Source: Rhodobacter sp. 24-YEA-8
GTDB lineage: Bacteria > Pseudomonadota > Alphaproteobacteria > Rhodobacterales > Rhodobacteraceae
Length of the DNA: 64,000 bases
Direction: 5' to 3'
Assembly: GCF_900105075.1 (NCBI RefSeq)
Contig: NZ_FNSK01000001.1
Span: forward strand, 316,001 to 380,000
The notes below the pieces were generated by a model, which was not told the origin of the DNA, did no database searches, and worked only from the letters and a program-made list of their open reading frames with translations. Shown in pieces: positions 1-64,000 of the stretch. Within the stretch, counting starts at the first letter, position 1, and each line of letters starts with the position of its first letter. The translations under genes were made by a program, and so were the position numbers.

Positions 1-102
1 CGCGCGGCGGCGGTCCTCGCCGATTTCGCGGTCATAAAAGCCCTCCGGATCCCAGCGGAGCAGCACATTGCCGATGTCGAAGATGACGGCTTCGGGTTTC
101 AC
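1..102 (-). CDS. HAD-superfamily hydrolase (N-terminal fragment)
   Basis: Only the first 34 codons lie in the window; the gene runs off the left edge. The reading begins VKPEAVIFDIGNVLLRW, which contains the HAD motif I pattern with the nucleophile aspartate (DIGNVL, typical of subfamily IA phosphatases and haloacid dehalogenases that form a phospho-aspartyl intermediate). The start is a GTG whose last bases overlap the TGA of the upstream EamA gene (GTGA, 4 bp), which suggests translational coupling. Substrate cannot be told from this fragment. Confidence 0.75.
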   Translation of the reverse strand, partial: MKPEAVIFDIGNVLLRWDPEGFYDREIGEDRRRA

Positions 103-1061
103 GTCTTTTTCCTTTTGCCGATGATCGCCTCGCGCCAGACGATATAGATACCCGAGCCGCAGATCAGCGCGATGCCGCCCCAGGAGGTAAGGTCGGGCCA
201 GGTGCCGAATATGGTGACGCCCCAGAAAATCGCCATCGGCATCCCGGTATAGTCGAAGGGGGCGAGGATGGCGGCTTCGGTGGTGCGATAGGCCTGGGCA
301 ACCATAAGCCCGCCGGTCACCACGCAGCAGCCGGTCAGCAAGAGCCAGGGGATATCGGCAAGCGGCGGCCAGATCCAGGGGCGCAACAGAAAGCTCCAGA
401 GTTCATCGCCGGTGTCGAACCGGCCATCACCGCAGATCAGACCCATAAGCGATGACAGGATGATGAAACCCGAGATGACATAGAAGGAAAATGTCATCGC
501 CGTCTCGGTTTCGCGCATCGAGCGGGTCATCAGATTGCCGATTGCATAGAGCAGCGAAGACAGGAGCACGAGGAGGGCGGCGACCTGGATGACCCCGGCG
601 CCGGGGCGCAGGATCAGGATGGTGCCGATCAGGCCGAGGAATACCGCGAACCAGCGTCGCGGCCCGACACGTTCATGCAGCGCAAGGACGGAAAGCGCCG
701 TCACCATCAGCGGGCTCGTATAGGACACCGCCGCCGCATCGGCCATCGGCATCACTGCGAGGCCCGTATAATAGACCGAGTTCGAGATCAGGATGACGAA
801 AACCCGGATCAGGTGGCCCAGTGGCCTTCGGGTGCGCAGCTGGGCAAAGCCGCGCGAGGAGCGCGCGATCAGGAACAGAAGGACCGTCATCCCGATCAGC
901 GAACGGATCAGGATGATCTGATGCAGCGCATAGCCGCTCGAAAGCTGCTTGATCGCCATATCATTGACCGAGTAAAGCGCGGTTCCGCCTGCCGCGAGCA
1001 GGATGCCGGTCAGAACCGGCGCGGGGCCGGACGGGCCGGCATGGTGTATGGGCTCAGACAT
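99..1061 (-). CDS. EamA/DMT-family membrane transporter
   Basis: An integral membrane protein of about 320 residues with roughly ten hydrophobic helices arranged as two EamA repeats, the architecture of drug/metabolite transporters of the RhaT/YdcZ type. Family members export or import small metabolites; the substrate here is unknown. I place the start at the ATG at 1061 (MSEPIHHAG) because the longer reading from 1115 overlaps the upstream gene by 41 bp and adds a hydrophilic Arg-rich stretch; neither start has a strong Shine-Dalgarno sequence. It sits between yaiI and a HAD hydrolase in one direction with very short or overlapping junctions, so the three are probably co-transcribed. Confidence 0.85.
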   Translation of the reverse strand: MSEPIHHAGPSGPAPVLTGILLAAGGTALYSVNDMAIKQLSSGYALHQIILIRSLIGMTVLLFLIARSSRGFAQLRTRRPLGHLIRVFVILISNSVYYTGLAVMPMADAAAVSYTSPLMVTALSVLALHERVGPRRWFAVFLGLIGTILILRPGAGVIQVAALLVLLSSLLYAIGNLMTRSMRETETAMTFSFYVISGFIILSSLMGLICGDGRFDTGDELWSFLLRPWIWPPLADIPWLLLTGCCVVTGGLMVAQAYRTTEAAILAPFDYTGMPMAIFWGVTIFGTWPDLTSWGGIALICGSGIYIVWREAIIGKRKKT

Positions 1062-1074
1062 AATGGCAGCAGTT

Positions 1075-1554
1075 TCAGCCTGCTTTCCCGCCCGCGTCTG
1101 TCCTGCCCGCGACATCGGCGCGGCGCATCACGCGATCCAGCGCTTCCAGAAACCGCGAGCGGTCGGCTTTCGAGAAGGCGCGGCCCCCCCCCTGGCGGAA
1201 CGGATCGGCCGAGCGCAGGTCTGCCATCAGATCGCGGGTGGCCAGAACCGAGCCGATATTGCGCTCATGCAACTCTTCCCCATTGGGTTTGACGACAAAG
1301 GCGCCGCCTTCGATCACGCGCGCGGCCAGCGGGATATCCGAGGTCACCACCACATCACCGCGCCCCGCGTGGTCCGCAATCCAGCGATCAGCCTCGTCCA
1401 GGCCCTGACCGACATAGACCGAGGAGACCAGCGGATTGGCCGAGGGCCGGATGCCGCCATTCGAAACCAGCACCATCGGCTGGCGCAACCGGGTTGCAAC
1501 CTGTTCGGCCTCGGCTTTCACCGGGCAGGCATCGGCGTCGATATAAAGCGTCAT
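1075..1554 (-). CDS. yaiI: UPF0178 family protein YaiI/YqxD
   Basis: A 159-residue protein starting [15 protein letters not shown], the hallmark N-terminus of the UPF0178 (YaiI/YqxD, DUF188) family, with the later conserved motifs [16 protein letters not shown] and FVVKPNGEE. The acidic Asp pairs resemble a PIN-like metal site, but the biochemical role of this widespread family is not firmly established. Length matches the family (about 150-160 residues). It is the first gene of a leftward group with the EamA transporter and the HAD hydrolase; a composite palindromic repeat lies just upstream. Confidence 0.9.
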
Positions 1555-1598
1555 CGGGCATTCCTGACATGCATTGTCATCTCTGGCCGGCCGGGGAA

Positions 1599-1706
1599 GC
1601 CTCCGGCGGGGATATTTAAGGACAGATGAAACACGGATATTTTCATCTGTCTCTAAATATCCCGGGGGAGAGGCCCTGAAAGGGCCGAGGGGGCAGGGCC
1701 CCCCTC
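1599..1706 (-). repeat. Composite palindromic intergenic repeat, copy 1
   Basis: Read on the minus strand this contains, in order, a G5C hairpin (GGGGGC with its complement, 1689-1703), a second hairpin (GGCCCT-GAA-AGGGCC, 1672-1686), and then a long inverted repeat: CCCGGGATATTTAGAGACAG at one end and CTGTCCTTAAATATCCCCG at the other, with the inner arms GATGAAA/TTTCATC closing the loop. The same layout occurs at 8008-8125 and 29925-30056 in the other orientation. It lies 8 bp past the stop codon of fghA. It has no coding capacity and may act as a terminator, an mRNA 3'-end element or a small mobile repeat. Confidence 0.85.
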
Positions 1707-1713
1707 TTTGTCT

Positions 1714-2544
1714 TCAGCCCCTCAGCGCGTCGACATGGAAGGAGATGTGATCTTCGATGAAGGAGGACACGAAGAAATAGCTGTGGTCATAGCCTTTCTG
1801 CATCCGGAAGGTGCCGCCCTGGCGGCGTTCTGTCATCGCGGCGGCAAGGGCTTCGGGTTTCAGCAGGTCGATGAACTGATCAGAGGTGCCCTGGTCGATC
1901 AGCACCGGCCCGTCAAAGCCACGTTTGCGCATCAGCGCCGAGGCGTCATGCGGCGCCCATGTGCTCTCATCCGCACCGAGATAAGCGGTGAACTGTTTGC
2001 GGCCCCAGTCTGACGCCATCGGGTTGCAGATCGGCGAAAAGGCCGAGACCGAGGAAAAGCGGCCCGGGAGGCTCATCGCGATGGTCAGCGCGCCATGGCC
2101 GCCCATCGAATGTCCGGTGATCGCCTGAAGGCCTTCCTCCAGCGGGAAGGCGCGGAATACGAGGTCCGGCAGCTCATCCGTCACGTAATCCCACATCCTG
2201 TAGTGTCTGGCCCAGGGGCCTTCGGTCGCATTCACATAGAAGCCGGCGCCCTGACCCAGATCATAGGCCTCATCATTGGCGACCGCCTCGCCGCGCGGGC
2301 TGGTATCGGGGAAGATCAGCGCGATGCCGGCCTCGGCTGCCCAGCGTTGCGCGCCGGCTTTCACCATCGCATTCTCATGCGTGCAGGTCAGGCCCGAGAG
2401 ATACCATAACAGCGGCACCGGCCCGTCTTCGGCCCCTTCCGGCAGGAAAAGGCCAAAGGTCATATCGGTCCGCGTGGTCTCCGAGGCATGGCTATAGACG
2501 CCCTGCACCCCTCCAAAGCAGCGGTTTTCCGAAATCGTCTTCAT
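1714..2544 (-). CDS. fghA: S-formylglutathione hydrolase
   Basis: A 276-residue serine esterase that hydrolyses S-formylglutathione to formate and glutathione, the second step of glutathione-dependent formaldehyde detoxification in the cytoplasm. Full-length match to the esterase D family: WYLSGLTCTHEN near residues 47-58, the nucleophile elbow GHSMGGHG (Ser146), and the likely acid and base Asp222 (GTSDQF) and His254 (GYDHSYFF). The start has a strong AAGGAGG ribosome site. The partner glutathione-dependent formaldehyde dehydrogenase is not in the window, so it must be encoded elsewhere. A copy of the palindromic repeat follows its stop codon. Confidence 0.95.
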   Translation of the reverse strand: MKTISENRCFGGVQGVYSHASETTRTDMTFGLFLPEGAEDGPVPLLWYLSGLTCTHENAMVKAGAQRWAAEAGIALIFPDTSPRGEAVANDEAYDLGQGAGFYVNATEGPWARHYRMWDYVTDELPDLVFRAFPLEEGLQAITGHSMGGHGALTIAMSLPGRFSSVSAFSPICNPMASDWGRKQFTAYLGADESTWAPHDASALMRKRGFDGPVLIDQGTSDQFIDLLKPEALAAAMTERRQGGTFRMQKGYDHSYFFVSSFIEDHISFHVDALRG

Positions 2545-2647
2545 GGTCTCTCCTCCTTCGTCTCCGGATGGGGCGGATCCCGGCCCCCTCCGGCTTTGGC
2601 GCCACCATGGAGTTATTGCCGCGCCGGAGCAAGGGGCGCGGGCGCAC

Positions 2648-3625
2648 CTAGCCGCCGCCGATCAGCACACCGGCGGCAAAGACCAGTGCGCCGCCCAGCA
2701 CCACCTGGAAGGCCGCGCGCAGGAATGGTGTCTCCATATAGCGGTTCTGGATCCAGGCGATGGCCCAGAGTTCGAAGAACACCACGATCATCGCAATGGA
2801 GGTGGCCAGGTGGAAATTCGGGATCAGATAAGGCAGGGCATGGCCAAGCCCGCCAAGGGCCGTCATCACCCCGGTCGCGATCCCGCGTTTGATCGGGCTG
2901 CCGCGCCCCGAGATCCGGCCATCATCGGCCGCGGCCTCGGTAAAGCCCATCGAGATCCCGGCGCCGACCGAGGCGGCCAGCCCCACCAGAAAGGTCGTAT
3001 GGGTGTTTTGCGTCGCGAAAGCCGTGGCGAAGATCGGCGCGAGGGTCGAGACCGAGCCATCCATCAGCCCGGCAAGGCCTGGCTGCACCCAGGTCAGGAT
3101 GAACTGGCGCTTTTCCGTCTGGCTCTCGGCCGCACTGGCATCGTCGCTCAGATGGGTTTCTGTCAGCTGATCGGCCGCCCGTTCATGGGCTGATTCCGCC
3201 TGGGCCAGATCGCCCAGCAATTTACGCGTTGCCGCATCGGTGATATGGGCGGCGGCGCTTTCATAAAAGGCGCCGGCCTCGCGTTCCATCTTGGCCGCCT
3301 CGGCCCGGATTACGTCCAGCGACATCTGCGCCTTCAGCCAGACCGGCCTGCGCATATGGAACCCTGCCACATGTTCGCGCCGGATCAGCGGGATCACCTG
3401 GCCGAACCGGCTTGTGAAAAGGTCGATCAGCGCGCGGCGATGGCCGTCTTCCTCAAGCGCCATCCCATCAAACACCGCCGCGCTGGCGGGGTATGCCTCC
3501 CGGAGATGGTCGGCGTAATGGCGGTAAATGCGGGCGTCATCTTCTTCTGACGAGATCGCCAGAGCGAGGATCTCTTTCTCCGAGAGGTCCCGGAGCCGGC
3601 GGCGGGATGAGAGCGCGGTCAACAT
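2648..3625 (-). CDS. mbfA: Membrane-bound ferritin-like iron exporter MbfA (ferritin + VIT1 domains)
   Basis: A 325-residue two-domain protein. Residues about 15-165 form a ferritin-like four-helix domain with paired carboxylates and histidines (SSEEDDARIY, ALEEDGHRR, AQAESAHERA), and about 170-325 is a VIT1/CCC1-type membrane domain (GLMDGSVSTLAPIFA, then GISMGFTEA and hydrophobic helices). This architecture is that of MbfA of Agrobacterium and Bradyrhizobium, which exports ferrous iron across the inner membrane and protects against iron and peroxide stress; there it is controlled by Irr. I do not see a clear iron-control box upstream. GGAGG lies 6 bp before the ATG. A TetR regulator is divergent, 182 bp away. 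Confidence 0.9.
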   Translation of the reverse strand: MLTALSSRRRLRDLSEKEILALAISSEEDDARIYRHYADHLREAYPASAAVFDGMALEEDGHRRALIDLFTSRFGQVIPLIRREHVAGFHMRRPVWLKAQMSLDVIRAEAAKMEREAGAFYESAAAHITDAATRKLLGDLAQAESAHERAADQLTETHLSDDASAAESQTEKRQFILTWVQPGLAGLMDGSVSTLAPIFATAFATQNTHTTFLVGLAASVGAGISMGFTEAAADDGRISGRGSPIKRGIATGVMTALGGLGHALPYLIPNFHLATSIAMIVVFFELWAIAWIQNRYMETPFLRAAFQVVLGGALVFAAGVLIGGG

Positions 3626-3807
3626 CTCGGACCTCCATCACAGCGGCATCACTTAAGCCCCCCGGCACAATCTTCGCGCGACAGGCTGCATAGCGGCCAG
3701 CTAGCCTGCTGCGCCGCCGGAAGGCCAGCCGGAAATTCCGGCCCGGGGGCGAATTGACAAGCCTCATGGTTGCCAATGGCCCGACCGGCGGCCATGATGC
3801 TGCTGTT

Positions 3808-4434
3808 ATGACATGTATTTCCGACTCCGAGGTCCGCAGAGGCCGAAAATTTGATCAGGTTCAGGAAGGCGCATTGCGTGTTTTCCTGCGCGATGGGTTT
3901 GAAGGCGCATCGGTCGATGAGATCGCCCGCGAGGCCGGGGTTTCCAAGGCCACGCTCTATTCCTATTTCCCAGACAAACGCGTGATGTTTGCCGAAGTGT
4001 TCAGCGTTGAATGCCAGCGCCAGGCCAGGTTTGCCGAGGCCGATATGACGCAGACCCCCCCGGCGCGCGAGTTTCTGGCCCAGTCCTCGCGGCGGGTGAT
4101 CCGCTTTGCGCTGTCGGATTTCGGGCGGCAGCTCTTCCGGCTTGTCGTCGGCGAAGTGTCGCGCTTTCCCGAACTTGCGCGGCAGTTCTATGTGAACGGG
4201 CCGGGGATCGTCAGGGGGCGGCTGGAGACCCGGCTGCGCGAACTGGCGGCACGCGGCGAGCTGGAAATCGCGGATTTCGACCTTGCGGTGGATCAGTTCG
4301 TGCAGCTGGCGAAATCGACGGTGCATGACCGGGCGATGCTGAACCTCGTCGATGACATTCAACCCGAAGAGATCGAGCGCGCGGTCGAGGCCACGGTGGA
4401 GATGTTCATGGCGCGCTACGGCGCGAAAGGCTGA
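3808..4434 (+). CDS. TetR/AcrR family transcriptional regulator
   Basis: About 208 residues. The N-terminal helix-turn-helix domain is clear: RVFLRDGFEGASVDEIA, then EAGVSKATLYSYFPDK and MFAEVF, as in TetR repressors. The C-terminal ligand domain resembles the AefR-like group (FGRQLFRLVVGEVSRFPELA). I place the start at 3808 (MTCISDSE), because the region between the possible earlier ATG at 3754 and here is unlike family N-termini; no strong ribosome site marks either. It is divergent from mbfA, so a role in iron or efflux control is possible, but that is inference from position only. Confidence 0.88.
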   Translation: MTCISDSEVRRGRKFDQVQEGALRVFLRDGFEGASVDEIAREAGVSKATLYSYFPDKRVMFAEVFSVECQRQARFAEADMTQTPPAREFLAQSSRRVIRFALSDFGRQLFRLVVGEVSRFPELARQFYVNGPGIVRGRLETRLRELAARGELEIADFDLAVDQFVQLAKSTVHDRAMLNLVDDIQPEEIERAVEATVEMFMARYGAKG

Positions 4435-4724
4435 GGCGCCTGTCCCCGGGTCGGGTACGCTTTCGGGTCATCAACCCTATGGCCTTAATTCAGCGCAGGG
4501 GACGGGCAGACAGAAGAGTGGCCCCTGACGAGATCGGTTCTGCCAGAGGGCAAAGGGGGCGGGTGGTCTCCGGGCGACCCATGGGCCGGTCATAATCGGC
4601 AGTCAGGCCCGCCCCGCCGCCGCTGGGCGCGGCGATCTGTCAGCCGCAAAGCGTCCGGGCCGCCATCACCTGAGTTACACAGGGTTGCGCTTACGCAGTA
4701 TTACAGGCCTGGCCTGGGTGCCGC

Positions 4725-5159
4725 TCAAGGTGACGGGATCCCGCCCGACTCAAGCAGCACATAATCCTGACCATTCGCATGGCCGTCACCGGCCTGCGTG
4801 AACTGATTTGCCCGATAGAACGCAAGTGCCGGGGTGTTCAATGCGACGCATTTGAGACGGTAGCGGGCAGTCGGCCAGCGAGGCAAGGCCCGGAGAAGGG
4901 CTGACCCGATGCCACGGCGTGGAAGGTCTGGGTCAACATGCAGGTGATGGATGAAACTGTCGGCTTCCCAGACCGAGATGAAACCCAGAATCCGACTGGC
5001 CTCCACAGCGACAAATTTCAACTCATCGACTGTCTGGAGGTCGAAATCCTCGGCACGCAGCGAGGACGGTTCCTCCCAGACGAAGGCCGAGCGTCTGGAT
5101 CGCAGGAACAGGTCTCGCAAGGCTGGCACGTCTCGGGCGTCGGCAATTCGCGTTATCAG
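4725..5159 (-). CDS. GNAT family N-acetyltransferase, apparent CTG start
   Basis: A compact GNAT acetyltransferase of about 144 residues: DLFLRSRRSAFVWEE near the start, the acetyl-CoA loop HVDPDLPRRGIGSALL, and the C-terminal LNTPALAFYRANQF. Such proteins transfer acetyl groups to small amines or proteins; the substrate is unknown. The first ATG/GTG/TTG available (GTG at 5129) would drop the usual first beta strand. Upstream the frame stays open and reads xITRIADARDV, exactly what GNAT N-termini look like, beginning with CTG at 5159 preceded by GGAAAGG. I therefore extend the gene to the CTG. It stands alone, with gaps of about 200-290 bp on both sides that hold nothing I recognise. Confidence 0.75.
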   Translation of the reverse strand: MITRIADARDVPALRDLFLRSRRSAFVWEEPSSLRAEDFDLQTVDELKFVAVEASRILGFISVWEADSFIHHLHVDPDLPRRGIGSALLRALPRWPTARYRLKCVALNTPALAFYRANQFTQAGDGHANGQDYVLLESGGIPSP

Positions 5160-5359
5160 GTTCGCACCCTTTCCTGGGCTGATGGCTGTGTCCGGTCCTT
5201 TGATCAGTCAATCCGACCAATGGCACCCGACCCCCGTTAAGGAGCCTGAAGACCCGCCCGGCAATTATGCACGGACGGCAGGCGTGCATCCGCTGCGGCC
5301 GAACAGCGAAACGGTCCTCAGGCATTGATATTCTGCAAAGAAATGGCCGGGCGCCTGGC

Positions 5360-6643
5360 TCAGCCATTCTCCTTGAGGATCTGCCCCGCGAGATAGAGTG
5401 AGCCGCAGATCAACACCCGTGCCTCAGGCGCCCGGGCGGCGATCTCGTCAAGTGCAGCCTGGACCGACCCTGCAACCGCGGCAGGGATCCCGGCGGTTGC
5501 AGCTGCATCGCGCGTCGCCGTGGCCGGCAGGGTGTTCGGCTCGCCCGGGATCTCGACCGCGATCAGGCGCCGCAGCGCGGGGGCAAGCGGGCGCATATAG
5601 CCCGTCACATCCTTGGTGTTGAGCATGCCGCAAATCGCGTAAGTATCGCGCGCGGGCATGCGGGCAAGCGTTGCCGCCACCGCATCGCCGCCTGCCGGAT
5701 TGTGACCCCCATCAAGCCAGAGCTCGATGCCCGGCGCCGATGCCGCAAGCGGGCCTTGCGTCAGGCGCTGCATCCGGGCGGGCCAGACGGCCTGGGTGAC
5801 GGCAGCCTCGCAGGCGGCTTCATCCCGGCCCAGAAGGCGCAGCGCGGCAATCGCAGCCCCGGCATTCTGGATCTGATGCGGCCCCGGCAGATTGGGCAAA
5901 GGCAGATCCAGCAGGCCGTTTTCGTCCTGATAGACCATGCGGCCGCGCTCTTCGGCGATCTGCCAGTGCTGGCCAAAAGCGAAGACCGGTGCGCCAAGAC
6001 GGGCGGCCCTGGCTTCGATCACCGCGAGCCCCGCCTCTTCCTGGGGGCCGACCACGACAGGCACACCGCGCTTGATGATCCCGGCTTTCTCGCCGGCGAT
6101 CTCGGGCAGCGTCTCGCCAAGATATTGCTGATGGTCGACCGAGACCGGCGTGATGATCGTGAGACGCGGCTGTTCCACGACATTGGTGGCGTCGAGCCGC
6201 CCGCCAAGCCCGACTTCGAGCAGCGTGAAATCCGCCTGCACCCGCGAAAAAGCGAGCATCGCCGCCACGGTGGTGATCTCGAAAAATGTGATCGGCTCGC
6301 CGCCATTGGCGGCAATGCATTCATCCAGCAGCGCCATCAGCGCCGGTTCCGAAATCAGCTCGCCGGCCAGCCGGATCCGCTCGTGGAACCGCGCCAGATG
6401 CGGCGAGGTATAGGCATGGACATTCGCACCCGAGGCCTCGAGCCCGGCGCGGATCATCGCCTGGGTGGAGCCCTTGCCATTGGTGCCCGCGAGATGGATC
6501 ACCGGCGGCAGGCTGCGCTCGGGGTGGCCGAGAGCCGTCAGCAGGCGATGTACGCGGTCAAGCGTCAGGTCGATGATCTTTGGATGAAAGCTCATCATCC
6601 GCTCAAGGATCGCATCCGATCCGGTGCTGTCTGGCATGGTCAT
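5360..6643 (-). CDS. folC: Dihydrofolate synthase / folylpolyglutamate synthase
   Basis: An ATP-dependent Mur-ligase-type enzyme of about 427 residues that adds glutamate to dihydropteroate and then to folates. Diagnostic motifs: VIHLAGTNGKGST (P-loop), YTSPHLARFHERI, the LLEVGLGGRLDATNV block, VDHQQYLG, and LWLDGGHNPAGG in the C-terminal domain. The start at 6643 (MTMPDSTG) lies one base after the TGA of the upstream ydhR gene, so accD, ydhR and folC form one leftward unit; an accD-folC link is also seen in enteric bacteria. Confidence 0.95.
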   Translation of the reverse strand: MTMPDSTGSDAILERMMSFHPKIIDLTLDRVHRLLTALGHPERSLPPVIHLAGTNGKGSTQAMIRAGLEASGANVHAYTSPHLARFHERIRLAGELISEPALMALLDECIAANGGEPITFFEITTVAAMLAFSRVQADFTLLEVGLGGRLDATNVVEQPRLTIITPVSVDHQQYLGETLPEIAGEKAGIIKRGVPVVVGPQEEAGLAVIEARAARLGAPVFAFGQHWQIAEERGRMVYQDENGLLDLPLPNLPGPHQIQNAGAAIAALRLLGRDEAACEAAVTQAVWPARMQRLTQGPLAASAPGIELWLDGGHNPAGGDAVAATLARMPARDTYAICGMLNTKDVTGYMRPLAPALRRLIAVEIPGEPNTLPATATRDAAATAGIPAAVAGSVQAALDEIAARAPEARVLICGSLYLAGQILKENG

Positions 6644-6644
6644 G

Positions 6645-6953
6645 TCAGAGCGGCGCGCGCGTGATGGCGGACAGCGCGTCATTCACCGCAAAAGTATGCG
6701 CGACAATGCCGGTGATGCCGAATGCCGCGAGCCGGGCCGAATGTTTCACGCGGTACGCCTCTGCCGCGTCAGCCGTGGCGAAGAGGTAGATCCCGCCTGC
6801 GCGGCTGTTGTCCTGGTTCTCGGTCCAGATCTTCCACAAAAGCCCCGGCTCTCCGGCGATATCCTGTGCCAGGTCCTCCATTGCCGCAGTCATCCCGGCC
6901 CCCCAGGGGCCCGTGAAGGGGAAATCGAACTGAAGAAGTGTGACAGACATCAT
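6645..6953 (-). CDS. ydhR: YdhR-family putative monooxygenase
   Basis: A protein of about 102 residues closely resembling the E. coli YdhR family: TLLQFDFPFTGPWGAGM, then EPGLLWKIWTENQ, AGGIYLF, and VKHSARLAAFGI. The family has a dimeric alpha+beta barrel fold like ActVA-Orf6 monooxygenases that act on aromatic compounds without a cofactor; the in vivo substrate is unknown. The start at 6953 (two successive ATGs, 6953 and 6950) is preceded by AGGAAAGG. It sits between accD (22 bp upstream) and folC (1 bp downstream), an insertion into a primary-metabolism operon. Confidence 0.85.
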   Translation of the reverse strand: MMSVTLLQFDFPFTGPWGAGMTAAMEDLAQDIAGEPGLLWKIWTENQDNSRAGGIYLFATADAAEAYRVKHSARLAAFGITGIVAHTFAVNDALSAITRAPL

Positions 6954-6975
6954 GAATGCCTTTCCTGGCTCAGCT

Positions 6976-7902
6976 TTAGGGCGTTTCGGGGGCCGGAGCA
7001 CTGGTCGCGACCGGGGCCGGCTCGGGGGCGGCAAGATCGGCGCGGATCGCCGGGGGCTGGCCGGTGAGCATGCGCAGGATGGTGATCAGCTCTTCCCGCA
7101 TGGATTTGCGATGGGTCACGCGGTCAAGCATGCCGTGATCCAGCAGATATTCGGCGCGCTGGAACCCCTCGGGGAGCTTTTCGCGGATGGTCTGTTCAAT
7201 AACGCGCGGCCCGGCAAAGCAGATCAGTGCATTGGGTTCGGCGATCTGCACATCACCCAGCATCGCGTAAGACGCCGTGACGCCGCCGGTGGTCGGATGG
7301 GTGAGGACAACGATATAGGGCAGCCCTGCCTCTTTCAGCATCTGGATCGCCACGGTCGTGCGCGGCATCTGCATAAGGGCAAGGATCCCCTCCTGCATCC
7401 GTGCGCCGCCGGCGGCGGAAAAGACCACGAAGGGCTTTTTCATCTGAACCGCGCGCTCGGCACCGGCGATGAAGGCATTGCCGACATACATCGACAGCGA
7501 TCCGCCGATAAAGGCGAAATCCTGCGCGGCGGCGACGATGGGGGTGCGGCCGATCTCGCCCTCGGCCACCAGCATCGCCTCTTTCTCGCCGGTCGATTTC
7601 TGCGCGGCTTTCAGGCGGTCGGGATATTTCTTCTGATCGCGGAAATGCAGCGGATCGGCGATGGGTTCGGGAACCTTCACCTCGGTGAAAATACCACCGT
7701 CGAACAGTGCGGTGAAGCGATCCCGCGGGCTGATCGCCATATGGTGATCACAATTCGAGCACACATTGAGATTGGCCTCGAGCTCACGGTGGAACAGCAT
7801 CGTTCCGCATTCCGGACATTTGGTCCACAGGTTCTCGGGCACCTCGCGCCGCGAGAAGAGCGAGTTGATCTTCGGGCGGACGTAATTGGTGATCCAGTTC
7901 AT
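6976..7902 (-). CDS. accD: Acetyl-CoA carboxylase carboxyltransferase subunit beta
   Basis: About 308 residues, the beta subunit of the carboxyltransferase that makes malonyl-CoA with AccA. The start [15 protein letters not shown] at 7902 is typical and is preceded by GGTGGAAAGG. A four-cysteine zinc ribbon follows (CPECG and CSNCD, near residues 28-50), then the crotonase-like core with [18 protein letters not shown] and [15 protein letters not shown]. The C-terminus ends in a Pro/Ala-rich tail ([15 protein letters not shown]). Its transcription appears to continue into ydhR and folC. Confidence 0.96.
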
Positions 7903-8007
7903 ATGCAGGCCTTTCCACCGGGGACGTTTCGGGGGTCTGAGGTTTGGTCTCCGAGATAAGGCCACGGCGCCCTGAATGCAATGCAAAGGCCTGTGGCCGG
8001 CGGTGAA

Positions 8008-8125
8008 GAGGGGGCCAGCCCCCTCGCGGCTTTGCCGCTCACCCCCGGGATATTTAGAGACAGATGAAATTGGTAAGTGAGAGTGGTTTTCAGCTGTCCT
8101 TAAATATCCCCGCCGGAGGCATCCG
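8008..8125 (+). repeat. Composite palindromic intergenic repeat, copy 2
   Basis: The order on the plus strand is: a hairpin GAGGGGG/CCCCCTC (8008-8025), a hairpin GCGGC-TTT-GCCGC (8026-8038), then CCCCCGGGATATTTAGAGAC with AGATGAAA, a loop, and CAGCTGTCCTTAAATATCCC followed by CGCCGGAGGCATCCG. The inner arm is degenerate here (TTTTCAGCTG rather than TTTCATCTG). It lies in the accD-recR gap, about 25 bp past the recR stop codon. Confidence 0.85.
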
Positions 8126-8148
8126 CAGCCGGCAAGAGGCCGCGGGGT

Positions 8149-8754
8149 TCAGAGTTTGCGCCGCGCCCGCAAGGCGGCTCCGAGCGTGCCATCGTCGAGA
8201 TGGTCAAGCTCGCCACCGACCGGCACACCCTGGGCAAGGGTCGTGATCTGCGCTGTTGTCACCGTCAGGGCATCGGCGATATAATGCGCGGTGGTTTGTG
8301 CATCAATTGTGGCGCTCAGAGCGAGGATCACTTCGGTGATATTTTCATCCGAGACCCGTGCGACGAGGCGCGGAATTCCGAGTTCCTCGGGGCCAAGCCC
8401 GTCAAGCGCCGAAAGCGTGCCGCCGAGAACCTGGTAGCGGCCGCGAAACACGCCGGCGCGTTCCAGGGCCCAGAGATCGGCGACATCTTCGACAACGCAA
8501 AGTTCTCCCGTCGCGCGGGCGGCATCCTGACAGATCGGGCAGATGTCTGCGGTCGAGATATTGCCGCAACTCTGGCAGTCGCGGGCGTTCAGCGCCACTT
8601 CGGCCAGCGATTGCGCCAGTGGGGCCATGACCTGAGCGCGGCGTTTCAGCATGGCCAGCACCGCACGCCGGGCCGAGCGCGGGCCAAGGCCCGGCAACCG
8701 CGACATCAGCTGGATCAGTGTTTCGATACCGGTCTCGTCAGAAGTGCGCGTCAC
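8149..8754 (-). CDS. recR: Recombination protein RecR
   Basis: A 201-residue RecR, part of the RecFOR system that loads RecA at single-stranded gaps. It has the N-terminal helix-hairpin-helix ([18 protein letters not shown]), the four-cysteine zinc finger ([16 protein letters not shown]), and the TOPRIM domain ([14 protein letters not shown]). The C-terminal Walker-B-like segment includes [16 protein letters not shown]. The start is a GTG at 8754. It is the last gene of a leftward dnaX-ebfC-recR unit, a very common bacterial order. Confidence 0.95.
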
Positions 8755-8767
8755 TGGGGCGCCGGCA

Positions 8768-9121
8768 TCAGAACGGGAGTTTCATATCGGCCGGCAGCCC
8801 GAGCTGTTCGGTCAGGCGGCGCATCTCGTCTGCGGATTTCGTGGCGGCGCGCGACTGCGCATCGCGGATCGCGGCGAGAATCAGATCCTCCAGCACTTCC
8901 TTTTCCGAAGGCACCAGGATCGACGGGTCGATATCAAGCCCGGTCACATCGCCCTTGCAGGTCGCGCGCGCCTTCACGAGGCCGGCGCCGCTCTCGCCCA
9001 CCACCACGCTGTTTGCGAGGCTTTCCTGCAGGTCGGCCATTTTCGTCTGCATTTCCTGGGCGGCTTTCATCATTTTGGCCATATCGCCAATCCCGCCGAG
9101 ACCACCAAGACCTTTGAACAT
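8768..9121 (-). CDS. ebfC: YbaB/EbfC family nucleoid-associated protein
   Basis: A 117-residue small DNA-binding protein: [19 protein letters not shown], then [34 protein letters not shown] and [16 protein letters not shown], the standard YbaB/EbfC sequence. Family members form tweezer-shaped dimers that coat DNA. AAGGAAG precedes the ATG. The gene lies between dnaX (55 bp upstream) and recR (13 bp downstream). Confidence 0.94.
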
Positions 9122-9176
9122 CGGTTTCTTCCTTTGTGTTTACCGCTGACTGCTGCGCCCGGGGCTGTGTGCAGGG

Positions 9177-10961
9177 TTATTCCTCGAACGGGTCCCAGTC
9201 ATCGCCATCGGCCGCTTCGACCTCGGGCAGTGCCTCAAGCGCGGCCTCCGCCTCTGCAGAGCTCGCCGTTCGGATATCGGTGATTTTCGCTTTCGGGAAG
9301 GCCGTCAGCACGGCTTTCACCAGCGGGTTTTGCAAAGCGCCGGTTTCGGCCTCGCGCCGTTCCTCTTCGCGGATCTCGGCGATGGTGGGGGCGCCGCCGC
9401 TTGCGACCACCGAGACGCCCCAGCGGCTGCGGGTCCAGCCCTGAAGGCGTTGCGAGAGTTTGGCCGCCAGATCGCGCGAAGCACCGGGGGCGGGTTCGAA
9501 CTCGATCCGGCCGGGCGCATATTGCACGAGCCGCAGCCCGGTCTCGACCTCGACCAGCAGCTGCATATCGCGTTTCTCGCGGATCAGCGCGACGATCTGA
9601 TCAAAGGAGGTATAGATCACCTCCGGCTGGCCATTCAGCGCGGGCGCCGCCGCCATCATCGCGCCATGGGCCGGGCCGCGCGCCATGGGGGCAAAGCGCA
9701 TCGCGCCATGCATCGCACCGCTGCCGGCCGGGGCGCCGCCCGCCATGCCACCACCGCCGGGACCACCCGCGGCAGGGCCATCCGAAGACGGGCGCGGCCC
9801 GTCATTCAGGCGCCGCATCAGCGTTGCGGGGTCGGGAAGCTCGGCCACATGGGTGAGGCGGATGATCGCCATTTCCGCCGCCATCATCGCATTGGGGGCC
9901 TGGCCGACCTCCTCCAGGGCTTTCAGAAGCATCTGCCACATCCGGGTCAGCGCCCGCATCGGCAGCTTTTCGGCCATTTCAAGGCCCCGGCTGCGCTCGT
10001 CCGGCGGCACAGTCGGGTCTTCGGCGGTCTGGGGCGTGACCTTGATCACCGAAATCCAGTGTGTGATCTCGGCCAGATCGCGCAGGACGGCCATCGGATC
10101 GGCGCCTTCGGCATATTGCTGTGCGAGTTCCGCCAGAGCCTCGGAGGCCTGACCCTTCATCACCATGTCAAAGAGATCCAGCGTGCGGCCGCGATCGGCG
10201 AGGCCCAGCATGGCGCGGACGGCGGGCGCGGTCGTCTCGCCCTGGCCATGGCTGATCGCCTGGTCGAGGATCGAAGTCGCGTCGCGGGCAGAGCCCTCGG
10301 CTGCGCGGGTGATCAGCGCCAGCGCATCCTCGGAAATGTCAGCACCCTCAGAACCCGCGATGCGGCGCAGGAGGGCCATCATCACCTCGGGTTCGATCCG
10401 GCGCAGATCGAACCGCTGGCAGCGCGACAGGACGGTGACCGGAACCTTGCGGATCTCGGTGGTGGCGAAGATGAATTTCACATGGGCGGGCGGCTCTTCC
10501 AGCGTCTTCAGGAGCGCGTTGAAGGCGTTGACCGACAGCATGTGTACTTCGTCGATGATGTAGATCTTGTAGCGCGCCGAGGCCGCCCGGTAATGCACCG
10601 AATCGATGATCTCGCGGATATCGCCGACGCCGGTATTCGAGGCGGCGTCCATCTCCATCACATCGACATGGCGGCCTTCCGAGATCGAGACGCAATGCTC
10701 GCATTTGCCGCAGGGCTCGGTCGTGGGGCCGCCGGTTCCGTCTGGACCGATGCAGTTCAGCCCCTTGGCGATGATACGGGCGGTGGTGGTCTTGCCGGTG
10801 CCGCGGATGCCGGTCATCACGAAAGCCTGGGCAATGCGGCCGGCGGCGAAGGCGTTTTTCAGAGTGCGGACCATCGCCTCCTGGCCGACAAGATCGGCGA
10901 AGGTCTCGGGGCGGTATTTGCGGGCGAGAACCTTATAGGCCTGCGGCGATTGGTCGGACAT
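9177..10961 (-). CDS. dnaX: DNA polymerase III subunit tau
   Basis: A 594-residue clamp-loader ATPase. The motor domain includes YRPETFADLVGQE, the P-loop GIRGTGKTTTARI, a zinc module with cysteines in CIGPDG and CGKCEHC, and IYIIDEVHMLSVNAFNALLK. The C-terminal third is a Gly/Ala/Pro-rich linker followed by a tau-type domain that ends in an acidic tail (DGDDWDPFEE). I see no A-rich slippery site where the E. coli gene frameshifts, so a short gamma form, if made, would need another signal. AGGAGG lies just before the ATG. Confidence 0.95.
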   Translation of the reverse strand: MSDQSPQAYKVLARKYRPETFADLVGQEAMVRTLKNAFAAGRIAQAFVMTGIRGTGKTTTARIIAKGLNCIGPDGTGGPTTEPCGKCEHCVSISEGRHVDVMEMDAASNTGVGDIREIIDSVHYRAASARYKIYIIDEVHMLSVNAFNALLKTLEEPPAHVKFIFATTEIRKVPVTVLSRCQRFDLRRIEPEVMMALLRRIAGSEGADISEDALALITRAAEGSARDATSILDQAISHGQGETTAPAVRAMLGLADRGRTLDLFDMVMKGQASEALAELAQQYAEGADPMAVLRDLAEITHWISVIKVTPQTAEDPTVPPDERSRGLEMAEKLPMRALTRMWQMLLKALEEVGQAPNAMMAAEMAIIRLTHVAELPDPATLMRRLNDGPRPSSDGPAAGGPGGGGMAGGAPAGSGAMHGAMRFAPMARGPAHGAMMAAAPALNGQPEVIYTSFDQIVALIREKRDMQLLVEVETGLRLVQYAPGRIEFEPAPGASRDLAAKLSQRLQGWTRSRWGVSVVASGGAPTIAEIREEERREAETGALQNPLVKAVLTAFPKAKITDIRTASSAEAEAALEALPEVEAADGDDWDPFEE

Positions 10962-11029
10962 CTGGCCTCCTGTGGCTCTGGCTCAATCTAAGCACCGGCG
11001 TCGCTTTCGGCAACCGGCTGCCGCTGGCG

Positions 11030-11092
11030 CCGGAATTCGTGACGAATTCCGGTCCGGTTTCTTGATGAAGAAACCGGCGCCCGTTACGGGCG
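11030..11092. repeat. Tandem hairpin array (three stems), dnaX-tsaC gap
   Basis: Three adjacent short-loop hairpins: CCGGAATTCG-TGA-CGAATTCCGG (11030-11052), CCGGTTTCTT-GATG-AAGAAACCGG (11054-11077), and CGCCCG-TTA-CGGGCG (11078-11092). The TTA loop of the third is, on the minus strand, the TAA stop codon of tsaC. Two of the stems are perfect over 10 bp. There is no T-run, so this is not a classical intrinsic terminator, but it lies exactly at the tsaC 3' end. A related array occurs after ribE. Confidence 0.85.
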
Positions 11093-12043
11093 GGGCGCGG
11101 CGGCCCGGCGCAGGCGATCATTGATGGCCTGGCCAAGACCGGTTTCCGGGATCGGCGCAAAGGCGATGCGGCCTTCTGCACCTGCAAGCACATCGGCTTC
11201 GCGCAGGATGTGAAAGAGCCGCGCCGCAGCCTCCACGAGATCACCATGCTCGGACAGGGTCAGATCGCCTTTTACCTCGCCGAAGCCTATGAGGATCTCG
11301 CCGGTTTCGGCTGCTCTTGCTTCAAGCCGCACCAGCGCGCCCGGCGCGTAATGCGACCCGAGCTGGCCGGGCGCCGTTGGGCGGTCAGGCGCTTTTGGCG
11401 TCATATGCGGTGCGATCCGCTGACCCAGCACGGTTTCCAGGGCCTCGACCGGTACGCCGCCGGGTCGCAAAAGCTGTACCCCGTCGCCGAAGCCCAGGAT
11501 TGTCGATTCCACCCCGACCTCGCAGGCGCCGCCATCCAGCACCGCCGCGATCCGGCCTTCCAGCCCGTCCATCACATGCGAGGCCCTGGTCGGCGAGACC
11601 CGGCCCGATGGATTGGCCGAGGGCCCTGCCAGCGGGCCGCCGAAGGCGCGCAGCAGCGCCCGCGCCACCGGATGCGCCGGCACCCGGACCGCAAGCGTTC
11701 CCAGCCCCGCCGTCGCCAGCGGCGAGATCCCTGCGCCGGGCCTGAGCGGCAGCACCAGGGTCAGAGGCCCCGGCCAGAAATGTTCCGCCAGCAAAAGCGC
11801 CTCTGGCGTGAAGGTCACATAATGCTCTGCCGCCGCCAGATCCGGCAGATGCGCGATCAGCGGGTTGAAAGAGGGCCGCCCCTTGGCCTCGAAAATCCGC
11901 GCGACTGTGCTGTCGAGACGCGCATCCCCCCCGAGCCCGTAGACCGTCTCGGAGGGGAAGGCGACCAGTTCGCCCTCGCGCAGGAGCCTGGCTGCGCGGG
12001 CGATACCGTGATCGGTGGCAGCAAGGAGTTCGGTCTGGCGCAT
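11084..12043 (-). CDS. tsaC: Threonylcarbamoyl-AMP synthase (Sua5 type)
   Basis: A 319-residue enzyme that makes threonylcarbamoyl-AMP from threonine, bicarbonate and ATP for the t6A37 modification of ANN-decoding tRNAs. The YrdC domain shows GELVAFPSETVYGLGGDA, EAKGRPSFNPLIAHL, and PLAGPSANPSGRVSPT. The C-terminal Sua5 domain is present (GQLGSHYAPGALVRL, ILIGFGEV), so this is the long Sua5 form rather than the short TsaC. I use the ATG at 12043 (MRQTELLAA), preceded by AGGATCAGG. The frame stays open far upstream on the other strand of the acyl-CoA dehydrogenase, but that extension is not coding. Confidence 0.93.
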   Translation of the reverse strand: MRQTELLAATDHGIARAARLLREGELVAFPSETVYGLGGDARLDSTVARIFEAKGRPSFNPLIAHLPDLAAAEHYVTFTPEALLLAEHFWPGPLTLVLPLRPGAGISPLATAGLGTLAVRVPAHPVARALLRAFGGPLAGPSANPSGRVSPTRASHVMDGLEGRIAAVLDGGACEVGVESTILGFGDGVQLLRPGGVPVEALETVLGQRIAPHMTPKAPDRPTAPGQLGSHYAPGALVRLEARAAETGEILIGFGEVKGDLTLSEHGDLVEAAARLFHILREADVLAGAEGRIAFAPIPETGLGQAINDRLRRAAAPRP

Positions 12044-12202
12044 TCCTGATCCTGGCATGTGACGTCCGGCGATTGTGACGCAGCGTCTGTCTTGCGGGTG
12101 AGGGGCATTTGTTATGCTTTTGCGCATATTGGACCTCGACAGATCAGACAAGACCGTTCCCGGGCCCCGGCCCCGGCGCAGCGGCCCGCCGGAGACCAGA
12201 AT

Positions 12203-13897
12203 ATGAGCCATGCACCCGCAGCGGATCACCGATTTATCCTGGATCACATCATTGATTTTACGGATATTTCCGGGACGGATCGCTTTGCCGAAGCCTCGCC
12301 CGACATGGTGAGCGCGATCCTTGATGGTGCGGCGCGGCTTTGCGATGAAGTGGTGGCACCGGTGAACCGCGATGGCGACCTGACACCCGCGCGGCTGGAG
12401 AACGGTGTGATGCGCGCCTCGCCCGGCTTTGAGCGCGCCTACCATGCCATTGCCGGGGGCGGTTGGGTCGGGGTCTCGGCCAGTGCGGACTATGGCGGTA
12501 TGGGGCTGCCGCATGTGCTGGCGACCTGCGTCAACGAGATGCTTGCCGGCGCCTGCCTGTCCTTGCAGCTGAAACCGCTCCTGAGCCAGGGGCAGATCGA
12601 AGCGCTGGAACATCACGCTTCGGAGGCGCTGAAAGCGCTGTATCTGCCGAAGCTGATTTCGGGCGAATGGTCGGGCACGATGAACCTGACCGAGCCGCAG
12701 GCCGGGTCGGATGTCGGTGCCCTGACCACCCGCGCGGTGCCGGCAGAGGATGGCAGCTACCGGATCAGTGGCCAGAAGATCTTTATCACCTGGGGCGATT
12801 CGGATCTGGTGTCGAATATCTGCCATCTGGTGCTGGCGCGGCTGCCGGATGCGGCGCCGGGGGTGAAGGGGATCTCGCTGTTTCTGGTGCCGAAATACCT
12901 GCCGGATGCGGCGGGAAATCCGGGGCAGGCGAATAATCTGCGGGTGGTCAGCCTGGAACATAAGCTCGGCATCCATGGCAGCCCGACCTGCGTGATGGAA
13001 TTCGATCAGGCCACCGGCTGGATGGTGGATGGGCCGGGCAAGGGCATGGCTGCGATGTTCACCATGATGAACAACGCCCGCCTGGGCGTGGGGATGCAGG
13101 GGGTCGGCGTGGCCGAGGCGGCGCTGCAAAAGGCCGTGGCCTTCGCGCAGGAGCGGGTGCAGGGCAGGACGCCGGATGGCTCTGCCACGATCATCGGCCA
13201 TGCCGATATCCGCCGTATGCTGACTGAGGCGCGCGCCAAAATCTTTGCGGCGCGGGCGATCGGCCTCACCTGTGCCAAAGCGATCGATATGGCCAGCGCG
13301 ACCGGCGATGCTGCCTGGGCGGCGCGGGCAGCGTTCCTGACGCCCATCGCCAAGGCTTTCGGCACCGATATCGGCATCGAGATCGCCGATATGGGGGTGC
13401 AGGTTCATGGTGGCATGGGCTTCATCGAGGAAACCGGCGCCGCGCAATATCTGCGCGATGCAAGGATCACCGCGATTTATGAAGGCACCAATGGCATCCA
13501 GGCGATGGATCTGGTCGGGCGCAAGCTGGCCGATGGCGGCGCGGTGGCCTTTGAGCTGATCGACGGGATCATCGCCCGCGCCGTCGCGGCGGAGGAACAC
13601 TGGCCGGAGCTCGCGGCGATCCTCGGCACGGTGGCGAGATCGTTGCGGGGGGCGACCGGCACGCTGCTTGCGATGGAGATGAACGACCGTTTCGCTGGCG
13701 CGGTGCCCTATCTGCGCGCTTTCGCGCTGGTGCTGGGGGCGGATGCACATCTGCGGGCCGCGCAGGCCGATCCGGAGCGGCTGCCACTGGCGCGGGTGAT
13801 GATCACCCGTCTTACAGAGGATGCGCTCTTCCTGCTTTCAGCGGCGCGCCGGCGCGCGGCGGATCTTTACGCGGTACCGGTCGCGATGCTCGGCTGA
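12203..13897 (+). CDS. Acyl-CoA dehydrogenase, DmdC/FadE-like large form
   Basis: A 564-residue flavoprotein dehydrogenase. The N-terminal extension (ADHRFILDHIIDFTD) and C-terminal extra domain mark the large acyl-CoA dehydrogenase branch that includes 3-methylmercaptopropionyl-CoA dehydrogenase (DmdC). The core has MNLTEPQAGSDVGALTT, the FAD-binding KIFITWGDSD, and YEGTNGIQAMDLVGRK with the catalytic glutamate. It passes electrons to ETF, and an ETF-quinone oxidoreductase lies at 19 kb. The start at 12203 is preceded by GGAG. It faces a GntR gene with only 3 bp between stop codons. Substrate is not resolved. Confidence 0.88.
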   Translation: MSHAPAADHRFILDHIIDFTDISGTDRFAEASPDMVSAILDGAARLCDEVVAPVNRDGDLTPARLENGVMRASPGFERAYHAIAGGGWVGVSASADYGGMGLPHVLATCVNEMLAGACLSLQLKPLLSQGQIEALEHHASEALKALYLPKLISGEWSGTMNLTEPQAGSDVGALTTRAVPAEDGSYRISGQKIFITWGDSDLVSNICHLVLARLPDAAPGVKGISLFLVPKYLPDAAGNPGQANNLRVVSLEHKLGIHGSPTCVMEFDQATGWMVDGPGKGMAAMFTMMNNARLGVGMQGVGVAEAALQKAVAFAQERVQGRTPDGSATIIGHADIRRMLTEARAKIFAARAIGLTCAKAIDMASATGDAAWAARAAFLTPIAKAFGTDIGIEIADMGVQVHGGMGFIEETGAAQYLRDARITAIYEGTNGIQAMDLVGRKLADGGAVAFELIDGIIARAVAAEEHWPELAAILGTVARSLRGATGTLLAMEMNDRFAGAVPYLRAFALVLGADAHLRAAQADPERLPLARVMITRLTEDALFLLSAARRRAADLYAVPVAMLG

Positions 13898-13900
13898 GCC

Positions 13901-14566
13901 CTATCCGGCAAGGTGGCGCAGCCCCTGGGTCACATCTGTTCTGACGGCAAGGCGCAGCCCCGGCTCGTCACCGGCTTTCAGCGCCGACAGGATCATCCGG
14001 TGATAGGGCGGGGCCTCGCGCCGCCGCAGACGCGCGTAAAGCGCCCGCATCGTCGGGCCAAGCTGCAGCCAGACCGTCTCGCACATTGCGAGCATCGCGG
14101 GGGCCTGGGCGCGCAGATACAGGGTACGGTGAAATTCCAGATTGGTCCGGACATAGGCGACCGCATCGTGGCGCGCGACGGCTTCGGTATTGGCGGTGTT
14201 GATCGCCGCCAGCCGCTCGATCAGCGCGAAATGCGCGCGGGGCAGGGCGCGGGCGGCCAGTTCCGGCTCCAGCATGGCGCGGATTGCAGCCAGTTCCTCG
14301 ATCCGCTCGGGTGTCAGCTCCGGCGTGGACACCCGCCCCGAGGAGGACAGCGTCAGCGCGCCCTCGGCCACAAGACGGCGCAACGCCTCGCGCGCGGGCG
14401 TCATCGAGACGCCGAAATCCTTCGCGAGCCCGCGCAGTGTCAGCGACTGGCCGGGCGCCAGTTCGCCATGCATCACCTGCTGGCGCAGGACACGGTAAAG
14501 CCGCTCATGCGCGGCGGCATTGGGGTCGGGCGGACGGGGGCCGGCAGGAATGATCATGGCGGGCAT
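13901..14566 (-). CDS. GntR-family (FCD domain) transcriptional regulator
   Basis: A 221-residue regulator. The winged helix-turn-helix occupies about residues 15-80 (LYRVLRQQVMHGELAPGQ, LAKDFGVSMTPAREALRRL, VAEGALTL), followed by an all-helical FCD domain (ALEPELAARAL-like, LEFHRTLYLRA, YHRMILSAL) that binds small organic acids in the FadR subfamily. It converges with the acyl-CoA dehydrogenase gene and may regulate it, but this is only suggested by proximity. Confidence 0.9.
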   Translation of the reverse strand: MPAMIIPAGPRPPDPNAAAHERLYRVLRQQVMHGELAPGQSLTLRGLAKDFGVSMTPAREALRRLVAEGALTLSSSGRVSTPELTPERIEELAAIRAMLEPELAARALPRAHFALIERLAAINTANTEAVARHDAVAYVRTNLEFHRTLYLRAQAPAMLAMCETVWLQLGPTMRALYARLRRREAPPYHRMILSALKAGDEPGLRLAVRTDVTQGLRHLAG

Positions 14567-14632
14567 CGGAACATGCTGGGCAAAGCGGGGTCAACCGGTA
14601 TCGGAGTGGGAATAAGGGCGGGCATGATGCGT

Positions 14633-15325
14633 TCAGCCCGCAAAACTGTAGCGGTGCAGCGTCTGGCCGTCGCGTTTCAGCCAGTCGCGCTCGGCCTTCC
14701 AGCCGGGGCGGATCTTCGAGACCACCGCCCAGAAATCAGCGGAATGGTTCATCTCGACCAGATGCGCGACCTCATGGGCCGCGACATAGTCAAGCACCTC
14801 GCGCGGCGCCATGGCAAGGCGCCAGGAATACATCAGCGTGCCGTCATGGCTGCATGATCCCCAGCGGGACCGTGTGTCGCGCAGAACAAGCCGCGTATAG
14901 CTGCGCCCGACAAGGCCCGCGTAATGAGTTGAGCTATAGGCCAGCCGGTCGCGCGCCAGCGCCTTGAGCCAGGCCGCCACTTTTGCACCGGCCTGATCCG
15001 GCCGCCCCGGCACGAGGAGGCTGTCGCCTTCGACCCGGACGCCGCGCCCTTCAGACGGAATGAGGCGCATCATCCGCCCCAGAACCGGCAGTTCGGCCCC
15101 GTGGGTAACCGGCACCAGCCGCGCCATTGGCATCGAGGCCAGCACATTCCTCAGCCAGCCTTCCTGATCGCGCAGAAAACTCAGCGCGTCGCGGTCTTTT
15201 GCGCGCGGCGGCAGCGTCAGCGTCACCTTGCCATCGAGTCGCGAAACACGCAGCGAGAACCGCTTTGCCCGGGCCGAGCGGCGCATATTGATCTCGACCG
15301 GCGGCGGTCCGGGCAGCAACAGCAT
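14633..15325 (-). CDS. YgjP-like (DUF45) zinc metallopeptidase
   Basis: A protein of about 230 residues with the SprT/WLM-like zinc motif: YVAAHEVAHLVEMNHSADFW, which contains HEVAH and the downstream histidine. Upstream come RDTRSRWGSCSHDGTLMYSW and LRLAMAPREVLDY, characteristic of the YgjP/DUF45 family. Its substrate is unknown. The likely start is the ATG at 15325 (MLLLPGPPPVEIN), although the frame stays open further upstream and a GTG at 15355 is possible. Confidence 0.88.
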   Translation of the reverse strand: MLLLPGPPPVEINMRRSARAKRFSLRVSRLDGKVTLTLPPRAKDRDALSFLRDQEGWLRNVLASMPMARLVPVTHGAELPVLGRMMRLIPSEGRGVRVEGDSLLVPGRPDQAGAKVAAWLKALARDRLAYSSTHYAGLVGRSYTRLVLRDTRSRWGSCSHDGTLMYSWRLAMAPREVLDYVAAHEVAHLVEMNHSADFWAVVSKIRPGWKAERDWLKRDGQTLHRYSFAG

Positions 15326-15493
15326 CAAATTCTCGTTCCAGAGGCCAGAATTCACGTGCCGTCCGGCTTGATTCCGCGCTGGTAAAGGCGCATCTGACGG
15401 CTTACGCAAAAGGCTTTGACAGCCGCTCCGGCCTGTGGCAAGGGGCAGCGTTCGGATTACCCTGTCATCAGGGCGAAAGTGAAGGGACAACCC

Positions 15494-15829
15494 ATGGCCA
15501 AGGAAGACTGGGGCACCAAGCGTCTGTGCCCGACGACCGGAAAACGGTTCTATGACCTGAACCGGACGCCGGTGGTCAGCCCCTATACCGGCGAGGTTGT
15601 GGATATCGAATCGGCCCGCCGCAAGCTGGCGGCTGCGGTGATCTCGCGCGTTTCGCCCGAGAAGGACGATGAAGTTCTGGTCGACGATCTCGAAGCCGAA
15701 GAAGATCTGCTGGAAACGGCAGAAGGCGGCGATGACGATATCGACGATGATCTGCTTGAAGATGATGCCGATGACAATGTCTCGCTCGACGAGCTGGCCG
15801 ATGTGGCCGGCAGCGACGAAGAGGGCTGA
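15494..15829 (+). CDS. FYDLN acid domain protein (TIGR02300)
   Basis: A 111-residue protein: MAKEDWGTKRLCPTTGKRFY followed by DLNRTPVVSPYTGEVVDIES, the defining block of the FYDLN acid family of alphaproteobacteria. After a short basic segment, the C-terminal half is almost wholly Asp/Glu. The cysteine in CPTTG resembles half of a zinc knuckle. No function is established. AAGGGA precedes the start and a strong terminator follows, so it is a single-gene unit. Confidence 0.92.
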   Translation: MAKEDWGTKRLCPTTGKRFYDLNRTPVVSPYTGEVVDIESARRKLAAAVISRVSPEKDDEVLVDDLEAEEDLLETAEGGDDDIDDDLLEDDADDNVSLDELADVAGSDEEG

Positions 15830-15873
15830 GACAAGCCTGCAAGGCCTTGCTCAGCATAGCCCCGTGAAACAGG

Positions 15874-15903
15874 AAAAGACCCGCCTCTGGCGGGTCTTTT
15901 TCG
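15874..15903 (+). terminator. Intrinsic terminator after the FYDLN gene
   Basis: Stem GACCCGCC-TCT-GGCGGGTC (15878-15896), flanked by AAAA on the 5' side and TTTTTCG on the 3' side. The A-tract/T-tract symmetry makes it able to work in both directions, which fits its position between the convergent FYDLN and ispE genes. Confidence 0.92.
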
Positions 15904-15926
15904 TTTCGTCTGGCGGGGGAGGAGGC

Positions 15927-16856
15927 TCAGGCCGCGCAGATCCCGTCGGGCGCTTTTCCGGGTCCGGGCAGGATCGGCCCGGCGCTGGTCCACCAGGCGG
16001 GATTGGAGTGGGCGATCAGCGGCAGGGCGGCACGGGCCGCAGCCTCATCGGCAAAAAGCGCGAAACAGGTGGCGCCCGAGCCGGACATCCGCGCCATCAG
16101 CGCGCCGGGAAGGGCTTTGAGCTGGTCAATCACCTCGCCGATCACCGGGGCGAGCTCGCGTGCGGGCTTTTCCAGGTCATTGCGCTGGTCCCGGGCCCAG
16201 GCCGCGAGGGTGGCGATATCGGGCCAGGCGGGAAGGCGTGCGGGCAAAGGCGGGTTCTCGCGGCGTGTCAGAGCGCGAAACACTGCCGGAGTGGGGACTT
16301 CGACACCAGGATTGACGAGAAGAATGCCCCCTGACGGAAAGCCGGTCAGCGGTTCGATGATTTCGCCGATGCCGCGCATCCTGGCGGGGCCGGGGCTCAG
16401 GCAGACCGGTATATCGGCACCAAGCCGGGCCGCGATACGGACAATCTCTGCCGCGTCAGGCCGCGTTCCGGGCGGGACCAATCGCAGGGCGGCGCGGATG
16501 GCGGCTGCCGCATCCGAAGATCCGCCGCCAATGCCGGAGGCCGGTGGCAGATGCTTTTCCAGTCGGAACGCCAGGGGCAGCCCCGGGAATATCGCGGCGG
16601 CGGCGCGCGAGACAAGGTTTTCGGTGCCACCGGGCAGTGCCGGTCCGAAAGGGCCGGTCAGCTCCAGCGAGGGGGCTGCGGCCGGCGCCGCATCGAGCCA
16701 GTCGCCGATACCGGCAAAAATCACCAGGCTGTCCAGCAGGTGATAGCCATCATCCCGCCGCCCGGTGACATGCAGGCAGAGATTGACTTTGGCAGGTGCG
16801 AATTCGCGGATGGAATCAATCCTCGGCAGGGGCGTTCTCCGGCAAGCTGCCCTCAC
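15927..16856 (-). CDS. ispE: 4-diphosphocytidyl-2-C-methyl-D-erythritol kinase
   Basis: A GHMP kinase of the non-mevalonate isoprenoid pathway. It has FAPAKVNLCLHVTGRRDDGY at the N-terminus, the ATP motif LPPASGIGGGSSDAAA, and the C-terminal MSGSGATCFALF. The start is uncertain: the conserved domain begins at SIREFAPAK, but no ATG, GTG or TTG is close. The nearest are a GTG at 16856 (used here, 12 codons before an in-frame ATT at 16820) and an ATG at 16871, both inside the upstream TPR gene. An ATT at 16820, overlapping that gene's TGA, or an ATC at 16811 set 9 bp after GAGG, would fit the protein better. Confidence 0.9.
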   Translation of the reverse strand: MRAACRRTPLPRIDSIREFAPAKVNLCLHVTGRRDDGYHLLDSLVIFAGIGDWLDAAPAAAPSLELTGPFGPALPGGTENLVSRAAAAIFPGLPLAFRLEKHLPPASGIGGGSSDAAAAIRAALRLVPPGTRPDAAEIVRIAARLGADIPVCLSPGPARMRGIGEIIEPLTGFPSGGILLVNPGVEVPTPAVFRALTRRENPPLPARLPAWPDIATLAAWARDQRNDLEKPARELAPVIGEVIDQLKALPGALMARMSGSGATCFALFADEAAARAALPLIAHSNPAWWTSAGPILPGPGKAPDGICAA

Positions 16857-18681
16857 TGTCGCCACCGGCATCGGGCGCGTCGGCAGTGCCGTTTTCCGGG
16901 GCGGGTGCCGCTGCCGGAGCGGGGGAGGCAGTAGGAGAGGCGGGACGCGCCGGGGGGCGGGCAGCCTCTTCCGCCATGACCGCATCGAGGCCGATATCCA
17001 GCTTGCGCCGGATGCGGATTGCATCGGCGGCATCCGGCCCGTAAGACAGTGCCCGGTGCCATTGGAATTCCGCTTCGCGCTTGCGGCCGTTCATCCAGTA
17101 GATATCGCCCAGGTGATCGGTGATCTCGGGCTCAAGGGGTTCCAGCAGCGAGGCCTGTTCAATCGGCTGCAATGCCTCCTGATAGCGGCCGAGCATGAAA
17201 TAGGCCCAGGCGAGACTGTCAAGGATCATGCCCGAATCGGGCGCACCGGCCACGGCCTGTTTGATCATAGCCAGCGCTTCATCAAGGTCCTGGCGCCGTT
17301 CCAGCAGGCTGTAGCCGAGATAATTGAGCACTTCCGGCTGGCCCGGATTGATGCGCAGCGCCTCGCGGAAATCGAGATCGGCGCCGGTATGGAGGTTCTG
17401 ACGTTCCCGCATCGCCCCCCGGCTGAAATAGAGCAGCCAGGCCGCGCGCGGGGGCGGATCGGGCAGAAGGCCGATTGCCACGCTGTAAGCCGCCTCTGAT
17501 TCGGCCCAGCGTTGTTCATTGCGCAGCATGTCGCCAAGCGCGACCTGGACCACCAGCAGCTTGCCATGGCTGCGGGTCAGCTGTTTCAGCACTTCGATCG
17601 CCGCCTCTTTGCGACCGGCGGAATAAAGCGCATTGGCGCGGCCGAGCTGGGCATCATACCAGGACGGGTGTTCGGGCGAGAATTCATCATAGGCTGCTTC
17701 AGCCAGATCGTATTCGCCCATCTGGTCGAGCATCGCAGCCCCGAGCAGGATCGCATCGTCATGATCGGGTTTCAGCGCCACGGCGATGCGGCAATTCAGC
17801 TGGACAAAAGCGGGCTCGGCCTCGCCGCTGAGCAGGGTGGCCAGCGACCAGAAAACCTCGGCCATGCCCTCGCGCGCGTCTTTCACGGTGTCAAAGGGGA
17901 TGGTCTCGCCTGCGACAAGCCGGGCGCGCAACACCTCGGCCAGGGGCTCGGGCGTGGTGCCCCAGGTCTTGTCGATCAGCGCGATGGCGTCGTCATTGCG
18001 TTCAAGCTGCGACAGGATCTGCACATGCGCCAGCACCCCGCGCCGGTTCAGCCCCAGACCGGGTGCCGACAGCGCCTTGTCGGCGCCCTCGAAATCGCCT
18101 GCCAGTGCGAGCGCCAGTGCTTTGTGATAGATGCCATGCGCCTCGAGCCCGCGGCGTTCGGCAATCTCGTCAAATTCGCCCAGAGCCTCGGTCATGCGGC
18201 CCTGACCGATATCGGCCCAGGCGCGGGCAAGTCCATCGACCAGCGGGCCAATCGATTTCCCGTCATCCAGCGCCGATCTGATGGCGGCGAAATCGCTGTT
18301 CAGACCAGCCTGGCTGATCTGCGCCAGATCGGCGAGCTGGGCGGGCTGGTCGCCCTCTTGCATAAGGGCGTGGCGATGTTCGGCGATGCTCGCCGCATCG
18401 GCGATCTTGCCAAGGCTGAGCAGGGCGAAGATCGAGCCGTCCATCAGCAGCCGGTTGTCAGGGTCAACGCTGAGCGCCTGGGTGAACCAGGCGGAGGCGG
18501 AGCGGAAATCACCGGCGGTTTCGGCATTGCGGGCGGCAAGGAAAGCGCCTGAATCGACGGGAGTTTCGGTCGTGACATCAGCGGGTTGCGCTGCGGCAGA
18601 GGCCTCTTGCGCGACCACCGGTGAAAGCCCCGAAAGGCTGAGACCAAGCGCGGTGGTCAGCGTAAGGAGAGAACGGATCAT
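16816..18681 (-). CDS. Secreted/periplasmic tetratricopeptide-repeat protein
   Basis: A 621-residue protein with a signal peptide (MIRSLLTLTTALGLSLSGL, cleavage near VVAQEA) and a long series of TPR-like helical repeats, for example LNYLGYSLLERRQDLDEAL and ILDSLAWAYFMLGRYQEAL near residues 440-510, followed by HLGDIYWMNGRKREAEFQW. It ends in a Pro/Ala-rich acidic tail. Proteins of this type in Rhodobacterales are probable periplasmic scaffolds. Its last codons overlap the likely ispE start region, suggesting coupling. Confidence 0.88.
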   Translation of the reverse strand: MIRSLLTLTTALGLSLSGLSPVVAQEASAAAQPADVTTETPVDSGAFLAARNAETAGDFRSASAWFTQALSVDPDNRLLMDGSIFALLSLGKIADAASIAEHRHALMQEGDQPAQLADLAQISQAGLNSDFAAIRSALDDGKSIGPLVDGLARAWADIGQGRMTEALGEFDEIAERRGLEAHGIYHKALALALAGDFEGADKALSAPGLGLNRRGVLAHVQILSQLERNDDAIALIDKTWGTTPEPLAEVLRARLVAGETIPFDTVKDAREGMAEVFWSLATLLSGEAEPAFVQLNCRIAVALKPDHDDAILLGAAMLDQMGEYDLAEAAYDEFSPEHPSWYDAQLGRANALYSAGRKEAAIEVLKQLTRSHGKLLVVQVALGDMLRNEQRWAESEAAYSVAIGLLPDPPPRAAWLLYFSRGAMRERQNLHTGADLDFREALRINPGQPEVLNYLGYSLLERRQDLDEALAMIKQAVAGAPDSGMILDSLAWAYFMLGRYQEALQPIEQASLLEPLEPEITDHLGDIYWMNGRKREAEFQWHRALSYGPDAADAIRIRRKLDIGLDAVMAEEAARPPARPASPTASPAPAAAPAPENGTADAPDAGGDSEGSLPENAPAED

Positions 18682-19051
18682 TGCGGAATACCCCCTGGAC
18701 TGCCTCTGGCGGAGCCCGTCTGACCTGGCCCACCCCCGCCGGGCTTTTCGGACGCGCCCATGCTGGGACCGAAGCTAACGCCCCGTTTTGCAACACGCAA
18801 TGCAGGGCGGAGCGGTTCGGGGTGAGGATTGCCTGTCATAGTGGGCTGGCGGGTGAACTCTTCGTGAAACGGTGTTCACGCCATGAGCCGGAAAAAAGAA
18901 ACCGACTGCCAGGAATTACACCACAGCCTTGCAGGAGGTCCGCATCATGACGGCCCTGTTGTGCAGGCGAGGCTCTTTACAAGTCTGTGCGGCGGATAAG
19001 GGGCGGCGGTCAGGCGAGGATTTCGGCTTCGCTGACCGCAGCCCCCGGTCC
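18682..19051. other. Intergenic region, TPR gene to ETF-QO
   Basis: This 370-bp stretch lies upstream of the TPR gene and downstream of ETF-QO, both leftward. It should hold the TPR promoter. I see a good ribosome site and ATG (GGAGG, ATG at 18947) opening a plus-strand frame, but that frame runs antisense through ETF-QO and does not look like a protein. A short imperfect dyad, GTGAAACGGTGTTCAC, lies near 18862-18877. Nothing else is recognisable. Confidence 0.5.
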
Positions 19052-20716
19052 TTACATATTCGGATAGTTCGGCCCGCCCCCGCCCATCGGCGTGGTCCAG
19101 TTGATGTTTTGCGACGGGTCTTTGATGTCGCAGGTTTTGCAATGGACGCAGTTCTGGAAGTTGATGCGGAAGCTGGCATCCTGGCCTTCGCCCAGCACCT
19201 CATAGACGCCGGCCGGGCAGTAGCGCTGCGCGGGCTCGTCATATTCGGGCAGGTTGACGCGGATCGGTACCGAAGGATCTTTCAGCCGCAGATGGGCGGG
19301 CTGGTTCTCGTCATGGTTGGTGAAGCTGTAGGACACATTGGTCAGCCGGTCAAAGGAGAGAACGCCATCCGGTTTCGGATAGTCGATCTTTTTGTAATCC
19401 TTGGCTTTCCCGGTCGAATCCGCATCGTTCTTGCCATGTTTCAGCGTTCCGAACAGCGAGAAGCCGAGCGTGTTGGTCCACATATCAAGCCCGCCGAGGG
19501 TGAGCGAGGCCTTGAGACCCCATTTCGACCACATCGGTTTGACATTGCGGACCTTTTTCAGATCCTTCCCGATGGCGCCGGCCCGCACCTCGGTTTCGTA
19601 ATCGGTCAGCTCATCGCCCTGGCGTCCCGCGCTGATCGCCGCATAAGCGGCCTCTGCGGCGGCTTTGCCTGAGAGCATCGCGTTATGGTTGCCCTTGATG
19701 CGCGGCACATTGACGAGACCGGCCGAGCAGCCCAGCAGCGCCACGCCCGGCGCCACCATTTTCGGGATCGACTGGAAGCCACCTTCCGAGATCGCCCGCG
19801 CGCCGTAAGCCACGCGTTTGCCGCCTTTCAGCAGTTCCGCCACCATCGGGTGATGCTTGAAACGCTGGAATTCCATGTAAGGGTAAAGGTGGGGGTTCTT
19901 GTAGTTCAGGTGAACCACGAAACCGACATAGACCTGATTGTTTTCAAGATGGTAGATGAAGGAGCCACCGCCCGCATTGCCACCCAGCGGCCAGCCCATC
20001 GTATGGGTGACGGTGCCCTCGCGGTGCTTTTCGGGGTCAATCTCCCAGATCTCTTTCATGCCGAGACCGAATTTCTGCGGGCAATGGCCCTGCGAGAGGT
20101 CGAACTTCTGGATCACCTCTTTCGCGAGGCTGCCGCGCACGCCTTCCGAGAGGAAGACATATTTGCCGCGCAGCTCCATCCCGGGCTCATAGGCAGGGCC
20201 GGGAAGGGCGGTTTCAGGGTCAAGGCCGAATTCACCGGCAACGACGCCGGCGACCCTCTTGCCATCTTCGGACCAGACCAGCTGCGAGCAGGCCATGCCG
20301 GGGAAAATTTCGACGCCGAGACCCTCGGCCACACCCGCCATCCAGCGGCAGACATTCGCCATCGAGACGATGTAATTGCCGTGATTGTTCATCAGAGGCG
20401 GCATCGGGAAATTCGGGATGCGGATCTTGCCGGCCGGGCCGAGGATATAGAAATTATCCTCTTTCACCGGCACCCTGACCGGTGCATCCATCTCGCGCCA
20501 GTCGGGCAGCAGGGCATCGAGACCGGCGGGATCCAGCACCGCGCCTGAGAGAATATGCGCGCCGACTTCAGAGCCTTTTTCCAGCACGACCACGCTCAGA
20601 TCGGGGTCAAGCTGTTTGAGACGGATCGCCGCCGAAAGACCCGAAGGCCCTGCGCCCACGATCACAACGTCATATTCCATCGACTCGCGGGTGATCGCTG
20701 TGTTGGGATCGGTCAT
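19052..20716 (-). CDS. etfD: Electron transfer flavoprotein-ubiquinone oxidoreductase
   Basis: About 554 residues. It carries electrons from ETF (reduced by acyl-CoA and other dehydrogenases) to ubiquinone at the inner membrane. It shows the FAD dinucleotide fold YDVVIVGAGPSGLSAA near the start, GAHILSGAVLDP, the quinone-region SEGGFQSIPKMVAPG, and the C-terminal 4Fe-4S cysteines (RYCPAGVYE, NCVHCKTCDIKDP). Length and ending (GGGGPNYPNM) match the family. The start at 20716 (MTDPNTAI) has AAGGAG upstream at a rather long spacing. Confidence 0.96.
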   Translation of the reverse strand: MTDPNTAITRESMEYDVVIVGAGPSGLSAAIRLKQLDPDLSVVVLEKGSEVGAHILSGAVLDPAGLDALLPDWREMDAPVRVPVKEDNFYILGPAGKIRIPNFPMPPLMNNHGNYIVSMANVCRWMAGVAEGLGVEIFPGMACSQLVWSEDGKRVAGVVAGEFGLDPETALPGPAYEPGMELRGKYVFLSEGVRGSLAKEVIQKFDLSQGHCPQKFGLGMKEIWEIDPEKHREGTVTHTMGWPLGGNAGGGSFIYHLENNQVYVGFVVHLNYKNPHLYPYMEFQRFKHHPMVAELLKGGKRVAYGARAISEGGFQSIPKMVAPGVALLGCSAGLVNVPRIKGNHNAMLSGKAAAEAAYAAISAGRQGDELTDYETEVRAGAIGKDLKKVRNVKPMWSKWGLKASLTLGGLDMWTNTLGFSLFGTLKHGKNDADSTGKAKDYKKIDYPKPDGVLSFDRLTNVSYSFTNHDENQPAHLRLKDPSVPIRVNLPEYDEPAQRYCPAGVYEVLGEGQDASFRINFQNCVHCKTCDIKDPSQNINWTTPMGGGGPNYPNM

Positions 20717-21032
20717 CGGCTTTTTTCTCGCTCCTTGCTGCGGTCTGACGGCGCCGCAAATTCTGGCTGGGAAGTCCTGTTGGGCCCCGATTGGCCGGGC
20801 GTCTCGTGATTGCCCTATGGGCAGGCGCGCGTCAACCATGCTGCAGCATCATCCCATAGGGGCGCAGCCCGCGGCACTATTCTTGCCGTTAAGCGACAGG
20901 ACGCGCATGCAGCACGCCATGGCCCTTGCTTTTTCTTTGCCCATCGGGTGAGGTTGCCGGAACACGAGGCGCGAAGTCATGACCCGGGTGACCGGTTCGT
21001 GGCTTCTGTTTTTTTAAAGTGACGACAGCGAT
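20717..21032. other. Divergent promoter region, ETF-QO / greA
   Basis: A 316-bp gap between two divergent genes. It must carry both promoters, but I cannot place -35/-10 boxes with confidence. It contains a small stem GCCC-TAT-GGGC (20812-20822), a partial repeat CCCATAGGGG (20853-20862), and a 14-codon frame (MQHAMALAFSLPIG, from 20908) without a good ribosome site. A T7 run precedes greA. Confidence 0.5.
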
Positions 21033-21503
21033 ATGGAAAAAATTCCGGTTACGAGGCGCGGCTTTGAAGTGCTGGATGCGGAACTGCGGCAGTTGAAAAG
21101 CGAGGCGCGTCCCGCGATCATCCGCGACATTGCCGAGGCCCGGGCGCATGGCGACCTTTCGGAAAACGCCGAATATCATGCGGCGCGTGAAAAACAGGGC
21201 TTTATCGAGGGCCGGATCAAGGAACTCGAAGGCATCATTTCGCTTGCCGATGTGATCGACCCGACTTCGCTGTCGGGCGCGATCAAATTCGGGGCGACGG
21301 TCACCGTGGTCGATGAAGACAGCGATGAGGAAAAGACCTGGCAGATCGTCGGCGAGGTCGAAGCCAATATCGAGCTCGGGCTTTTGAACATCCGGTCCCC
21401 GATTGCGCGCGCGCTGATCGGCAAGGAAGAGGGCGACAGCGTTGATGTCACCACTCCGGGCGGGCAGAAAAGTTACGAAATCCTGTCGGTGCGCTATATC
21501 TGA
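21033..21503 (+). CDS. greA: Transcription elongation factor GreA
   Basis: A 156-residue GreA, which rescues backtracked RNA polymerase by stimulating transcript cleavage. The coiled-coil N-terminal domain carries the acidic tip and signature ([17 protein letters not shown]), and the C-terminal FKBP-like domain ends [17 protein letters not shown]. Length is standard. A two-helix membrane protein follows 12 bp later and is probably co-transcribed. Confidence 0.96.
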
Positions 21504-21515
21504 GCCGGAGCCGCC

Positions 21516-22547
21516 ATGGCGAAAGATCCTGAGGACATGCCCGAGGATATGAATGCAACAAAGTCGTGGGCGGGGGCCCTCGGCGGCTCGCCGGTGACCG
21601 GGATCGCCGCCGGGGTGATGTCGGGGATCTGGGTTGTGGCGGTGCTGGCCTGGGTCTTCACCGTGCCCGAAGGCGCCGAATCGCGGGTGCCAGGCCTTGT
21701 GATGACCCTCTTGATTCTGTTTCTGCCGCTGGCCCTGATCTGGGTCGCGGTGGTGACATTGCGGCTGGTCGCCGATCTGCGCTCTGAAGCGGCCAGCCTG
21801 AAAGCCGCCATTGACGGCATGCGGGGCTCTTTCCTCGAGGCGCGCCAGGAGATCCGCAGCGTGATCACCCGCCCCGAGGCGCCGGTTGCGGCTGCGCCAA
21901 TGGCAGAGCCTGCGGGAAGTGCGATGGCCGGACCCGCCAGTTTCTCGTCGCGCCGCGATCAGTCGCTTTCGGTGCCTTCGGCAGATCGCAAGGTCGCGCT
22001 GACGCCGGCACGCCCGGAACCCGAGGCCGAACAGCCGGCCCTCGCACTTGGCACGCCGGGCGATATGGCGCGCCAGCCGCTCTCGATCGAAGATTTCATC
22101 ACGGCTCTGCAATTCCCCGAAAGCCCCGATGACAAGGCCGGTTTCCGCGCCCTGCGCCTTGCGCTTGAGGATCGCGAGGTCGCGAAGCTGATCCGCGCGG
22201 CCCAGGATGTGCTGACGCTTCTGAGCCAGGAGGGCATCTATATGGATGACCTGCGGCCCGAGCTTTGCCATCCCGATATCTGGCGCCGCTTCTCGGCCGG
22301 CGAACGCGGGCGCGGCATTGCGGCGATCGGCGGCATCCGGGATCGCTCGTCGCTGGCACTGGCTGCCGGACGACTGCGCGAGGACACGATTTTCCGCGAT
22401 GCGTCGCATCATTTCCTGCGCACCTTTGACCGGGTCTTCCAGGTGTTTGAACAAAATGCCAGCGATAATGAGCTGATCCATTTCGCCGATACCCGTACCG
22501 CGCGCGCTTTCATGGTACTGGGACGTGTGGCCGGGGTCTTCGACTGA
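21516..22547 (+). CDS. Conserved membrane protein of unknown function downstream of greA
   Basis: A 343-residue protein I cannot assign to a named family. Residues about 27-50 (GIAAGVMSGIWVVAVLAWVF) and 60-84 (VMTLLILFLPLALIWVAVVT) are membrane helices. A helical, possibly coiled-coil segment follows (LRSEAASLKAAIDGMRG), then a Pro/Ala-rich linker, and a soluble C-terminal domain of about 150 residues with the ordered blocks SIEDFITALQFPESPDDKAG, VLTLLSQEGIYMDDL and HPDIWRRFSAGERGRGIA. It ends in a domain rich in acidic and aromatic residues. The tight link with greA suggests a shared transcript, not a shared function. Confidence 0.8.
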   Translation: MAKDPEDMPEDMNATKSWAGALGGSPVTGIAAGVMSGIWVVAVLAWVFTVPEGAESRVPGLVMTLLILFLPLALIWVAVVTLRLVADLRSEAASLKAAIDGMRGSFLEARQEIRSVITRPEAPVAAAPMAEPAGSAMAGPASFSSRRDQSLSVPSADRKVALTPARPEPEAEQPALALGTPGDMARQPLSIEDFITALQFPESPDDKAGFRALRLALEDREVAKLIRAAQDVLTLLSQEGIYMDDLRPELCHPDIWRRFSAGERGRGIAAIGGIRDRSSLALAAGRLREDTIFRDASHHFLRTFDRVFQVFEQNASDNELIHFADTRTARAFMVLGRVAGVFD

Positions 22548-22564
22548 TCACCCGGGCGCGGGGC

Positions 22565-23176
22565 CTAATCCGCAGGGAAATCGTCGAGCTGCCGCACCAT
22601 GGTCGTTGCGGCGGCAAAGCCAAAGGCAAAGCGCAAAAGACCAAGCTGATCAGTATGGGTCGCTGTAAAGCCCTCGCGCTCGTAAAGGGCGCGGGCGCGG
22701 GGATTGCCCTCGATCACCTCAAGGCGCACGGAAGGGTAGCCCCGCCGCTTTGCCTCGCGACACAAAGTGGTGATCAGGGCGGTACCGACACCCAGACCGC
22801 GTGCCTGTGACGCCACGGCGATTCCATCGATCAGGAAGCGCTCGTTATCGACCTCATGGCTCAGGAGCCGCAACAGACCTGCGCGCCAGGCCGATCCGAA
22901 CATGCCGTAAACCCGCCGCAGATCGCGCCTGGTGCCGCCCGAAAAGCTGCCCTGCACCGATTTGAACCCGGCAAGCCCGATCAGCCGGCCGGTATCGTCT
23001 TGCGCGGAAAAGCAGTGATCGGGCCTGAGCCCGCGTGTCAGGAAAGCCAGCGCCCGGTCGTCAGGTCCCATGACGCGGCCGAGTTTGGCACCGAAAGCCT
23101 CCCAATAGATGCAGGCGGCCTCGTCGCGCTGGTCCATGGGAAAGCCGCGCCGGATGGAAAAGCTCTCAGGGCGCAA
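22565..23176 (-). CDS. GNAT family N-acetyltransferase
   Basis: A 203-residue acetyltransferase: EAACIYWEAFGAKLGRVMGP, CFSAQDDTGRLIGLAGFKS, the acetyl-CoA motif GIAVASQARGLGVGTALI, and EVIEGNPRARALYEREGFTA. The start used is a TTG at 23176 that overlaps the mobB stop by 11 bp and keeps the first strand (SFSIRRGF); an ATG at 23137 would delete it. It is the third gene of a leftward mobA-mobB-GNAT unit. The substrate is unknown. Confidence 0.87.
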   Translation of the reverse strand: MRPESFSIRRGFPMDQRDEAACIYWEAFGAKLGRVMGPDDRALAFLTRGLRPDHCFSAQDDTGRLIGLAGFKSVQGSFSGGTRRDLRRVYGMFGSAWRAGLLRLLSHEVDNERFLIDGIAVASQARGLGVGTALITTLCREAKRRGYPSVRLEVIEGNPRARALYEREGFTATHTDQLGLLRFAFGFAAATTMVRQLDDFPAD

Positions 23177-23666
23177 GCCCGGAATCCTTCAGGATAAACG
23201 TGGCAATTGCCTCTGCGTCATTCAGGTCGAGCACCGGCACGCTCAGCCCGTTCAGCGCGGCGTCTGAGGCCACCGCACGCACCAGCGGATCGCCGGGCTG
23301 GATCATCGGGCGGTCGGCCACGCCCGCGCGCCAGACTTCGATCTTCGGATGGGTATCGCGCTTGTACCCTTCGACCAGCACCAGATCGACCGGGGCGAGG
23401 CGGGCCAGCACCTCTGTCAGTTCCGGTTCGGGGCCGCGATGTTCGCGCAGGATGGCGAAGCGTTTCGCAGAGGCCAGCACGACTTCCTGCGCGCCGGCTT
23501 CGCGGTGGCGCCAGGTGTCCTTGCCGGGCTGGTCGAGATCGACATCATGATGCACATGTTTGACCGTCGAGACCGACAATCCACGCTGTGTCAGGGTGGC
23601 GACCAGGCGCTCCATCAGCGTGGTTTTGCCGCTGTTTTGCCAGCCGATCACACCATAGATCTTCAT
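23166..23666 (-). CDS. mobB: Molybdopterin-guanine dinucleotide biosynthesis adaptor MobB
   Basis: A 166-residue P-loop GTP-binding protein that works with MobA in forming the bis-MGD cofactor. It begins MKIYGVIGWQNSGKTTLMER (Walker A), then GLSVSTVKHVHHDVDLDQPG and DLVLVEGYKRDTHPKIEVWR, all typical of MobB. Its ATG overlaps the mobA stop (ATGA, 4 bp). Confidence 0.95.
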   Translation of the reverse strand: MKIYGVIGWQNSGKTTLMERLVATLTQRGLSVSTVKHVHHDVDLDQPGKDTWRHREAGAQEVVLASAKRFAILREHRGPEPELTEVLARLAPVDLVLVEGYKRDTHPKIEVWRAGVADRPMIQPGDPLVRAVASDAALNGLSVPVLDLNDAEAIATFILKDSGLAP

Positions 23667-24259
23667 ACGGGGCGGCCTTCACTGCGGATATTGGCGCGGG
23701 CGAGGTCTTCGGGCGTGTTGAGATTGTCGAAGGCACCCGTATCGGGGAAATCGACGGGGCAGGCGCCATGGTGCGCCGCGAAATCGGCGATTTTCGGTTT
23801 CGCGCCCGAGGCGAGGAAACCGGCCAGCGCATCCGCGAGTGTGACCGGCCAGATTGCTGTCGCATTGTGGTCGCGCCCACCGGCCCGGGCAAATCCCGGC
23901 CCCGGCAGCGCGGTGGCAAGGCGTGTGATCAGATTATCCGGCAGGAAAGGCGCATCAACCGGGACAGAGATCAGCGCGGTGGCGCCTGCCGTCTTTGCCG
24001 CGCGCAACCCGGCAAGGATCCCGGCCAGCGGCCCGAGTGACGTTTCATCGGGCAGGACCTCAAGCCCGGTAAAGGCAAAGCGCGCCGCATCGCCATTGGC
24101 CGAAATCAGCAGGCGACCGGCCTGGGGCCGCAGCCGCGCGATCACATGGGCGATCAGCGGCTGACCGGCGAGCGTCAGAAGCGCCTTATCCGCCCCGCCC
24201 ATCCGGCGCCCCTGTCCACCTGCGAGAATGACGGCAAAGAGGCTCACGCGCGAATGCAC
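23663..24259 (-). CDS. mobA: Molybdenum cofactor guanylyltransferase
   Basis: A 198-residue nucleotidyltransferase that attaches GMP to molybdopterin. The N-terminal LFAVILAGGQGRRMGGADK is the nucleotide-binding signature; LISVPVDAPFLP holds the metal-binding aspartate, and the C-terminal FDNLNTPEDLARA is the usual MobA ending. The start codon is a GTG at 24259. It is translationally coupled to mobB. Confidence 0.94.
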   Translation of the reverse strand: MHSRVSLFAVILAGGQGRRMGGADKALLTLAGQPLIAHVIARLRPQAGRLLISANGDAARFAFTGLEVLPDETSLGPLAGILAGLRAAKTAGATALISVPVDAPFLPDNLITRLATALPGPGFARAGGRDHNATAIWPVTLADALAGFLASGAKPKIADFAAHHGACPVDFPDTGAFDNLNTPEDLARANIRSEGRPV

Positions 24260-24295
24260 CTTATGCGGAAATGGAACTTTGCCGGTGCAGGCGGA

Positions 24296-24922
24296 TCAAT
24301 TGACCCGTCTGCCCTTTTTGTCGACGAGGATCACGCCATGCCCGGCACCGGGATTGTCGTTTTCTTCGGTTACGATACGGGTGGTGACGCCCGGCAGCTC
24401 TGCGAAGGACGCATCCAGCCTTTTCGGGAAGTAAGTCGAGGACACGCCCTCAAAGCCCGGAACCGAGCGCAGGATACCGGCGATCGAGCTTGCACAATGG
24501 GCCTTGGCCACTGCGCCATTCGACATGGCTTTTTGCAAGATCGCCTCGGCCACGGCGGGCGAAACCTGCAGCTTGCGCTCGATGACGTGGAACTTCTCTG
24601 TTTCAGAGTCGCGCGCATGGTAATCGAGGTAGAAATTCACCATCCGGTCGGTCATGCCGAAATGCACGTCATTGCGTTCGGGCGCGGCATCATGATGCCA
24701 GGTCCCGGCCGGATCAAACAGCACACGTTGCGAAGCATTGATCAGCAAAGCCGAATGCGATCCCGATCCGGTGCGGTCATTGATGGTGGTCAGAAGCGTG
24801 ATTTCGGTCGGCGGTCCGGCGACATAGCTGGCACGTGAGACCTGGTCGTCAGGCGCCCAGACCGGTTCTGCACAGGCCGAAAGCGTCAGCAGCACCGCGA
24901 GCGCGGCAAGAAGGCGATACAT
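24296..24922 (-). CDS. Lipoprotein with possible permuted NlpC/P60-like peptidase fold
   Basis: A 208-residue protein with a lipoprotein signal (MYRLLAALAVLLTLSAC, lipobox LSAC with Cys17). The mature part contains GSGSHSALLINASQRVLFDP, where a histidine precedes a hydrophobic strand, and later KAHCASSIAGILRSVPG, where a cysteine starts a helix. This His-before-Cys order is that of circularly permuted NlpC/P60 (YiiX/YaeF-like) proteins, but that assignment is inference; there is no database support here. A strong GGGAGAGG ribosome site precedes the ATG. It lies 36 bp upstream of mobA in the same direction. Confidence 0.75.
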   Translation of the reverse strand: MYRLLAALAVLLTLSACAEPVWAPDDQVSRASYVAGPPTEITLLTTINDRTGSGSHSALLINASQRVLFDPAGTWHHDAAPERNDVHFGMTDRMVNFYLDYHARDSETEKFHVIERKLQVSPAVAEAILQKAMSNGAVAKAHCASSIAGILRSVPGFEGVSSTYFPKRLDASFAELPGVTTRIVTEENDNPGAGHGVILVDKKGRRVN

Positions 24923-24979
24923 GTAACCTCTCCCTGCCCTGTGCCGGCCCGCAGGGGGGCCGGTTTCAGGGCGGCAAAA

Positions 24980-25129
24980 TCACGTCCGGGCGAGGCCGAG
25001 GAAAACGAGAACCACGACGCAGACAACGACAGTCCAGGTCGCGACCCTGATGAAACCGGCAAAGGTTTTTTCCTGAGTGCGGATATCCATGCTGCCATGC
25101 GTGTGATCGCCATGCTGATGATCGGCCAT
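24980..25129 (-). CDS. aa3-type cytochrome c oxidase subunit IV
   Basis: A 49-residue protein found by direct translation: a His-rich start (MADHQHGDHTHGSMDIR), then TQEKTFAGFIRVATWTVVV leading into one membrane helix that ends in LVFLGLART. This is the small one-helix subunit IV of aa3-type oxidases of Rhodobacter and Paracoccus. It is not essential for catalysis in the known enzymes. The other oxidase subunits are not in the window. It is separated by 57 bp from the downstream lipoprotein gene; GAATGAAGA before the ATG is a weak ribosome site. Confidence 0.9.
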   Translation of the reverse strand: MADHQHGDHTHGSMDIRTQEKTFAGFIRVATWTVVVCVVVLVFLGLART

Positions 25130-25274
25130 TCTTCATTCCCCGGGAACAGATGCTTTTCCGCCTGTTAGCCGATTCAGCGCCCGCTGTCACCCATCGGGCG
25201 CGGCCCGGCATGCACGAAGATGCCATGGTGATGTATCTTTCCCGCGCCAGCGCCCAGGTCTGCGGGGGAGGTGC

Positions 25275-25778
25275 TCAGTCGCCCGCGACCGGCCAGACCG
25301 ATGCATCCCCGGATTCGCCGCCATCCCATCCCTGCAAGAGCCGAAAGCCGATACGGACCGGCGGCGCTTCGGGGGCAAGCTTCGGCACCGCGCGCAGCAA
25401 AACCGAAAGCTGGCTGACATGCTGCACCATCTGGGTGCGGATGCCATCTTCATCCCGGCCAAAGAAGGTGAGCAGATCCGGGGCCGACCAGCCCAGCCCC
25501 TCGATCCGGAGCACCCCGGCAGCGCTGCCGGTAAAGCCCATGGCGATCTCCTGGCTCTGATCGAGCTGGCTTTCGAACTGGCGGATATAGATCACCAGAC
25601 GCTCGCAGGCCGATTCGGCCGGGGTCTTTTGCGCCGCTGCCTTCCTGGTCGTGGTCTTCGGTGCCGCTGCCGCAGGGCTGCCGGGAACAATGGCCGCAGC
25701 CTTCGCCGTCATTTTGCGTTTCGCGGGGGCTGCGGTGCTGCCAGCGGCGGCGGCTTTGGTCAGGGTTTTCTCGGTCAT
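25275..25778 (-). CDS. DUF6173-like protein with Lys/Ala-rich N-terminus
   Basis: A 167-residue protein in two parts. Residues 1-50 are low-complexity and rich in Ala, Lys, Thr and Pro (TKAAAAGSTAAPAKRK, KTTTRKAAAQK), like histone-H1 or phasin-type tails. Residues about 55-150 form a compact domain: ESACERLVIYIRQFESQLD, EIAMGFTGSAAGVLRIEGL, FFGRDEDGIRTQMVQHVSQL and RIGFRLLQ. I recall this as DUF6173, an uncharacterised alphaproteobacterial family. Its ATG overlaps the TGA of the MBL hydrolase gene (ATGA), so it is translationally coupled to it. Confidence 0.78.
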   Translation of the reverse strand: MTEKTLTKAAAAGSTAAPAKRKMTAKAAAIVPGSPAAAAPKTTTRKAAAQKTPAESACERLVIYIRQFESQLDQSQEIAMGFTGSAAGVLRIEGLGWSAPDLLTFFGRDEDGIRTQMVQHVSQLSVLLRAVPKLAPEAPPVRIGFRLLQGWDGGESGDASVWPVAGD

Positions 25779-26806
25779 GTCTTTTGCCAGAGCCATGCCC
25801 CATCGGGGCCGGGGGAACGGGTGATCTCGCCCCGGTGCAGCAGGTGGTTCAGATGCGCCACCGCCTCGACCAGCGCGAGGCCAAGCTCGCTTTCGCCGAT
25901 CCTGCGGCGGAAGAGCATCGGGAAGCAACCCACTGCCGTATTGGGCACGGTGAGGAAATCGCGCAGCCGGTCCAGGGCCGAGAGGTGGTTTTCCACCATC
26001 TGACGCAGCCGGAACGGCAGGCCGGTGAAAGGGAGCTTATGGCCTGGCAGCACCAGCTGATCCTCGCGCGCGAAAGCGCTGAGGCGGGTGCAGCTTTCCA
26101 GCCATTCCCCAAGTGGGTCGGCCTCGGGTTCCGCCGGATAAACGCCGATATTGGCAGAGATCCCGGGCAAAAGCTGATCGCCGCCAAGAACGAGGCCGTC
26201 TGTCCAGAGCGTCGCATGCGCGGGGGCATGGCCATGACCGATGCGGATCTGCCAGTCGCGCCCGCCCAGCCGCAGGGTCTGGCCCTCGCTGATCCGGGTA
26301 AAGCCCAAAGGCAGCGGCGCCATACAATCCGACGAGTTGAACGGGCGCTCATTCATCCGCCGCTCCAGATCGGAGGGCAGCATGCCTGCGCGTTTCCAGA
26401 AGGCGACCGTCTCGGGAGAGGGGCGTTCTTCGGCTGTGTTAAACAGCATCCTTGCATAAAGCCAGGCGGTGCGGGTGATCAGAAGGGCTGCGCCCTGTTC
26501 GATGAACCAGCCCGCCATACCGATATGATCCGGGTGATGATGGGTGACGACCAGCCGCTTTACCGGCCTGCCGGCCAGCGGCCCGGCCAACAAAGCCTGC
26601 CAGGCCGCAAGGGCGCGGCGCGATCTGATGCCAGTATCGATCAGCGTCCAGCCATCGCCCTCGTCGATCGCATAGACATTCACATGGTCCAGCGCCCAGG
26701 GCAGCGAAAGCCGCATCCATAGAACACCCGGTGCGACCTCGGTCGCGGAACCGGCTGCGGGTGCATCGGGGAAGGGGTGGCGGATCTCACTCATGGGGTG
26801 TTTCAT
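25775..26806 (-). CDS. MBL-fold metallo-hydrolase
   Basis: About 343 residues. The metallo-beta-lactamase signature THHHPDHIGMAGW lies near residue 90, with the other metal ligands in GHGHAPAHATLW, LVLGGDQLLPG and LVLPGHKLPF. The C-terminal part is a helical winged-helix-like domain seen in glyoxalase-II and LACTB2-type hydrolases. The substrate is unknown. The start is taken at 26806 (MKHPMSEIRH), though 26794 is as likely. It is followed directly by the coupled DUF6173 gene. Confidence 0.9.
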   Translation of the reverse strand: MKHPMSEIRHPFPDAPAAGSATEVAPGVLWMRLSLPWALDHVNVYAIDEGDGWTLIDTGIRSRRALAAWQALLAGPLAGRPVKRLVVTHHHPDHIGMAGWFIEQGAALLITRTAWLYARMLFNTAEERPSPETVAFWKRAGMLPSDLERRMNERPFNSSDCMAPLPLGFTRISEGQTLRLGGRDWQIRIGHGHAPAHATLWTDGLVLGGDQLLPGISANIGVYPAEPEADPLGEWLESCTRLSAFAREDQLVLPGHKLPFTGLPFRLRQMVENHLSALDRLRDFLTVPNTAVGCFPMLFRRRIGESELGLALVEAVAHLNHLLHRGEITRSPGPDGAWLWQKT

Positions 26807-27155
26807 GCCGGGAACGCGCGGCGCGGGCAAGCTGATGTTCATGGGAGCGGGTTCGGGAGCAGACGATATCGCGGATGCGCCTGCCTTCGGGCTTTCGCAG
26901 TGGCCTCATATCGGGGGTTTGTGGGATTGGACCAAATTCGGCACTTTTTTCGGGGGGCGCTGGTGATTGCTTTCCTGTTGTGGCGCTGACCTGGCAGGAC
27001 AGGTCGCGCGCCGGGGGCACCAGGGTGGAATGCGGGGCTCACATCGCGGGGCAGTCGCACGGGGGAACCTCAGGATAAAACCCGGGTAAAGCCTGCGGTA
27101 ACCTTTGTTAACGCAGGCGCTGGACAAAGCCGGTGGCATCGGCCAGGCCCGTCTG
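26807..27155. other. Divergent intergenic region, MBL hydrolase / nuclease
   Basis: A gap of about 350 bp that should hold both promoters. A frame of 43 codons from the ATG at 26835 (MFMGAGSGADDIADAPAF) stays open but has no ribosome site, and I do not call it a gene. A T6G6 tract sits near 26946-26958. GTTAAC occurs at 27108-27113. No other element is recognised. Confidence 0.5.
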
Positions 27156-27815
27156 ATGTCCGGTCTCATTCTACAGCTTGTCTTCGTAACTTCTGTTGCC
27201 GCCGCGCCGTCGATCTCGGGCGCGCCCCAGGTCAGTGATGGGGATACGCTGCGGTTCGGACCGGTTGTGGTACGGCTTCATGGCATCGACGCCCCGGAAT
27301 CCGGCCAAAGCTGTGCCAGTGCCGGTGGAGGCAGCTGGCCCTGCGGTCTGGCGGCGACGAGGCGGCTGGAGGCACTGATCGCCGGCAACACCGTGACCTG
27401 CGAGGTGCTGGCCCGCGACCGCTATGGAAGGGTGGTTGCGCGCTGCGCGGCCGGCGGCGAGGATCTCGGCGCTGCGATGGTCTCGGATGGCCTCGCCTGG
27501 GCCTATATCGCCTATTCCGATGCCTATCTGCCGCAGCAGACCCTTGCGCAGGCAGCCGGTCGCGGCATCTGGGCCGCACCGTCACAACCCGCCTGGGAGT
27601 TTCGCGCCGCGCGCTGGATGGCGGCTGATCAGGATACGCCGCTTGAGGGCTGCCCGATCAAGGGCAATATCTCGAAATCGGGCGAGCGGATCTACCACCT
27701 GCCCTGGTCACCGGCCTATGCAAGGACGGTGATCCGCGAAGATCAGGGCGAGCGCTGGTTCTGCGACGAGGCCGAGGCCCGGGCCGCAGGCTGGCGCCCG
27801 GCGCGCGGGAAATAG
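27156..27815 (+). CDS. Secreted thermonuclease-family (SNase-like) protein
   Basis: A 219-residue protein with a short signal peptide (MSGLILQLVFVTSVAAA) and an SNase/OB-fold core: VSDGDTLRFG, VVVRLHGIDAPESGQSC, VTCEVLARDRYGRVVARC and DGLAWAYIAYSDAY. The catalytic Arg and Asp of staphylococcal nuclease correspond to the RLHGID and RYGR blocks. The C-terminal module GCPIKGNISKSGERIYHLP with WFCDEAEARAAGWRPA recurs in bacterial nucleases. It probably acts on nucleic acid outside the inner membrane. Confidence 0.88.
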   Translation: MSGLILQLVFVTSVAAAPSISGAPQVSDGDTLRFGPVVVRLHGIDAPESGQSCASAGGGSWPCGLAATRRLEALIAGNTVTCEVLARDRYGRVVARCAAGGEDLGAAMVSDGLAWAYIAYSDAYLPQQTLAQAAGRGIWAAPSQPAWEFRAARWMAADQDTPLEGCPIKGNISKSGERIYHLPWSPAYARTVIREDQGERWFCDEAEARAAGWRPARGK

Positions 27816-27826
27816 CGCCGGGGCGC

Positions 27827-27847
27827 GCAGACCTGGTACAGGTCTGC
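27827..27847. terminator. Hairpin between convergent nuclease and parE genes
   Basis: A perfect stem GCAGACCTG-GTA-CAGGTCTGC (9 bp, 3-nt loop), 12 bp after the nuclease stop and 8 bp before the parE stop. There is no T-run. The form matches the short-loop hairpins found after tsaC and ribE, so it is probably a shared 3'-end element or a Rho-associated barrier, not a classical terminator. Confidence 0.7.
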
Positions 27848-27855
27848 TGCCAGCC

Positions 27856-29832
27856 TCAGATATCGAGCTCGTCGGTATTGGCGAAACGGGCCTTTTCCTG
27901 AATGAACTGAAAGCGCAGCTCCGGCTTTTTGCCCATCAGGTCATTGACCAGGGTTTTCGTCGATTCGCGCTCTTCCTCATTGATCGAGACCTGGATCAGC
28001 TTGCGCGTTGCCGGGTTCATCGTGGTGTCTTTGAGGTCCTTGGCATCCATCTCGCCCAGCCCCTTGAAACGCTGCACATCGATCTTGCCGCGCCCGCCCA
28101 GACCCTTGGCCAGCCATTCCTCTTTCTCGGCATCATTCGAGACATAGAGCCGCTTCGGCCCCTGGGTCAGGCGGTAAAGCGGCGGGCAGGCGAGGTAGAG
28201 ATGCCCTTTCAGAATCAGCTGCGGCATCTGTTCATAGAAGAATGTCATCAGCAGCGAGGCGATATGGGCGCCATCCACATCGGCGTCGGTCATGATGATG
28301 ATCTTGTCATAGCGCAGATCGTCGATGCGGAAGCGATCTTTCATGCCAACGCCAAGCGCTTCGCAAATGTCGCGGATCTCGGCATTGTCCGAGAGTTTGC
28401 TCGCGGCAGCCCCCAGCACATTGAGCACCTTGCCGCGCAAGGGCAGCAGCGCCTGGAATTTGCGGTCGCGCGCACCCTTGCCGCTGCCGCCGGCGGAATC
28501 GCCCTCGACGAGGAACAGTTCGGTGCCGGAGCGGTTCGAGGCAGAACAATCGACCAGCTTGCCCGGGAGGCGTAGTCGCTTGGTCGCCGTCTTGCGCTGC
28601 GTTTCCTTTTCGGCGCGGCGCTTCAGCCGTTCCTCAGCGCGCTGCACCAGGAAATCAAGGATCGCGCCGGCAGATTTCGGATCACTGGCCAGCCAGGTGT
28701 CGAAATGGTCGCGGACGGCGTTTTCCACCCATTTCGCCGCCTCTTCTGTCGCCAGCCGGTCCTTGGTCTGGCCGACAAATTGCGGTTCCCGGATAAAGAC
28801 CGAGATCAGCGCGCAGCCGCCGGTCAGCATATCCTCGCGGGTGATCTGATCGGCTTTGCGGTTCTTGACCCGCTCGCCATATGCGCGGATGCCTTTCAGG
28901 GTCGCGGCCCAGAAACCGGCCTCATGGGTGCCGCCCTCAGGGGTCGGAACCGTGTTGGTGTAGGACGAGATGAAACCGTCGCGCATCGGCGTCCAGTTGA
29001 TCGCCCATTCGACCGAGCCGGGCACGCCGAACTTTTCCCTGAAGCTGACTTTGCCCGCGAAAGGCCGCTCGGCATAGGTCTGATCGGATTGCAGCTGTTC
29101 TGCCAGATATTCACCAAGGCCACCGGGGTAATGGAAGGTCGCTTCCAGCGGCATATCGCCGTCCGGAATCGCGGATTTCCAGCGGATCTCAACGCCGGAA
29201 TAAAGATAGGCTTTGGAACGGACCATCTTCATCAGCCGCGCCGGGCGGAAGGTCTGATGGCCGAAAATCTCGGCATCGGGGTGGAAGATCACCGTGGTGC
29301 CGCGCCGGTTCGGCGCCGGGCCAATTTTTGCGACCGGTCCCCGGGGCTTGCCACGCGAGAATTCCTGGACGTAGAGTTCTTTGTTCCGCGCCACCTCGAC
29401 CCGCATATGGTCGGACAGTGCATTGACCACAGACGAGCCAACGCCGTTCAGCCCGCCCGAGGTTTCATAGGCGTCGCCATTGAACTTGCCGCCGGCATGC
29501 AGCGTGCAGAGGATCACCTCCAGCGCGGATTTGTCGGGGAATTTCGGATGCGGGTCGACGGGAATCCCGCGCCCGTTATCCCTGATCGAAACCGAGCCAT
29601 CGGCCAACAGCTCGACCTCGATCCGGTTGGCGTGGCCGGCGACCGCCTCGTCCATCGAATTGTCGAGAATCTCGGCGGCAAGATGGTGATAGGCGCGCTC
29701 GTCAATGCCGCCGATATACATGCCGGGCCGCATCCGCACCGCTTCAAGCGGTTCAAGAACCTCAATCGAGGAGGCGTCATAGGTCTGCTGGTTCGGCGCG
29801 GCGAGAAGATCGCCGGAATCATTCGGGGCCAT
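27856..29832 (-). CDS. parE: DNA topoisomerase IV subunit B
   Basis: A 658-residue type IIA topoisomerase ATPase subunit that with ParC separates linked chromosomes. It has the N-terminal EPLEAVRMRPGMYIGG, the GHKL ATPase motifs (LDNSMDEAVAG, IRDNGRGIPVD, GGLNGVGSSVVNALS), and the TOPRIM domain (LVEGDSAGGSGKGARDR, DADVDGAHIASLL). Its length and insert pattern are ParE rather than GyrB (GyrB is usually about 800 residues). Confidence 0.94.
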   Translation of the reverse strand: MAPNDSGDLLAAPNQQTYDASSIEVLEPLEAVRMRPGMYIGGIDERAYHHLAAEILDNSMDEAVAGHANRIEVELLADGSVSIRDNGRGIPVDPHPKFPDKSALEVILCTLHAGGKFNGDAYETSGGLNGVGSSVVNALSDHMRVEVARNKELYVQEFSRGKPRGPVAKIGPAPNRRGTTVIFHPDAEIFGHQTFRPARLMKMVRSKAYLYSGVEIRWKSAIPDGDMPLEATFHYPGGLGEYLAEQLQSDQTYAERPFAGKVSFREKFGVPGSVEWAINWTPMRDGFISSYTNTVPTPEGGTHEAGFWAATLKGIRAYGERVKNRKADQITREDMLTGGCALISVFIREPQFVGQTKDRLATEEAAKWVENAVRDHFDTWLASDPKSAGAILDFLVQRAEERLKRRAEKETQRKTATKRLRLPGKLVDCSASNRSGTELFLVEGDSAGGSGKGARDRKFQALLPLRGKVLNVLGAAASKLSDNAEIRDICEALGVGMKDRFRIDDLRYDKIIIMTDADVDGAHIASLLMTFFYEQMPQLILKGHLYLACPPLYRLTQGPKRLYVSNDAEKEEWLAKGLGGRGKIDVQRFKGLGEMDAKDLKDTTMNPATRKLIQVSINEEERESTKTLVNDLMGKKPELRFQFIQEKARFANTDELDI

Positions 29833-29924
29833 GCGCTGCTCTTATGGTTTGTAGCACAGCATTAGACCACCCGGAGGGGGAGGCGCGCAAGATCCAGGGG
29901 GGATTTTCCTGTGGACGCGCGCAA

Positions 29925-30056
29925 GGGGGGCGCTGCCCCCGTCTCCTGGCGGAGACTCCCCCGGGATATTTAGAGACAGATGAAAAGATCTTCTGCTGAT
30001 TTCATCTGTCCTTAAATATCCCCGCCGGAGGCATCCGGCCCCGTAACGGGGCCGGA
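29925..30056 (+). repeat. Composite palindromic intergenic repeat, copy 3
   Basis: The most complete copy. Order on the plus strand: hairpin GGGGGC-GCT-GCCCCC (29926-29940), hairpin GTCTCC-TGGC-GGAGAC (29941-29956), the long inverted repeat CCCGGGATATTTAGAGACAG ATGAAA ... TTTCATCTGTCC TTAAATATCC (29960-30020), CGCCGGAGGCATC, and a final hairpin TCCGGCCCCG-TAA-CGGGGCCGGA (30034-30056). It lies about 10 bp past the LLM oxidoreductase stop codon. Confidence 0.88.
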
Positions 30057-30065
30057 CGTCTTTTC

Positions 30066-31085
30066 TCAGCGCCAGCCAAGCGCCGGGGCGACATGTTTCA
30101 GGATATTCTCGATCACATGGGCGTTGTACTCGACGCCCAGCGTGTTCGGCACCGTCAGAAGCAGGGTATCGGCCTCGGCGATGGCTTCGTCCTGGCGCAG
30201 CTCCTCGATCAGCTTTTGCGGCTCGGCGGCGTAAGAGCGGCCGAAGACCGCGCGCTGATCGTCGATCACACCGACCTGGTCCTGGTCGGGGCGCGATTGC
30301 CCGAAATACATCTGATCCTGCGCTGTGGTGATCGCGAAGATCGAGCGGCTGACCGAGACGCGGGGCGTATGCTTATGACCCGCTTCTTTCCAGGCCGCGC
30401 GGTATTTGCGGATCTGGTTAGCCTGCTGCACATGGAAAGGCTCGCCGGTCTCATCCCATTTCAGGGTCGAGCTTTGCAGGTTCATCCCCAGTTGCGCCGC
30501 CCAGATCGCGGTCTGATCCGAGGCTGCGCCCCACCAGATGCGGTTTCTCAGCCCTTCGGAATGCGGCTCCAGCCGCAAGAGGCCCGGCGGGTTCGGGAAC
30601 ATCGGGCGTGGATTTGGCTTTGCGAAGCCCTGGCCTTCGAGGAGGCTCAGGAAGGTCAGTGCATGTTCACGGGCCAGATCCTGATCGGTCTCGCCCTCTT
30701 CCGGCGCATAGCCGAAATGGCGCCAGCCATCGATCACCTGTTCGGGCGAGCCGCGCGAGATCCCCAGCTGCAGCCTGCCGCCGGAGATCAGATCGGCAGA
30801 CCCTGCATCCTCGATCATGTAATGCGGGTTCTCATAGCGCATATCGATGACGCCGGTGCCGATCTCGATCTTCTTCGTGCGGGCGCCGATGGCGGCCAGA
30901 AGCGGGAAGGGCGAAGACAGCTGGCGGGCGAAATGGTGAACCCGATAATAGGCGCCGTCAGCACCAAGCTCTTCGGCGGCTTCGGCCAGTTCGATGCTCT
31001 GGAGCAGCACATCCTGGGCCGAACGGGTGGCCGAACCCTGCTGGGTCGACCAATGGCCGAAAGACAGAAAACCGATTTTCTTCAT
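30066..31085 (-). CDS. LLM-class flavin-dependent oxidoreductase
   Basis: A 339-residue luciferase-like monooxygenase: MKKIGFLSFGHWSTQQGSA, GADGAYYRVHHFARQLSSPF, KKIEIGTGVIDMRYENPHYM and SGGRLQLGISRGSPEQVI. Members use FMN or F420; the substrate is unknown. The GST gene lies upstream with a 139-bp gap. GGGGA precedes the ATG. A copy of the palindromic repeat follows the stop codon. Confidence 0.9.
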   Translation of the reverse strand: MKKIGFLSFGHWSTQQGSATRSAQDVLLQSIELAEAAEELGADGAYYRVHHFARQLSSPFPLLAAIGARTKKIEIGTGVIDMRYENPHYMIEDAGSADLISGGRLQLGISRGSPEQVIDGWRHFGYAPEEGETDQDLAREHALTFLSLLEGQGFAKPNPRPMFPNPPGLLRLEPHSEGLRNRIWWGAASDQTAIWAAQLGMNLQSSTLKWDETGEPFHVQQANQIRKYRAAWKEAGHKHTPRVSVSRSIFAITTAQDQMYFGQSRPDQDQVGVIDDQRAVFGRSYAAEPQKLIEELRQDEAIAEADTLLLTVPNTLGVEYNAHVIENILKHVAPALGWR

Positions 31086-31224
31086 GGTTCAAATCCCCTG
31101 ATCCTGAGATCCGGGCCGGGCCAGTGGCCGCGCCGGATCGTTTGACGGAAAGATGGGGCGATCGGCGCGCCAATGCCAGAAGCAGCGGCGCGCAACCACT
31201 GTGCGCAGGTGCCCGTTCCCGGGG

Positions 31225-31884
31225 TCAGGCCGGCTCTGCCTCGCGCCTGGCCCAGAAGGCCTGGAACGCCGGCCGGGCCTGGCAGCGGGCGAGCCAGTCA
31301 CTCACATGCGGGTATTCCGCCAGAAGCGCGGGATAGCCCTGGGCATAGCGCAGGCATTCGGCAGTATTGATATCGGCGGCGGTAAAGCGGTCGCCCACCA
31401 GCCAGTCATGTGCGCTCAGGTGCCGTTCCAGCCGGTTCAGCGGCCGGCGCAGTTTCTCGGCGCTGACCCGGATCGCGGCGCGGGTTTCGGGCAGGGTGTC
31501 GCCACCGGATTCGACGGCGAGCAGGATCTCCAGCGCCGGCGGCTCCAGTGAGGTTGCCGCGTAAAGCGCCCATTGCTCCATCAGCGATTGCTCGGATGCG
31601 TCGGCCGGGCCAAAGCCGCCCCCATGGCGGCGCGCGATATGAAGGGTGATCGCCAGCGACTCGGTCAGCAAAAGCCCGTCATCCTCCATCGCGGGGATCT
31701 GGCCCTGCGGATTGACGGCGAGATAATCGGGCGAGGCGGTGTTCAGCGCCGCGTCTTCGGCCTTCGCATCCCTGAGACGATAGGCCTGGATCACCGGCAC
31801 ATGGGTGAAATCGCAGCCGATTTCGCCAAGGAGCCAGAGCGGGCGCGAGGCGCGTGAACGATAGACGCCGTAAAGGGTGATCAT
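31225..31884 (-). CDS. Glutathione S-transferase family protein
   Basis: A 219-residue GST. The thioredoxin-like N-terminal domain reads MITLYGVYRSRASRPLWLL, VNPQGQIPAMEDDGLLLTES with the cis-Pro, and the C-terminal helical domain includes SAHDWLVGDRFTAADINTAE, a GST N-capping box. The Ser in YRSRASRP is the probable catalytic residue. I use the ATG at 31884; the longer frame upstream adds only hydrophobic sequence. Confidence 0.9.
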   Translation of the reverse strand: MITLYGVYRSRASRPLWLLGEIGCDFTHVPVIQAYRLRDAKAEDAALNTASPDYLAVNPQGQIPAMEDDGLLLTESLAITLHIARRHGGGFGPADASEQSLMEQWALYAATSLEPPALEILLAVESGGDTLPETRAAIRVSAEKLRRPLNRLERHLSAHDWLVGDRFTAADINTAECLRYAQGYPALLAEYPHVSDWLARCQARPAFQAFWARREAEPA

Positions 31885-32255
31885 GTCGGGGTCCCCAAAG
31901 CCGGGCAGATACTGCCTGAAATAACCCGGCCCCAATAGCAGAAGCGGGAAGAAAATCCACTGGCTGCCGGGGCCGCTCACCCGATTGGGAAAAGATTTCC
32001 TGCGAGCGTCCGCCAGGCAGGAGGGTTTTTCGCACTGGTGGGGCTTGCGGGGAAAGGCGGGGGGCTCCGCCCGGGCTCTGCGGCTGACTTTGCCGGTCTC
32101 TCCTGGTATGCAGGCCTGACCGCGCGCCGCGTTTGTCCAGGATCAAGGTCAAATGCGGCGGCCAGGATTATGCTCTGGCCGGCCCCTTTCGGTCCGGCGC
32201 GCGCGCAGCCCGGACAAGACGGGCGTCGTTTTGCATTATGGTGAAGGAGTTCCTC
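31885..32255. other. Divergent intergenic region, GST / ppk2
   Basis: A gap of 371 bp with G/C-rich inverted segments near 32056-32080 (GGCGGGGGGCTCCGCCC) and a CCGGACAAGACGGG stretch near 32211. The perfect AAGGAG ribosome site for ppk2 is at 32244-32249. I cannot place a promoter. No gene or repeat copy is recognisable. Confidence 0.5.
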
Positions 32256-33242
32256 ATGAGCACAGATTTGCATGTCAGCGGCAACGAAAAACCGTCTGAG
32301 CCAGAAGCCGTCCCGGGAGATAGCCCGACCCCGCCGGTGCTGCCGCCTGAGACCGGCGACACTCTCGCGCCGCCGCGCCATTTTCCTGCAGTGACCCAGG
32401 ACGAGATTCGTGAGGCCTTCGAAAGCGGGCGCTACCCCTATGGACGCCTGATGGGGCGCGTCGCCTATGAGCGGGAAAAGGCGCAGCTTCAGGCCGAGCT
32501 TTTGAAGGTACAGATCTGGGCGCAGGAAACCGGGCAGAAATTCGTCCTTCTGATGGAAGGGCGCGATGCGGCTGGCAAGGGCGGTACCATCAAGCGGTTC
32601 ATGGAACACCTGAATCCGCGATATGCGCGTGTGGTGGCGCTGACCAAACCCTCGGACAAGGAAAAAGGCGAATGGTTCTTTCAGCGTTACATCCAGCATC
32701 TGCCCACCGCCGGCGAGATCGTCTTCTTTGACCGGTCCTGGTACAACCGGGCCGGGGTCGAGCGGGTGATGGGCTTCTGCACCCCGCCGGAATATCTCGA
32801 ATTCATGCGCGAGGCGCCGGAGCTGGAACGGATGCTGGTTCGTTCGGGCATCCGGCTTTACAAATACTGGTTCTCGGTCACCAGGGGCGAACAGTTCAAA
32901 CGCTTCAGGGCGCGCGAGACCGATCCTCTGAAAATGTGGAAGCTCTCGCCCATCGACAAGGCGAGCCTCGACAAATGGGATGACTACACCGAGGCCAAAG
33001 AGGCGATGTTCTTCTACACCGATACCGCCGATGCGCCCTGGACCATTGTGAAGTCGAATGACAAGAAACGCGCCCGGCTGAATTGCATGAAGCATTTCCT
33101 CGCCTCGCTGGACTATCCCGGCAAGGATCATGCGCTGGTGATGCAGCCTGATCCGCTGATCATCGGCTCGGCGGCGCAGGTTTTGCGGGGGGCGGCGCAC
33201 ATCCCGGGCAGCACCACACATCCGGCTGTGCGGCATGGCTGA
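32256..33242 (+). CDS. ppk2: Polyphosphate kinase 2
   Basis: A 328-residue PPK2 that uses polyphosphate to phosphorylate nucleotides. Walker A is LLMEGRDAAGKGGTIKRF; the Walker B/lid region is VFFDRSWYNRAGVERVMGF, followed by RLYKYWFSVTRGEQFKRF and KMWKLSPIDKASLDKWDDY. Such single-domain enzymes are class I. The N-terminal 45 residues are a Pro-rich extension that is probably disordered. AAGGAG lies 6 bp before the ATG. Confidence 0.94.
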   Translation: MSTDLHVSGNEKPSEPEAVPGDSPTPPVLPPETGDTLAPPRHFPAVTQDEIREAFESGRYPYGRLMGRVAYEREKAQLQAELLKVQIWAQETGQKFVLLMEGRDAAGKGGTIKRFMEHLNPRYARVVALTKPSDKEKGEWFFQRYIQHLPTAGEIVFFDRSWYNRAGVERVMGFCTPPEYLEFMREAPELERMLVRSGIRLYKYWFSVTRGEQFKRFRARETDPLKMWKLSPIDKASLDKWDDYTEAKEAMFFYTDTADAPWTIVKSNDKKRARLNCMKHFLASLDYPGKDHALVMQPDPLIIGSAAQVLRGAAHIPGSTTHPAVRHG

Positions 33243-33299
33243 GATGCCGCCTCTCGCGGCATATTGCCGCTAATTTGATCAAAGGATAGACCATGCGGC

Positions 33300-34694
33300 A
33301 TGGATAATTTGTCGCAGCCCGCCCGTCCGTTCACATTCGCCAGGCATCTGCGTGAGACGCTGCGGCTTGGTCTGCCGCTGGCGGGGTCCTCCATCGCGCA
33401 ATTCTCGCTGCATGTGGTCAATACCGCTATGGTCGGCTGGTATGGCGTGGTGCAGCAGGGCGCGCTGGTGATCGCGGCGTCGAGCTTTTTCATTCTCTTC
33501 GTCGTGGGCTCGGGTTTTGCACGCGCGGTGATGCCGCTGGCCGCGAGCGCAAGGGCGCGTGGCGATGATACGGAGCTCCGGCGTGCGGCTCGGATGGGGC
33601 TCTGGTTGTCCATCGGCTTTGGCCTGCTCGTGTACCCGATATTCTGGTTTGCCGGGCCGATCATGCTGGCACTTGGACAAAAGCCCGAAGTGGCGGCCGA
33701 GGCGCAGTACTACCTGCGCATCGCCGGTATTGGCATGGTGCCGACGCTTGGCGTGGCAGTATTGCAGGCCTGGCTCGCGGCGCTCGGGCGGACGCAGATC
33801 GTGCTCTGGGTCACGGTGGCGGCAGTGGTGGTCAATATCATCGTCAACTGGTTCCTGATCTTCGGCAATGACGGCGCGCCCGAGATGGGGGTCGGGGGCG
33901 CAGGCGTGGCAACGCTCGTGGTGCAGGTCTTTTCGCTGCTGGGGCTGGGGCTTTATGCCGGGCTGTTGCCAGCGCTGCGGCAGTTTCAGCTCTTCCGCCG
34001 GTTCTGGCGCATCGACGTGGCGGCGCTGCGCGAGGTCTGGCGGCTGGGCCTGCCGATCGGGCTGACCGGGCTTGCGGAAAGCGGGCTCTTCCAGGCCAGC
34101 GCGCTCATGATGGGTTGGATCGGCACCCGTCAGCTGGCCGCGCATGGTATTGCACTGGAAATCACGGCGCTGGCCTTCATGTGCCATGTCGGCCTGTCGA
34201 ATGCCGCAACGATCCGGGTGGCCGAGGCCTCGGGGCGCGCGGATCCGGCGGGGATACGGCTGGCCTCCGGCGCGGCGCTGCTGATCTCTTTCCTCGTCGC
34301 GGTTGTGGTGATCATCGTCTTTCTGAGCGTTCCGGAATTGCTGGTGCGGCAGTTCCTCGACCTCGAGAAACCGGGGTCTGATTTTGTGCTGCAATTCGGG
34401 ATGACGCTGCTGGCGCTGGCGGCCTTGTTCCAGCTCGCAGATGCGATGCAGGTGATGGCGCTTGGCCTGTTGCGCGGTATTCAGGATACGGCAGTGCCGA
34501 TGTGGCTCGCCACCATGAGTTACTGGGTGATCGGTATTCCGGTCAGCTATGTGCTGGCTTTCCCGCTGGGCTTTGGCGGGGTAGGCCTCTGGTCGGGGCT
34601 GGTGATCGGCCTGGTCGGGGCGGCGGTGAGCCTGATGATCCGCTTCTGGCTGCTAGCGCCAAAGCCGGGCATGGCTGGCAAAGCGGCCCTGTAA
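33300..34694 (+). CDS. MATE family efflux transporter
   Basis: A 464-residue protein with about twelve membrane helices in two similar halves. Motifs include GLPLAGSSIAQFSLHVVNTA at the first helix, VLQAWLAALGRTQIVLWVT, and RVAEASGRADPAG, typical of NorM-like multidrug and toxin extrusion transporters driven by sodium or proton gradients. It follows ppk2 by 57 bp and converges with kpsC; the two coding regions overlap by 42 bp at their 3' ends. Confidence 0.92.
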   Translation: MDNLSQPARPFTFARHLRETLRLGLPLAGSSIAQFSLHVVNTAMVGWYGVVQQGALVIAASSFFILFVVGSGFARAVMPLAASARARGDDTELRRAARMGLWLSIGFGLLVYPIFWFAGPIMLALGQKPEVAAEAQYYLRIAGIGMVPTLGVAVLQAWLAALGRTQIVLWVTVAAVVVNIIVNWFLIFGNDGAPEMGVGGAGVATLVVQVFSLLGLGLYAGLLPALRQFQLFRRFWRIDVAALREVWRLGLPIGLTGLAESGLFQASALMMGWIGTRQLAAHGIALEITALAFMCHVGLSNAATIRVAEASGRADPAGIRLASGAALLISFLVAVVVIIVFLSVPELLVRQFLDLEKPGSDFVLQFGMTLLALAALFQLADAMQVMALGLLRGIQDTAVPMWLATMSYWVIGIPVSYVLAFPLGFGGVGLWSGLVIGLVGAAVSLMIRFWLLAPKPGMAGKAAL

Positions 34695-36722
34695 TTTCGC
34701 GATCAGCCGGTTGATGAGGCCGGGATGCGGGATGGTGCCGCTGGCCAGCCGGTCAAGTGCGACCTCAACCGGGCAGGGGCGACGCGAGACCGGATCCCAG
34801 TAGCGCGGATAGGCGATCAGGCTGGCATGGACCAGCTGCGCCAGATCGGGCCGGGGAAGCAGCGCGCCATCGGGGCGACGCAGGCGGCGTTCCGGGATAT
34901 CGCCCAGGTCGCGGGTCAGCCCCCAGCCGGCATAGAAAGGCGCACCGAAGGTCGTGACCGCCTTGCCCCGGATCAGGGCCTCGAACCCGGTGAGGGAAGT
35001 CATGGTCCAGACCTCATCCACCTCATTCAGCGCGGCCGCCATACTGGCATGGGTCAGGACCAGATCGGCCAGCGGTGCAGTCTGATCGGCGGGGATCATC
35101 CCGGGGCGCAGACCGGCCTCGACATCGGGATGCGGCTTATAGAGGATCAGCGCGTCCGGGTTGGCTGCGCGGGTGACTTTCAGCAGGTCGAGATTGGTCC
35201 GGATGGCACCGGCGCCGCTCAGGATCGAGGCGTCATTTTCGACCTGGCCCGGAACCAGAATGCGGGATCTCTGGTCGGTCTCCCGGTCGGGGAGCGCCGG
35301 AATGGCACCTTCAATGTTGTATTTGGTCAAATTGGCCGCGCGCAGCCTTTCGATCAGCCGCGTCGCGCGGGCATGGCCGCCCGGGGGGAGAGGCGCCTTG
35401 ATCAGCTCTTCCAGCCGCGAGGGATGCGCTGGGTCGTAATAGATCCCGAGGTCATCGGCGACCAGCGACAAAGGCGGCACCAGCTCGGCCCCTAGCCCGC
35501 GTGAGCGCAGGAACCCATCCTCAACCCGCAGCGTGCCCGATGGCAGGATAGCCGGCGCTTTCCCGGCCCAGACCAGCAGGCTTTGCCCCTTCGCCTGCGC
35601 AGCCCCATCGATAAAGCGCAGCGGCTTTTCCCGTCCGAAAAACGCCTGCAACCGCCCGCGTTTCCACATGCGCATCCCCATCGCCATATGGCCATGGCGA
35701 TCCTGACGAAAGGCGCGCAGCTCGGCCTCCAGCTGATCAACCACCTCTTCAAAGCTGCAAAGCCGGTCGCGGCAGGGGTCATACCAGCGGGGCGCGATGA
35801 TCATCACGCCGGCAAAGAGCTGCGCCCGTGTCAGCTTGCGCTTACGGCGGGACGGCGGCGTGCGGTCTTCGGTCAGCCCCCAGCCGGCATAGAAGGGCAG
35901 CCCCCAGACGCGGGGGCGATGCCCGGCAAGGATCGCCTCAAACCCAAGCTGCGACGACACGGTATAGACCGCCACCGCACCTTCAAGCAACGCGTAGGGC
36001 GGGATCGCGGGATCGGAAAAGCTGATCCCCGGCCCCTCCGGGTCGCGCAGATGCTCGGGCCCGAAATGACCGGGGCGCAGCCCTTTCGCAGTTTCAGGAT
36101 GCGCGCGGATCAGGATGGGCAGATGTGGCCAGTCGCGGCGCGCGGTTTCGAGCATTTCCTCGAAAGACCCCCGATCCGCACCCGAAGCCTGCAGCGAGGC
36201 ATCGTTCACCGTCTGATCAACCACCAGCACATAGCCCGGCGGTGGTGACGGCAGGGAAATGTCGTGCAGATTGTATTTGGACAATTCAAGCGCGCGAAGA
36301 CGGTCGATTCCGACCTTTGCGCGGCTCAGAATGTTCGAATTATCTAAGGGATCGGTTGAGAGAATCCGCTCGGTCAGCGAGATATCCGACGGGTCGAAAT
36401 GGATGCCTTCTGCATCGATCAGCAGGCCGAGCCCGGGCTCGCCCATCCGCCCCGGCCGGATCGAGCGCAGAAACGCATCCTCCAGCCGCACCAGCCGCAC
36501 ACCGCGTTTTGCCGCCACTTTCTCGCCGCGCCAGGCGGTGGGGCTGGCCCCCCAGACCACGACGCCGTCGCCCGGTTTCGGCAGGCCGAAGCGCAGTTCA
36601 TGCCCGGCGAGGGCGAGGATCCGCTTCAGCCGGCGGTCGCGCAGGAAGGACAGGTTCTGATGGAAAAGCCGCCGTGGGATCACCACGGCGGCCTCTGGTT
36701 TCGGATCGCGTTCGACGGCCAA
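34653..36722 (-). CDS. kpsC: Capsule Kdo-linker glycosyltransferase KpsC
   Basis: A 689-residue dual glycosyltransferase that builds the poly-beta-Kdo linker joining group 2/3 capsular polysaccharide to its lysophosphatidylglycerol anchor. It has two related halves, seen in repeated blocks: RLEDAFLRSI and RVEDGFLRSRGLG, LSKYNLHD and LTKYNIEG, PFYAGWGLTEDR and PFYAGWGLTRDL, and APRWYDPCRDRLC and YPRYWDPVSRRPC. This matches the GT99/GT107 two-domain KpsC. The start is a TTG at 36722 preceded by GAGG. It follows the Wza-like gene by 7 bp. Confidence 0.92.
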   Translation of the reverse strand: MAVERDPKPEAAVVIPRRLFHQNLSFLRDRRLKRILALAGHELRFGLPKPGDGVVVWGASPTAWRGEKVAAKRGVRLVRLEDAFLRSIRPGRMGEPGLGLLIDAEGIHFDPSDISLTERILSTDPLDNSNILSRAKVGIDRLRALELSKYNLHDISLPSPPPGYVLVVDQTVNDASLQASGADRGSFEEMLETARRDWPHLPILIRAHPETAKGLRPGHFGPEHLRDPEGPGISFSDPAIPPYALLEGAVAVYTVSSQLGFEAILAGHRPRVWGLPFYAGWGLTEDRTPPSRRKRKLTRAQLFAGVMIIAPRWYDPCRDRLCSFEEVVDQLEAELRAFRQDRHGHMAMGMRMWKRGRLQAFFGREKPLRFIDGAAQAKGQSLLVWAGKAPAILPSGTLRVEDGFLRSRGLGAELVPPLSLVADDLGIYYDPAHPSRLEELIKAPLPPGGHARATRLIERLRAANLTKYNIEGAIPALPDRETDQRSRILVPGQVENDASILSGAGAIRTNLDLLKVTRAANPDALILYKPHPDVEAGLRPGMIPADQTAPLADLVLTHASMAAALNEVDEVWTMTSLTGFEALIRGKAVTTFGAPFYAGWGLTRDLGDIPERRLRRPDGALLPRPDLAQLVHASLIAYPRYWDPVSRRPCPVEVALDRLASGTIPHPGLINRLIAKLQGRFASHARLWR

Positions 36723-36729
36723 GGCGGCC

Positions 36730-37866
36730 TCAGTTGCCGGCGGCGGAGTTGATGCTCGCCGCGGCTCCGGCAGATCCCGTCAGCACAGAAAGCGATTTCT
36801 GCCACTGAACATAGGGCGCCTCGGTCACATAGACGGTGTCGCCATCGCGGACGAGGAAGTCACGCGCCTCGAACATGCCGGTCGGCGCGGTCAGGTCGAG
36901 CACATAGACCACCCGCTGATCGCCCCTGAGATCGCTGCGGCCGAGCACGGCATTGGCGATGGCTTCGGGCTCGTTGCGGAAGACGAAGACGCCGGTCGGA
37001 TCGGCGGCCATGGTCTGCAGCCCGCCCACTGTGGCCAGGGCCTCGATGGCCGAGAGACTTTCGCTCTCGAATGGGACCACGGTTTGCGTGCCGGTGGCGC
37101 CAAGGGCGGTAAACTTGCGTTCATCTTCTTCGATCACGATCCGGTCGCCGGGACGCAGCGCGATATCCATTTTCGGATTGGCCCAGAGATCTTTCAGCCA
37201 GATCTTGCCGGTCTGACCGCCACGGGTCACGCGCACAAGCGCAGTTGAGGGGTCGATCACGACGCCGCCGGCACGGGCCAGCATGGAGGCCAGCGTGCGG
37301 GTTGGCTGTTCGATCGGGAAGACACCCGGGGTAGAGACCGAGCCGTTGATCGTCACGGTCGAGCCGTCACCGGCCACGCGCGCCACCTGGACCTGCGGAT
37401 CCGGCGTTTGCGCATCAAGCTTGCGGGTGATGGCCGAGCGCACGGCCTCGACCGAAGTTCCGGCGGCTTTGATCCGGCCGGCATAGGGGATGAAGACAAA
37501 GCCCTGTCCGTCGACCTGGACTTCGGTCAGCTGCGAGACGCGCTGGCCGGTATTGCCCAGAAGCGGGTCGTCGCGGACGTTTTCAAACACGGTGATCGAC
37601 AGGAGGTCGCCATTCGAGATCGTGTCAGATCCCATCTTGCCGGCCTTCTGGAAGCTGTCTGAAAACCCGAAAGAGGGCAGCACGGCGGTGGCGCGCGTGA
37701 CCCTTGGATTGACGCTGACGATAAAGGCATCGCCCTCTTTCAGGACCGAGCCTGCAAAGATCTCTTTCTTGTTCGGTCCCGACCGCGGCAGGCCGCAACT
37801 CGCGGTCGCGGCGACAATGGCGATCAAGGCCAGGGCTTTCGCCCCCCTCGTGGTATGTCCGATCAC
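36730..37866 (-). CDS. Polysaccharide export outer-membrane lipoprotein (Wza/KpsD-like)
   Basis: A 378-residue lipoprotein with signal ALIAIVAATASC (lipobox TASC). It has the poly_export domain (GDLLSITVFENVRDDPL, VDGQGFVFIPYAGRIKAAG) and SLBB repeats (INGSVSTPGVFPIEQPTRTL, IWLKDLWANPKMDIALRPGD). Members form the outer-membrane channel for capsule or exopolysaccharide. The start is a GTG at 37866 with AAGGAG 8 bp upstream. It lies between kpsC and kpsS in the same direction. Confidence 0.93.
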   Translation of the reverse strand: MIGHTTRGAKALALIAIVAATASCGLPRSGPNKKEIFAGSVLKEGDAFIVSVNPRVTRATAVLPSFGFSDSFQKAGKMGSDTISNGDLLSITVFENVRDDPLLGNTGQRVSQLTEVQVDGQGFVFIPYAGRIKAAGTSVEAVRSAITRKLDAQTPDPQVQVARVAGDGSTVTINGSVSTPGVFPIEQPTRTLASMLARAGGVVIDPSTALVRVTRGGQTGKIWLKDLWANPKMDIALRPGDRIVIEEDERKFTALGATGTQTVVPFESESLSAIEALATVGGLQTMAADPTGVFVFRNEPEAIANAVLGRSDLRGDQRVVYVLDLTAPTGMFEARDFLVRDGDTVYVTEAPYVQWQKSLSVLTGSAGAAASINSAAGN

Positions 37867-37956
37867 TGCTCGGGCTCCTTTAGCGGATTTGCCTCAAGTT
37901 TTGACCGCAACAATACGGAATATCACGGAAATTGAAAGTCTTTGGTTTTCGGAAAT

Positions 37957-39243
37957 TCAGGTCACCAGCCGCAACTGTTGCCTTGGTGCCGCGTTTCCGC
38001 TGGTCAAAGCGTCGTAAGGATCCTGCCCGGAAAGCAGCATATCCACAACTTGTCGTAGTAATTCACGCCGCCCACGCGAGGAGTAGAAGCCACCGGCGAC
38101 CTGACTGGTCTCAAGCAAATAATGCCGGTAATCGCGATAGGCGCGGGTATCGGGGCGTTTTCCTTCGGCGAAAAACTGCGCGGCAGGCTGTGACGAGACA
38201 AATTCCGGCTTGGAATAGACCGCGCGACCAAAGGTGCGCAGCGGCAATCCGCGCCAGAGCGCCTGTTGCCCGGCGGTCGAATTCACCGTCACCGCAGACC
38301 GCGCATGGTTCAGCAAAGCGGCGAGTTTGCCGCCGCGCACGAAATGCACGCGTCTGGCCACACCAAATTGTTGCGCCAGCCGCCGGATGGTCGATTTTAC
38401 CGCGATACGCCCGTCTTCCAGCGGATGCGCCTTGAAGACGAGGTGGTGGTGTTTCGGCGCGCCTTCGGCAAAGCCCTGGATCACCACATCGAGAAACTCG
38501 CCCATGGTGGTGAAGGGCGAATGGTCGCGGAAGCTGGCATCATGTTCCAGCTGCAGGATCGCCAGATGATAGGGGAAACCGCCATAGCGGATGCGCCAGG
38601 TGGCAAGGCGGCGTTCCAGCGCGTGGAAGGGCAGGAGGCAGAGCCGTTTTACATAAAGCAGGAATTCCTGGCGCACGGTAAGGGCGCGATGCGGGCGGAA
38701 ATTGCGATAATCCCAGAACCCGGCCCAGACGAACCAGTGATAGAGCGCGCCCCAGAACATATGCTGGCGCATATCGCCCCACCGTGCCGGAGCATCGGGC
38801 AGATCGGTATCGGTGCGTGCGAGGGCGGCACGCATCTCATCGACGCTCGTATCCATCAGCCGGGAATTGCCGTTCGAGCCATTGCGCTCATAGGTCACCC
38901 AATAGGGGCGCAGATAGCCTTCCTCGAAGACATGTATGGTCACCCCCATCGCGCGCGCGACCGCGATCGCTTTGGCGTGATTGGGACGGGTGTCGCCATA
39001 AAGCACCAGATCGGTGATGCCCTTTTCCTCGATGATGGCGGCTACCCCTGCCGGCCAGTCTTCCGGGCGGCCGCGCCAGGGAATATAGCTCGCGCCATCA
39101 TGCCAGAGCGCGCGGTCGCCCCGGTTGAAACCGACGCGCCAGACCTTTGCCCCGGAATGGCTGAGCATCTTCCCCAGACGTGAGAAGAAGGGGCCATGGG
39201 GCCCCTGCAGCAACAGAAAATGTTTGGTCTCTTCCGGTTTCAT
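37957..39243 (-). CDS. kpsS: Capsule Kdo transferase KpsS
   Basis: About 428 residues. It resembles the capsule polysaccharide KpsS family, which adds the first Kdo to the lipid anchor. Markers include LLQGPHGPFFSRLGKMLS at the N-terminus, DLVLYGDTRPNHAKAIAVA, VFEEGYLRPYWVTYERNG and HHHLVFKAHPLEDGR. I use the ATG at 39243 (MKPEETKHF). With kpsC and the Wza-like gene it forms a leftward capsule block; no kpsM/kpsT/kpsE genes are present here. Confidence 0.9.
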   Translation of the reverse strand: MKPEETKHFLLLQGPHGPFFSRLGKMLSHSGAKVWRVGFNRGDRALWHDGASYIPWRGRPEDWPAGVAAIIEEKGITDLVLYGDTRPNHAKAIAVARAMGVTIHVFEEGYLRPYWVTYERNGSNGNSRLMDTSVDEMRAALARTDTDLPDAPARWGDMRQHMFWGALYHWFVWAGFWDYRNFRPHRALTVRQEFLLYVKRLCLLPFHALERRLATWRIRYGGFPYHLAILQLEHDASFRDHSPFTTMGEFLDVVIQGFAEGAPKHHHLVFKAHPLEDGRIAVKSTIRRLAQQFGVARRVHFVRGGKLAALLNHARSAVTVNSTAGQQALWRGLPLRTFGRAVYSKPEFVSSQPAAQFFAEGKRPDTRAYRDYRHYLLETSQVAGGFYSSRGRRELLRQVVDMLLSGQDPYDALTSGNAAPRQQLRLVT

Positions 39244-39482
39244 ACCCACCAGTCATCTGTGAACTGCGCCGCCGCTCCGGCCCGGATATCCGGTGTTGCC
39301 GCACTTGCCTATGGGGCAATTCTACCGGTGCTTGCGGCAGGATTAGGGCGCGGCCTGGGCCATGCCGCGGTCACGGTCGCAGCAATGGGCCGAAATCGCT
39401 GGTCGCAGTCGCGGGGCTTGCCAGCGGGAAGCCGGCGGGGATAGACCTGCAGTCAGGGTTTAAGCGGCAAAGAGGGATGGCG

Positions 39483-40079
39483 ATGTTCACCGGAATCGTG
39501 ACCGATATTGGCGAGATTATCGAGCTGGAGCAACGCGGTGATCTGCGTGCGAGAATCGCGACCGCCTATCCGGCTGCGGGAATCGACCTTGGCGCATCAA
39601 TCGCCTGCGAGGGCGTCTGCCTGACGGTGATCGAAAAGGGAACAGAACCGCGCAACTGGTTCGATGTCGAAATCAGCGCCGAGTCGGTGTCGAAGACCAA
39701 TCTCTCCGGCTGGCATCTGGGGAAACGGCTCAACCTGGAACGGGCGCTGAAAGTGGGCGATGAGCTTGGCGGGCATATCGTCTCCGGCCATGTCGACGGC
39801 GTGGCCGAGGTGGTTCGGATGACCCCGGAAGGCGACAGCCTGCGGGTGACCTTCCGCGCGCCGGAGGTGCTGGCGAAGTTCATCGCGCAGAAAGGCTCGG
39901 TTGCGCTGAACGGCACGTCGCTGACGGTGAACGAAGTCGAGGGGCGCGATTTCGGGGTCAATTTCATCCCCCATACGCGCAAGGTCACGACCTGGGGCCA
40001 GCTGGCCGAGGGCGATCTGGTCAATCTCGAGGTCGATACGATGGCGCGTTATGTTGCCCGGCTGGCAGAGTGGCGTTGA
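39483..40079 (+). CDS. ribE: Riboflavin synthase alpha subunit
   Basis: A 198-residue enzyme converting two 6,7-dimethyl-8-ribityllumazine molecules to riboflavin. It has two similar barrels, MFTGIVTDIGEIIELE, and later GHIVSGHVDGVAEVVRM and LNGTSLTVNEVEG, the paired substrate-binding motifs of the family. AGAGGG lies 6 bp before the ATG. No FMN riboswitch is evident in the upstream gap of about 240 bp. ribD, ribBA and ribH are not in this window. Confidence 0.95.
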   Translation: MFTGIVTDIGEIIELEQRGDLRARIATAYPAAGIDLGASIACEGVCLTVIEKGTEPRNWFDVEISAESVSKTNLSGWHLGKRLNLERALKVGDELGGHIVSGHVDGVAEVVRMTPEGDSLRVTFRAPEVLAKFIAQKGSVALNGTSLTVNEVEGRDFGVNFIPHTRKVTTWGQLAEGDLVNLEVDTMARYVARLAEWR

Positions 40080-40113
40080 AACGGGGCAGGGTGGCATAGC
40101 TTTCCGCCAGGCC

Positions 40114-40158
40114 CCGGTTTCTTTCCAGAAACCGGCCCGAAATCTGTACAGATTTCGG
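40114..40158. repeat. Tandem hairpin pair after ribE
   Basis: Hairpin CCGGTTTCT-TTCC-AGAAACCGG (40114-40135) followed by a perfect 22-bp palindrome with arms CCGAAATCTGT and ACAGATTTCGG (40137-40158). Read on the opposite strand from the array at 11030-11092, it has the same order: a CCGGTTTCT stem next to a second stem of different sequence that is still self-complementary. It lies 34 bp after the ribE stop. Confidence 0.85.
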
Positions 40159-40185
40159 CGCCCGCGTGATTGAACCATGCGATTG

Positions 40186-40217
40186 AAAACGGCGGCCCCG
40201 GATGAGGCCGCCGTTTT
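40186..40217. terminator. Bidirectional intrinsic terminator, ribE / carD
   Basis: Stem AAAACGGCGGCC (40186-40197) and GGCCGCCGTTTT (40206-40217) with an 8-nt loop. The A-tract and T-tract ends make it a strong terminator in both directions between the convergent ribE and carD genes. Confidence 0.94.
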
Positions 40218-40246
40218 GCATGTCTGCGTGATCTCAGTCCGAGAGG

Positions 40247-40756
40247 TCAGGCCGCGCGCGACACCAGGACTTCTTCGACTTTCTTCTGCGCGCCGGCCTC
40301 GTCAACGCCCGAAACGGCGGCGACTTCGCGGGTCAGACGCTCCAGCGCGGCTTCATAGAGCTGACGCTCGGAATAGCTTTGCTCGCGCTGATCATCGGTG
40401 CGGTGCAGATCGCGCACCACTTCGGCAATCGCCATCAGATCGCCCGAGTTGATCTTTTGTTCATATTCCTGCGCGCGGCGCGACCACATGGCGCGCTTCA
40501 CCCGGGCCTTGCCCTTCAGCGTTTCCAGTGCCCTGGTCACCACATCAGGGGCCGAGAGGGCGCGCATACCCACATCGGTCGCCTTATTGGTCGGAACCCG
40601 CAGGGTCATCTTGTCCTTTTCAAAGGTGATGACGAAGAGTTCCAGTTTGAAACCGGCAATCTCCTGCTCTTCGATAGAGATGATCTTGCCAACACCATGA
40701 GCAGGGTAGACAACGAACTCGTTGGGGCGGAAATCAGGCTTCTTCGACTTGGTCAT
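40247..40756 (-). CDS. carD: CarD family transcriptional regulator
   Basis: A 169-residue protein that binds RNA polymerase beta through an N-terminal Tudor-like domain (DFRPNEFVVYPAHGVGKI, FEKDKMTLRVPTNK) and DNA through a C-terminal helical domain with WSRRAQEYEQKINSGDL, which stabilises open complexes. GAGGAAG precedes the ATG. It is separated from fdxA by a long gap, so it has its own promoter. Confidence 0.95.
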   Translation of the reverse strand: MTKSKKPDFRPNEFVVYPAHGVGKIISIEEQEIAGFKLELFVITFEKDKMTLRVPTNKATDVGMRALSAPDVVTRALETLKGKARVKRAMWSRRAQEYEQKINSGDLMAIAEVVRDLHRTDDQREQSYSERQLYEAALERLTREVAAVSGVDEAGAQKKVEEVLVSRAA

Positions 40757-41090
40757 TCAGACACTTCCTCGGTCAGATACAGGTTTTCCGCGCGCACAGC
40801 CGTTCATAGGGACGAACAAGACCCTTCCCAGGCAGCGCCCGGTGTCGGGGGCCTGTGGTGAAGGGCACTATTGTCACAAGAATAGCTGTCTCAGGCGAGC
40901 AGTCCTGAGGCAGAATCAGGCATCCATGCTGGTTTATGAAAAAACCATAACACAGAATCACCACGATTCCAACCGTCGTGAGCGGACACGCCTGTGCCAC
41001 ATGTCGCGAGAAGGGCAGGACTTACCCGAATTTCACGCTATTGGGATATGATGTGAGGGTGTGGGATGAGGCGCGGGTTAACCCGGCCTC
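40757..41090. other. Intergenic region, carD to fdxA
   Basis: A 334-bp gap between two leftward genes. It should hold the carD promoter. A relatively A/T-rich stretch is near 40937-40975 (GAAAAAACCATAACACAGAA). Several short frames on the plus strand have no ribosome site. I see no repeat or RNA structure. Confidence 0.5.
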
Positions 41091-41429
41091 TCAGCTGCCT
41101 TCGCCCGGTGCCGGATCGAAGTATTTCTCCAGCTTGCCGGCCTCGCCATCGCGCTCGGCATAGCCGGGCAACGGATCGCGCTTCTCGGTGATCACCGGCC
41201 AGATTTCGGCATATTTGCGGTTGAAGGCAACCCATTCCTCCATATCCGGTTCCGTATCGGGGCGGATCGCATCTGCCGGGCATTCCGGTTCGCAAACGCC
41301 GCAATCGATACATTCATCCGGATGGATGACCAGAGTGTTCACGCCCTCGTAGAAACAGTCCACCGGGCAGACTTCGACGCAATCGGTAAATTTGCAGGCG
41401 ATGCAATTGTCGGTGACGACATAGGTCAT
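41091..41429 (-). CDS. fdxA: Seven-iron ferredoxin FdxA
   Basis: A 112-residue ferredoxin of the 3Fe-4S/4Fe-4S type: [20 protein letters not shown] with CPVDCFYEG, then [18 protein letters not shown]. The cysteine spacing gives one 3Fe-4S and one 4Fe-4S cluster, as in Azotobacter ferredoxin I and FdxA. The C-terminal extension ends [17 protein letters not shown]. It is a soluble electron carrier of unclear partner. It follows the S4 gene by 52 bp. Confidence 0.95.
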
Positions 41430-41480
41430 GGGACGGTTCCGGAACACTCTCTGAGGCGTCAGTTAAGCCAGTGGGCCGGA

Positions 41481-41876
41481 TCATTCAAGGCGTTGAGGTG
41501 TCACGACAGGGGCATCGAGATCAAGAAAGAGCGCCTGTGCCTCTGAGGCCGGTCCGCGGCGAACACCCGTTCCCAATACACGGATCAGGCGGATATTTCT
41601 TCCCTGAGGGAAAGTCAGTACATCCCCGGGCCCGACCTCGCGCGACGGGCGCGAGACCGGGGTTCCGTTCACCCTTATATGGCCTTCTTCAACCACCAGC
41701 GCTGCCAGGGTCCTGGTTTTGAAGAATCGGGCCTGCCAGAGCCATTTGTCGAGCCGCAGTTTCGGCTTGCTTCCCGCTCTGATCCCGGAGGCCGGAACGG
41801 TCGAAGCCGGAGCGTTTCCGCCCCGGCCTTCTTTCGCTTTGCCGGCACCCGATCTGCCGCCGCCGGTTTTTGCCAA
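41481..41876 (-). CDS. S4-domain RNA-binding protein (Hsp15-like)
   Basis: A 131-residue protein. After a Gly/Ala/Lys-rich N-terminus of about 38 residues comes an S4 domain: LRLDKWLWQARFFKTRTLAA, VVEEGHIRVNGTPVSRPSRE, VGPGDVLTF. Hsp15 recycles 50S subunits that carry nascent chains. The start is a TTG at 41876, three bases past the helicase TGA, so it is probably coupled to the helicase. Confidence 0.9.
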   Translation of the reverse strand: MAKTGGGRSGAGKAKEGRGGNAPASTVPASGIRAGSKPKLRLDKWLWQARFFKTRTLAALVVEEGHIRVNGTPVSRPSREVGPGDVLTFPQGRNIRLIRVLGTGVRRGPASEAQALFLDLDAPVVTPQRLE

Positions 41877-41879
41877 GGC

Positions 41880-44852
41880 TCAGACCTTGCCCTTCAATGC
41901 CAACAGCGCGGCGAAGGGGTTGTCGGGGTCGATCGGCTTGTCTTTGCGGGGCGGGCGGGCCTCGAAGGATTTGGCGCCTTCGTGACGTTGCGCCGGTTTG
42001 CCGTGCTTGCCGCCATGCTTGCCGCCACGAGTGTTGTCACGGCCGCCTTCACGATTGCCGAACTCCTTACGGGGGCCACGCTCACCGGATTTCTCACCGT
42101 CACGGCGCTCACCCTGGGGGCGGTCCCGACGTTCACCCTGGGGGCGGTCGCGGCGTTCGCCCTGCGGACGATCCCCTTGCGGGCGGTCCCCGCGCGGCGC
42201 ACCACGTTCAGGGCGCTGGAAGCGCGGCTTCGGCGCCCAGGTGAAGGTGTAGAAGACCTCCATCTCGGGGGGCGCGGCTTCGGCCGATGCCTCACCTTCT
42301 GCCCCGGCTTCCGCTTCGGGGGCAGGTTCCGGCTCAGGCGCGGGCGCCAGCAGCGAGACCTCTTCCGGGATCGGCTGGCCGGAGGCAATCGCGGCCTCCA
42401 GCGCGGCGGCCACCTCGGCTTCCGGCGCCACGGCAGGCGTTGCCGCCTTTACCCGCGGGCGCTCGCCCTTTTCGGCCTTATAGCCCAGGCCGCCCATCAG
42501 ATCCGAAAACTGCTCCAGCGTCATGCCGGTGATCGAGAGCATGTCCGGCACCGCTTCAAAACCTGCGCGGCTGTCTTTCTGGCGCAGGATATCGGCGAGG
42601 CGTTCCAGCATGTCGATGCGGATGGCGCGGGTTCCCGCCGGGCGGTAGCCCGAAAGCGCATAATGCTCTTTCGGCACTTCGGCGATGTTCGGAATGGTCA
42701 CGAGGCCCGGGGGCGGGCTTTCGGGGAATTCCGAGAGACCGTTCCACAAGGACCACAGAACCAGCCGCAGCCGGGTCGGCGCGGGTTTCAGCAAAGCCTG
42801 CTGGAAGATCGTATACTGGCCGAACCGGATGCCGTGCTTGCGCAAAGCACCACGGGCTTCCTGGTCAAGTTCCTTGACCTCGGTTGCGACCTGCTCGCGC
42901 GGGATGACGCCAAGCGCCTCGGTCAGGCGGAAGGCAAAGCCCCGCGCCAGCCCGGTCAGCGTCTCGTCACGGCCAAGCGCCAGCAACGGCTCATACAGGG
43001 CGGCCACCTTGCGGTCGATGAAATGCTGCAACCGGCGGCGGACCTTTTCGATCACGTCATCGCCGGCTTCCTCATCGACGAAAGCCTCGACTGAGGGCTT
43101 CAGCGGATCGGCACCCTTGACGAGCTTGCCCACCGCCGAGCTGCCCCACATCAGGCCACCCTGTTCGGTGAAATCCATCTCGGTATCGGGCGCGTTGTAG
43201 AAGCGGTCCGCGCGCAGGCTGAATTCAGGCCTCAGCGCCTGGATTGCGGCCTGACGGAGGGTTTTGCCCTCATCTGCCGATGCGCTTGCGTCCTGCTGGA
43301 AGCGGAACCCTTCGAGCTTGCCGGTGAACTGGCCCTCGATGGTCACTTCGCCTTTGTCATTCACCTCTGCCACGAGGTCCTCCTTCTGCTTCAACCGGCG
43401 AAGCAATACGCTTGTCCGCCGGTCGACAAATCGTTGCGTCAGCCGCTGGTGCAGCGCATCTGACAGGCGGTCTTCTACCGCGCGGGTCTCGCCCCGCCAA
43501 TGGGATTCGTCATCCACCCAGTTTTTGCGCTGCGCAACGTAGGTCCAGGTGCGGATATGTGCCAGGCGGCGCGAAATCTGGTCGATATCGCCATCGGTTT
43601 TGTCGATCCGGGCCACGGCTTTCGCCAGCCAGTCCGACGGGATGCGCCCGCCACCAATGCCGCGCCCGACAAGAAAGTCGAAGATCCGCGCCAGCAATGT
43701 GTGGTGATCGGTTTCCGAAATATTGCGGAAATCGGGGATGCGGCAGACATCCCAGAGAAGCATCACGCGTTTCGGATTGGTCAGCTTGTCGGCGACCTCT
43801 GGCATGGCGGAGAGCGCCTTCAGCGCCACGACATCATCTGCATCACGCGCGCGGCTCAGCCAGTCGTTGAAGGTTGGCTGCTCCAGCGAGCGGATCAGAT
43901 GGCTGGCGGATCCGAAATCGAGATCGGCATTGCGCCACATCAGTTTCTTGACCGGTGCAAACTTATGCGCCTCGATCTGGTCGATCAGTTCCGAGGAAAA
44001 CGGCCGCGCCTCGCCGGTGACGCCGAAAGTGCCATTCTCGGTATGGCGCCCGGCGCGGCCCGCGATCTGGGCGATCTCCTGCGGCAGAAGTGCCCGCATC
44101 CGCCGCCCGTCGAATTTCGAGGTCGATGCAAATGCCACATGTCTGATGTCGAGGTTAAGCCCCATGCCGATGGCATCGGTCGCAACCAGGTAATCGACAT
44201 CGCCATTTTGATAAAGTTCGACCTGGGCATTGCGGGTGCGGGGGGAAAGCGCCCCCATCACCACCGCGCAGCCGCCCTTCTGGCGGCGGATCAGTTCGGC
44301 AATCGCATATACATTTTCAACAGAAAAGCCGACGATTGCCGATCTTTCCGGCATCCGGCTTATCTTTTTCGAACCAGACCAGGTCAAAGTCGAGAAACGG
44401 TCGCGTTTGACGTAAGAGTGGTTCTGCACCAGCCCGGCAATCGCGCCGCGCATGGTGTCTGACCCCAGAAACAGCGTCTCATGCAGACCGCGCGCATGGA
44501 GCAGGCGGTTGGTGAAGACATGGCCGCGCTCGGGGTCGGAGGCCAGCTGGATCTCATCGATACAGACGAAATCGGCGCCGATCTCGAGCGGCATCGCCTC
44601 GGTCGTGGCGACCCAATACTGGGTGCGATCCGGGATGATCCGTTCTTCACCGGTGACCAGCGCGACCCGGCTGACGCCGGCTTTGGCCACGACGCGTTCA
44701 TAGACCTCGCGCGCCAGCAGTCGCAGCGGCAGGCCGATCACACCGGTCCGGTGTGTCAGCATCCGCTCGATCGCGTGGTGGGTCTTGCCGGTATTGGTCG
44801 GGCCGAGCAGCGCCGTCACGCGGCCACGCTCGTCTTTGCTACGGGCATCCAT
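41880..44852 (-). CDS. SUV3-like ATP-dependent RNA helicase with repetitive C-terminal tail
   Basis: A 990-residue superfamily 2 helicase of the SUV3 type (mitochondrial and alphaproteobacterial RNA turnover). Motif I is LLGPTNTGKTHHAIERML; motif II is CIDEIQLASDPERG; motif VI is QIAGRAGRHTENGTFG. The central third is the SUV3 helical region. After about residue 810 it becomes Ala/Glu/Pro-rich and then a basic/acidic repeat region (units RPQGERRD, residues about 885-915), followed by a Gly/Lys/Arg stretch and the final block DPDNPFAALLALKGKV. The tail is probably disordered and RNA-binding. Confidence 0.9.
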   Translation of the reverse strand: MDARSKDERGRVTALLGPTNTGKTHHAIERMLTHRTGVIGLPLRLLAREVYERVVAKAGVSRVALVTGEERIIPDRTQYWVATTEAMPLEIGADFVCIDEIQLASDPERGHVFTNRLLHARGLHETLFLGSDTMRGAIAGLVQNHSYVKRDRFSTLTWSGSKKISRMPERSAIVGFSVENVYAIAELIRRQKGGCAVVMGALSPRTRNAQVELYQNGDVDYLVATDAIGMGLNLDIRHVAFASTSKFDGRRMRALLPQEIAQIAGRAGRHTENGTFGVTGEARPFSSELIDQIEAHKFAPVKKLMWRNADLDFGSASHLIRSLEQPTFNDWLSRARDADDVVALKALSAMPEVADKLTNPKRVMLLWDVCRIPDFRNISETDHHTLLARIFDFLVGRGIGGGRIPSDWLAKAVARIDKTDGDIDQISRRLAHIRTWTYVAQRKNWVDDESHWRGETRAVEDRLSDALHQRLTQRFVDRRTSVLLRRLKQKEDLVAEVNDKGEVTIEGQFTGKLEGFRFQQDASASADEGKTLRQAAIQALRPEFSLRADRFYNAPDTEMDFTEQGGLMWGSSAVGKLVKGADPLKPSVEAFVDEEAGDDVIEKVRRRLQHFIDRKVAALYEPLLALGRDETLTGLARGFAFRLTEALGVIPREQVATEVKELDQEARGALRKHGIRFGQYTIFQQALLKPAPTRLRLVLWSLWNGLSEFPESPPPGLVTIPNIAEVPKEHYALSGYRPAGTRAIRIDMLERLADILRQKDSRAGFEAVPDMLSITGMTLEQFSDLMGGLGYKAEKGERPRVKAATPAVAPEAEVAAALEAAIASGQPIPEEVSLLAPAPEPEPAPEAEAGAEGEASAEAAPPEMEVFYTFTWAPKPRFQRPERGAPRGDRPQGDRPQGERRDRPQGERRDRPQGERRDGEKSGERGPRKEFGNREGGRDNTRGGKHGGKHGKPAQRHEGAKSFEARPPRKDKPIDPDNPFAALLALKGKV
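42106..42200 (-). repeat. Coding tandem repeat in the helicase tail
   Basis: About four imperfect copies of a 24-bp unit that encodes RPQGERRD (shorter forms RPQGD). This lies within the helicase gene and stays in frame. It is a coding repeat, not a CRISPR or a mobile element. Copy number may vary between strains. Confidence 0.85.
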
Positions 44853-44871
44853 CAGATCAGGTTTCCCGCAG

Positions 44872-45444
44872 TCAGAGGGCCTGGCCCTCGAGTTGTTTTT
44901 CCAGCCGGCCGATGGCGCCTTTCACCTCGGGGATATGCGGGTGAATGGCCGCAGCCGACCGATAGGCGGCAAGGGCGCGTTCCGGCATATTCGATTCCTC
45001 AAGGATGGTGCCAAGGATGGACCAGGCCACGAAATGGCGTGGCTCATGTTCCAACACCCAGCCGAGATCTGCAATGGCCGGTCCGATCTCGCCATCGGAA
45101 TAATAGGCCATCGCGCGGGTGGCGCGGGCCTCGATGAAATCGGGCGCGTGATCGACAGCCGCCGTCAGGTGTTCGATTGCGGCGGAGCTGTTGCCGGACT
45201 CCAGCGCTTGCGAGCCGCGACGCATCAGGATGTCGATGGTTGCCGATCCCGATTTGCCCGATTCGGTGAAGATCTCACCTTCGATCCTGAGGGCGGCGCC
45301 CTCATCGGCGTCCTTCAGCCGGTTATAGAGGTCGTCAAGCTTGTCTGCGTCCTGGGCAAAACCGCTTTGGGCCGCGAAAAGCGACAGGACCAGCGGAAAT
45401 ATTGCCGCAACGATATGATTGTGAAACCGGAACTGCGCTTTCAT
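44872..45444 (-). CDS. Periplasmic TPR protein
   Basis: A 190-residue protein with a signal peptide (AAIFPLVLSLFAAQSGFAQ) and three to four TPR-like repeats: AIEHLTAAVDHAPDFIEAR, AIADLGWVLEHEPRHFVAWS and ALAAYRSAAAIHPHIPEV. It is probably a periplasmic protein-protein interaction module. It precedes the helicase gene by 19 bp in the same direction. The true start is the ATG at 45444; the frame remains open far upstream but is not coding. Confidence 0.88.
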   Translation of the reverse strand: MKAQFRFHNHIVAAIFPLVLSLFAAQSGFAQDADKLDDLYNRLKDADEGAALRIEGEIFTESGKSGSATIDILMRRGSQALESGNSSAAIEHLTAAVDHAPDFIEARATRAMAYYSDGEIGPAIADLGWVLEHEPRHFVAWSILGTILEESNMPERALAAYRSAAAIHPHIPEVKGAIGRLEKQLEGQAL

Positions 45445-45511
45445 ATAGGGGATCGTAACCGATCGGTGGCGAAATGCCAGCGGTCTCCGGGTAACGAAAG
45501 GGAGACGTGAC

Positions 45512-45799
45512 ATGAGCGACCTCATCGACAAGGCTGTCGAAAAGCTGGCAGCGAAACTGTCGGGCGGGTTCGATGGCGTGGCGAAATTCGTCATTACGGG
45601 CGAGGGGACGATCATGCTGGACGGCCAGGGTGTGCGGGCGGGCGATGAAGAGGCGGATGTCACGCTGACCGCCAGTGCCGAGACCTTCCGGGCGATTCTC
45701 GAAGGCGACATGAACCCGACCATGGCCTTCATGACCGGCAAGCTTTCGGTTGACGGGGCGATGGGCGTGGCGATGAAGCTCGGATCCGCCCTGTCATGA
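45512..45799 (+). CDS. SCP2 sterol-carrier-domain protein
   Basis: A 95-residue protein consisting of an SCP2 lipid-binding fold: DKAVEKLAAKLSGGFDGVAK, VKFVITGEGTIMLDG-like strand, ADVTLTASAETFRAILEGDM and FMTGKLSVDGAMGVAMKL. Such small proteins bind fatty acyl or lipid ligands. GGGAGA precedes the ATG. The stop overlaps the ATG of the following hydrolase gene (ATGA), so the two are coupled. Confidence 0.92.
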   Translation: MSDLIDKAVEKLAAKLSGGFDGVAKFVITGEGTIMLDGQGVRAGDEEADVTLTASAETFRAILEGDMNPTMAFMTGKLSVDGAMGVAMKLGSALS

Positions 45800-46746
45800 C
45801 CGAAGCCGCGCCGCTGTTCGACAGTCTTGCCGATGGGCCCGAAGGCGGGCGCGCGGTCTGGCTCCGGACATCGGACGGGGTGCGGATAAGGCTTGGCTAT
45901 TGGCCGGGGGGGACGCTGGGCACCGTGGTCCTGCTGCCCGGCCGCACCGAATATATCGAGAAATACGGGCCCGCCGCGCGCGAGATGCACCGGCGTGGCT
46001 GGTCGATGGTCACGCTGGACTGGCGCGGCCAGGGCCTGTCGCCGCGCGCGCTGCCCGATCCCATGCTGGGCCATGTCGAGCATTTTACCGATTATCAGCG
46101 TGATCTGGATGCTGTGCTGAGCTGGATTGCCGCAGAGGGTGCAGAGCTGGGTGTGAGCGGCCCCCTGATGCAGATGTCGCATTCGATGGGCGGGCTGATC
46201 GGGCTCCGGGCGCTGACGCGTGGGCTGCCGTTCCGGGCCACTGCCTTTTCGGCGCCGATGTGGGGGATTCGCATCCCGGTCTGGGGCAAGCCGCTGGCCG
46301 GGCTGATGCAACGCCTGCCGCTCGCTTTGCCGCAGGATCGCGGCTATGCGCCCAGCACTTCGGCGCAAAGCTATATCCTGCGCACAAGTTTCGAGAAAAA
46401 TCACCTGACCGGTGACGCGCCGACCTGGTCCTGGCTGCGCCGGCAGCTGGAAACCGAGCCGGGGCTGCGGCTTGGGGGGCCATCGCTGGGCTGGTTGCGC
46501 GATGCGTTGCGGGAATGCGCCCGGATGACGCGGATCCCTGCGCCGGCTTTGCCCTCGCTGGTGGCGCTTGGCAGCCGTGAACATATCGTTCTGCCCGGCC
46601 CGATCCTTAGGCGGATGCGGGCCTGGCAGGGCGGGCGGCTGGATCTGTATCCGGGCGCCCGTCATGAGGTTCCGATGGAAACACCGGAGCATCGCGCGCG
46701 GTTTTATGACAGCGCGCATGACCTGTTTTCAGCCGCGCTCGGCTGA
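45796..46746 (+). CDS. pldB: Alpha/beta hydrolase, lysophospholipase-like
   Basis: A 316-residue hydrolase: GTVVLLPGRTEYIEKYGPA, DWRGQGLSPRALPDPMLGHV, the nucleophile elbow MSHSMGGLIGLR, and a C-terminal histidine in GARHEVPMETP. This matches the PldB/monoacylglycerol-lipase group, which cleaves lysophospholipids or monoglycerides. Coupled to the upstream SCP2 lipid carrier, it may take lipid substrate from it, but that is an inference. Confidence 0.88.
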   Translation: MTEAAPLFDSLADGPEGGRAVWLRTSDGVRIRLGYWPGGTLGTVVLLPGRTEYIEKYGPAAREMHRRGWSMVTLDWRGQGLSPRALPDPMLGHVEHFTDYQRDLDAVLSWIAAEGAELGVSGPLMQMSHSMGGLIGLRALTRGLPFRATAFSAPMWGIRIPVWGKPLAGLMQRLPLALPQDRGYAPSTSAQSYILRTSFEKNHLTGDAPTWSWLRRQLETEPGLRLGGPSLGWLRDALRECARMTRIPAPALPSLVALGSREHIVLPGPILRRMRAWQGGRLDLYPGARHEVPMETPEHRARFYDSAHDLFSAALG

Positions 46747-46762
46747 GGTCAGGGCGGTAAGA

Positions 46763-47194
46763 TCAGCCGCCGCAGGTATCGCAGACCAGTGATTTTGACC
46801 CCGGATCACGGGAAAATTCCAGGCTGCTGTCATCCGGCCCGGTCAGAACCAGCGTCTCGCCCCGGATTTCGGCGCCGGTCATTGCGCCAAGGGCGGTCAG
46901 ATAGGCATGTTCATCTGCCATGCGGTCACAGGCCATGCGTGTCGAGGCAATCGCGGTCAGCGCGAGCGCCGGCAGCTCGGCCTGGTTCGGCCCGAAATAG
47001 CGGTTGCAGGGCGCCTTGCCGGAGATCTGGCCGTCGGCATCAATCGCAAAGCTGGCCTCATAGCTGACGCGCACACCGTCCTGGGCGATCACAAGCCATT
47101 CGCCGCCGGAAATGGTTTCGGCGGATCTGGCAGCGCCTGCGGCGCAAGCAAGGGTGGTGGCCAGGGCTAGGGACAAGGCAGTGGAGCGGCGCAT
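46763..47194 (-). CDS. META-domain (HslJ-like) secreted protein with C-terminal CxxC
   Basis: A 143-residue protein with a signal peptide (ALSLALATTLACAAGAARS) and a META domain: SGGEWLVIAQDGV, GQISGKAPCNRYFGPNQ, ASTRMACDRMADEHAYLTAL and GETLVLTGPDDSSLEFSR. The last residues are SLVCDTCGG, a terminal CxxC motif outside the META core. GGAAGGAG precedes the start. The gene converges with the hydrolase gene. Confidence 0.85.
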   Translation of the reverse strand: MRRSTALSLALATTLACAAGAARSAETISGGEWLVIAQDGVRVSYEASFAIDADGQISGKAPCNRYFGPNQAELPALALTAIASTRMACDRMADEHAYLTALGAMTGAEIRGETLVLTGPDDSSLEFSRDPGSKSLVCDTCGG

Positions 47195-47279
47195 CTGATC
47201 TCCTTCCGGGTGATTCCCGGTCTTGTGACAGGAGCCAGCTTTGCACGAAGTGCCCGTTCCTGAAAGCCCGGGCGCGCGA

Positions 47280-47744
47280 TCAGAAGGACGCGGGCTTTGC
47301 CTCACGCGCCATATGGTCAAGGACTGCATTGACGAAAGCCGGCTCGCGGCCTTCGGGGAAGAAAGCACGGGCGATGTCGACGAATTCGTTGATCACCACT
47401 TTTGGCGGCGTGTCCATCTGGGTCAGTTCGGCCCCGGCGGCGCGGAACAGCGCCCGGATCACCGGATCAATCCGGTCAATCGGCCATTTCGCCACCAGCG
47501 CGCGGTCGGTCATCTGATCGACCAGCGCCTGCCAGTTGACCGCATGTTCGACGAGGCTGCGGAACAGATCGGTATCGCCTTCGGCGAAATCGCCCTCTTC
47601 ATAGCTGGCGCCGAAGCGATGGGCTTCAAACTCGCGGCTGACGGCTTTGACCGTCTGGCCAGAGATCTCCATCTGGTAGAGGGCCTGAACCGCGTAGAGC
47701 CTCGCGGCCGATTTCATCTGGCGTTTTTCTTCGCGCGAGGTCAT
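47280..47744 (-). CDS. nusB: Transcription antitermination factor NusB
   Basis: A 154-residue NusB, part of the boxA-bound complex that supports rRNA transcription. It has KSAARLYAVQALYQMEISG at the N-terminus and VINEFVDIARAFFPEGREPA with FVNAVLDHMAREA at the C-terminus, the usual NusB endings. It often follows ribH in alphaproteobacteria, but here no rib gene is next to it. Confidence 0.94.
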   Translation of the reverse strand: MTSREEKRQMKSAARLYAVQALYQMEISGQTVKAVSREFEAHRFGASYEEGDFAEGDTDLFRSLVEHAVNWQALVDQMTDRALVAKWPIDRIDPVIRALFRAAGAELTQMDTPPKVVINEFVDIARAFFPEGREPAFVNAVLDHMAREAKPASF

Positions 47745-47842
47745 GGGGCCGTTCCGCTGTTCATTTGGCTTCTTAACACAGGCGGGTCATTTGCGCCAAT
47801 GTGGGCGCAGACGCAAGAGCCAGCGCGGTTGTTCTCGTGGCG

Positions 47843-48607
47843 TCAGGCGAAGACCGCAAGGCTGGCGGCAAAGGCCAGCTGCTGACTTGCGCCAAGGATA
47901 TCGCCGGTCTGACCGCCAATGCGTCGTGCCGCCGAGGCGGCCAGCAGCCCGCAGATGACCAGCACCGCCGGCAGCGCGGGGAGTGCCTGACGCCCGCCAA
48001 TCGCCAGCGCGAGCCCGCACCCGATCACTACCGCCATCAGCGCCGTGGCAAGCCCAGGACGGCCGCTCGCTGCCGAAAGCCCGGTCGGGCGTGCCGACGG
48101 CAGCGCCGCCATGATCGCCGCCATCGGCGCGCGTGACAATGCGGCGGCCACCAGCAGCGCCGGCACGGCCTGCCCGGTGCGGATCAGCGCGGTGAGCGCC
48201 GACCAGGCGGCCAGCGTTACCAGCAGCAGCGCGAGGGTTCCAAAGCTGCCGATATGGCTGTCCTTCATGATCTCGAGCCGGCGTTCCCGCGTGCGGCCTC
48301 CGAAAAGCCCGTCGGCGGTATCGGCGAGCCCGTCTTCATGCAGCCCGCCGGTGACCATCGCCATCACGCCCATCGCCATCGCGGCGATCACACCGGGCGA
48401 GAGCCTTGCCGCCTCTCCAAGCCAGATCACTGCCACGCCGATCGCCCCGCATATGAGGCCGACCAGCGGCCAGGCCCAGGCGCTTGACGCGCCGCTGTGG
48501 CGATGCGCCGGAACCGGCAGCCGGGTCAGCAGCGCAAAGGCCGAGGGAAGATCCTGGAGGATGCGCCCGGCGGGGAAGCGCGCGGGTTGCGGGCTGTTTT
48601 GGGTCAT
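47843..48607 (-). CDS. cobS: Adenosylcobinamide-GDP ribazoletransferase
   Basis: A 254-residue membrane enzyme that joins alpha-ribazole to adenosylcobinamide-GDP, the last step of cobalamin assembly. The signature [20 protein letters not shown] is near residue 90, with [14 protein letters not shown] and several membrane helices. I use the ATG at 48607; an upstream start at 48640 is possible. It is divergent from cobT, its pathway partner, across about 126 bp. Confidence 0.92.
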
Positions 48608-48733
48608 CTGGGCTTTCCGGCTGGAACGGAGCATCGTCATGGGGTAACCGCTGGGCGCGGCGGGATCAACTCCCGCCCCTGTCCTGCGCCTTTTCCGGCG
48701 TCTTGTAATGGCGCCGCTTTCCCGGAGAACTCC

Positions 48734-49759
48734 ATGCAAAGCCCGGATCCGGTCACCCTCGCTGAGTTTCGTGCCCTTTGTGCCGCACTGCCGGCCCCGG
48801 ATGCGGGCGCCGTCGCGGCGGCCAGGGCGCGTGATGCCGTTCTGACCAAACCCCCCGGCGCGCTTGGCCGGCTGGAAGAGATCACCCGCTGGCTTGCCGC
48901 ATGGCAGGGCCGGGCAGTGCCCGAGGCCGGGAGGGTGCAAATCACGGTTTTTGCCGGCAATCACGGTGTGACGGCGCGCGGTATTTCGGCCTTTCCGGCC
49001 GAGGTGACGGTGCAGATGGTCGAGAATTTCCGCCAGGGCGGGGCGGCGATCAACCAGCTCGCCCGGACCTTCGGCGCAGAGCTTGAGGTGATCGCGCTGG
49101 ATCTGGACCGCCCGACCCGGGATTTTTGCGCAGCCCCTGCGATGGAGGAGGCGGAGCTTGTCGCGGCGCTGCGGGCTGGCTGGCAATCGGTGCGCCCCGG
49201 CACCGATCTTTATATCGCGGGCGAGATGGGGATCGGCAATACGACATCGGCGGCGGCGCTGTCAGCGGCGCTTTTCGGACATGATGGCGGGACTGCGGGC
49301 TGGTGCGGTCGCGGCACCGGGCTGGATGATGCCGGGTTGCGGCGCAAAGAGACGGCGGTTGCACTGGCGCTTGCTTTGCATGACGGGCATCTGGCAGACC
49401 CTTTCGAAGCGCTGCGCCGGCTTGGCGGGCGGGAGGTCGCGGCGATGACCGGTGCCGTGCTGCATGCCCGGGTGCTGCGGGTGCCGGTGCTGCTTGACGG
49501 GTTTATCGCCTGTGCAGCGGCGGCGGTGCTGGAGCGCGCGCAGCCCGGCGCGCTCGATCACTGTATGGCCGCCCATCAAAGTGCCGAGGGGGCCCATGGC
49601 AGGCTTTTGCAGGCGATTGGCAAAGAGCCGCTGTTGTCCCTGGGCCTGCGGCTCGGCGAAGGTTCGGGCGCAGGGGTCGCGCTTGGCCTGGTGCGGGCGG
49701 CGCTGGCCTGCCACTCCGGCATGGCGACCTTCGCCGAGGCCGGAGTCAGCGGTGCCTGA
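48734..49759 (+). CDS. cobT: Nicotinate-nucleotide-dimethylbenzimidazole phosphoribosyltransferase
   Basis: A 341-residue enzyme that forms alpha-ribazole phosphate from dimethylbenzimidazole and nicotinate mononucleotide. It has [51 protein letters not shown] and the terminal [18 protein letters not shown]. It is divergent from cobS. I found no cobalamin riboswitch (no B12 box) in the shared gap. A strong terminator follows. Confidence 0.95.
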
Positions 49760-49786
49760 GCTTGCCCTTTTCGAACATCTGACATG

Positions 49787-49817
49787 AAAAAGGGGCCGGA
49801 TGATCCGGCCCCTTTTT
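49787..49817. terminator. Bidirectional intrinsic terminator after cobT
   Basis: Stem AAAAAGGGGCCGGA and TCCGGCCCCTTTTT with a 3-nt TGA loop. It serves the convergent cobT and the large 1140-residue gene. Confidence 0.95.
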
Positions 49818-49841
49818 CAGTTCTTAAACAGTCTGGCGCTC

Positions 49842-52800
49842 TCAGCCTTTGGGCATTTCCAGCGCGACCAGCCGGCCACCTTTCTGATAGCGCACCTCAT
49901 TCTGGGTGATCGCCCTGACCTGACCGCCGTCGATCCGGTCGCCGACCGAGACCTTGTGATATTTGCCATTCGCGGTCCGCACTAGGGCGTAGCGTTTGGA
50001 GGGCTGGCCATAGACGCCGATCAGATTGATTTTCGACAGATTGATCGCCTTGGCATAGGTTGCCTGTTTCGCGACGCTGGCCTTGGTCGGGATACTCGGT
50101 GCCGGGCCGGATGCGACTTCCGGCTCGTCAATCTCATCATGCTCCTCGGGTTTCGCGGCGGCCTTGCCCTTCGGCGCCGGCTGGGGCGCAGGGGCAGAGG
50201 CGATCTCGACCGGTGCGGGCGCGGGCTCCGGGGAACGAACGGCTGCGGCAACAGCCGCCTCGATGGCCCGGCTGAAATCCTGCGGGCGCGCGGCGGGGCG
50301 CCGCGAGATTGTCATCAGCGACGGATTGGCCAACTCGGCCGCGCTGAGCCCGGCTGTTGCAGGGACAGTGGCCGAGGCAAGCTGGACTTCTTCTTCATTG
50401 GCAAGCGAAGCGGCAGCCGTATCGGCACGGGCCTTTGCACTTGCAGCTTCGACAATGGCGGGGCGCTGCCGGGGGCGCAGACCGGCGAAATCAACCGGAG
50501 CAGTTGCAGGTTGCAGGGCCGCGTCATCATCGGTCGCGGGCCGGTCAGGACGGGCGCGGGGGCGCCGGTCGGCAAGTTCGGGATCGGGCTGGGCTACGGG
50601 TTCCGTCGTGGCGGCGGTGACGGTTGCCGGGGCGGTGCCGACAGCCCCTCCGGCCAGAGACGGATTGCCCGTCGCTCCCGCGGGGGCGGCAGCGGTCTCG
50701 CCCGCCGAAGCGGCGGCGGAGCCCGGCGCGGTTCCGGAGGAGGCTTCCGGTGCAGCCGCCGGTGCAGGGGGGGCTGCAGGGGCAGAGGCTGCTGCTGTGG
50801 CGGCAATGGCGGCTTCGGTGGCTGCGGCACTGCGCGGCGGTGGCACGCGCGGCGGCTTACCCTCGAAAAGCATATAACCGCCGGGGGTTGGCAGCCCCGC
50901 AGCGGTTGGCATCAGCATCTGGTTTTCGTCATACCGATAAACAGTGCCAAAAGGCGGCGGCGGCATCGGCGCCCCCGGTGGCGCTTCGGCCGAGGTGTCA
51001 GGTCCGGGAAGGGACAGTGCATCAAAGGCGGGCGGCGGCGCATCCGAGCTGGAGAGGAAGATCTCATCCTCGGCATCAAGCAAGGCAACCGCTGCGGGAC
51101 TTTCGCTCTCCAAAGCGGTTTCGGGCGCCGGATCCGTCGCGGCATCAGGCATGTCTGCCGCATCGGAATTGGTCGCAACCTGTTGCGTCGTCTCGCCTTC
51201 TGCCTCGGGGTCAAGCCCGTCAGCCAGCATCTCGTCATCCACGCTGACCGTTGAGCCCTCGTCTGCGGTGGTGGCGGCAAACTGGGTCTCTTCCTCGCCC
51301 GAGGTGCGGTTGGACGAGAGGTAGAAGGAGGACCAGGCCGCAACAAGAGCGAGGCAAAGCAACAGGATCGCGGTCAGGATCAGACCCAGGAAGCGAGGCT
51401 TGCCCCTGGTATTCCGGGTTGCAAAGGGCGACTGGCTGAGGCTGCGGGCGGCGTCATCGGTGCCATCGGCCGCGCGGGGCCTGGCGCCGGCCGGCATCTG
51501 GCCTGCGGCGACAGATTGCGCGCGGGTCTTGCGGGTGCCGGGGATGGACGGCGCGGTGATGAGGCCGGCAAGGCCGCCAGCACCGCGTGCGGTCCTGGCC
51601 GCAGCGCCTGCAGCGCCGGCGTTGCGGGCTGGCGCCGCAAACCCGGCCGGCGCGCCCGGTGTCGCAGTCGATGTTGCCGTCGGCGCCGGAGCAGCCCGCG
51701 CGTCATCACCGGCCGTTGCCTGCGGAGCGGAAGCCCTGGCGGAATGCGGCGCTGTGATCTGGGCACCCCTGCCAGAACGGCTATAGGCGGCAAGCGTTGC
51801 AGCCGAAGGCGCGGGCGGCAGGTCGTCGTCGGGCTCCCCGATCAGATCCGCGGTCTTGCCGGCCGCAGCGGTCTGAACCGCCGGTTGCACGCGTGGGGCG
51901 GAGGCCGGGCCAGAAGCCTGGTTCAGAGCCGAGGCCCGCGCAAGAGGCCCGGGCGCGGCTGGTTGTCCAGCCGCCGGCGTAAGCCCGGCCATGCGGCGCG
52001 CCAGATGCGGCAGCGGGGGCAGATCCGGGGCCTCGTCGGCCTCGGGGAAGGTCGTGCTATCCGGCACATGTGCGAAGGGCGCCTCATCCGGGTCCGCCTC
52101 GACAGGAGAGGCTGCAGGTGCGGCCGGGACCGCAGTCGGGGCCGGGACTGTTGCGGAAACGGCTGGCGAAACGGGGGCCTGGACCACTCCGGCAGTCAGG
52201 TTTACCCGCGGCGAAGTGGCAACGGGGGCGGGCGGCGCGACCGAAGGCTCGGCGGCGGGGGCCGCTACGCTGCCAAGCGGCGTGATTTCTGTGATCGTGA
52301 CGCGCGGGCCTGGCGCCTGAGCCACGGGGGCGGCGGCAGGTGCCGGCGCGGCCGTTCGGGCAAAGGGGGCTGGTTCATCGAAGCCATTGTCAGCATGCAG
52401 CGGCAATTCAGCCTGCGCCTCGCGTGCGGCCGTCGGAACAGCCGCTGCAGCCAGAGTTCCGCCAGGGGCGACTTCCGGTGCCTCTTCCACAGATGGGGAG
52501 GCCCTGGCCTCATCCGGGGGTGATTCTGCTGCCGGTTGCGCCGCAGGCTGCTGCTCTGCTTCGGCGGTTGCGGTCGCGCCGGTCGCAGGCCAGTCCTGTG
52601 CAGCGGTGGCGGCATCATTGCTTTCCGCTTCGGCTTCGGGATGCGATTCGCTCTGGCTTGCGGCTTCGATCTCGGCCTGGCGTGCGGCTTTCGCGCGGCG
52701 GCGGGCGGCGCGGGCCTCGTCGATCAGCAAAATGGCGGCACTGTCGCGCTCGATCTCCTCGCCATCCGCGAGGAAATTGCGGGCATCTGCGGCTTCGCCA

Positions 52801-53264
52801 AACCAGGGTTCGCCGTCGAATTCGCTCTCGTCTGGGATAGCAACGAAGGCGACAGGGCTGAATTTATGAGTGGTTGCAAAGGCTTCCGCCTCGGCCAGGG
52901 TTTCGCGCGCCACGGCGGCAACCCGGGCGGTGCGACCTTCGCCCCGCAGCCAGTCCCAGACGATTTCATCCGGGCGGTACGGCGTCCGCGACACAAGCGC
53001 ATTGGTGATTTCCTGCGCGGTACGGGCGTCATCGCCGCCAGAGATATCCACCTCGGTATAGAGAATCTGCGAAGCGGGAATCACCAGCTTGGTCGTGAAG
53101 CCGCCCGGCGAGAGGCCAAGAGCGGTCTTGCGCATGTAATCAAGCGCATCCTCAAGATCGGATGCGTCGAAGGGTGTTTCACCAATCTTCAGCCAGCCCT
53201 TCGCCGTCCGGTGCAGAAGCGCGATGCTGGTATCGGTGAAATTGAGGGCAAAATCTGGTTTCAT
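49842..53264 (-). CDS. 1140-residue single-pass membrane protein, putative PilM/GspL-PilP/GspC-like fusion
   Basis: I do not recognise a named family for the whole protein. Residues 1-155 (PDFALNFTDTSIALLHRTAK, TTKLVIPASQILYTEVDISG, PYRPDEIVWDWLRGEGRTAR, VAAVARETLAEAEAFATTHK) resemble the cytoplasmic actin-like heads of PilM and GspL. A long Ala/Pro/Glu-rich linker follows, then one membrane helix near residue 630 (FLGLILTAILLLCLALVAA), another long low-complexity linker, and a C-terminal domain of about 65 residues (NLSKINLIGVYGQPSKRYAL, VSVGDRIDGGQVRAI, VRYQKGGRLVALEMPKG) like the HR domain of GspC/PilP. No other secretion or pilus genes are nearby. Confidence 0.7.
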   Translation of the reverse strand: MKPDFALNFTDTSIALLHRTAKGWLKIGETPFDASDLEDALDYMRKTALGLSPGGFTTKLVIPASQILYTEVDISGGDDARTAQEITNALVSRTPYRPDEIVWDWLRGEGRTARVAAVARETLAEAEAFATTHKFSPVAFVAIPDESEFDGEPWFGEAADARNFLADGEEIERDSAAILLIDEARAARRRAKAARQAEIEAASQSESHPEAEAESNDAATAAQDWPATGATATAEAEQQPAAQPAAESPPDEARASPSVEEAPEVAPGGTLAAAAVPTAAREAQAELPLHADNGFDEPAPFARTAAPAPAAAPVAQAPGPRVTITEITPLGSVAAPAAEPSVAPPAPVATSPRVNLTAGVVQAPVSPAVSATVPAPTAVPAAPAASPVEADPDEAPFAHVPDSTTFPEADEAPDLPPLPHLARRMAGLTPAAGQPAAPGPLARASALNQASGPASAPRVQPAVQTAAAGKTADLIGEPDDDLPPAPSAATLAAYSRSGRGAQITAPHSARASAPQATAGDDARAAPAPTATSTATPGAPAGFAAPARNAGAAGAAARTARGAGGLAGLITAPSIPGTRKTRAQSVAAGQMPAGARPRAADGTDDAARSLSQSPFATRNTRGKPRFLGLILTAILLLCLALVAAWSSFYLSSNRTSGEEETQFAATTADEGSTVSVDDEMLADGLDPEAEGETTQQVATNSDAADMPDAATDPAPETALESESPAAVALLDAEDEIFLSSSDAPPPAFDALSLPGPDTSAEAPPGAPMPPPPFGTVYRYDENQMLMPTAAGLPTPGGYMLFEGKPPRVPPPRSAAATEAAIAATAAASAPAAPPAPAAAPEASSGTAPGSAAASAGETAAAPAGATGNPSLAGGAVGTAPATVTAATTEPVAQPDPELADRRPRARPDRPATDDDAALQPATAPVDFAGLRPRQRPAIVEAASAKARADTAAASLANEEEVQLASATVPATAGLSAAELANPSLMTISRRPAARPQDFSRAIEAAVAAAVRSPEPAPAPVEIASAPAPQPAPKGKAAAKPEEHDEIDEPEVASGPAPSIPTKASVAKQATYAKAINLSKINLIGVYGQPSKRYALVRTANGKYHKVSVGDRIDGGQVRAITQNEVRYQKGGRLVALEMPKG

Positions 53265-53435
53265 TCCACAGGCCTAGCACAGGACAACTGGGCGCGGAAA
53301 CGCGCCCGGACGGGATCACTCCTACCTATAGCAGCTTTTCGCCGAATAAAAGAAAAAGACCCGTGAGCAGACCAGGGAATGGTCTTCGACATGCGTTAAT
53401 GTTCTGTAAGCAGTCGCAGTGATAAGGAGTCTTCC

Positions 53436-54143
53436 ATGCGTATGCGGTCTTTGTTCAAAACCTCTCTTTCGGCCGCGGCCTTTGGCGCGGCGCTGATCGC
53501 GGCTTCGCCGGTGCTGGCCGACGGCAAGGCGATCATCACCGTCAATGGTGAGGCATCGGTGTCAAAGGCGCCTGATATGGCGACGATTTCGGTCGGGGTC
53601 ACCTCGGTCGGGGAGAATGCGGGTTCGGCGCTGAAGCTGAACTCTGCCGAGATGGAGAAGGTGATTGCGCGCCTGAAAGAGCTGGGCGTGGCCGAGGGTG
53701 ACATGCAGACCTCGGGCCTTTCGGTCAATCCGAACTGGTCGAATTCCTATTCGTCTTCGGGCACACAGAAGATCGATGGCTTTACCGCGATGAACTACCT
53801 GACGGTGGGGATCCGCGACCTGGATAAGCTGGGCGCGACCCTTGATCAGGTTGTGACCGATGGGGCGAATACCCTTAACGGCGTCACCTTCGCGCTGGTC
53901 GACCCGCGCCCGGCGCTGGATGAGGCGCGCAAGCTGGCCGTGGCCGATGCGCGCGCACGGGCCGAGCTCCTGGCAGAAGCGGCCGGGGTCAAGCTGGGCG
54001 ATCTGGTCTCGCTGACCGATGGCGGCGGCTATAGCGGTGGCCCGGCGCCGATGTTCAAGGCGGATGCCGCTTCGGTCCCGGTGCAAAAGGGCGATGTCAG
54101 CTATCAGGCGACCGTCACCATCACCTGGGAAATCGGCGGCTGA
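53436..54143 (+). CDS. SIMPL-domain periplasmic protein (YggE-like)
   Basis: A 235-residue protein with a signal peptide (LSAAAFGAALIAASPVLA) and a SIMPL/DUF541 domain: ITVNGEASVSKAPDMATISV, GVAEGDMQTSGLSVNPNWS, YLTVGIRDLDKLGATLDQV and the C-terminal VSYQATVTITWEIGG. Members are linked to oxidative stress and signalling, without a settled mechanism. AAGGAG precedes the ATG. Confidence 0.9.
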   Translation: MRMRSLFKTSLSAAAFGAALIAASPVLADGKAIITVNGEASVSKAPDMATISVGVTSVGENAGSALKLNSAEMEKVIARLKELGVAEGDMQTSGLSVNPNWSNSYSSSGTQKIDGFTAMNYLTVGIRDLDKLGATLDQVVTDGANTLNGVTFALVDPRPALDEARKLAVADARARAELLAEAAGVKLGDLVSLTDGGGYSGGPAPMFKADAASVPVQKGDVSYQATVTITWEIGG

Positions 54144-54191
54144 TCCTGTCGAATATCCTGCGGCGGGGATAACCCGCCGCAGGGCTTTACC

Positions 54192-55502
54192 TCAGCGGCT
54201 TTTGCCGGTGGCGGCGGTGATCGCCTGATCGAGATCGGCGATGATGTCATCGGCATTTTCGATTCCGATCGAGACCCGCACCACATTCGGGGCAGCGCCC
54301 GCCTTGACCTGCTGTTCTTCGGTCAGCTGGCGATGCGTGGTCGAGGCCGAATGAATGATCAGCGACCGCGTATCACCGAGATTCGCCACATGGCGGAACA
54401 GCTTCAGGTTGTTGATCAGGCTGACACAGGCGTCATAGCCGTCCTTCAGCGCGAAGGTGAACAGCGCCCCGGCGCCTTTCGGCGTGATCTTCTTCACCTT
54501 CTTATAGGAGGGCGAAGATTTCAGCCCGGCCCAGGTGACGAATTCGACGCGGGGGTCAGCCTCAAGCCATTCCGCGACCTTTTTCGCATTGGCGACGTGA
54601 CGCTCCATCCGCAGACCCAGCGTCTCGATCCCCATCAGTGTGTAATGCGCGCCCTGCGGGTTCATCGTCATGCCCAGATCCCTGAGCCCGACCGCAATGG
54701 AGTGGAACGTATAGGCCATGCCGCCCAAAGTCGGGTGGAAGACGAGGCCATGATAGGCGGGCTCGGGCTGCGAGAGCGAGGGAAACTTGTCGCTTGCAGA
54801 CCAGTTGAACTTGCCCGAATCGAGGACGATACCGCCGGTGACGGTGCCATTTCCGGTGAGGTATTTCGTCGCCGAATGCACGACCAGAGTGGCGCCAAGC
54901 GCAATCGGGTTGCACAGGTAAGGCGTCGCGGTGGTGTTGTCGATGATCAGCGGGATCCCTTTGCGGTCGGCGATCTTCGCCAGTGCAGGGATGTCGGTGA
55001 TATAGCCGCCGGGATTGGCAATCGTTTCGGCAAAGATCGCGCGGGTGTTCTTGTCGACGGCCTTCGCCACCGCGCCCAGATCATCGGTGTCTACGAATTT
55101 GGCCGACCAGCCAAAGCGTTTGATGGTCTGGCTGAACTGGGTGATGGTGCCGCCGTAAAGCCTTGTCGAGGCGACGATATTTTTTCCTGGCCCCATGAGC
55201 GGGAACAGAGCCATGATCTGTGCTGCATGGCCTGAAGAGCAGGCGATCCCACCCACAGCGCCTTCCAGCGCCGCGACCCGGGCGACCAGTGCCGAGACGG
55301 TCGGATTGGTCAGGCGCGAATAGATATAGCCGATCTCTTCCAGGCCAAAGAGCCGCGCCGCATGGTCCGCATCTTTGAACTGATAGGCCGTGGTCTGATA
55401 GATCGGTGGGTTGATGGCGCCCGTCACTGGGTCCGGGGTTGCACCGGCATGAACTGCCAGTGTGTCGAAGCCATGCGGCTTCGGCTCGGTATTTTCGGTC
55501 AT
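54192..55502 (-). CDS. metY: O-acetylhomoserine sulfhydrylase (MetY-type)
   Basis: A 436-residue PLP enzyme that makes homocysteine from O-acetylhomoserine and sulfide. It shows FDTLAVHAGATPDPVTGA, INPPIYQTTAYQFKD, the PLP lysine in LVVHSATKYLTGNGTV, and the C-terminal RQLTEEQQVKAGAAPNVVRV. The start at 55502 (MTENTEPK) has GGGAGG just upstream. No SAM-responsive riboswitch is evident in the 160-bp leader. It lies near the sulfate-transport genes, consistent with sulfur assimilation. Confidence 0.93.
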   Translation of the reverse strand: MTENTEPKPHGFDTLAVHAGATPDPVTGAINPPIYQTTAYQFKDADHAARLFGLEEIGYIYSRLTNPTVSALVARVAALEGAVGGIACSSGHAAQIMALFPLMGPGKNIVASTRLYGGTITQFSQTIKRFGWSAKFVDTDDLGAVAKAVDKNTRAIFAETIANPGGYITDIPALAKIADRKGIPLIIDNTTATPYLCNPIALGATLVVHSATKYLTGNGTVTGGIVLDSGKFNWSASDKFPSLSQPEPAYHGLVFHPTLGGMAYTFHSIAVGLRDLGMTMNPQGAHYTLMGIETLGLRMERHVANAKKVAEWLEADPRVEFVTWAGLKSSPSYKKVKKITPKGAGALFTFALKDGYDACVSLINNLKLFRHVANLGDTRSLIIHSASTTHRQLTEEQQVKAGAAPNVVRVSIGIENADDIIADLDQAITAATGKSR

Positions 55503-55666
55503 ATGGTCCTCCCATGCTCCGGTCCGGCGCGAGGTTAGGCAAAGCCAGCGGGCGCGGCAATGTCTGGTTGCGGTCAGGATCTCCGCAGTTTTCATAAGGA
55601 TCGTGCAAATATGACATGCTGCCCGGTCGGGCGAGTGGCTTTGCACCCGTGTCACAGGGCCCGCCC

Positions 55667-56119
55667 TCAGGCGCGGTCATCCTTCGGGCTGCCCATCACG
55701 ACATAAGAAGTGACCGAACGCACCTGGGGCAATGTGCCAAGGATCTCGGTATGCCAGTGCTTGTAACTAGCCAGATCCCGCGTCTCGACCCGCAGCAGAT
55801 ATTCCACCGCGCCGGTGACATTATGACATTCCCGCACCTGCGGCGCGAGGATCACCGCGCGCTCAAACGCCTCCTGCGAGGCCTTGGTATGGGTGTTCAG
55901 CCCGACGGTGATATAGGCGATGAACCCGATCCCAAGCTTTTCCGGGTCCAGCACCGCCCGATAGCCCCGGATGACGCCGATGCGCTCCAGATCCTGTACC
56001 CGACGCAAAGTGGCTGAGGGCGAGAGCCCGATCTTTGCCGCCAGCGCCAGATTGGTCAGTCGCCCGTCTGCCGTCAGGGCGCGCAATATCTTTTCGTCTA
56101 TCTGGTCAACACTCGTCAT
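55667..56119 (-). CDS. Lrp/AsnC family transcriptional regulator (paired with lysE)
   Basis: A 150-residue regulator. The N-terminal helix-turn-helix reads VDQIDEKILRALTADGRLT, LALAAKIGLSPSATLRRVQD, and the C-terminal RAM domain VRECHNVTGAVEYLLRVETR. It is divergent from a LysE exporter across 72 bp, the classic layout for an amino-acid-sensing activator or repressor of the exporter. The start is the ATG at 56119. Confidence 0.92.
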   Translation of the reverse strand: MTSVDQIDEKILRALTADGRLTNLALAAKIGLSPSATLRRVQDLERIGVIRGYRAVLDPEKLGIGFIAYITVGLNTHTKASQEAFERAVILAPQVRECHNVTGAVEYLLRVETRDLASYKHWHTEILGTLPQVRSVTSYVVMGSPKDDRA

Positions 56120-56124
56120 AAGTT

Positions 56125-56188
56125 GCAAATATTGCCATTCAGGTCGCATCTTTGCAATCAGATTGCGGCGGATCCGGGCAATGTTTGC
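56125..56188. promoter_or_regulatory. Candidate Lrp operator dyads in the lrp/lysE gap
   Basis: Three short dyads share the arms GCAA/TTGC: GCAA-ATA-TTGC centred at 56130, GCAAT-CAG-ATTGC centred at 56160, and GCAA-TGT-TTGC centred at 56183. The first two are exactly 30 bp apart, about three helical turns. The positions fit cooperative binding of an Lrp-type octamer over both promoters. Confidence 0.65.
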
Positions 56189-56191
56189 GCC

Positions 56192-56797
56192 ATGACATAT
56201 GAAGCTTTCCTCGCCCTTCTGGGCTTTGCCATGGCCACGACCTTCACCCCGGGGCCGAATAATATGATGCTGATCGCCTCGGGGGTGAATTTCGGCTTTC
56301 GCCGCACCATCCCGCATATGCTGGGGATCTGCCTCGGCGTGGTGAGCCTCGTGCTCCTGACCGGGCTGGGCGTTGCTGGCCTGTTCCGCCTCTGGCCGCC
56401 CGCGCTGAACGTGCTGAAAGGGCTGTCGGTCGCCTATATGCTCTGGCTCGCCTGGAAGATTGCCATGTCTTCGGCGCCCGGAGAGCGCGGCACCGGTGCG
56501 AAACCGATGACGCTGATACAGGCGGCGGCGTTTCAATGGGTGAACCCAAAGGCCTGGGCGATGGCTCTGGGCGGGGTTGCCGCCTATGTCCCGCATCCCG
56601 ATGCGGGATCGCTCGCCCTTGCCGCCATTGCCTTCGCGCTGGTCTCGATCCCGTCCACATCGACCTGGGCCGCAGCGGGGCAGGGCTTGCAGCGCTGGCT
56701 TTCACATCCTTCCCGCCTGCGCATCTTCAACTGGACGATGGCGGTGCTGCTGGTTCTGTCCCTCTGGCCGGTGATCACGATGAAACTGGCACAGTAA
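56192..56797 (+). CDS. LysE-family amino acid exporter
   Basis: A 201-residue membrane transporter: FAMATTFTPGPNNMMLIASG at the first helix (the RhtB/LysE signature), HMLGICLGVVSLVLLTGLG, and VNPKAWAMALGGVAAYV. It has about six helices. It probably exports a hydrophobic or basic amino acid. It starts at the ATG at 56192, divergent from the Lrp regulator. Confidence 0.9.
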   Translation: MTYEAFLALLGFAMATTFTPGPNNMMLIASGVNFGFRRTIPHMLGICLGVVSLVLLTGLGVAGLFRLWPPALNVLKGLSVAYMLWLAWKIAMSSAPGERGTGAKPMTLIQAAAFQWVNPKAWAMALGGVAAYVPHPDAGSLALAAIAFALVSIPSTSTWAAAGQGLQRWLSHPSRLRIFNWTMAVLLVLSLWPVITMKLAQ

Positions 56798-56800
56798 GGC

Positions 56801-56854
56801 AAAGGGCCAGGAAGGGCGGGGCCAGCTCAGCCCGTTCTGCCTCCTGGCCCCTTT
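56801..56854. terminator. Long-stem terminator after lysE
   Basis: Arms AAAGGGCCAGGA (56801-56812) and TCCTGGCCCCTTT (56842-56854, one bulged C) enclose a G/C-rich loop of about 29 nt. A second hairpin, GGGGG-TCTG-CCCCC, follows at 56860-56873. The converging lysE and lrp genes share them. Confidence 0.8.
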
Positions 56855-56879
56855 ATGGCGGGGGTCTGCCCCCGTGTGC

Positions 56880-57353
56880 TCAGCGGTTGCGAGTGTCCAC
56901 CGGATAGGCGGTCGTGAACTTCATCCGCTCCATCGCGAAATGCGAGGTCAGGTTCTTGATCGGCACAGCATCGGTCAGCCGTTTGTACAGCTGGTCAAAG
57001 CTTTCCATGTCCGCGACCGAAACCCGCAACAGGTAATCCATCTCTCCGGCCATGCGGTAGACTTCCATCACCTCGGGGAACTGCCCGACAGCCCGCGAGA
57101 ACGTATCACGCCAGGTCGCCGAATGATCGGGCGCCTCAATGCCGATGAAGACCGTCAGGCCAAAGCCCAGCCGCGCCGGGTTTGCCAGCGCCACCCGTCC
57201 GGTCAGGACGCCATTGGCCTCGAGTTTCTGGATACGCTTCCAGCAGGGCGTCTGCGACAGGCCGACCCGGTCCGCGATCTGCGCCACGGGCAGTGTCGCG
57301 TCGCGCATCAGTTCGGCCACGATCTTACGGTCGATCAGATCGAGATTGTCCAT
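56880..57353 (-). CDS. Lrp/AsnC family transcriptional regulator (second)
   Basis: A 157-residue regulator: NLDLIDRKIVAELMRDATLP, AQIADRVGLSQTPCWKRIQK and the RAM domain VMEVYRMAGEMDYLLRVSV. It resembles the Lrp/BkdR type that reads amino acids. The ATG at 57353 is preceded by AGGAG at 6 bp; an ATG 15 bp upstream contains that ribosome site and is less likely. It is divergent from the Rrf2 gene. Confidence 0.92.
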   Translation of the reverse strand: MDNLDLIDRKIVAELMRDATLPVAQIADRVGLSQTPCWKRIQKLEANGVLTGRVALANPARLGFGLTVFIGIEAPDHSATWRDTFSRAVGQFPEVMEVYRMAGEMDYLLRVSVADMESFDQLYKRLTDAVPIKNLTSHFAMERMKFTTAYPVDTRNR

Positions 57354-57567
57354 CTGTTGCTCCTGCATTCGGCAGTGGGTTCGTTCTCATTCTGGTCGCA
57401 TAAATACAATTTTGTCTACTGGTTAAATCGTCTTTAATGCTATCCAGGGAAACTGGCCCGGAATCCCTTGTTTTTCGCGGGCAATCATTCCAGATGAACC
57501 CGTCGAACGGGGAAAACCTCGCTTTGCCAGATTGATTCGCGCAGACTGTGTCCATAGGCTTATCCGT

Positions 57568-58020
57568 ATGATCACCCAGAAAATGAAATATGCCCTCAAG
57601 GCCCTTCTCGTTCTTGGTGACGAAGCCGGCAAAGCTGAGCCCGTGGCGCTGACCATCGAAGAGATCGCGCGCCGCTCGGGCACGCCGAAACGATTCCTCG
57701 AACATATTCTGCTTGAGGTCAGGAATGCCGGGGTGATTGCGTCGACGCGCGGGCGCTCGGGCGGCTATTCGCTGATCAAGAAACCGGTCGAGGTCTCGAT
57801 CTCAGAGCTGTTGCGGCTGATCGACGGGCCGATAGCGCCGCTGCCCTGCCTGTCGCGCCGTGCCTATCAGCGGTGCGAGGATTGCACCGATGAGGCGAGC
57901 TGCCGCATCCGCAAGATCTTTGCCGAGGTCTTCTGGTCCTATCTGGTGATCATCGAATCACTGACGCTTGCCGACATGCTGCGCTCGGACAAGGTGGCCG
58001 AACAGGTTCTGGGCGGCTGA
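57568..58020 (+). CDS. Rrf2-family regulator with a cysteine cluster
   Basis: A 150-residue Rrf2 protein. The winged helix has KMKYALKALLVLGDEAG, EIARRSGTPKRFLEHILLE and GVIASTRGRSGGYSLIKKP. The C-terminal segment PCLSRRAYQRCEDCTDEASC has four cysteines spaced C-x8-C-x2-C-x5-C, a possible iron-sulfur or redox site, unlike the three cysteines of IscR. It precedes a small protein and the sulfate ABC transporter, and probably controls them in the manner of CymR. Confidence 0.88.
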   Translation: MITQKMKYALKALLVLGDEAGKAEPVALTIEEIARRSGTPKRFLEHILLEVRNAGVIASTRGRSGGYSLIKKPVEVSISELLRLIDGPIAPLPCLSRRAYQRCEDCTDEASCRIRKIFAEVFWSYLVIIESLTLADMLRSDKVAEQVLGG

Positions 58021-58394
58021 CCCGGCGGCCTGGCCGGCCGAAAGGCTGGTCGCGGCAGTTTCGGCCAGGGGCAGTATCGGAAGCGGGTGGACTGCATCTT
58101 ATAGTGACAGAGCGCATCCGATAGCGGCGCCCTGTTCCTGGTCGGTTATCGTTACCGGCCGGAGAAAAGGCCGGTCTGCGGCCCGCGATTCCCCCTGACC
58201 TGATCCTTCTGTGAAACCAGCCCGCCGCTGGAACGATGGTTTCTGGCTGCGATTTGCGCGAGGCGTAGAATTTTCTTCTCTCTGGGCGGGGTATTTCACC
58301 AGAAACATTCCTTTGCAAATAACGAGTAATCCTGTCGTTATTATGTTTATTGGCTGGCATGGTGCCGGACAGGACAAGTGCAGGAGAGTGCAGG
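58021..58394 (+). other. Leader of the sulfate transport operon
   Basis: A 374-bp gap upstream of the small protein and the sulfate transporter genes. It contains an A/T-rich zone at 58260-58350 with a TTGCAA element at 58313 and an operator-like inverted repeat at 58318-58342. GGAGAG lies before the next start. Nothing else is recognised in the first 230 bp. Confidence 0.6.
58318..58342. promoter_or_regulatory. Inverted repeat, candidate Rrf2 operator
   Basis: Arms AATAACGA (58318-58325) and TCGTTATT (58335-58342), perfect over 8 bp, separated by GTAATCCTG. TTGCAA (58313-58318) at a suitable distance from GTTATT suggests the repeat overlaps the promoter spacer and -10 box. It lies 53 bp upstream of the small-protein start, in front of the sulfate operon. 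Confidence 0.65.
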
Positions 58395-58649
58395 ATGACC
58401 GCAGCATTCGCTTTCGGAACGCCCGCAACGGGCAACGCTTATACCCCCATCGGCCGCCCGGCCCAGGGTCAGGGCATGTCCGGCACCTGTGTCGTTCGCC
58501 TGATCGACCGCCGCACCGGGATGACGCATCGCGTCAATGGTACGCCGCTGGTGATCTTCACCCGGCGCCCGTCCGAGGCGGTAGCCGAACTGCTTTCCGG
58601 CCGCGACCGGTCGGTCTGGGAAGCCCGCATCGACCCGATCGAACCGTAA
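58395..58649 (+). CDS. Small hypothetical protein at the head of the sulfate operon
   Basis: An 84-residue protein I cannot assign. It has a Gly/Pro/Ala-rich first third ([20 protein letters not shown]), then [20 protein letters not shown] and [20 protein letters not shown], which looks like a small alpha/beta domain. It has no signal peptide or membrane helix. A GCAGG ribosome site precedes the ATG. It ends 13 bp before the sulfate-binding protein start, and its stop codon overlaps the next ribosome site (TAAGGAGG), so the genes are surely co-transcribed. Confidence 0.78.
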
Positions 58650-58662
58650 GGAGGGCACACCC

Positions 58663-59841
58663 ATGACACATCAGACCCTTTTCGGCCTTGTGCCCTTCCT
58701 GCAGCTGCCGCGCAGCCGGGACGCACAGGGCAACAAAACCACCTTGCAGGAGACAGATATGACCATCCAGGCCCCCCGCATCGACACCCCGCGCGAGACC
58801 CGTTCGACGATCCTTTCCGGCTTTCGCAGTCTTGAGGGCTGGCCGGTTTCGCGGCTGATCCGCGGTGCCGTGGCCGGGATCGCCCTGGTCGTGGCCGGCG
58901 CTCTCGCCGCGCCCGTCCAGGCGGAATCGCTGCTGAACGTCTCATATGACCCGACCCGCGAGCTTTACCGCGAGTTCAACGAGGCTTTCGCGAAATACTG
59001 GGTCGCCGAAGGAAATGAAGCGCCGGAGATCGAGGTCTCGCATGGCGGCTCCGGCGCGCAGGCCCGCGCAGTGGTCGAGGGGCTTGACGCCCAGGTGCTG
59101 ACCCTTGCGCTTGGCGGCGATATCGACCGCGTGGCCGAGACCGGCAAGCTTCCGAAAGACTGGCAGACCAAACTGCCGCATAATTCCTCGCCCTATACTT
59201 CGACCATCGTGTTCCTCGTGCGCGAAGGGAACCCCAAGGGGCTGAACGACTGGGGCGATCTGCTGAAAGACGGCGTCGAGGTGATCACGCCGAACCCGAA
59301 AACCTCGGGCGGGGCGCGCTGGAACTACCTCGCCGCCTGGGCCTGGGCCGAAAAGAACGGCAAGGATCCGAAGGACTTCGTGAAAGCGCTGTTCGAACAT
59401 GTGCCGGTGCTCGATACCGGGGCGCGCGGTTCGACCACCACTTTCGTCCAGCGTGAAATCGGCGATGTGCTGCTCGCCTGGGAAAACGAGGCCTATCTTG
59501 CACTGCAGGAGATCGGCGAAGACAGTTTCGACATCGTCGTGCCGAGCGTCTCGATCCTGACCGAACCGCCGGTCGCCCTGGTCGAAGGCAATATCAAGAA
59601 TGAAGAACAGCGCAAACTGGCCGAGGCCTATCTGAACTATCTTTACAGCCCCGAAGGCCAGGCGATTGCGTTCAAGAACTTTTACCGGGCCTGGGACACA
59701 TCGGCCGCCAATCCGGAAGATGTGGCACGTTTCCCGAAGCTTGATCTGGTGACCATCGCCGATTTCGGCGGCTGGGAAAAAGCCCAACCCGAGCATTTCG
59801 GGGATGGCGGTACCTTCGACCAGATCTACGTAGCAAAGTAA
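58663..59841 (+). CDS. sbp: Sulfate/thiosulfate ABC transporter substrate-binding protein
   Basis: A 392-residue periplasmic binding protein that captures sulfate: [54 protein letters not shown] and [22 protein letters not shown] regions including [19 protein letters not shown]. The signal peptide hydrophobic core ([19 protein letters not shown]) starts more than 65 residues in. Two in-frame starts have good ribosome sites: ATG 58663 (AAGGAGGG) and ATG 58759 (GGAG). I report the longer form. It leads the transporter genes cysT, cysW and cysA. Confidence 0.93.
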
Positions 59842-59850
59842 GGATCCGGG

Positions 59851-60783
59851 ATGGGCAGGCCTGTCGTCCACAGATCTCCGATGCCGGGCCTCGGCCTGTC
59901 GATGGGGATCACCTTCACGATGCTCTCGATTGTGGTTCTCCTGCCCATCGGCGCCCTGCTTTTGCAGGGCGTCAGCTATGGGGCCGAAGGGATCTGGGCC
60001 ACGGTCAACCGCGAGCGCGTCTGGAAGGCGCTGTATCTTTCCTTCCGCCTGTCCTTCTACGCGGCGGTGTTCAACCTGATCTTCGGGGTGATCCTCGCCT
60101 GGGTGCTGGCGCGCTATCGTTTTCCGGGCCACCGGATCCTTGATGCGGCCGTCGATCTGCCCTTCGCGCTTCCCACCGCCGTTGCCGGGATCGCGCTGAC
60201 CGCGCTTTACGCGCCCAATGGGTTTTTCGGCGCAAGCTGGACCCATACCATTGCGCCGGTGCTGAATGCGGGCCTCGCCTGGCCCGAGGCCGCGCTGAAT
60301 CTGCTGGTGACCGGCCTTGGGTTTGAACCCTGGTCGCTGCAGGTGCCACCGCGCATTGCCTATTCGACAATGGGGATCTTCATCGCGCTGGTTTTCGTGG
60401 GCCTGCCTTTCGTGGCCCGCACCGTGCAGCCGGTGATTCATGAAATCGAACGCGAAGTCGAAGAGGCTTCGGCAACGCTGGGTGCCTCGCGCCTGCACAC
60501 GCTGCGTCATGTGGTCTGGCCGATGCTTTTGCCGGCGGCGCTGACCGGTTTCGCGCTCTCGCTGGCGCGGGCGGTGGGTGAATACGGCTCGGTCATCTTC
60601 ATCGCGGGCAACAAGCCGCTTGTGACCGAGATCGCGCCACTCCTCATCGTCATCCAGCTTGAAGAATTCAGCTATGATGGTGCCGCCGCCATCGGCATTG
60701 CGATGCTGGTGATCTCTTTCGCCATGCTCCTGGTGATCAACCTGATCCAGGTCTGGAGCCGCCGGAGAATTGGCTATGTCTGA
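59851..60783 (+). CDS. cysT: Sulfate ABC transporter permease CysT
   Basis: A 310-residue inner-membrane permease with the binding-protein-dependent transport domain: ILAWVLARYRFPGHRILDAA, LPFALPTAVAGIALTALYAP, and the EAA loop EVEEASATLGASRLHTLRHV. AAGGA lies upstream of the ATG. It pairs with CysW to form the sulfate channel; the two coding regions overlap by 8 bp. Confidence 0.95.
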   Translation: MGRPVVHRSPMPGLGLSMGITFTMLSIVVLLPIGALLLQGVSYGAEGIWATVNRERVWKALYLSFRLSFYAAVFNLIFGVILAWVLARYRFPGHRILDAAVDLPFALPTAVAGIALTALYAPNGFFGASWTHTIAPVLNAGLAWPEAALNLLVTGLGFEPWSLQVPPRIAYSTMGIFIALVFVGLPFVARTVQPVIHEIEREVEEASATLGASRLHTLRHVVWPMLLPAALTGFALSLARAVGEYGSVIFIAGNKPLVTEIAPLLIVIQLEEFSYDGAAAIGIAMLVISFAMLLVINLIQVWSRRRIGYV

Positions 60784-61651
60784 CCTGAGCCACGCAACCC
60801 CCGCCCGCCGTTTCCGCGCCCCGACCGAAGAGGCCCCGCTGGCACGCTGGCTGCTGATCGGTTTCGTGACGCTGGCGCTGGCGGTGCTGGTCTTCGCACC
60901 GCTGATCGCGATATTTGTTGAGGCGCTGTCAAAAGGCTGGGAAGCGGCCTGGAAGAGCCTTTTCAGCCGCGAGGCCCTGCCGGCGATCAAACTGACGCTG
61001 ACGGTTGCCGCCATCGCGGTGCCTTTGAACGCGGCTTTCGGCATTGCCGCCGCCTGGTTCATCACCAAATTCGACTTTCGCGGCAAGGCCTTCCTGATCA
61101 CGCTGATCGATCTGCCTTTCTCGGTCTCGCCGGTTGTTGCGGGTCTGTGCATCGTGCTGCTGTTCGGGGCCAATACCGCAATCGGCGCCTGGCTGGTGGC
61201 ACATGGTTTCCCCATCGTCTTTGCATTGCCGGGCATCGTGCTGGCCACGGTCTTCGTCACTTTCCCCTTTGTCGCCCGCGAGTTGATTCCGGTGATGATC
61301 GAACAGGGCCGTGCCGAAGAAGAGGCGGCGCTGACCCTGGGCGCTTCGGGCTGGCGGACCTTTCTGACCGTCACCTTGCCGAATATCCGCTGGGCGCTGC
61401 TTTACGGTGTGCTGCTCAGCAATGCCCGCGCGATGGGTGAGTTCGGCGCTGTCGCCGTGGTTTCAGGCCGGCGCGAATCTGCAACGACCATGCCGCTCAA
61501 GATCGAGATGTTCTATAATGAGTACCAGGGGGCCACCGCTTTTGCGATGGCGGGTCTGCTTGCCTTCCTCGCGTTGCTCACACTTCTCCTCAAGACCTGG
61601 CTCGAAAACCGCCATGCCGGAGAGCTCTCCGCCAACCGGCGCGGACATTGA
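60776..61651 (+). CDS. cysW: Sulfate ABC transporter permease CysW
   Basis: A 291-residue permease: LINLPFSVSPVVAGLCIVLL-type sequence (IDLPFSVSPVVAGLCIVLLF), VTFPFVARELIPVMIEQGRA, EEEAALTLGASGWRTFLTVT, and GEFGAVAVVSGRRESATTMP. The start is the ATG at 60776 (MSDLSHATP) with GGAGA upstream. It overlaps cysT and precedes cysA by 69 bp. Confidence 0.95.
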   Translation: MSDLSHATPARRFRAPTEEAPLARWLLIGFVTLALAVLVFAPLIAIFVEALSKGWEAAWKSLFSREALPAIKLTLTVAAIAVPLNAAFGIAAAWFITKFDFRGKAFLITLIDLPFSVSPVVAGLCIVLLFGANTAIGAWLVAHGFPIVFALPGIVLATVFVTFPFVARELIPVMIEQGRAEEEAALTLGASGWRTFLTVTLPNIRWALLYGVLLSNARAMGEFGAVAVVSGRRESATTMPLKIEMFYNEYQGATAFAMAGLLAFLALLTLLLKTWLENRHAGELSANRRGH

Positions 61652-61678
61652 TTTCCCCTTGATCTGAATACTCCCGGG

Positions 61679-61695
61679 TGTGGGGCAGAGCCCCA
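61679..61695 (+). repeat. Short G/C hairpin between cysW and cysA
   Basis: GTGGGGC-AGA-GCCCCAC, a 7-bp stem with a 3-nt loop, preceded by CTCCCGGG. It resembles the G-run hairpin that begins the composite palindromic element. It lies inside the operon and may reduce read-through into cysA. Confidence 0.7.
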
Positions 61696-61720
61696 CCGCC
61701 AGCAGCCACAGGAGCCGCCC

Positions 61721-62452
61721 TTGAAAATCGAAATCGACGAAATCTCGAAAGCCTTTGGCACCACCGCCGCGCTTACGCCGGTTTCTCTCTCGATCCCGTC
61801 GGGCGCGCTGGTGGCATTGCTGGGCCCGTCGGGTTCAGGCAAGACCACGCTTTTGCGGATCCTTGGCGGACTGGAATTTCCGACTTCGGGGCGGGTGCTG
61901 TTTGATGGCCAGGATGCGACCGGATTGACGGTGCAGCAACGCCGTGCGGGCTTTGTGTTCCAGTCTTATGCGCTGTTTCGCCATATGACGGTGTTCGAAA
62001 ACATCGCATACGGGCTCAGGGCGCGGAAACGTGCGGTTCGTCCGCCAAAGGCGGAAATCACCCGGCGGGTAACGAAATTGCTGGAGCTGATCCAGCTTCC
62101 CGAGATCGGCGCGCGCTATCCGAGCCAGCTCTCCGGCGGTCAGCGGCAGCGTGTGGCCCTTGCGCGGGCGCTGGCGATCGAGCCCAGGATGCTCTTGCTG
62201 GACGAGCCCTTTGGTGCGCTGGATGCGAAAGTGCGCAAGGAATTGCGCCAGGGGCTGCGCGATATCCATGACGAGACCGGGCTGACCACAGTCTTTGTAA
62301 CCCATGACCAGGAAGAGGCGATGGAACTGGCCGATCTGGTGGTGGTGATGTCCGGCTCGCAGACCGGCGGGCGGATCGAACAGATCGGCAAGCCTGCCGA
62401 TATCCGCGCCCGTCCCGCGAGTGATTTCGTCCGCAGCTTTATCGCGGCCTGA
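61721..62452 (+). CDS. cysA: Sulfate ABC transporter ATP-binding protein (short, no TOBE domain)
   Basis: A 243-residue ABC ATPase that powers sulfate import. Walker A is GPSGSGKTT (35-43), Q-loop VFQSYALF (79-86), signature [12 protein letters not shown] (137-148), Walker [10 protein letters not shown] (157-165), and switch histidine [10 protein letters not shown] (191-200). The usual C-terminal TOBE/regulatory region of CysA (about 100 more residues) is absent; the protein ends right after [10 protein letters not shown]. The start is TTG at 61721 with AGGAG 6 bp before it. Confidence 0.93.
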
Positions 62453-62500
62453 TCACGCCCCGGGCCGGCCGGGCCATGGCCGGGGTTGAGATCCGCGAGA

Positions 62501-63151
62501 CTACCAGCCCAGCCGGATCGCGCCTTCGGTGATGTCGCAGGCAAGGCTCAGGCCGCGCGCCCGGATCTCTGTAACGGCGAGTGCGAATTGCACATGCGAG
62601 GCGGCAATCGGTGTGCCTTCGCAGTCTCTGGAAGGCAGCCCGGCGAAGGCGGGGCTGAACATATCCCAGAAACGCGGCTCAGCCCGCATCCGTGCGGCTT
62701 CCGCGATGATCTGCCAGCCGCCAGAGGCGTGACCGCCCTCCTTTTGCGCGGCGCTGCTTTGGACGGCGCGGATGGTGCCGCCATAGGGCAGGGCGCTTTC
62801 CAGACATTGCAGCAGCAGGAAGGCCAGTTTGACATCGCGCCGGTCAAGATCGGTGCCGCTGGACCAGTCCAGTTTCAGCCGGCCGCCGCGCGACATGGCC
62901 GAAAGAATGCCGGTGACTTCGCTGCGCGCGATGCGCTGATCGGTGCCAGCGAGGCCGAAGGCCACCCGGAAGAACCGGATCCGGGCATTCGCGCTTTCGA
63001 CACTTTCGGCAATCAGCGCCAGTTCAGGCGAAGCGGCGCTGCGATCCATCATCATAAGCTCGACCCCGTTGCCGATCGCGCCGATTGGGCTGATAAGGTC
63101 ATGACAGATCCGTGATCCGATAAGCGCCGCGAGATCGGTTTTGTCTTGCAT
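62501..63151 (-). CDS. chpT: Histidine phosphotransferase ChpT
   Basis: A 216-residue protein with a histidine-phosphotransfer dimerisation domain (LIGSRICHDLISPIGAIGNG, likely phospho-His17) and a degenerate GHKL-like C-terminal domain (LKLDWSSGTDLDRRDVKLAF, LLQCLESALPYGG). This is the layout of ChpT, which relays phosphate from CckA to CtrA in the alphaproteobacterial cell-cycle pathway. CckA and CtrA are not in the window. Confidence 0.85.
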   Translation of the reverse strand: MQDKTDLAALIGSRICHDLISPIGAIGNGVELMMMDRSAASPELALIAESVESANARIRFFRVAFGLAGTDQRIARSEVTGILSAMSRGGRLKLDWSSGTDLDRRDVKLAFLLLQCLESALPYGGTIRAVQSSAAQKEGGHASGGWQIIAEAARMRAEPRFWDMFSPAFAGLPSRDCEGTPIAASHVQFALAVTEIRARGLSLACDITEGAIRLGW

Positions 63152-63618
63152 CTGATAACCCCGGGAAATTGCTAAATGAATTCTCTCCTGGAACCTGGTA
63201 TGTTCGTGAGCTGCCCGTCGCGTCCCGATTGGGGGCTGGGGCAGGTGCAGTCAAATATCGCAGGACGGGTAACGGTTAACTTTGAACACGCGGGAAAGCA
63301 GGTAATCGACAGCAGGTATGTGGATCTGCGTCCCGAATTCGGTATCTGAAAAGCGTGGAGTGTTTTTCCAGAATTATCAAGGATTAACGGCATTGTGACC
63401 GCAACGGGCAGCGCACGCCGTGGCGACTGGATCGCGTCAGACCAGTCATTTCCGCCAAATTCGCGCCCTCGTGGCAGAACTCTGATCACAGAGCTTTAGA
63501 TTGCAACAAGACTGTTACATGATTAAGTCAGGAAGAGAGCCGGAACAGTGTGGCACGGGGGAGACCCGGTGCCACCAGCGCCAGAGACGTCCCTCATAAA
63601 AAGTCGCCTCCTGACGAT
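63152..63618. other. Divergent regulatory region, chpT / olsB
   Basis: About 470 bp between two divergent genes, with promoters for both. It contains GTAACGGTTAAC near 63268-63279 and TTATCAAGGATTAA near 63374-63387, which resemble half-sites of the CtrA motif but not with the standard spacing. It also has the stretch TTTAGATTGCAACAAG near 63496. A GTG at 63550 is a possible alternative start for olsB. Confidence 0.5.
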
Positions 63619-64000
63619 ATGCTTGCCGAAGAACCCAACTATACGCTCCGCCTCGCGACGGAAGTGGTCGATATTTTCGCAGCCCAGCGTTTGCGATACC
63701 TGGTCTTTGTCGAGGAGCTGGGCGCCAGCGGCGGCATGATCGATCATGAACGCCGGATCGAGACCGATGCCTTTGACGCGATCTTCGACCATCTCGTGCT
63801 GATCGATAAACGCATCCCGCCCGAGACCGGCGATCATGTGGTCGGGGCCTACCGGCTTTTGCCCTGTGATCGGTTGCCCGAGGGCGGGCGCTTCTATTCC
63901 GAAGATGAATATGACCTGGCGCCCTTGCGCGCGACGGGGCGGCGCCTGCTGGAACTCGGTCGAACCTGTGTTCATCCCGACCACCGCGGCGGGGCTGCGA
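63619..64000 (+). CDS. olsB: Ornithine-lipid synthesis N-acyltransferase OlsB (N-terminal part)
   Basis: The first 127 codons are present; the gene runs off the right edge. The reading has the OlsB/hemolysin-like GNAT sequence: LRLATEVVDIFAAQRLRYLV, FVEELGASGGMIDHERRIET, DAIFDHLVLIDK and LELGRTCVHPDHRGG. OlsB transfers a 3-hydroxy fatty acid from acyl-carrier protein to ornithine, the first step of ornithine lipid synthesis. The start at 63619 (MLAEEPNY) is assumed; a GTG at 63550 would add 23 residues. Confidence 0.88.
   Translation, partial: MLAEEPNYTLRLATEVVDIFAAQRLRYLVFVEELGASGGMIDHERRIETDAFDAIFDHLVLIDKRIPPETGDHVVGAYRLLPCDRLPEGGRFYSEDEYDLAPLRATGRRLLELGRTCVHPDHRGGAA

Follow-up and report, generated by a model that had tools for sequence, protein, structure and literature searches.

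Palindromic repeats at gene ends of a Pseudogemmobacter-group genome are built from one-sided units carrying a species word

REPINs, with the related REP elements, and the DNA uptake sequences (DUS) of Neisseriaceae provide the background for the repeat reported here (PMC12306157, PMC3116915, PMC3733652, PMC3630211). In the available text of these sources, REPINs are inverted doublets with a variable spacer, REPIN singlets are less conserved than doublets, and REPs are found mainly in the gaps of tandem and convergent gene pairs. The same text describes Neisseriaceae DUS as having species dialects and inverted pairs near gene ends, with 2,245-5,918 copies per genome in those named. The present repeat also forms inverted doublets of a short repeated sequence with a variable spacer, and its short repeated words differ from species to species, as DUS dialects do. 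We found no published description of it in the literature searched, the coverage of which leaves out most subscription papers.

The copies in the window and the one-sided unit

The window is the whole 64,000-nt stretch of DNA analysed. It contains three copies of a composite palindrome, and we verified the positions and the order (G-run hairpin, second hairpin, long inverted repeat) that an earlier note on this DNA had claimed. Copy 1 (1591..1708 including a few nucleotides on either side, minus strand) lies just past fghA, whose stop codon is at 1714-1716 on the minus strand. Folding places its G-run hairpin at 1687..1706, its second hairpin (GGCCCT/AGGGCC) at 1672..1686 and its long hairpin, which consists of two inverted units, at 1609..1663, all on the minus strand. 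Motif and word matches locate the B head GCCTCCGGCGGGGATATTT at 1599..1617 (plus strand) and the word GACAGATGAAA at 1621..1631 on the B side (plus) and at 1641..1651 on the A side (minus). Copy 2 (8002..8128 with a few flanking nucleotides, plus strand) lies between accD and recR, with the recR stop ending at 8149. Its G-run hairpin (8008..8025), second hairpin (GCGGC/GCCGC, 8026..8038) and long hairpin (8047..8110) fold on the plus strand; the A-side word matches at 8059..8069 (plus), the B-side word reads GACAGCTGAAA, with one mismatch, at 8088..8098 (minus), and the B head matches at 8102..8120 (minus). Copy 3 (29918..30040 with a few flanking nucleotides, plus strand) lies between a parE-like gene and the LLM oxidoreductase gene, the stop of which ends at 30066. 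By folding, its hairpins occupy 29926..29940 (G-run), 29941..29956 (GTCTCC/GGAGAC) and 29963..30022 (long) on the plus strand, and matches place its words at 29975..29985 (A side, plus) and 30000..30010 (B side, minus) and its B head at 30014..30032 (minus). A locus-specific GC hairpin followed by CGTCTTTTC, seen in the sequence and by folding, adjoins the B side of copy 3 (30034..30056, plus).

Each copy lies within about 25 bp of a stop codon, as claimed, the gaps being about 7, 23 and 9 nt from the edges used in the earlier note. Orientation relative to the upstream gene does differ: the G-run end is nearest the upstream stop in copy 1, and the opposite end is in copies 2 and 3. Co-directional genes flank all three. 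Among the neighbours, fghA, recR, accD and a YaiI/YqxD protein match above their NCBIfam cut-offs and the parE-like gene falls just under (719.8 vs 723.35 bits); the LLM oxidoreductase gene matches a luciferase-like monooxygenase model only below its cut-off (83.7 vs 412.9 bits). Folding z-scores are -6.8, -4.6 and -7.3 for copies 1, 2 and 3, and none of 200 shuffles of each copy folded equally well. With up to 3 mismatches permitted, GCCTCCGGCGGGGATATTT occurs three times in the window, each time exactly, vs an expected 0.03. A known Rfam RNA is ruled out by the lack of any match at or above the gathering cut-off in the window; a search of seven loci (E up to 0.1) returned three microRNA models, all under their cut-offs.

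The picture of three copies proved too small. In this Pseudogemmobacter-group genome (G000), 44 places match a model of the element and one-sided units occur besides, which rules out a local repeat of three copies. By pairs we mean the 38 of these 44 places caught by a pattern; units with decayed arms were counted as unpaired or missed by it. The basic unit proved to be one-sided rather than the palindrome itself. It runs from a GC-rich head through GGGATATTT and 3 nt to a species word, here GACAGATGAAA. The GC head is formed by the first two hairpins together with CCCCCGG or, alternatively, by GCCTCCGGCGG; after it come GGATATTT, 3 (rarely 4) free nucleotides and a word of about 10-11 nt. Units are found singly or as inverted pairs, and an inverted pair makes the long hairpin. 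G000 has 101 heads and 107 words in total. Its 33 unpaired heads are followed by the word in 30 cases and by a mirror arm in 2; the exact word is present at 28 of the 33, compared with 62 of 66 pair units, in a small sample that concerns the word only.

The second hairpin has different bases in each window copy yet stays paired, as the earlier note observed. The three helices have a covariation score of 0.368 vs at most 0.075 when slid, with double-sided change in 28 of 34 base pairs. Further copies and structural covariation were thus both found, and none of the outcomes that the earlier note had set against its own claim (no further copies in relatives, no covariation, random placement) occurred.

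Gene-end placement and word replacement

Elements are concentrated at gene 3' ends. The 38 pairs occupy 22 tandem, 14 convergent and 2 divergent gaps, and the convergent to divergent ratio of 14:2 compares with 8:37 for gaps without an element (p=1.2e-6). Where the gap is tandem, the element edge is a median of 20 nt from the upstream stop and 101 nt from the next start. The A end comes first in 10 of these gaps and the B end in 12, a lack of preference in keeping with the earlier observation that orientation differs between copies.

Of 198 family genomes, each standing for one genus, 141 have the head. Counts of GACAGATGAA and GACAGAAAAT are 135 and 12 in G000, 12 and 140 in G001, 6 and 128 in G005, and 108 and 44 in G012. 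Most element sites are common to close relatives. A comparison of G000 with G001 finds different arms and a different loop at all 28 comparable sites, within a scaffold and flanks that are retained (identity 0.89 in the flank, 0.92 in the stem, 0.31 in the arm and 0.32 in the loop); the low arm identities are due in part to the form of the second word, which is like the first plus an AAA insertion (GACAGA+AAA+TGA). Replacement of the word is concerted genome-wide and in pairs extends to the loop; all three of the three orthologous solos have switched words as well. Since the word is conserved and switches in units without a partner arm, sequence is kept and not only a helix, and conservation of structure alone is ruled out. 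The earlier equation of paired change with selected structure was therefore too simple. That the word is swapped at the same gene ends in close relatives points to a putative factor that reads it.

The relative G012 is mixed in its words, and its local ancestry tracks its word within about 150 nt. Informative sites within 60 nt divide 253:52 at ATG-word sites and 12:60 at AAA-word sites, vs 447:658 for those 400-800 nt away from ATG-word sites; 20 of the 22 ATG-word sites, but none of the 5 with the AAA word, have a G000-like majority within 150 nt. The signal in these tracts is not uniform: moving outward from the core at ATG-word sites, one reaches a first informative site that disagrees after a median of 43 nt, and a partly G000-like signal (91:86) is also present in gaps of these loci that have no element. 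The three-way test covers one genome trio and 27 sites, and the outgroup test 9 and 4 sites. Polarised sites at 40-150 nt from ATG-word sites (9 sites) comprise 68 that are G001-derived, 61 shared by G000 and G012 vs G001 and 28 others, which does not favour import of the word into G001 alone. The G004 core is at least 0.80 identical to the G000 core at 7 of 18 sites, a count that includes the arms and so has a high baseline.

Possible explanations

Our preferred reading, which we consider quite possible and put forward tentatively from sequence comparison, is a bidirectional 3'-end module with a word that a putative factor reads and that homologous import exchanges. The module would serve both directions as a 3'-end or terminator element, and each genome would have a single trans-acting factor, binding DNA or RNA, that recognises the word. 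When a lineage's preferred word changes, sites would be converted singly, one after another, each through homologous import of a short tract around the element, the donors being lineages with the matching word already in place; the driver may be selection or a bias of the recognising machinery. More doubtful is a gene-end dialect system in Rhodobacteraceae, with one recognition word per genome on the GGATATTT head converting orthologous sites by short-tract import. The word would then serve as an uptake signal, or a word-specific nuclease would force mismatched sites to matching donor alleles, and G012 would have been caught mid-switch.

It seems unlikely that the word is in itself a DNA-uptake-like signal that favours DNA of the same dialect group in uptake or recombination, with words spreading by drive and species becoming isolated through their dialects. 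Dialects that differ by species, inverted pairs close to gene ends as in the available accounts of Neisseriaceae DUS and the import-like tracts around the element are consistent with it, as are the location of 99 of the 100 head matches listed on one contig with 68% of the genome and the lack of a BLAST match in plasmid or phage collections for one whole copy used as query. However, the 198 family genomes have at most 168 exact heads each vs the thousands of DUS in the published genomes cited above, and the word accompanies the GGATATTT head and seldom falls within a called gene (4 of 33 unpaired heads).

Improbable, too, is a plain terminator family in which the word is merely a U-rich side or stem that varies by drift and ectopic gene conversion. 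A strict, home-made rule (a GC hairpin, then a U-run) detects terminator-like hairpins at the G-run end of 16 of 66 pair units vs 7 of 140 intergenic points drawn at random. For unpaired heads it detects them on the opposite strand, across the word, in 8 of 33 vs 4 of 140 controls; about a quarter of units thus give a signal. In other species the fghA site holds different palindromes or an ordinary-looking terminator, which also suits this explanation. Drift, however, fails to explain nearly one word per genome or the switch in solos, and ectopic conversion fails to explain the change of unique flanks.

Least probable among these is a mobile element of REPIN or MITE type, in which the inverted pair would replicate with a transposase in trans and the solos would be its remains. 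The architecture agrees with that of REPINs, and the placement with that of REPs, as the cited sources describe them. An initial statement that no orthologous site is empty rested on G012 regions of which 31 of 34, like the G001 regions, had been selected via a known match (the 3 selected by synteny all had the element). It was overturned by the reverse test, in which, of 36 G012 pairs sought in G000, 2 were absent, 1 had its core deleted and 1 was broken by a 2.5-kb insert; one of the two absent elements is present in G001. The absent and core-deleted sites led us to give this rival more weight and the preferred reading less. Four of the 38 G000 pairs were left out of G012 placement. The initial site comparison omitted 4 G012 and 3 G001 elements, with flanks beyond the sequence compared, and had 2 G012, 2 G001 and 1 G004 cases without a close G000 partner, most of them later placed; two G001 elements (L251, L266) and a rearranged G000 site (450431) are still outside it. 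Across the genus, many members are without the element at the three window sites, which are often empty or otherwise occupied.

Against mobility, Y1_Tnp, the REP-associated tyrosine transposase and the sole transposase family covered, was unmatched in 13 of 13 genus genomes (a control matched in 5 of 14), and no obvious target duplication was seen by eye at the two G000 sites without the element. The word is equally conserved in unpaired and paired units, unlike REPIN singlets as the available text describes them, and unique flanks change along with the core. Some loops are alike between different G000 sites (15 of 630 loop pairs score at least 9 vs 0.16% of shuffled pairs), but G000-G001 loops are also alike above chance (0.72%), and loop likeness is thus no proof of recent copying. 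By eye, loops are inverted at 1186458 and 2109401. Of the earlier proposal of a terminator or 3'-end module, or else a MITE-like repeat, the first half finds support in enriched terminator-like hairpins and gene-end placement, and the evidence on mobility points both ways.

Short repeats at gene ends are usually dismissed as terminators or as remnants of mobile DNA. In the present case most sites persist, and what changes, at many places and along with local ancestry, is the word. This offers a natural experiment in which a recognition sequence used throughout a genome shifts from one language to another. Rhodobacteraceae also make gene transfer agents, and in such a family the word is a possible marker of who exchanges DNA with whom. 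A simple bench question arises, namely what reads the word.

Comparison with known systems

Our best reading is that the repeat resembles REPINs and DNA uptake sequences and is, on present tests, a member of neither. Like the REPINs and REP elements of Pseudomonas and enterics, it is a short intergenic repeat with solos and inverted doublets, a variable spacer, a location near 3' ends and a lineage-specific sequence. Unlike REPINs, it comes without a Y1_Tnp match in the genus, its unpaired units are not decayed, its word is replaced while most sites stay, and it has a long conserved head and two extra covarying hairpins; no GTAG/CGTC tags were noticed in it. With Neisseriaceae DUS it shares species words, inverted pairs at gene ends and dialects that differ between relatives; unlike DUS, it has more than 10-fold fewer copies, and its word is tied to the GGATATTT head and mostly intergenic. 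ERIC/RIME-type palindromes are intergenic, about 100-130 bp long and have a long inverted repeat, and set side by side by description only, the present repeat is like them in size, inverted repeat and location. Like intrinsic (bidirectional) terminators, it has GC hairpins shortly after stop codons, and T-rich runs follow some of them; to our knowledge, the terminator model includes no species-specific word or conserved head.

Architecture and placement of the gene-end unit

The three copies in the window, at 1599-1706 (reverse), 8008-8125 and 29925-30056, have the positions and fixed order of parts described in the earlier note: CCCGGGATATTTAGAGAC and GTCCTTAAATATCCCCG occur in 3/3, the second hairpin varies in sequence with pairing kept, and each copy folds better than 200/200 shuffles. 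Two of the three gene neighbours named there, fghA and recR, agree with NCBIfam, which gives fghA and YaiI/YqxD beside copy 1 and recR and accD beside copy 2; at copy 3, the match of the LLM oxidoreductase, like that of parE on the other side, falls under the curated cut-off. Across the genus and other genera, 92 distinct rows aligned to the model gave 95.6% pairing cells, and 28 of 34 pairs showed double-sided change. The covariation score was 0.368, compared with 0.035-0.075 for slid structures; 0.368 is an upper estimate, since the structure guided the alignment and reverse-strand readings of one palindrome make up some of the rows.

The palindrome is two one-sided units facing each other, each a head followed by a word, because unpaired heads carry the word, conserved as in pairs. 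In G000, the own genome, there are 101 matches to the head pattern CSSCSGGGATATTT (reversed control 0), with 99/100 of the places listed on contig C1, which makes up 68% of the genome; GACAGATGAAA occurs 107 times (control 0). Fetched DNA of 405 kb held 66 paired and 33 unpaired heads. The latter were picked blind to the word, which 30/33 have exactly or with one mismatch; 2/33 have a mirrored arm. The exact word is present in 62/66 paired units and 28/33 unpaired heads, a similar conservation. Type A heads consist of the G-run hairpin and the second hairpin, or the first alone, followed by CCCCCGG, and type B heads of GCCTCCGGCGG. By home-made typing, two of the 38 pairs are A-A and one is B-B; all the others join A to B, in either orientation. 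A third arrangement, back-to-back B heads separated by a few tens of nt and facing outward, was observed in L474, L475, L482, L491 and L496 and in genome G099 (C5:103845 and 103883). The loop of the pair at G000 C1:1931449 contains what looks like an ordinary terminator (GCCCTCAACAAAAGGGC followed by a T-run).

Placement relative to genes is non-random, according to a home-made codon-usage gene caller. Tandem gaps hold 22 of the pairs, convergent gaps 14 and divergent gaps 2, against 56, 8 and 37 among 101 element-free gaps of at least 100 nt in the same segments (convergent vs divergent, p=1.2e-6). In tandem gaps the median distance of the element edge is 20 nt to the upstream stop and 101 nt to the next start, and the A end comes first in 10 and the B end in 12, in keeping with the variable orientation noted earlier. 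Of the unpaired heads, 27/33 are bordered on one or both sides by a gene 3' end, 4/33 lie inside called genes and 2/33 between two starts; of the units in loci of other genera, 15/16 are bordered in this way and 1/16 is inside a called gene. By the same caller, some solos (unpaired units) overlap or adjoin a called start codon (G000 C1:1312868, 1499110, 948289 and 3102412), where AAGGACAGATGAAA resembles a ribosome site plus ATG. Among the IMG/VR stretches that carry a B head are several contigs about 14 kb long. L469, the contig that was checked, proved to be a gene transfer agent cluster (GTA_TIM, capsid, terminase), and a unit lies there near the 3' end of an ORF that precedes or follows the terminase gene.

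Distribution, gain and loss

BLAST of copy 2 against its own genome (5.01 Mb, 7 contigs) returned 58 rows, and R1, a covariance model built from ten G000 copies, returned 79 rows at 44 places, on C1 only. As the reading in the earlier note requires, R1 found copies in relatives: it matched 28/60 genomes (own genome included), namely 13/13 of the genus, 15/23 from other genera of the family and 0/24 from other families. The ATG-word hairpin, sought in a scan of named genomes, matched 68 stretches. Many belong to Pseudogemmobacter, and others come from Rhodobacter, Gemmobacter, Fuscovulum, Xinfangfangia and MAGs labelled Pseudorhodobacter, Cypionkella, Rubellimicrobium and Rhodobacteraceae. Among 198 family genomes (one per genus), the head is present in 141, with up to 168 copies per genome; the reversed head matched once apiece in 3.

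At the fghA site, the 13 genus genomes comprise three with a pair (G000, G012, G001), one with a decayed pair (G004), one with at most a remnant (G006) and eight with no element; of these eight, four have TTCGAA palindromes, G007 has what looks like an ordinary terminator and the rest have other sequence. In L072 (G005), L075 (G003), L076 (G002) and L079 (G011), this gene end thus carries a different repeat, made up of two palindromes in tandem with TTCGAA at their centres. At recR, a pair is present in six (G000, G012, G001, G006, G005, G007), a remnant in three (G010, G008, G004) and no element in 4/13. The LLM site, readable in 11 genomes, has a pair in eight (G000, G001, G012, G004, G005, G007, G010 and, as B-B, G002), a decayed element in G008 and other sequence in G006 and G009. 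The neighbour gene at window sites is not the same in several genus genomes.

Elements are gained or lost slowly, as seen from region comparisons among G000 and its close relatives G012 and G001 in both directions. Regions matching G000 pairs contain the element in 34/34 cases in G012 (one outside the pattern, yet present), 31 of these regions having been chosen by a known hit; in G001, where the regions were likewise chosen by a known hit, 28/30 have a pair, one a single arm and one a longer replacement. Conversely, 30 of 36 G012 pairs have a G000 partner. Of the other six, two are absent from G000 (one of these present in G001) and one has its core deleted there; a fourth is interrupted by a 2.5-kb insert, a fifth adjoins a 3.6-kb insert and the sixth lies at the end of a fetched stretch. 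No obvious target duplication was seen at the sites gained or lost between G012 and G000. Inserts of 1.3-3.7 kb at about 1822660-1825200, 2020930-2022220 and 2263580-2267200 of G000 C1 break or flank elements intact in G012 or G001; the last has a second B head at its far end, as if units were cargo joints.

Species words and their exchange

Counts of GACAGATGAA/GACAGAAAAT in the genus are 135/12 (G000), 142/7 (G004), 108/44 (G012), 86/4 (G008), 68/6 (G006), 46/9 (G003), 45/12 (G011), 40/3 (G009), 40/12 (G002), 9/50 (G007), 6/128 (G005), 12/140 (G001) and 5/1 (G010), with 0-6 for reversed controls across the 13 genomes. Outside the genus, words were read in six genomes, from 6-7 stretches each at the first places listed: AACAAAAGAA in 6/6 units of G210, AGCAAAAGATG in 7/7 of G129, CGACAATGAA exactly in 5/7 of G213, GACACATGAT in 5/8 and AACACATAA in 3/8 of G099, AGCGAAAAGAA in 4/6 of G223 and CCAAAGAA in 8/10 of G164. 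By a loose rule, a mirrored head lies within 90 nt in 8/10 units of G164, 2/7 of G213, 2/6 of G210 and none of G129, G099 or G223, so that solos prevail in these six genomes.

Elements were matched between genomes through their flanks. Pairs carry the ATG word in 38/38 cases in G000 and 6/6 in the outgroup relative G004, the AAA word in 31/31 fetched from G001, and both in G012 (27 ATG, 9 AAA). Between G000 and G001 (28 sites), identity is 0.89 in the flank, 0.91 in outer A, 0.84 in outer B and 0.92 in the stem, against 0.31 in the word-bearing arm and 0.32 in the loop. Between G000 and G012, flank, arm and loop reach 0.95, 0.97 and 0.85 at 27 same-word sites, compared with 0.90, 0.37 and 0.34 at six other-word sites; at five of the latter, those with G001 present, the G012 core matches the same-site G001 core at 0.92-0.98 in four and 0.73 in the fifth. 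The hairpin loops at G000 C1:1186458 and 2109401 are inverted relative to G012 (exact or near reverse complement). Orthologous solos switched word between G000 and G001 in 3/3 and kept it in G012 in 2/2.

The word and its neighbouring sequence tend to move together, judging from local ancestry in G012, which matches the word at ATG-word vs AAA-word sites. At 400-800 nt from elements, G012 is closer to G001 (0.952) than to G000 (0.941); within 60 nt of ATG-word sites this reverses (0.957 to G000, 0.880 to G001). G000-like and G001-like informative sites around ATG-word sites number 253:52, 252:113, 352:424, 447:658 and 382:603 with rising distance, and AAA-word sites show no such flip (12:60). 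Within 150 nt, a G000-like majority is found at 20/22 ATG-word sites (one tie, one contrary) and 0/5 AAA-word sites. Element-bearing gaps at ATG-word loci give 387:112 vs 91:86 for element-free gaps in the same loci (p=2e-10), and the first contrary informative site lies at a median of 43 nt. With G004 as outgroup, the positions that set G000 and G012 apart from G001 are derived about equally often on either side: at 40-150 nt from 9 ATG-word sites, 61 are derived in G000 and G012 and 68 in G001. The pattern fits homologous exchange in which the tracts are short and ragged, one to a few hundred nt long.

Possible roles and relation to known repeats

We establish here a one-sided, word-bearing gene-end unit at mostly shared sites, whose word is concerted genome-wide and exchanged with its flanks. 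A terminator-like hairpin with a T-run is found at the G-run end in 16/66 pair units vs 7/140 random intergenic points (p about 2e-4), and one that spans the word, read on the opposite strand, in 8/33 unpaired heads vs 4/140 controls (p about 2e-4). The hairpins may serve termination or 3'-end protection, the word would be recognized by a putative reader, and selection or drive could have driven the word switch.

A DUS-like role of the word would fit both the dialects and the exchange tracts, but is at odds with the copy number. REPIN-type mobility may also be considered, although its transposase (Y1_Tnp) gave no match in 13/13 genus genomes and decayed singlets are missing.

A literature search that left most subscription papers outside its reach found no account of this repeat. 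Set beside the REPIN, REP-tag and RepRanger papers on one side and the DUS-dialect paper on the other, the gene-end repeat is best placed between REP-type repeats and dialect words, as a member of neither.
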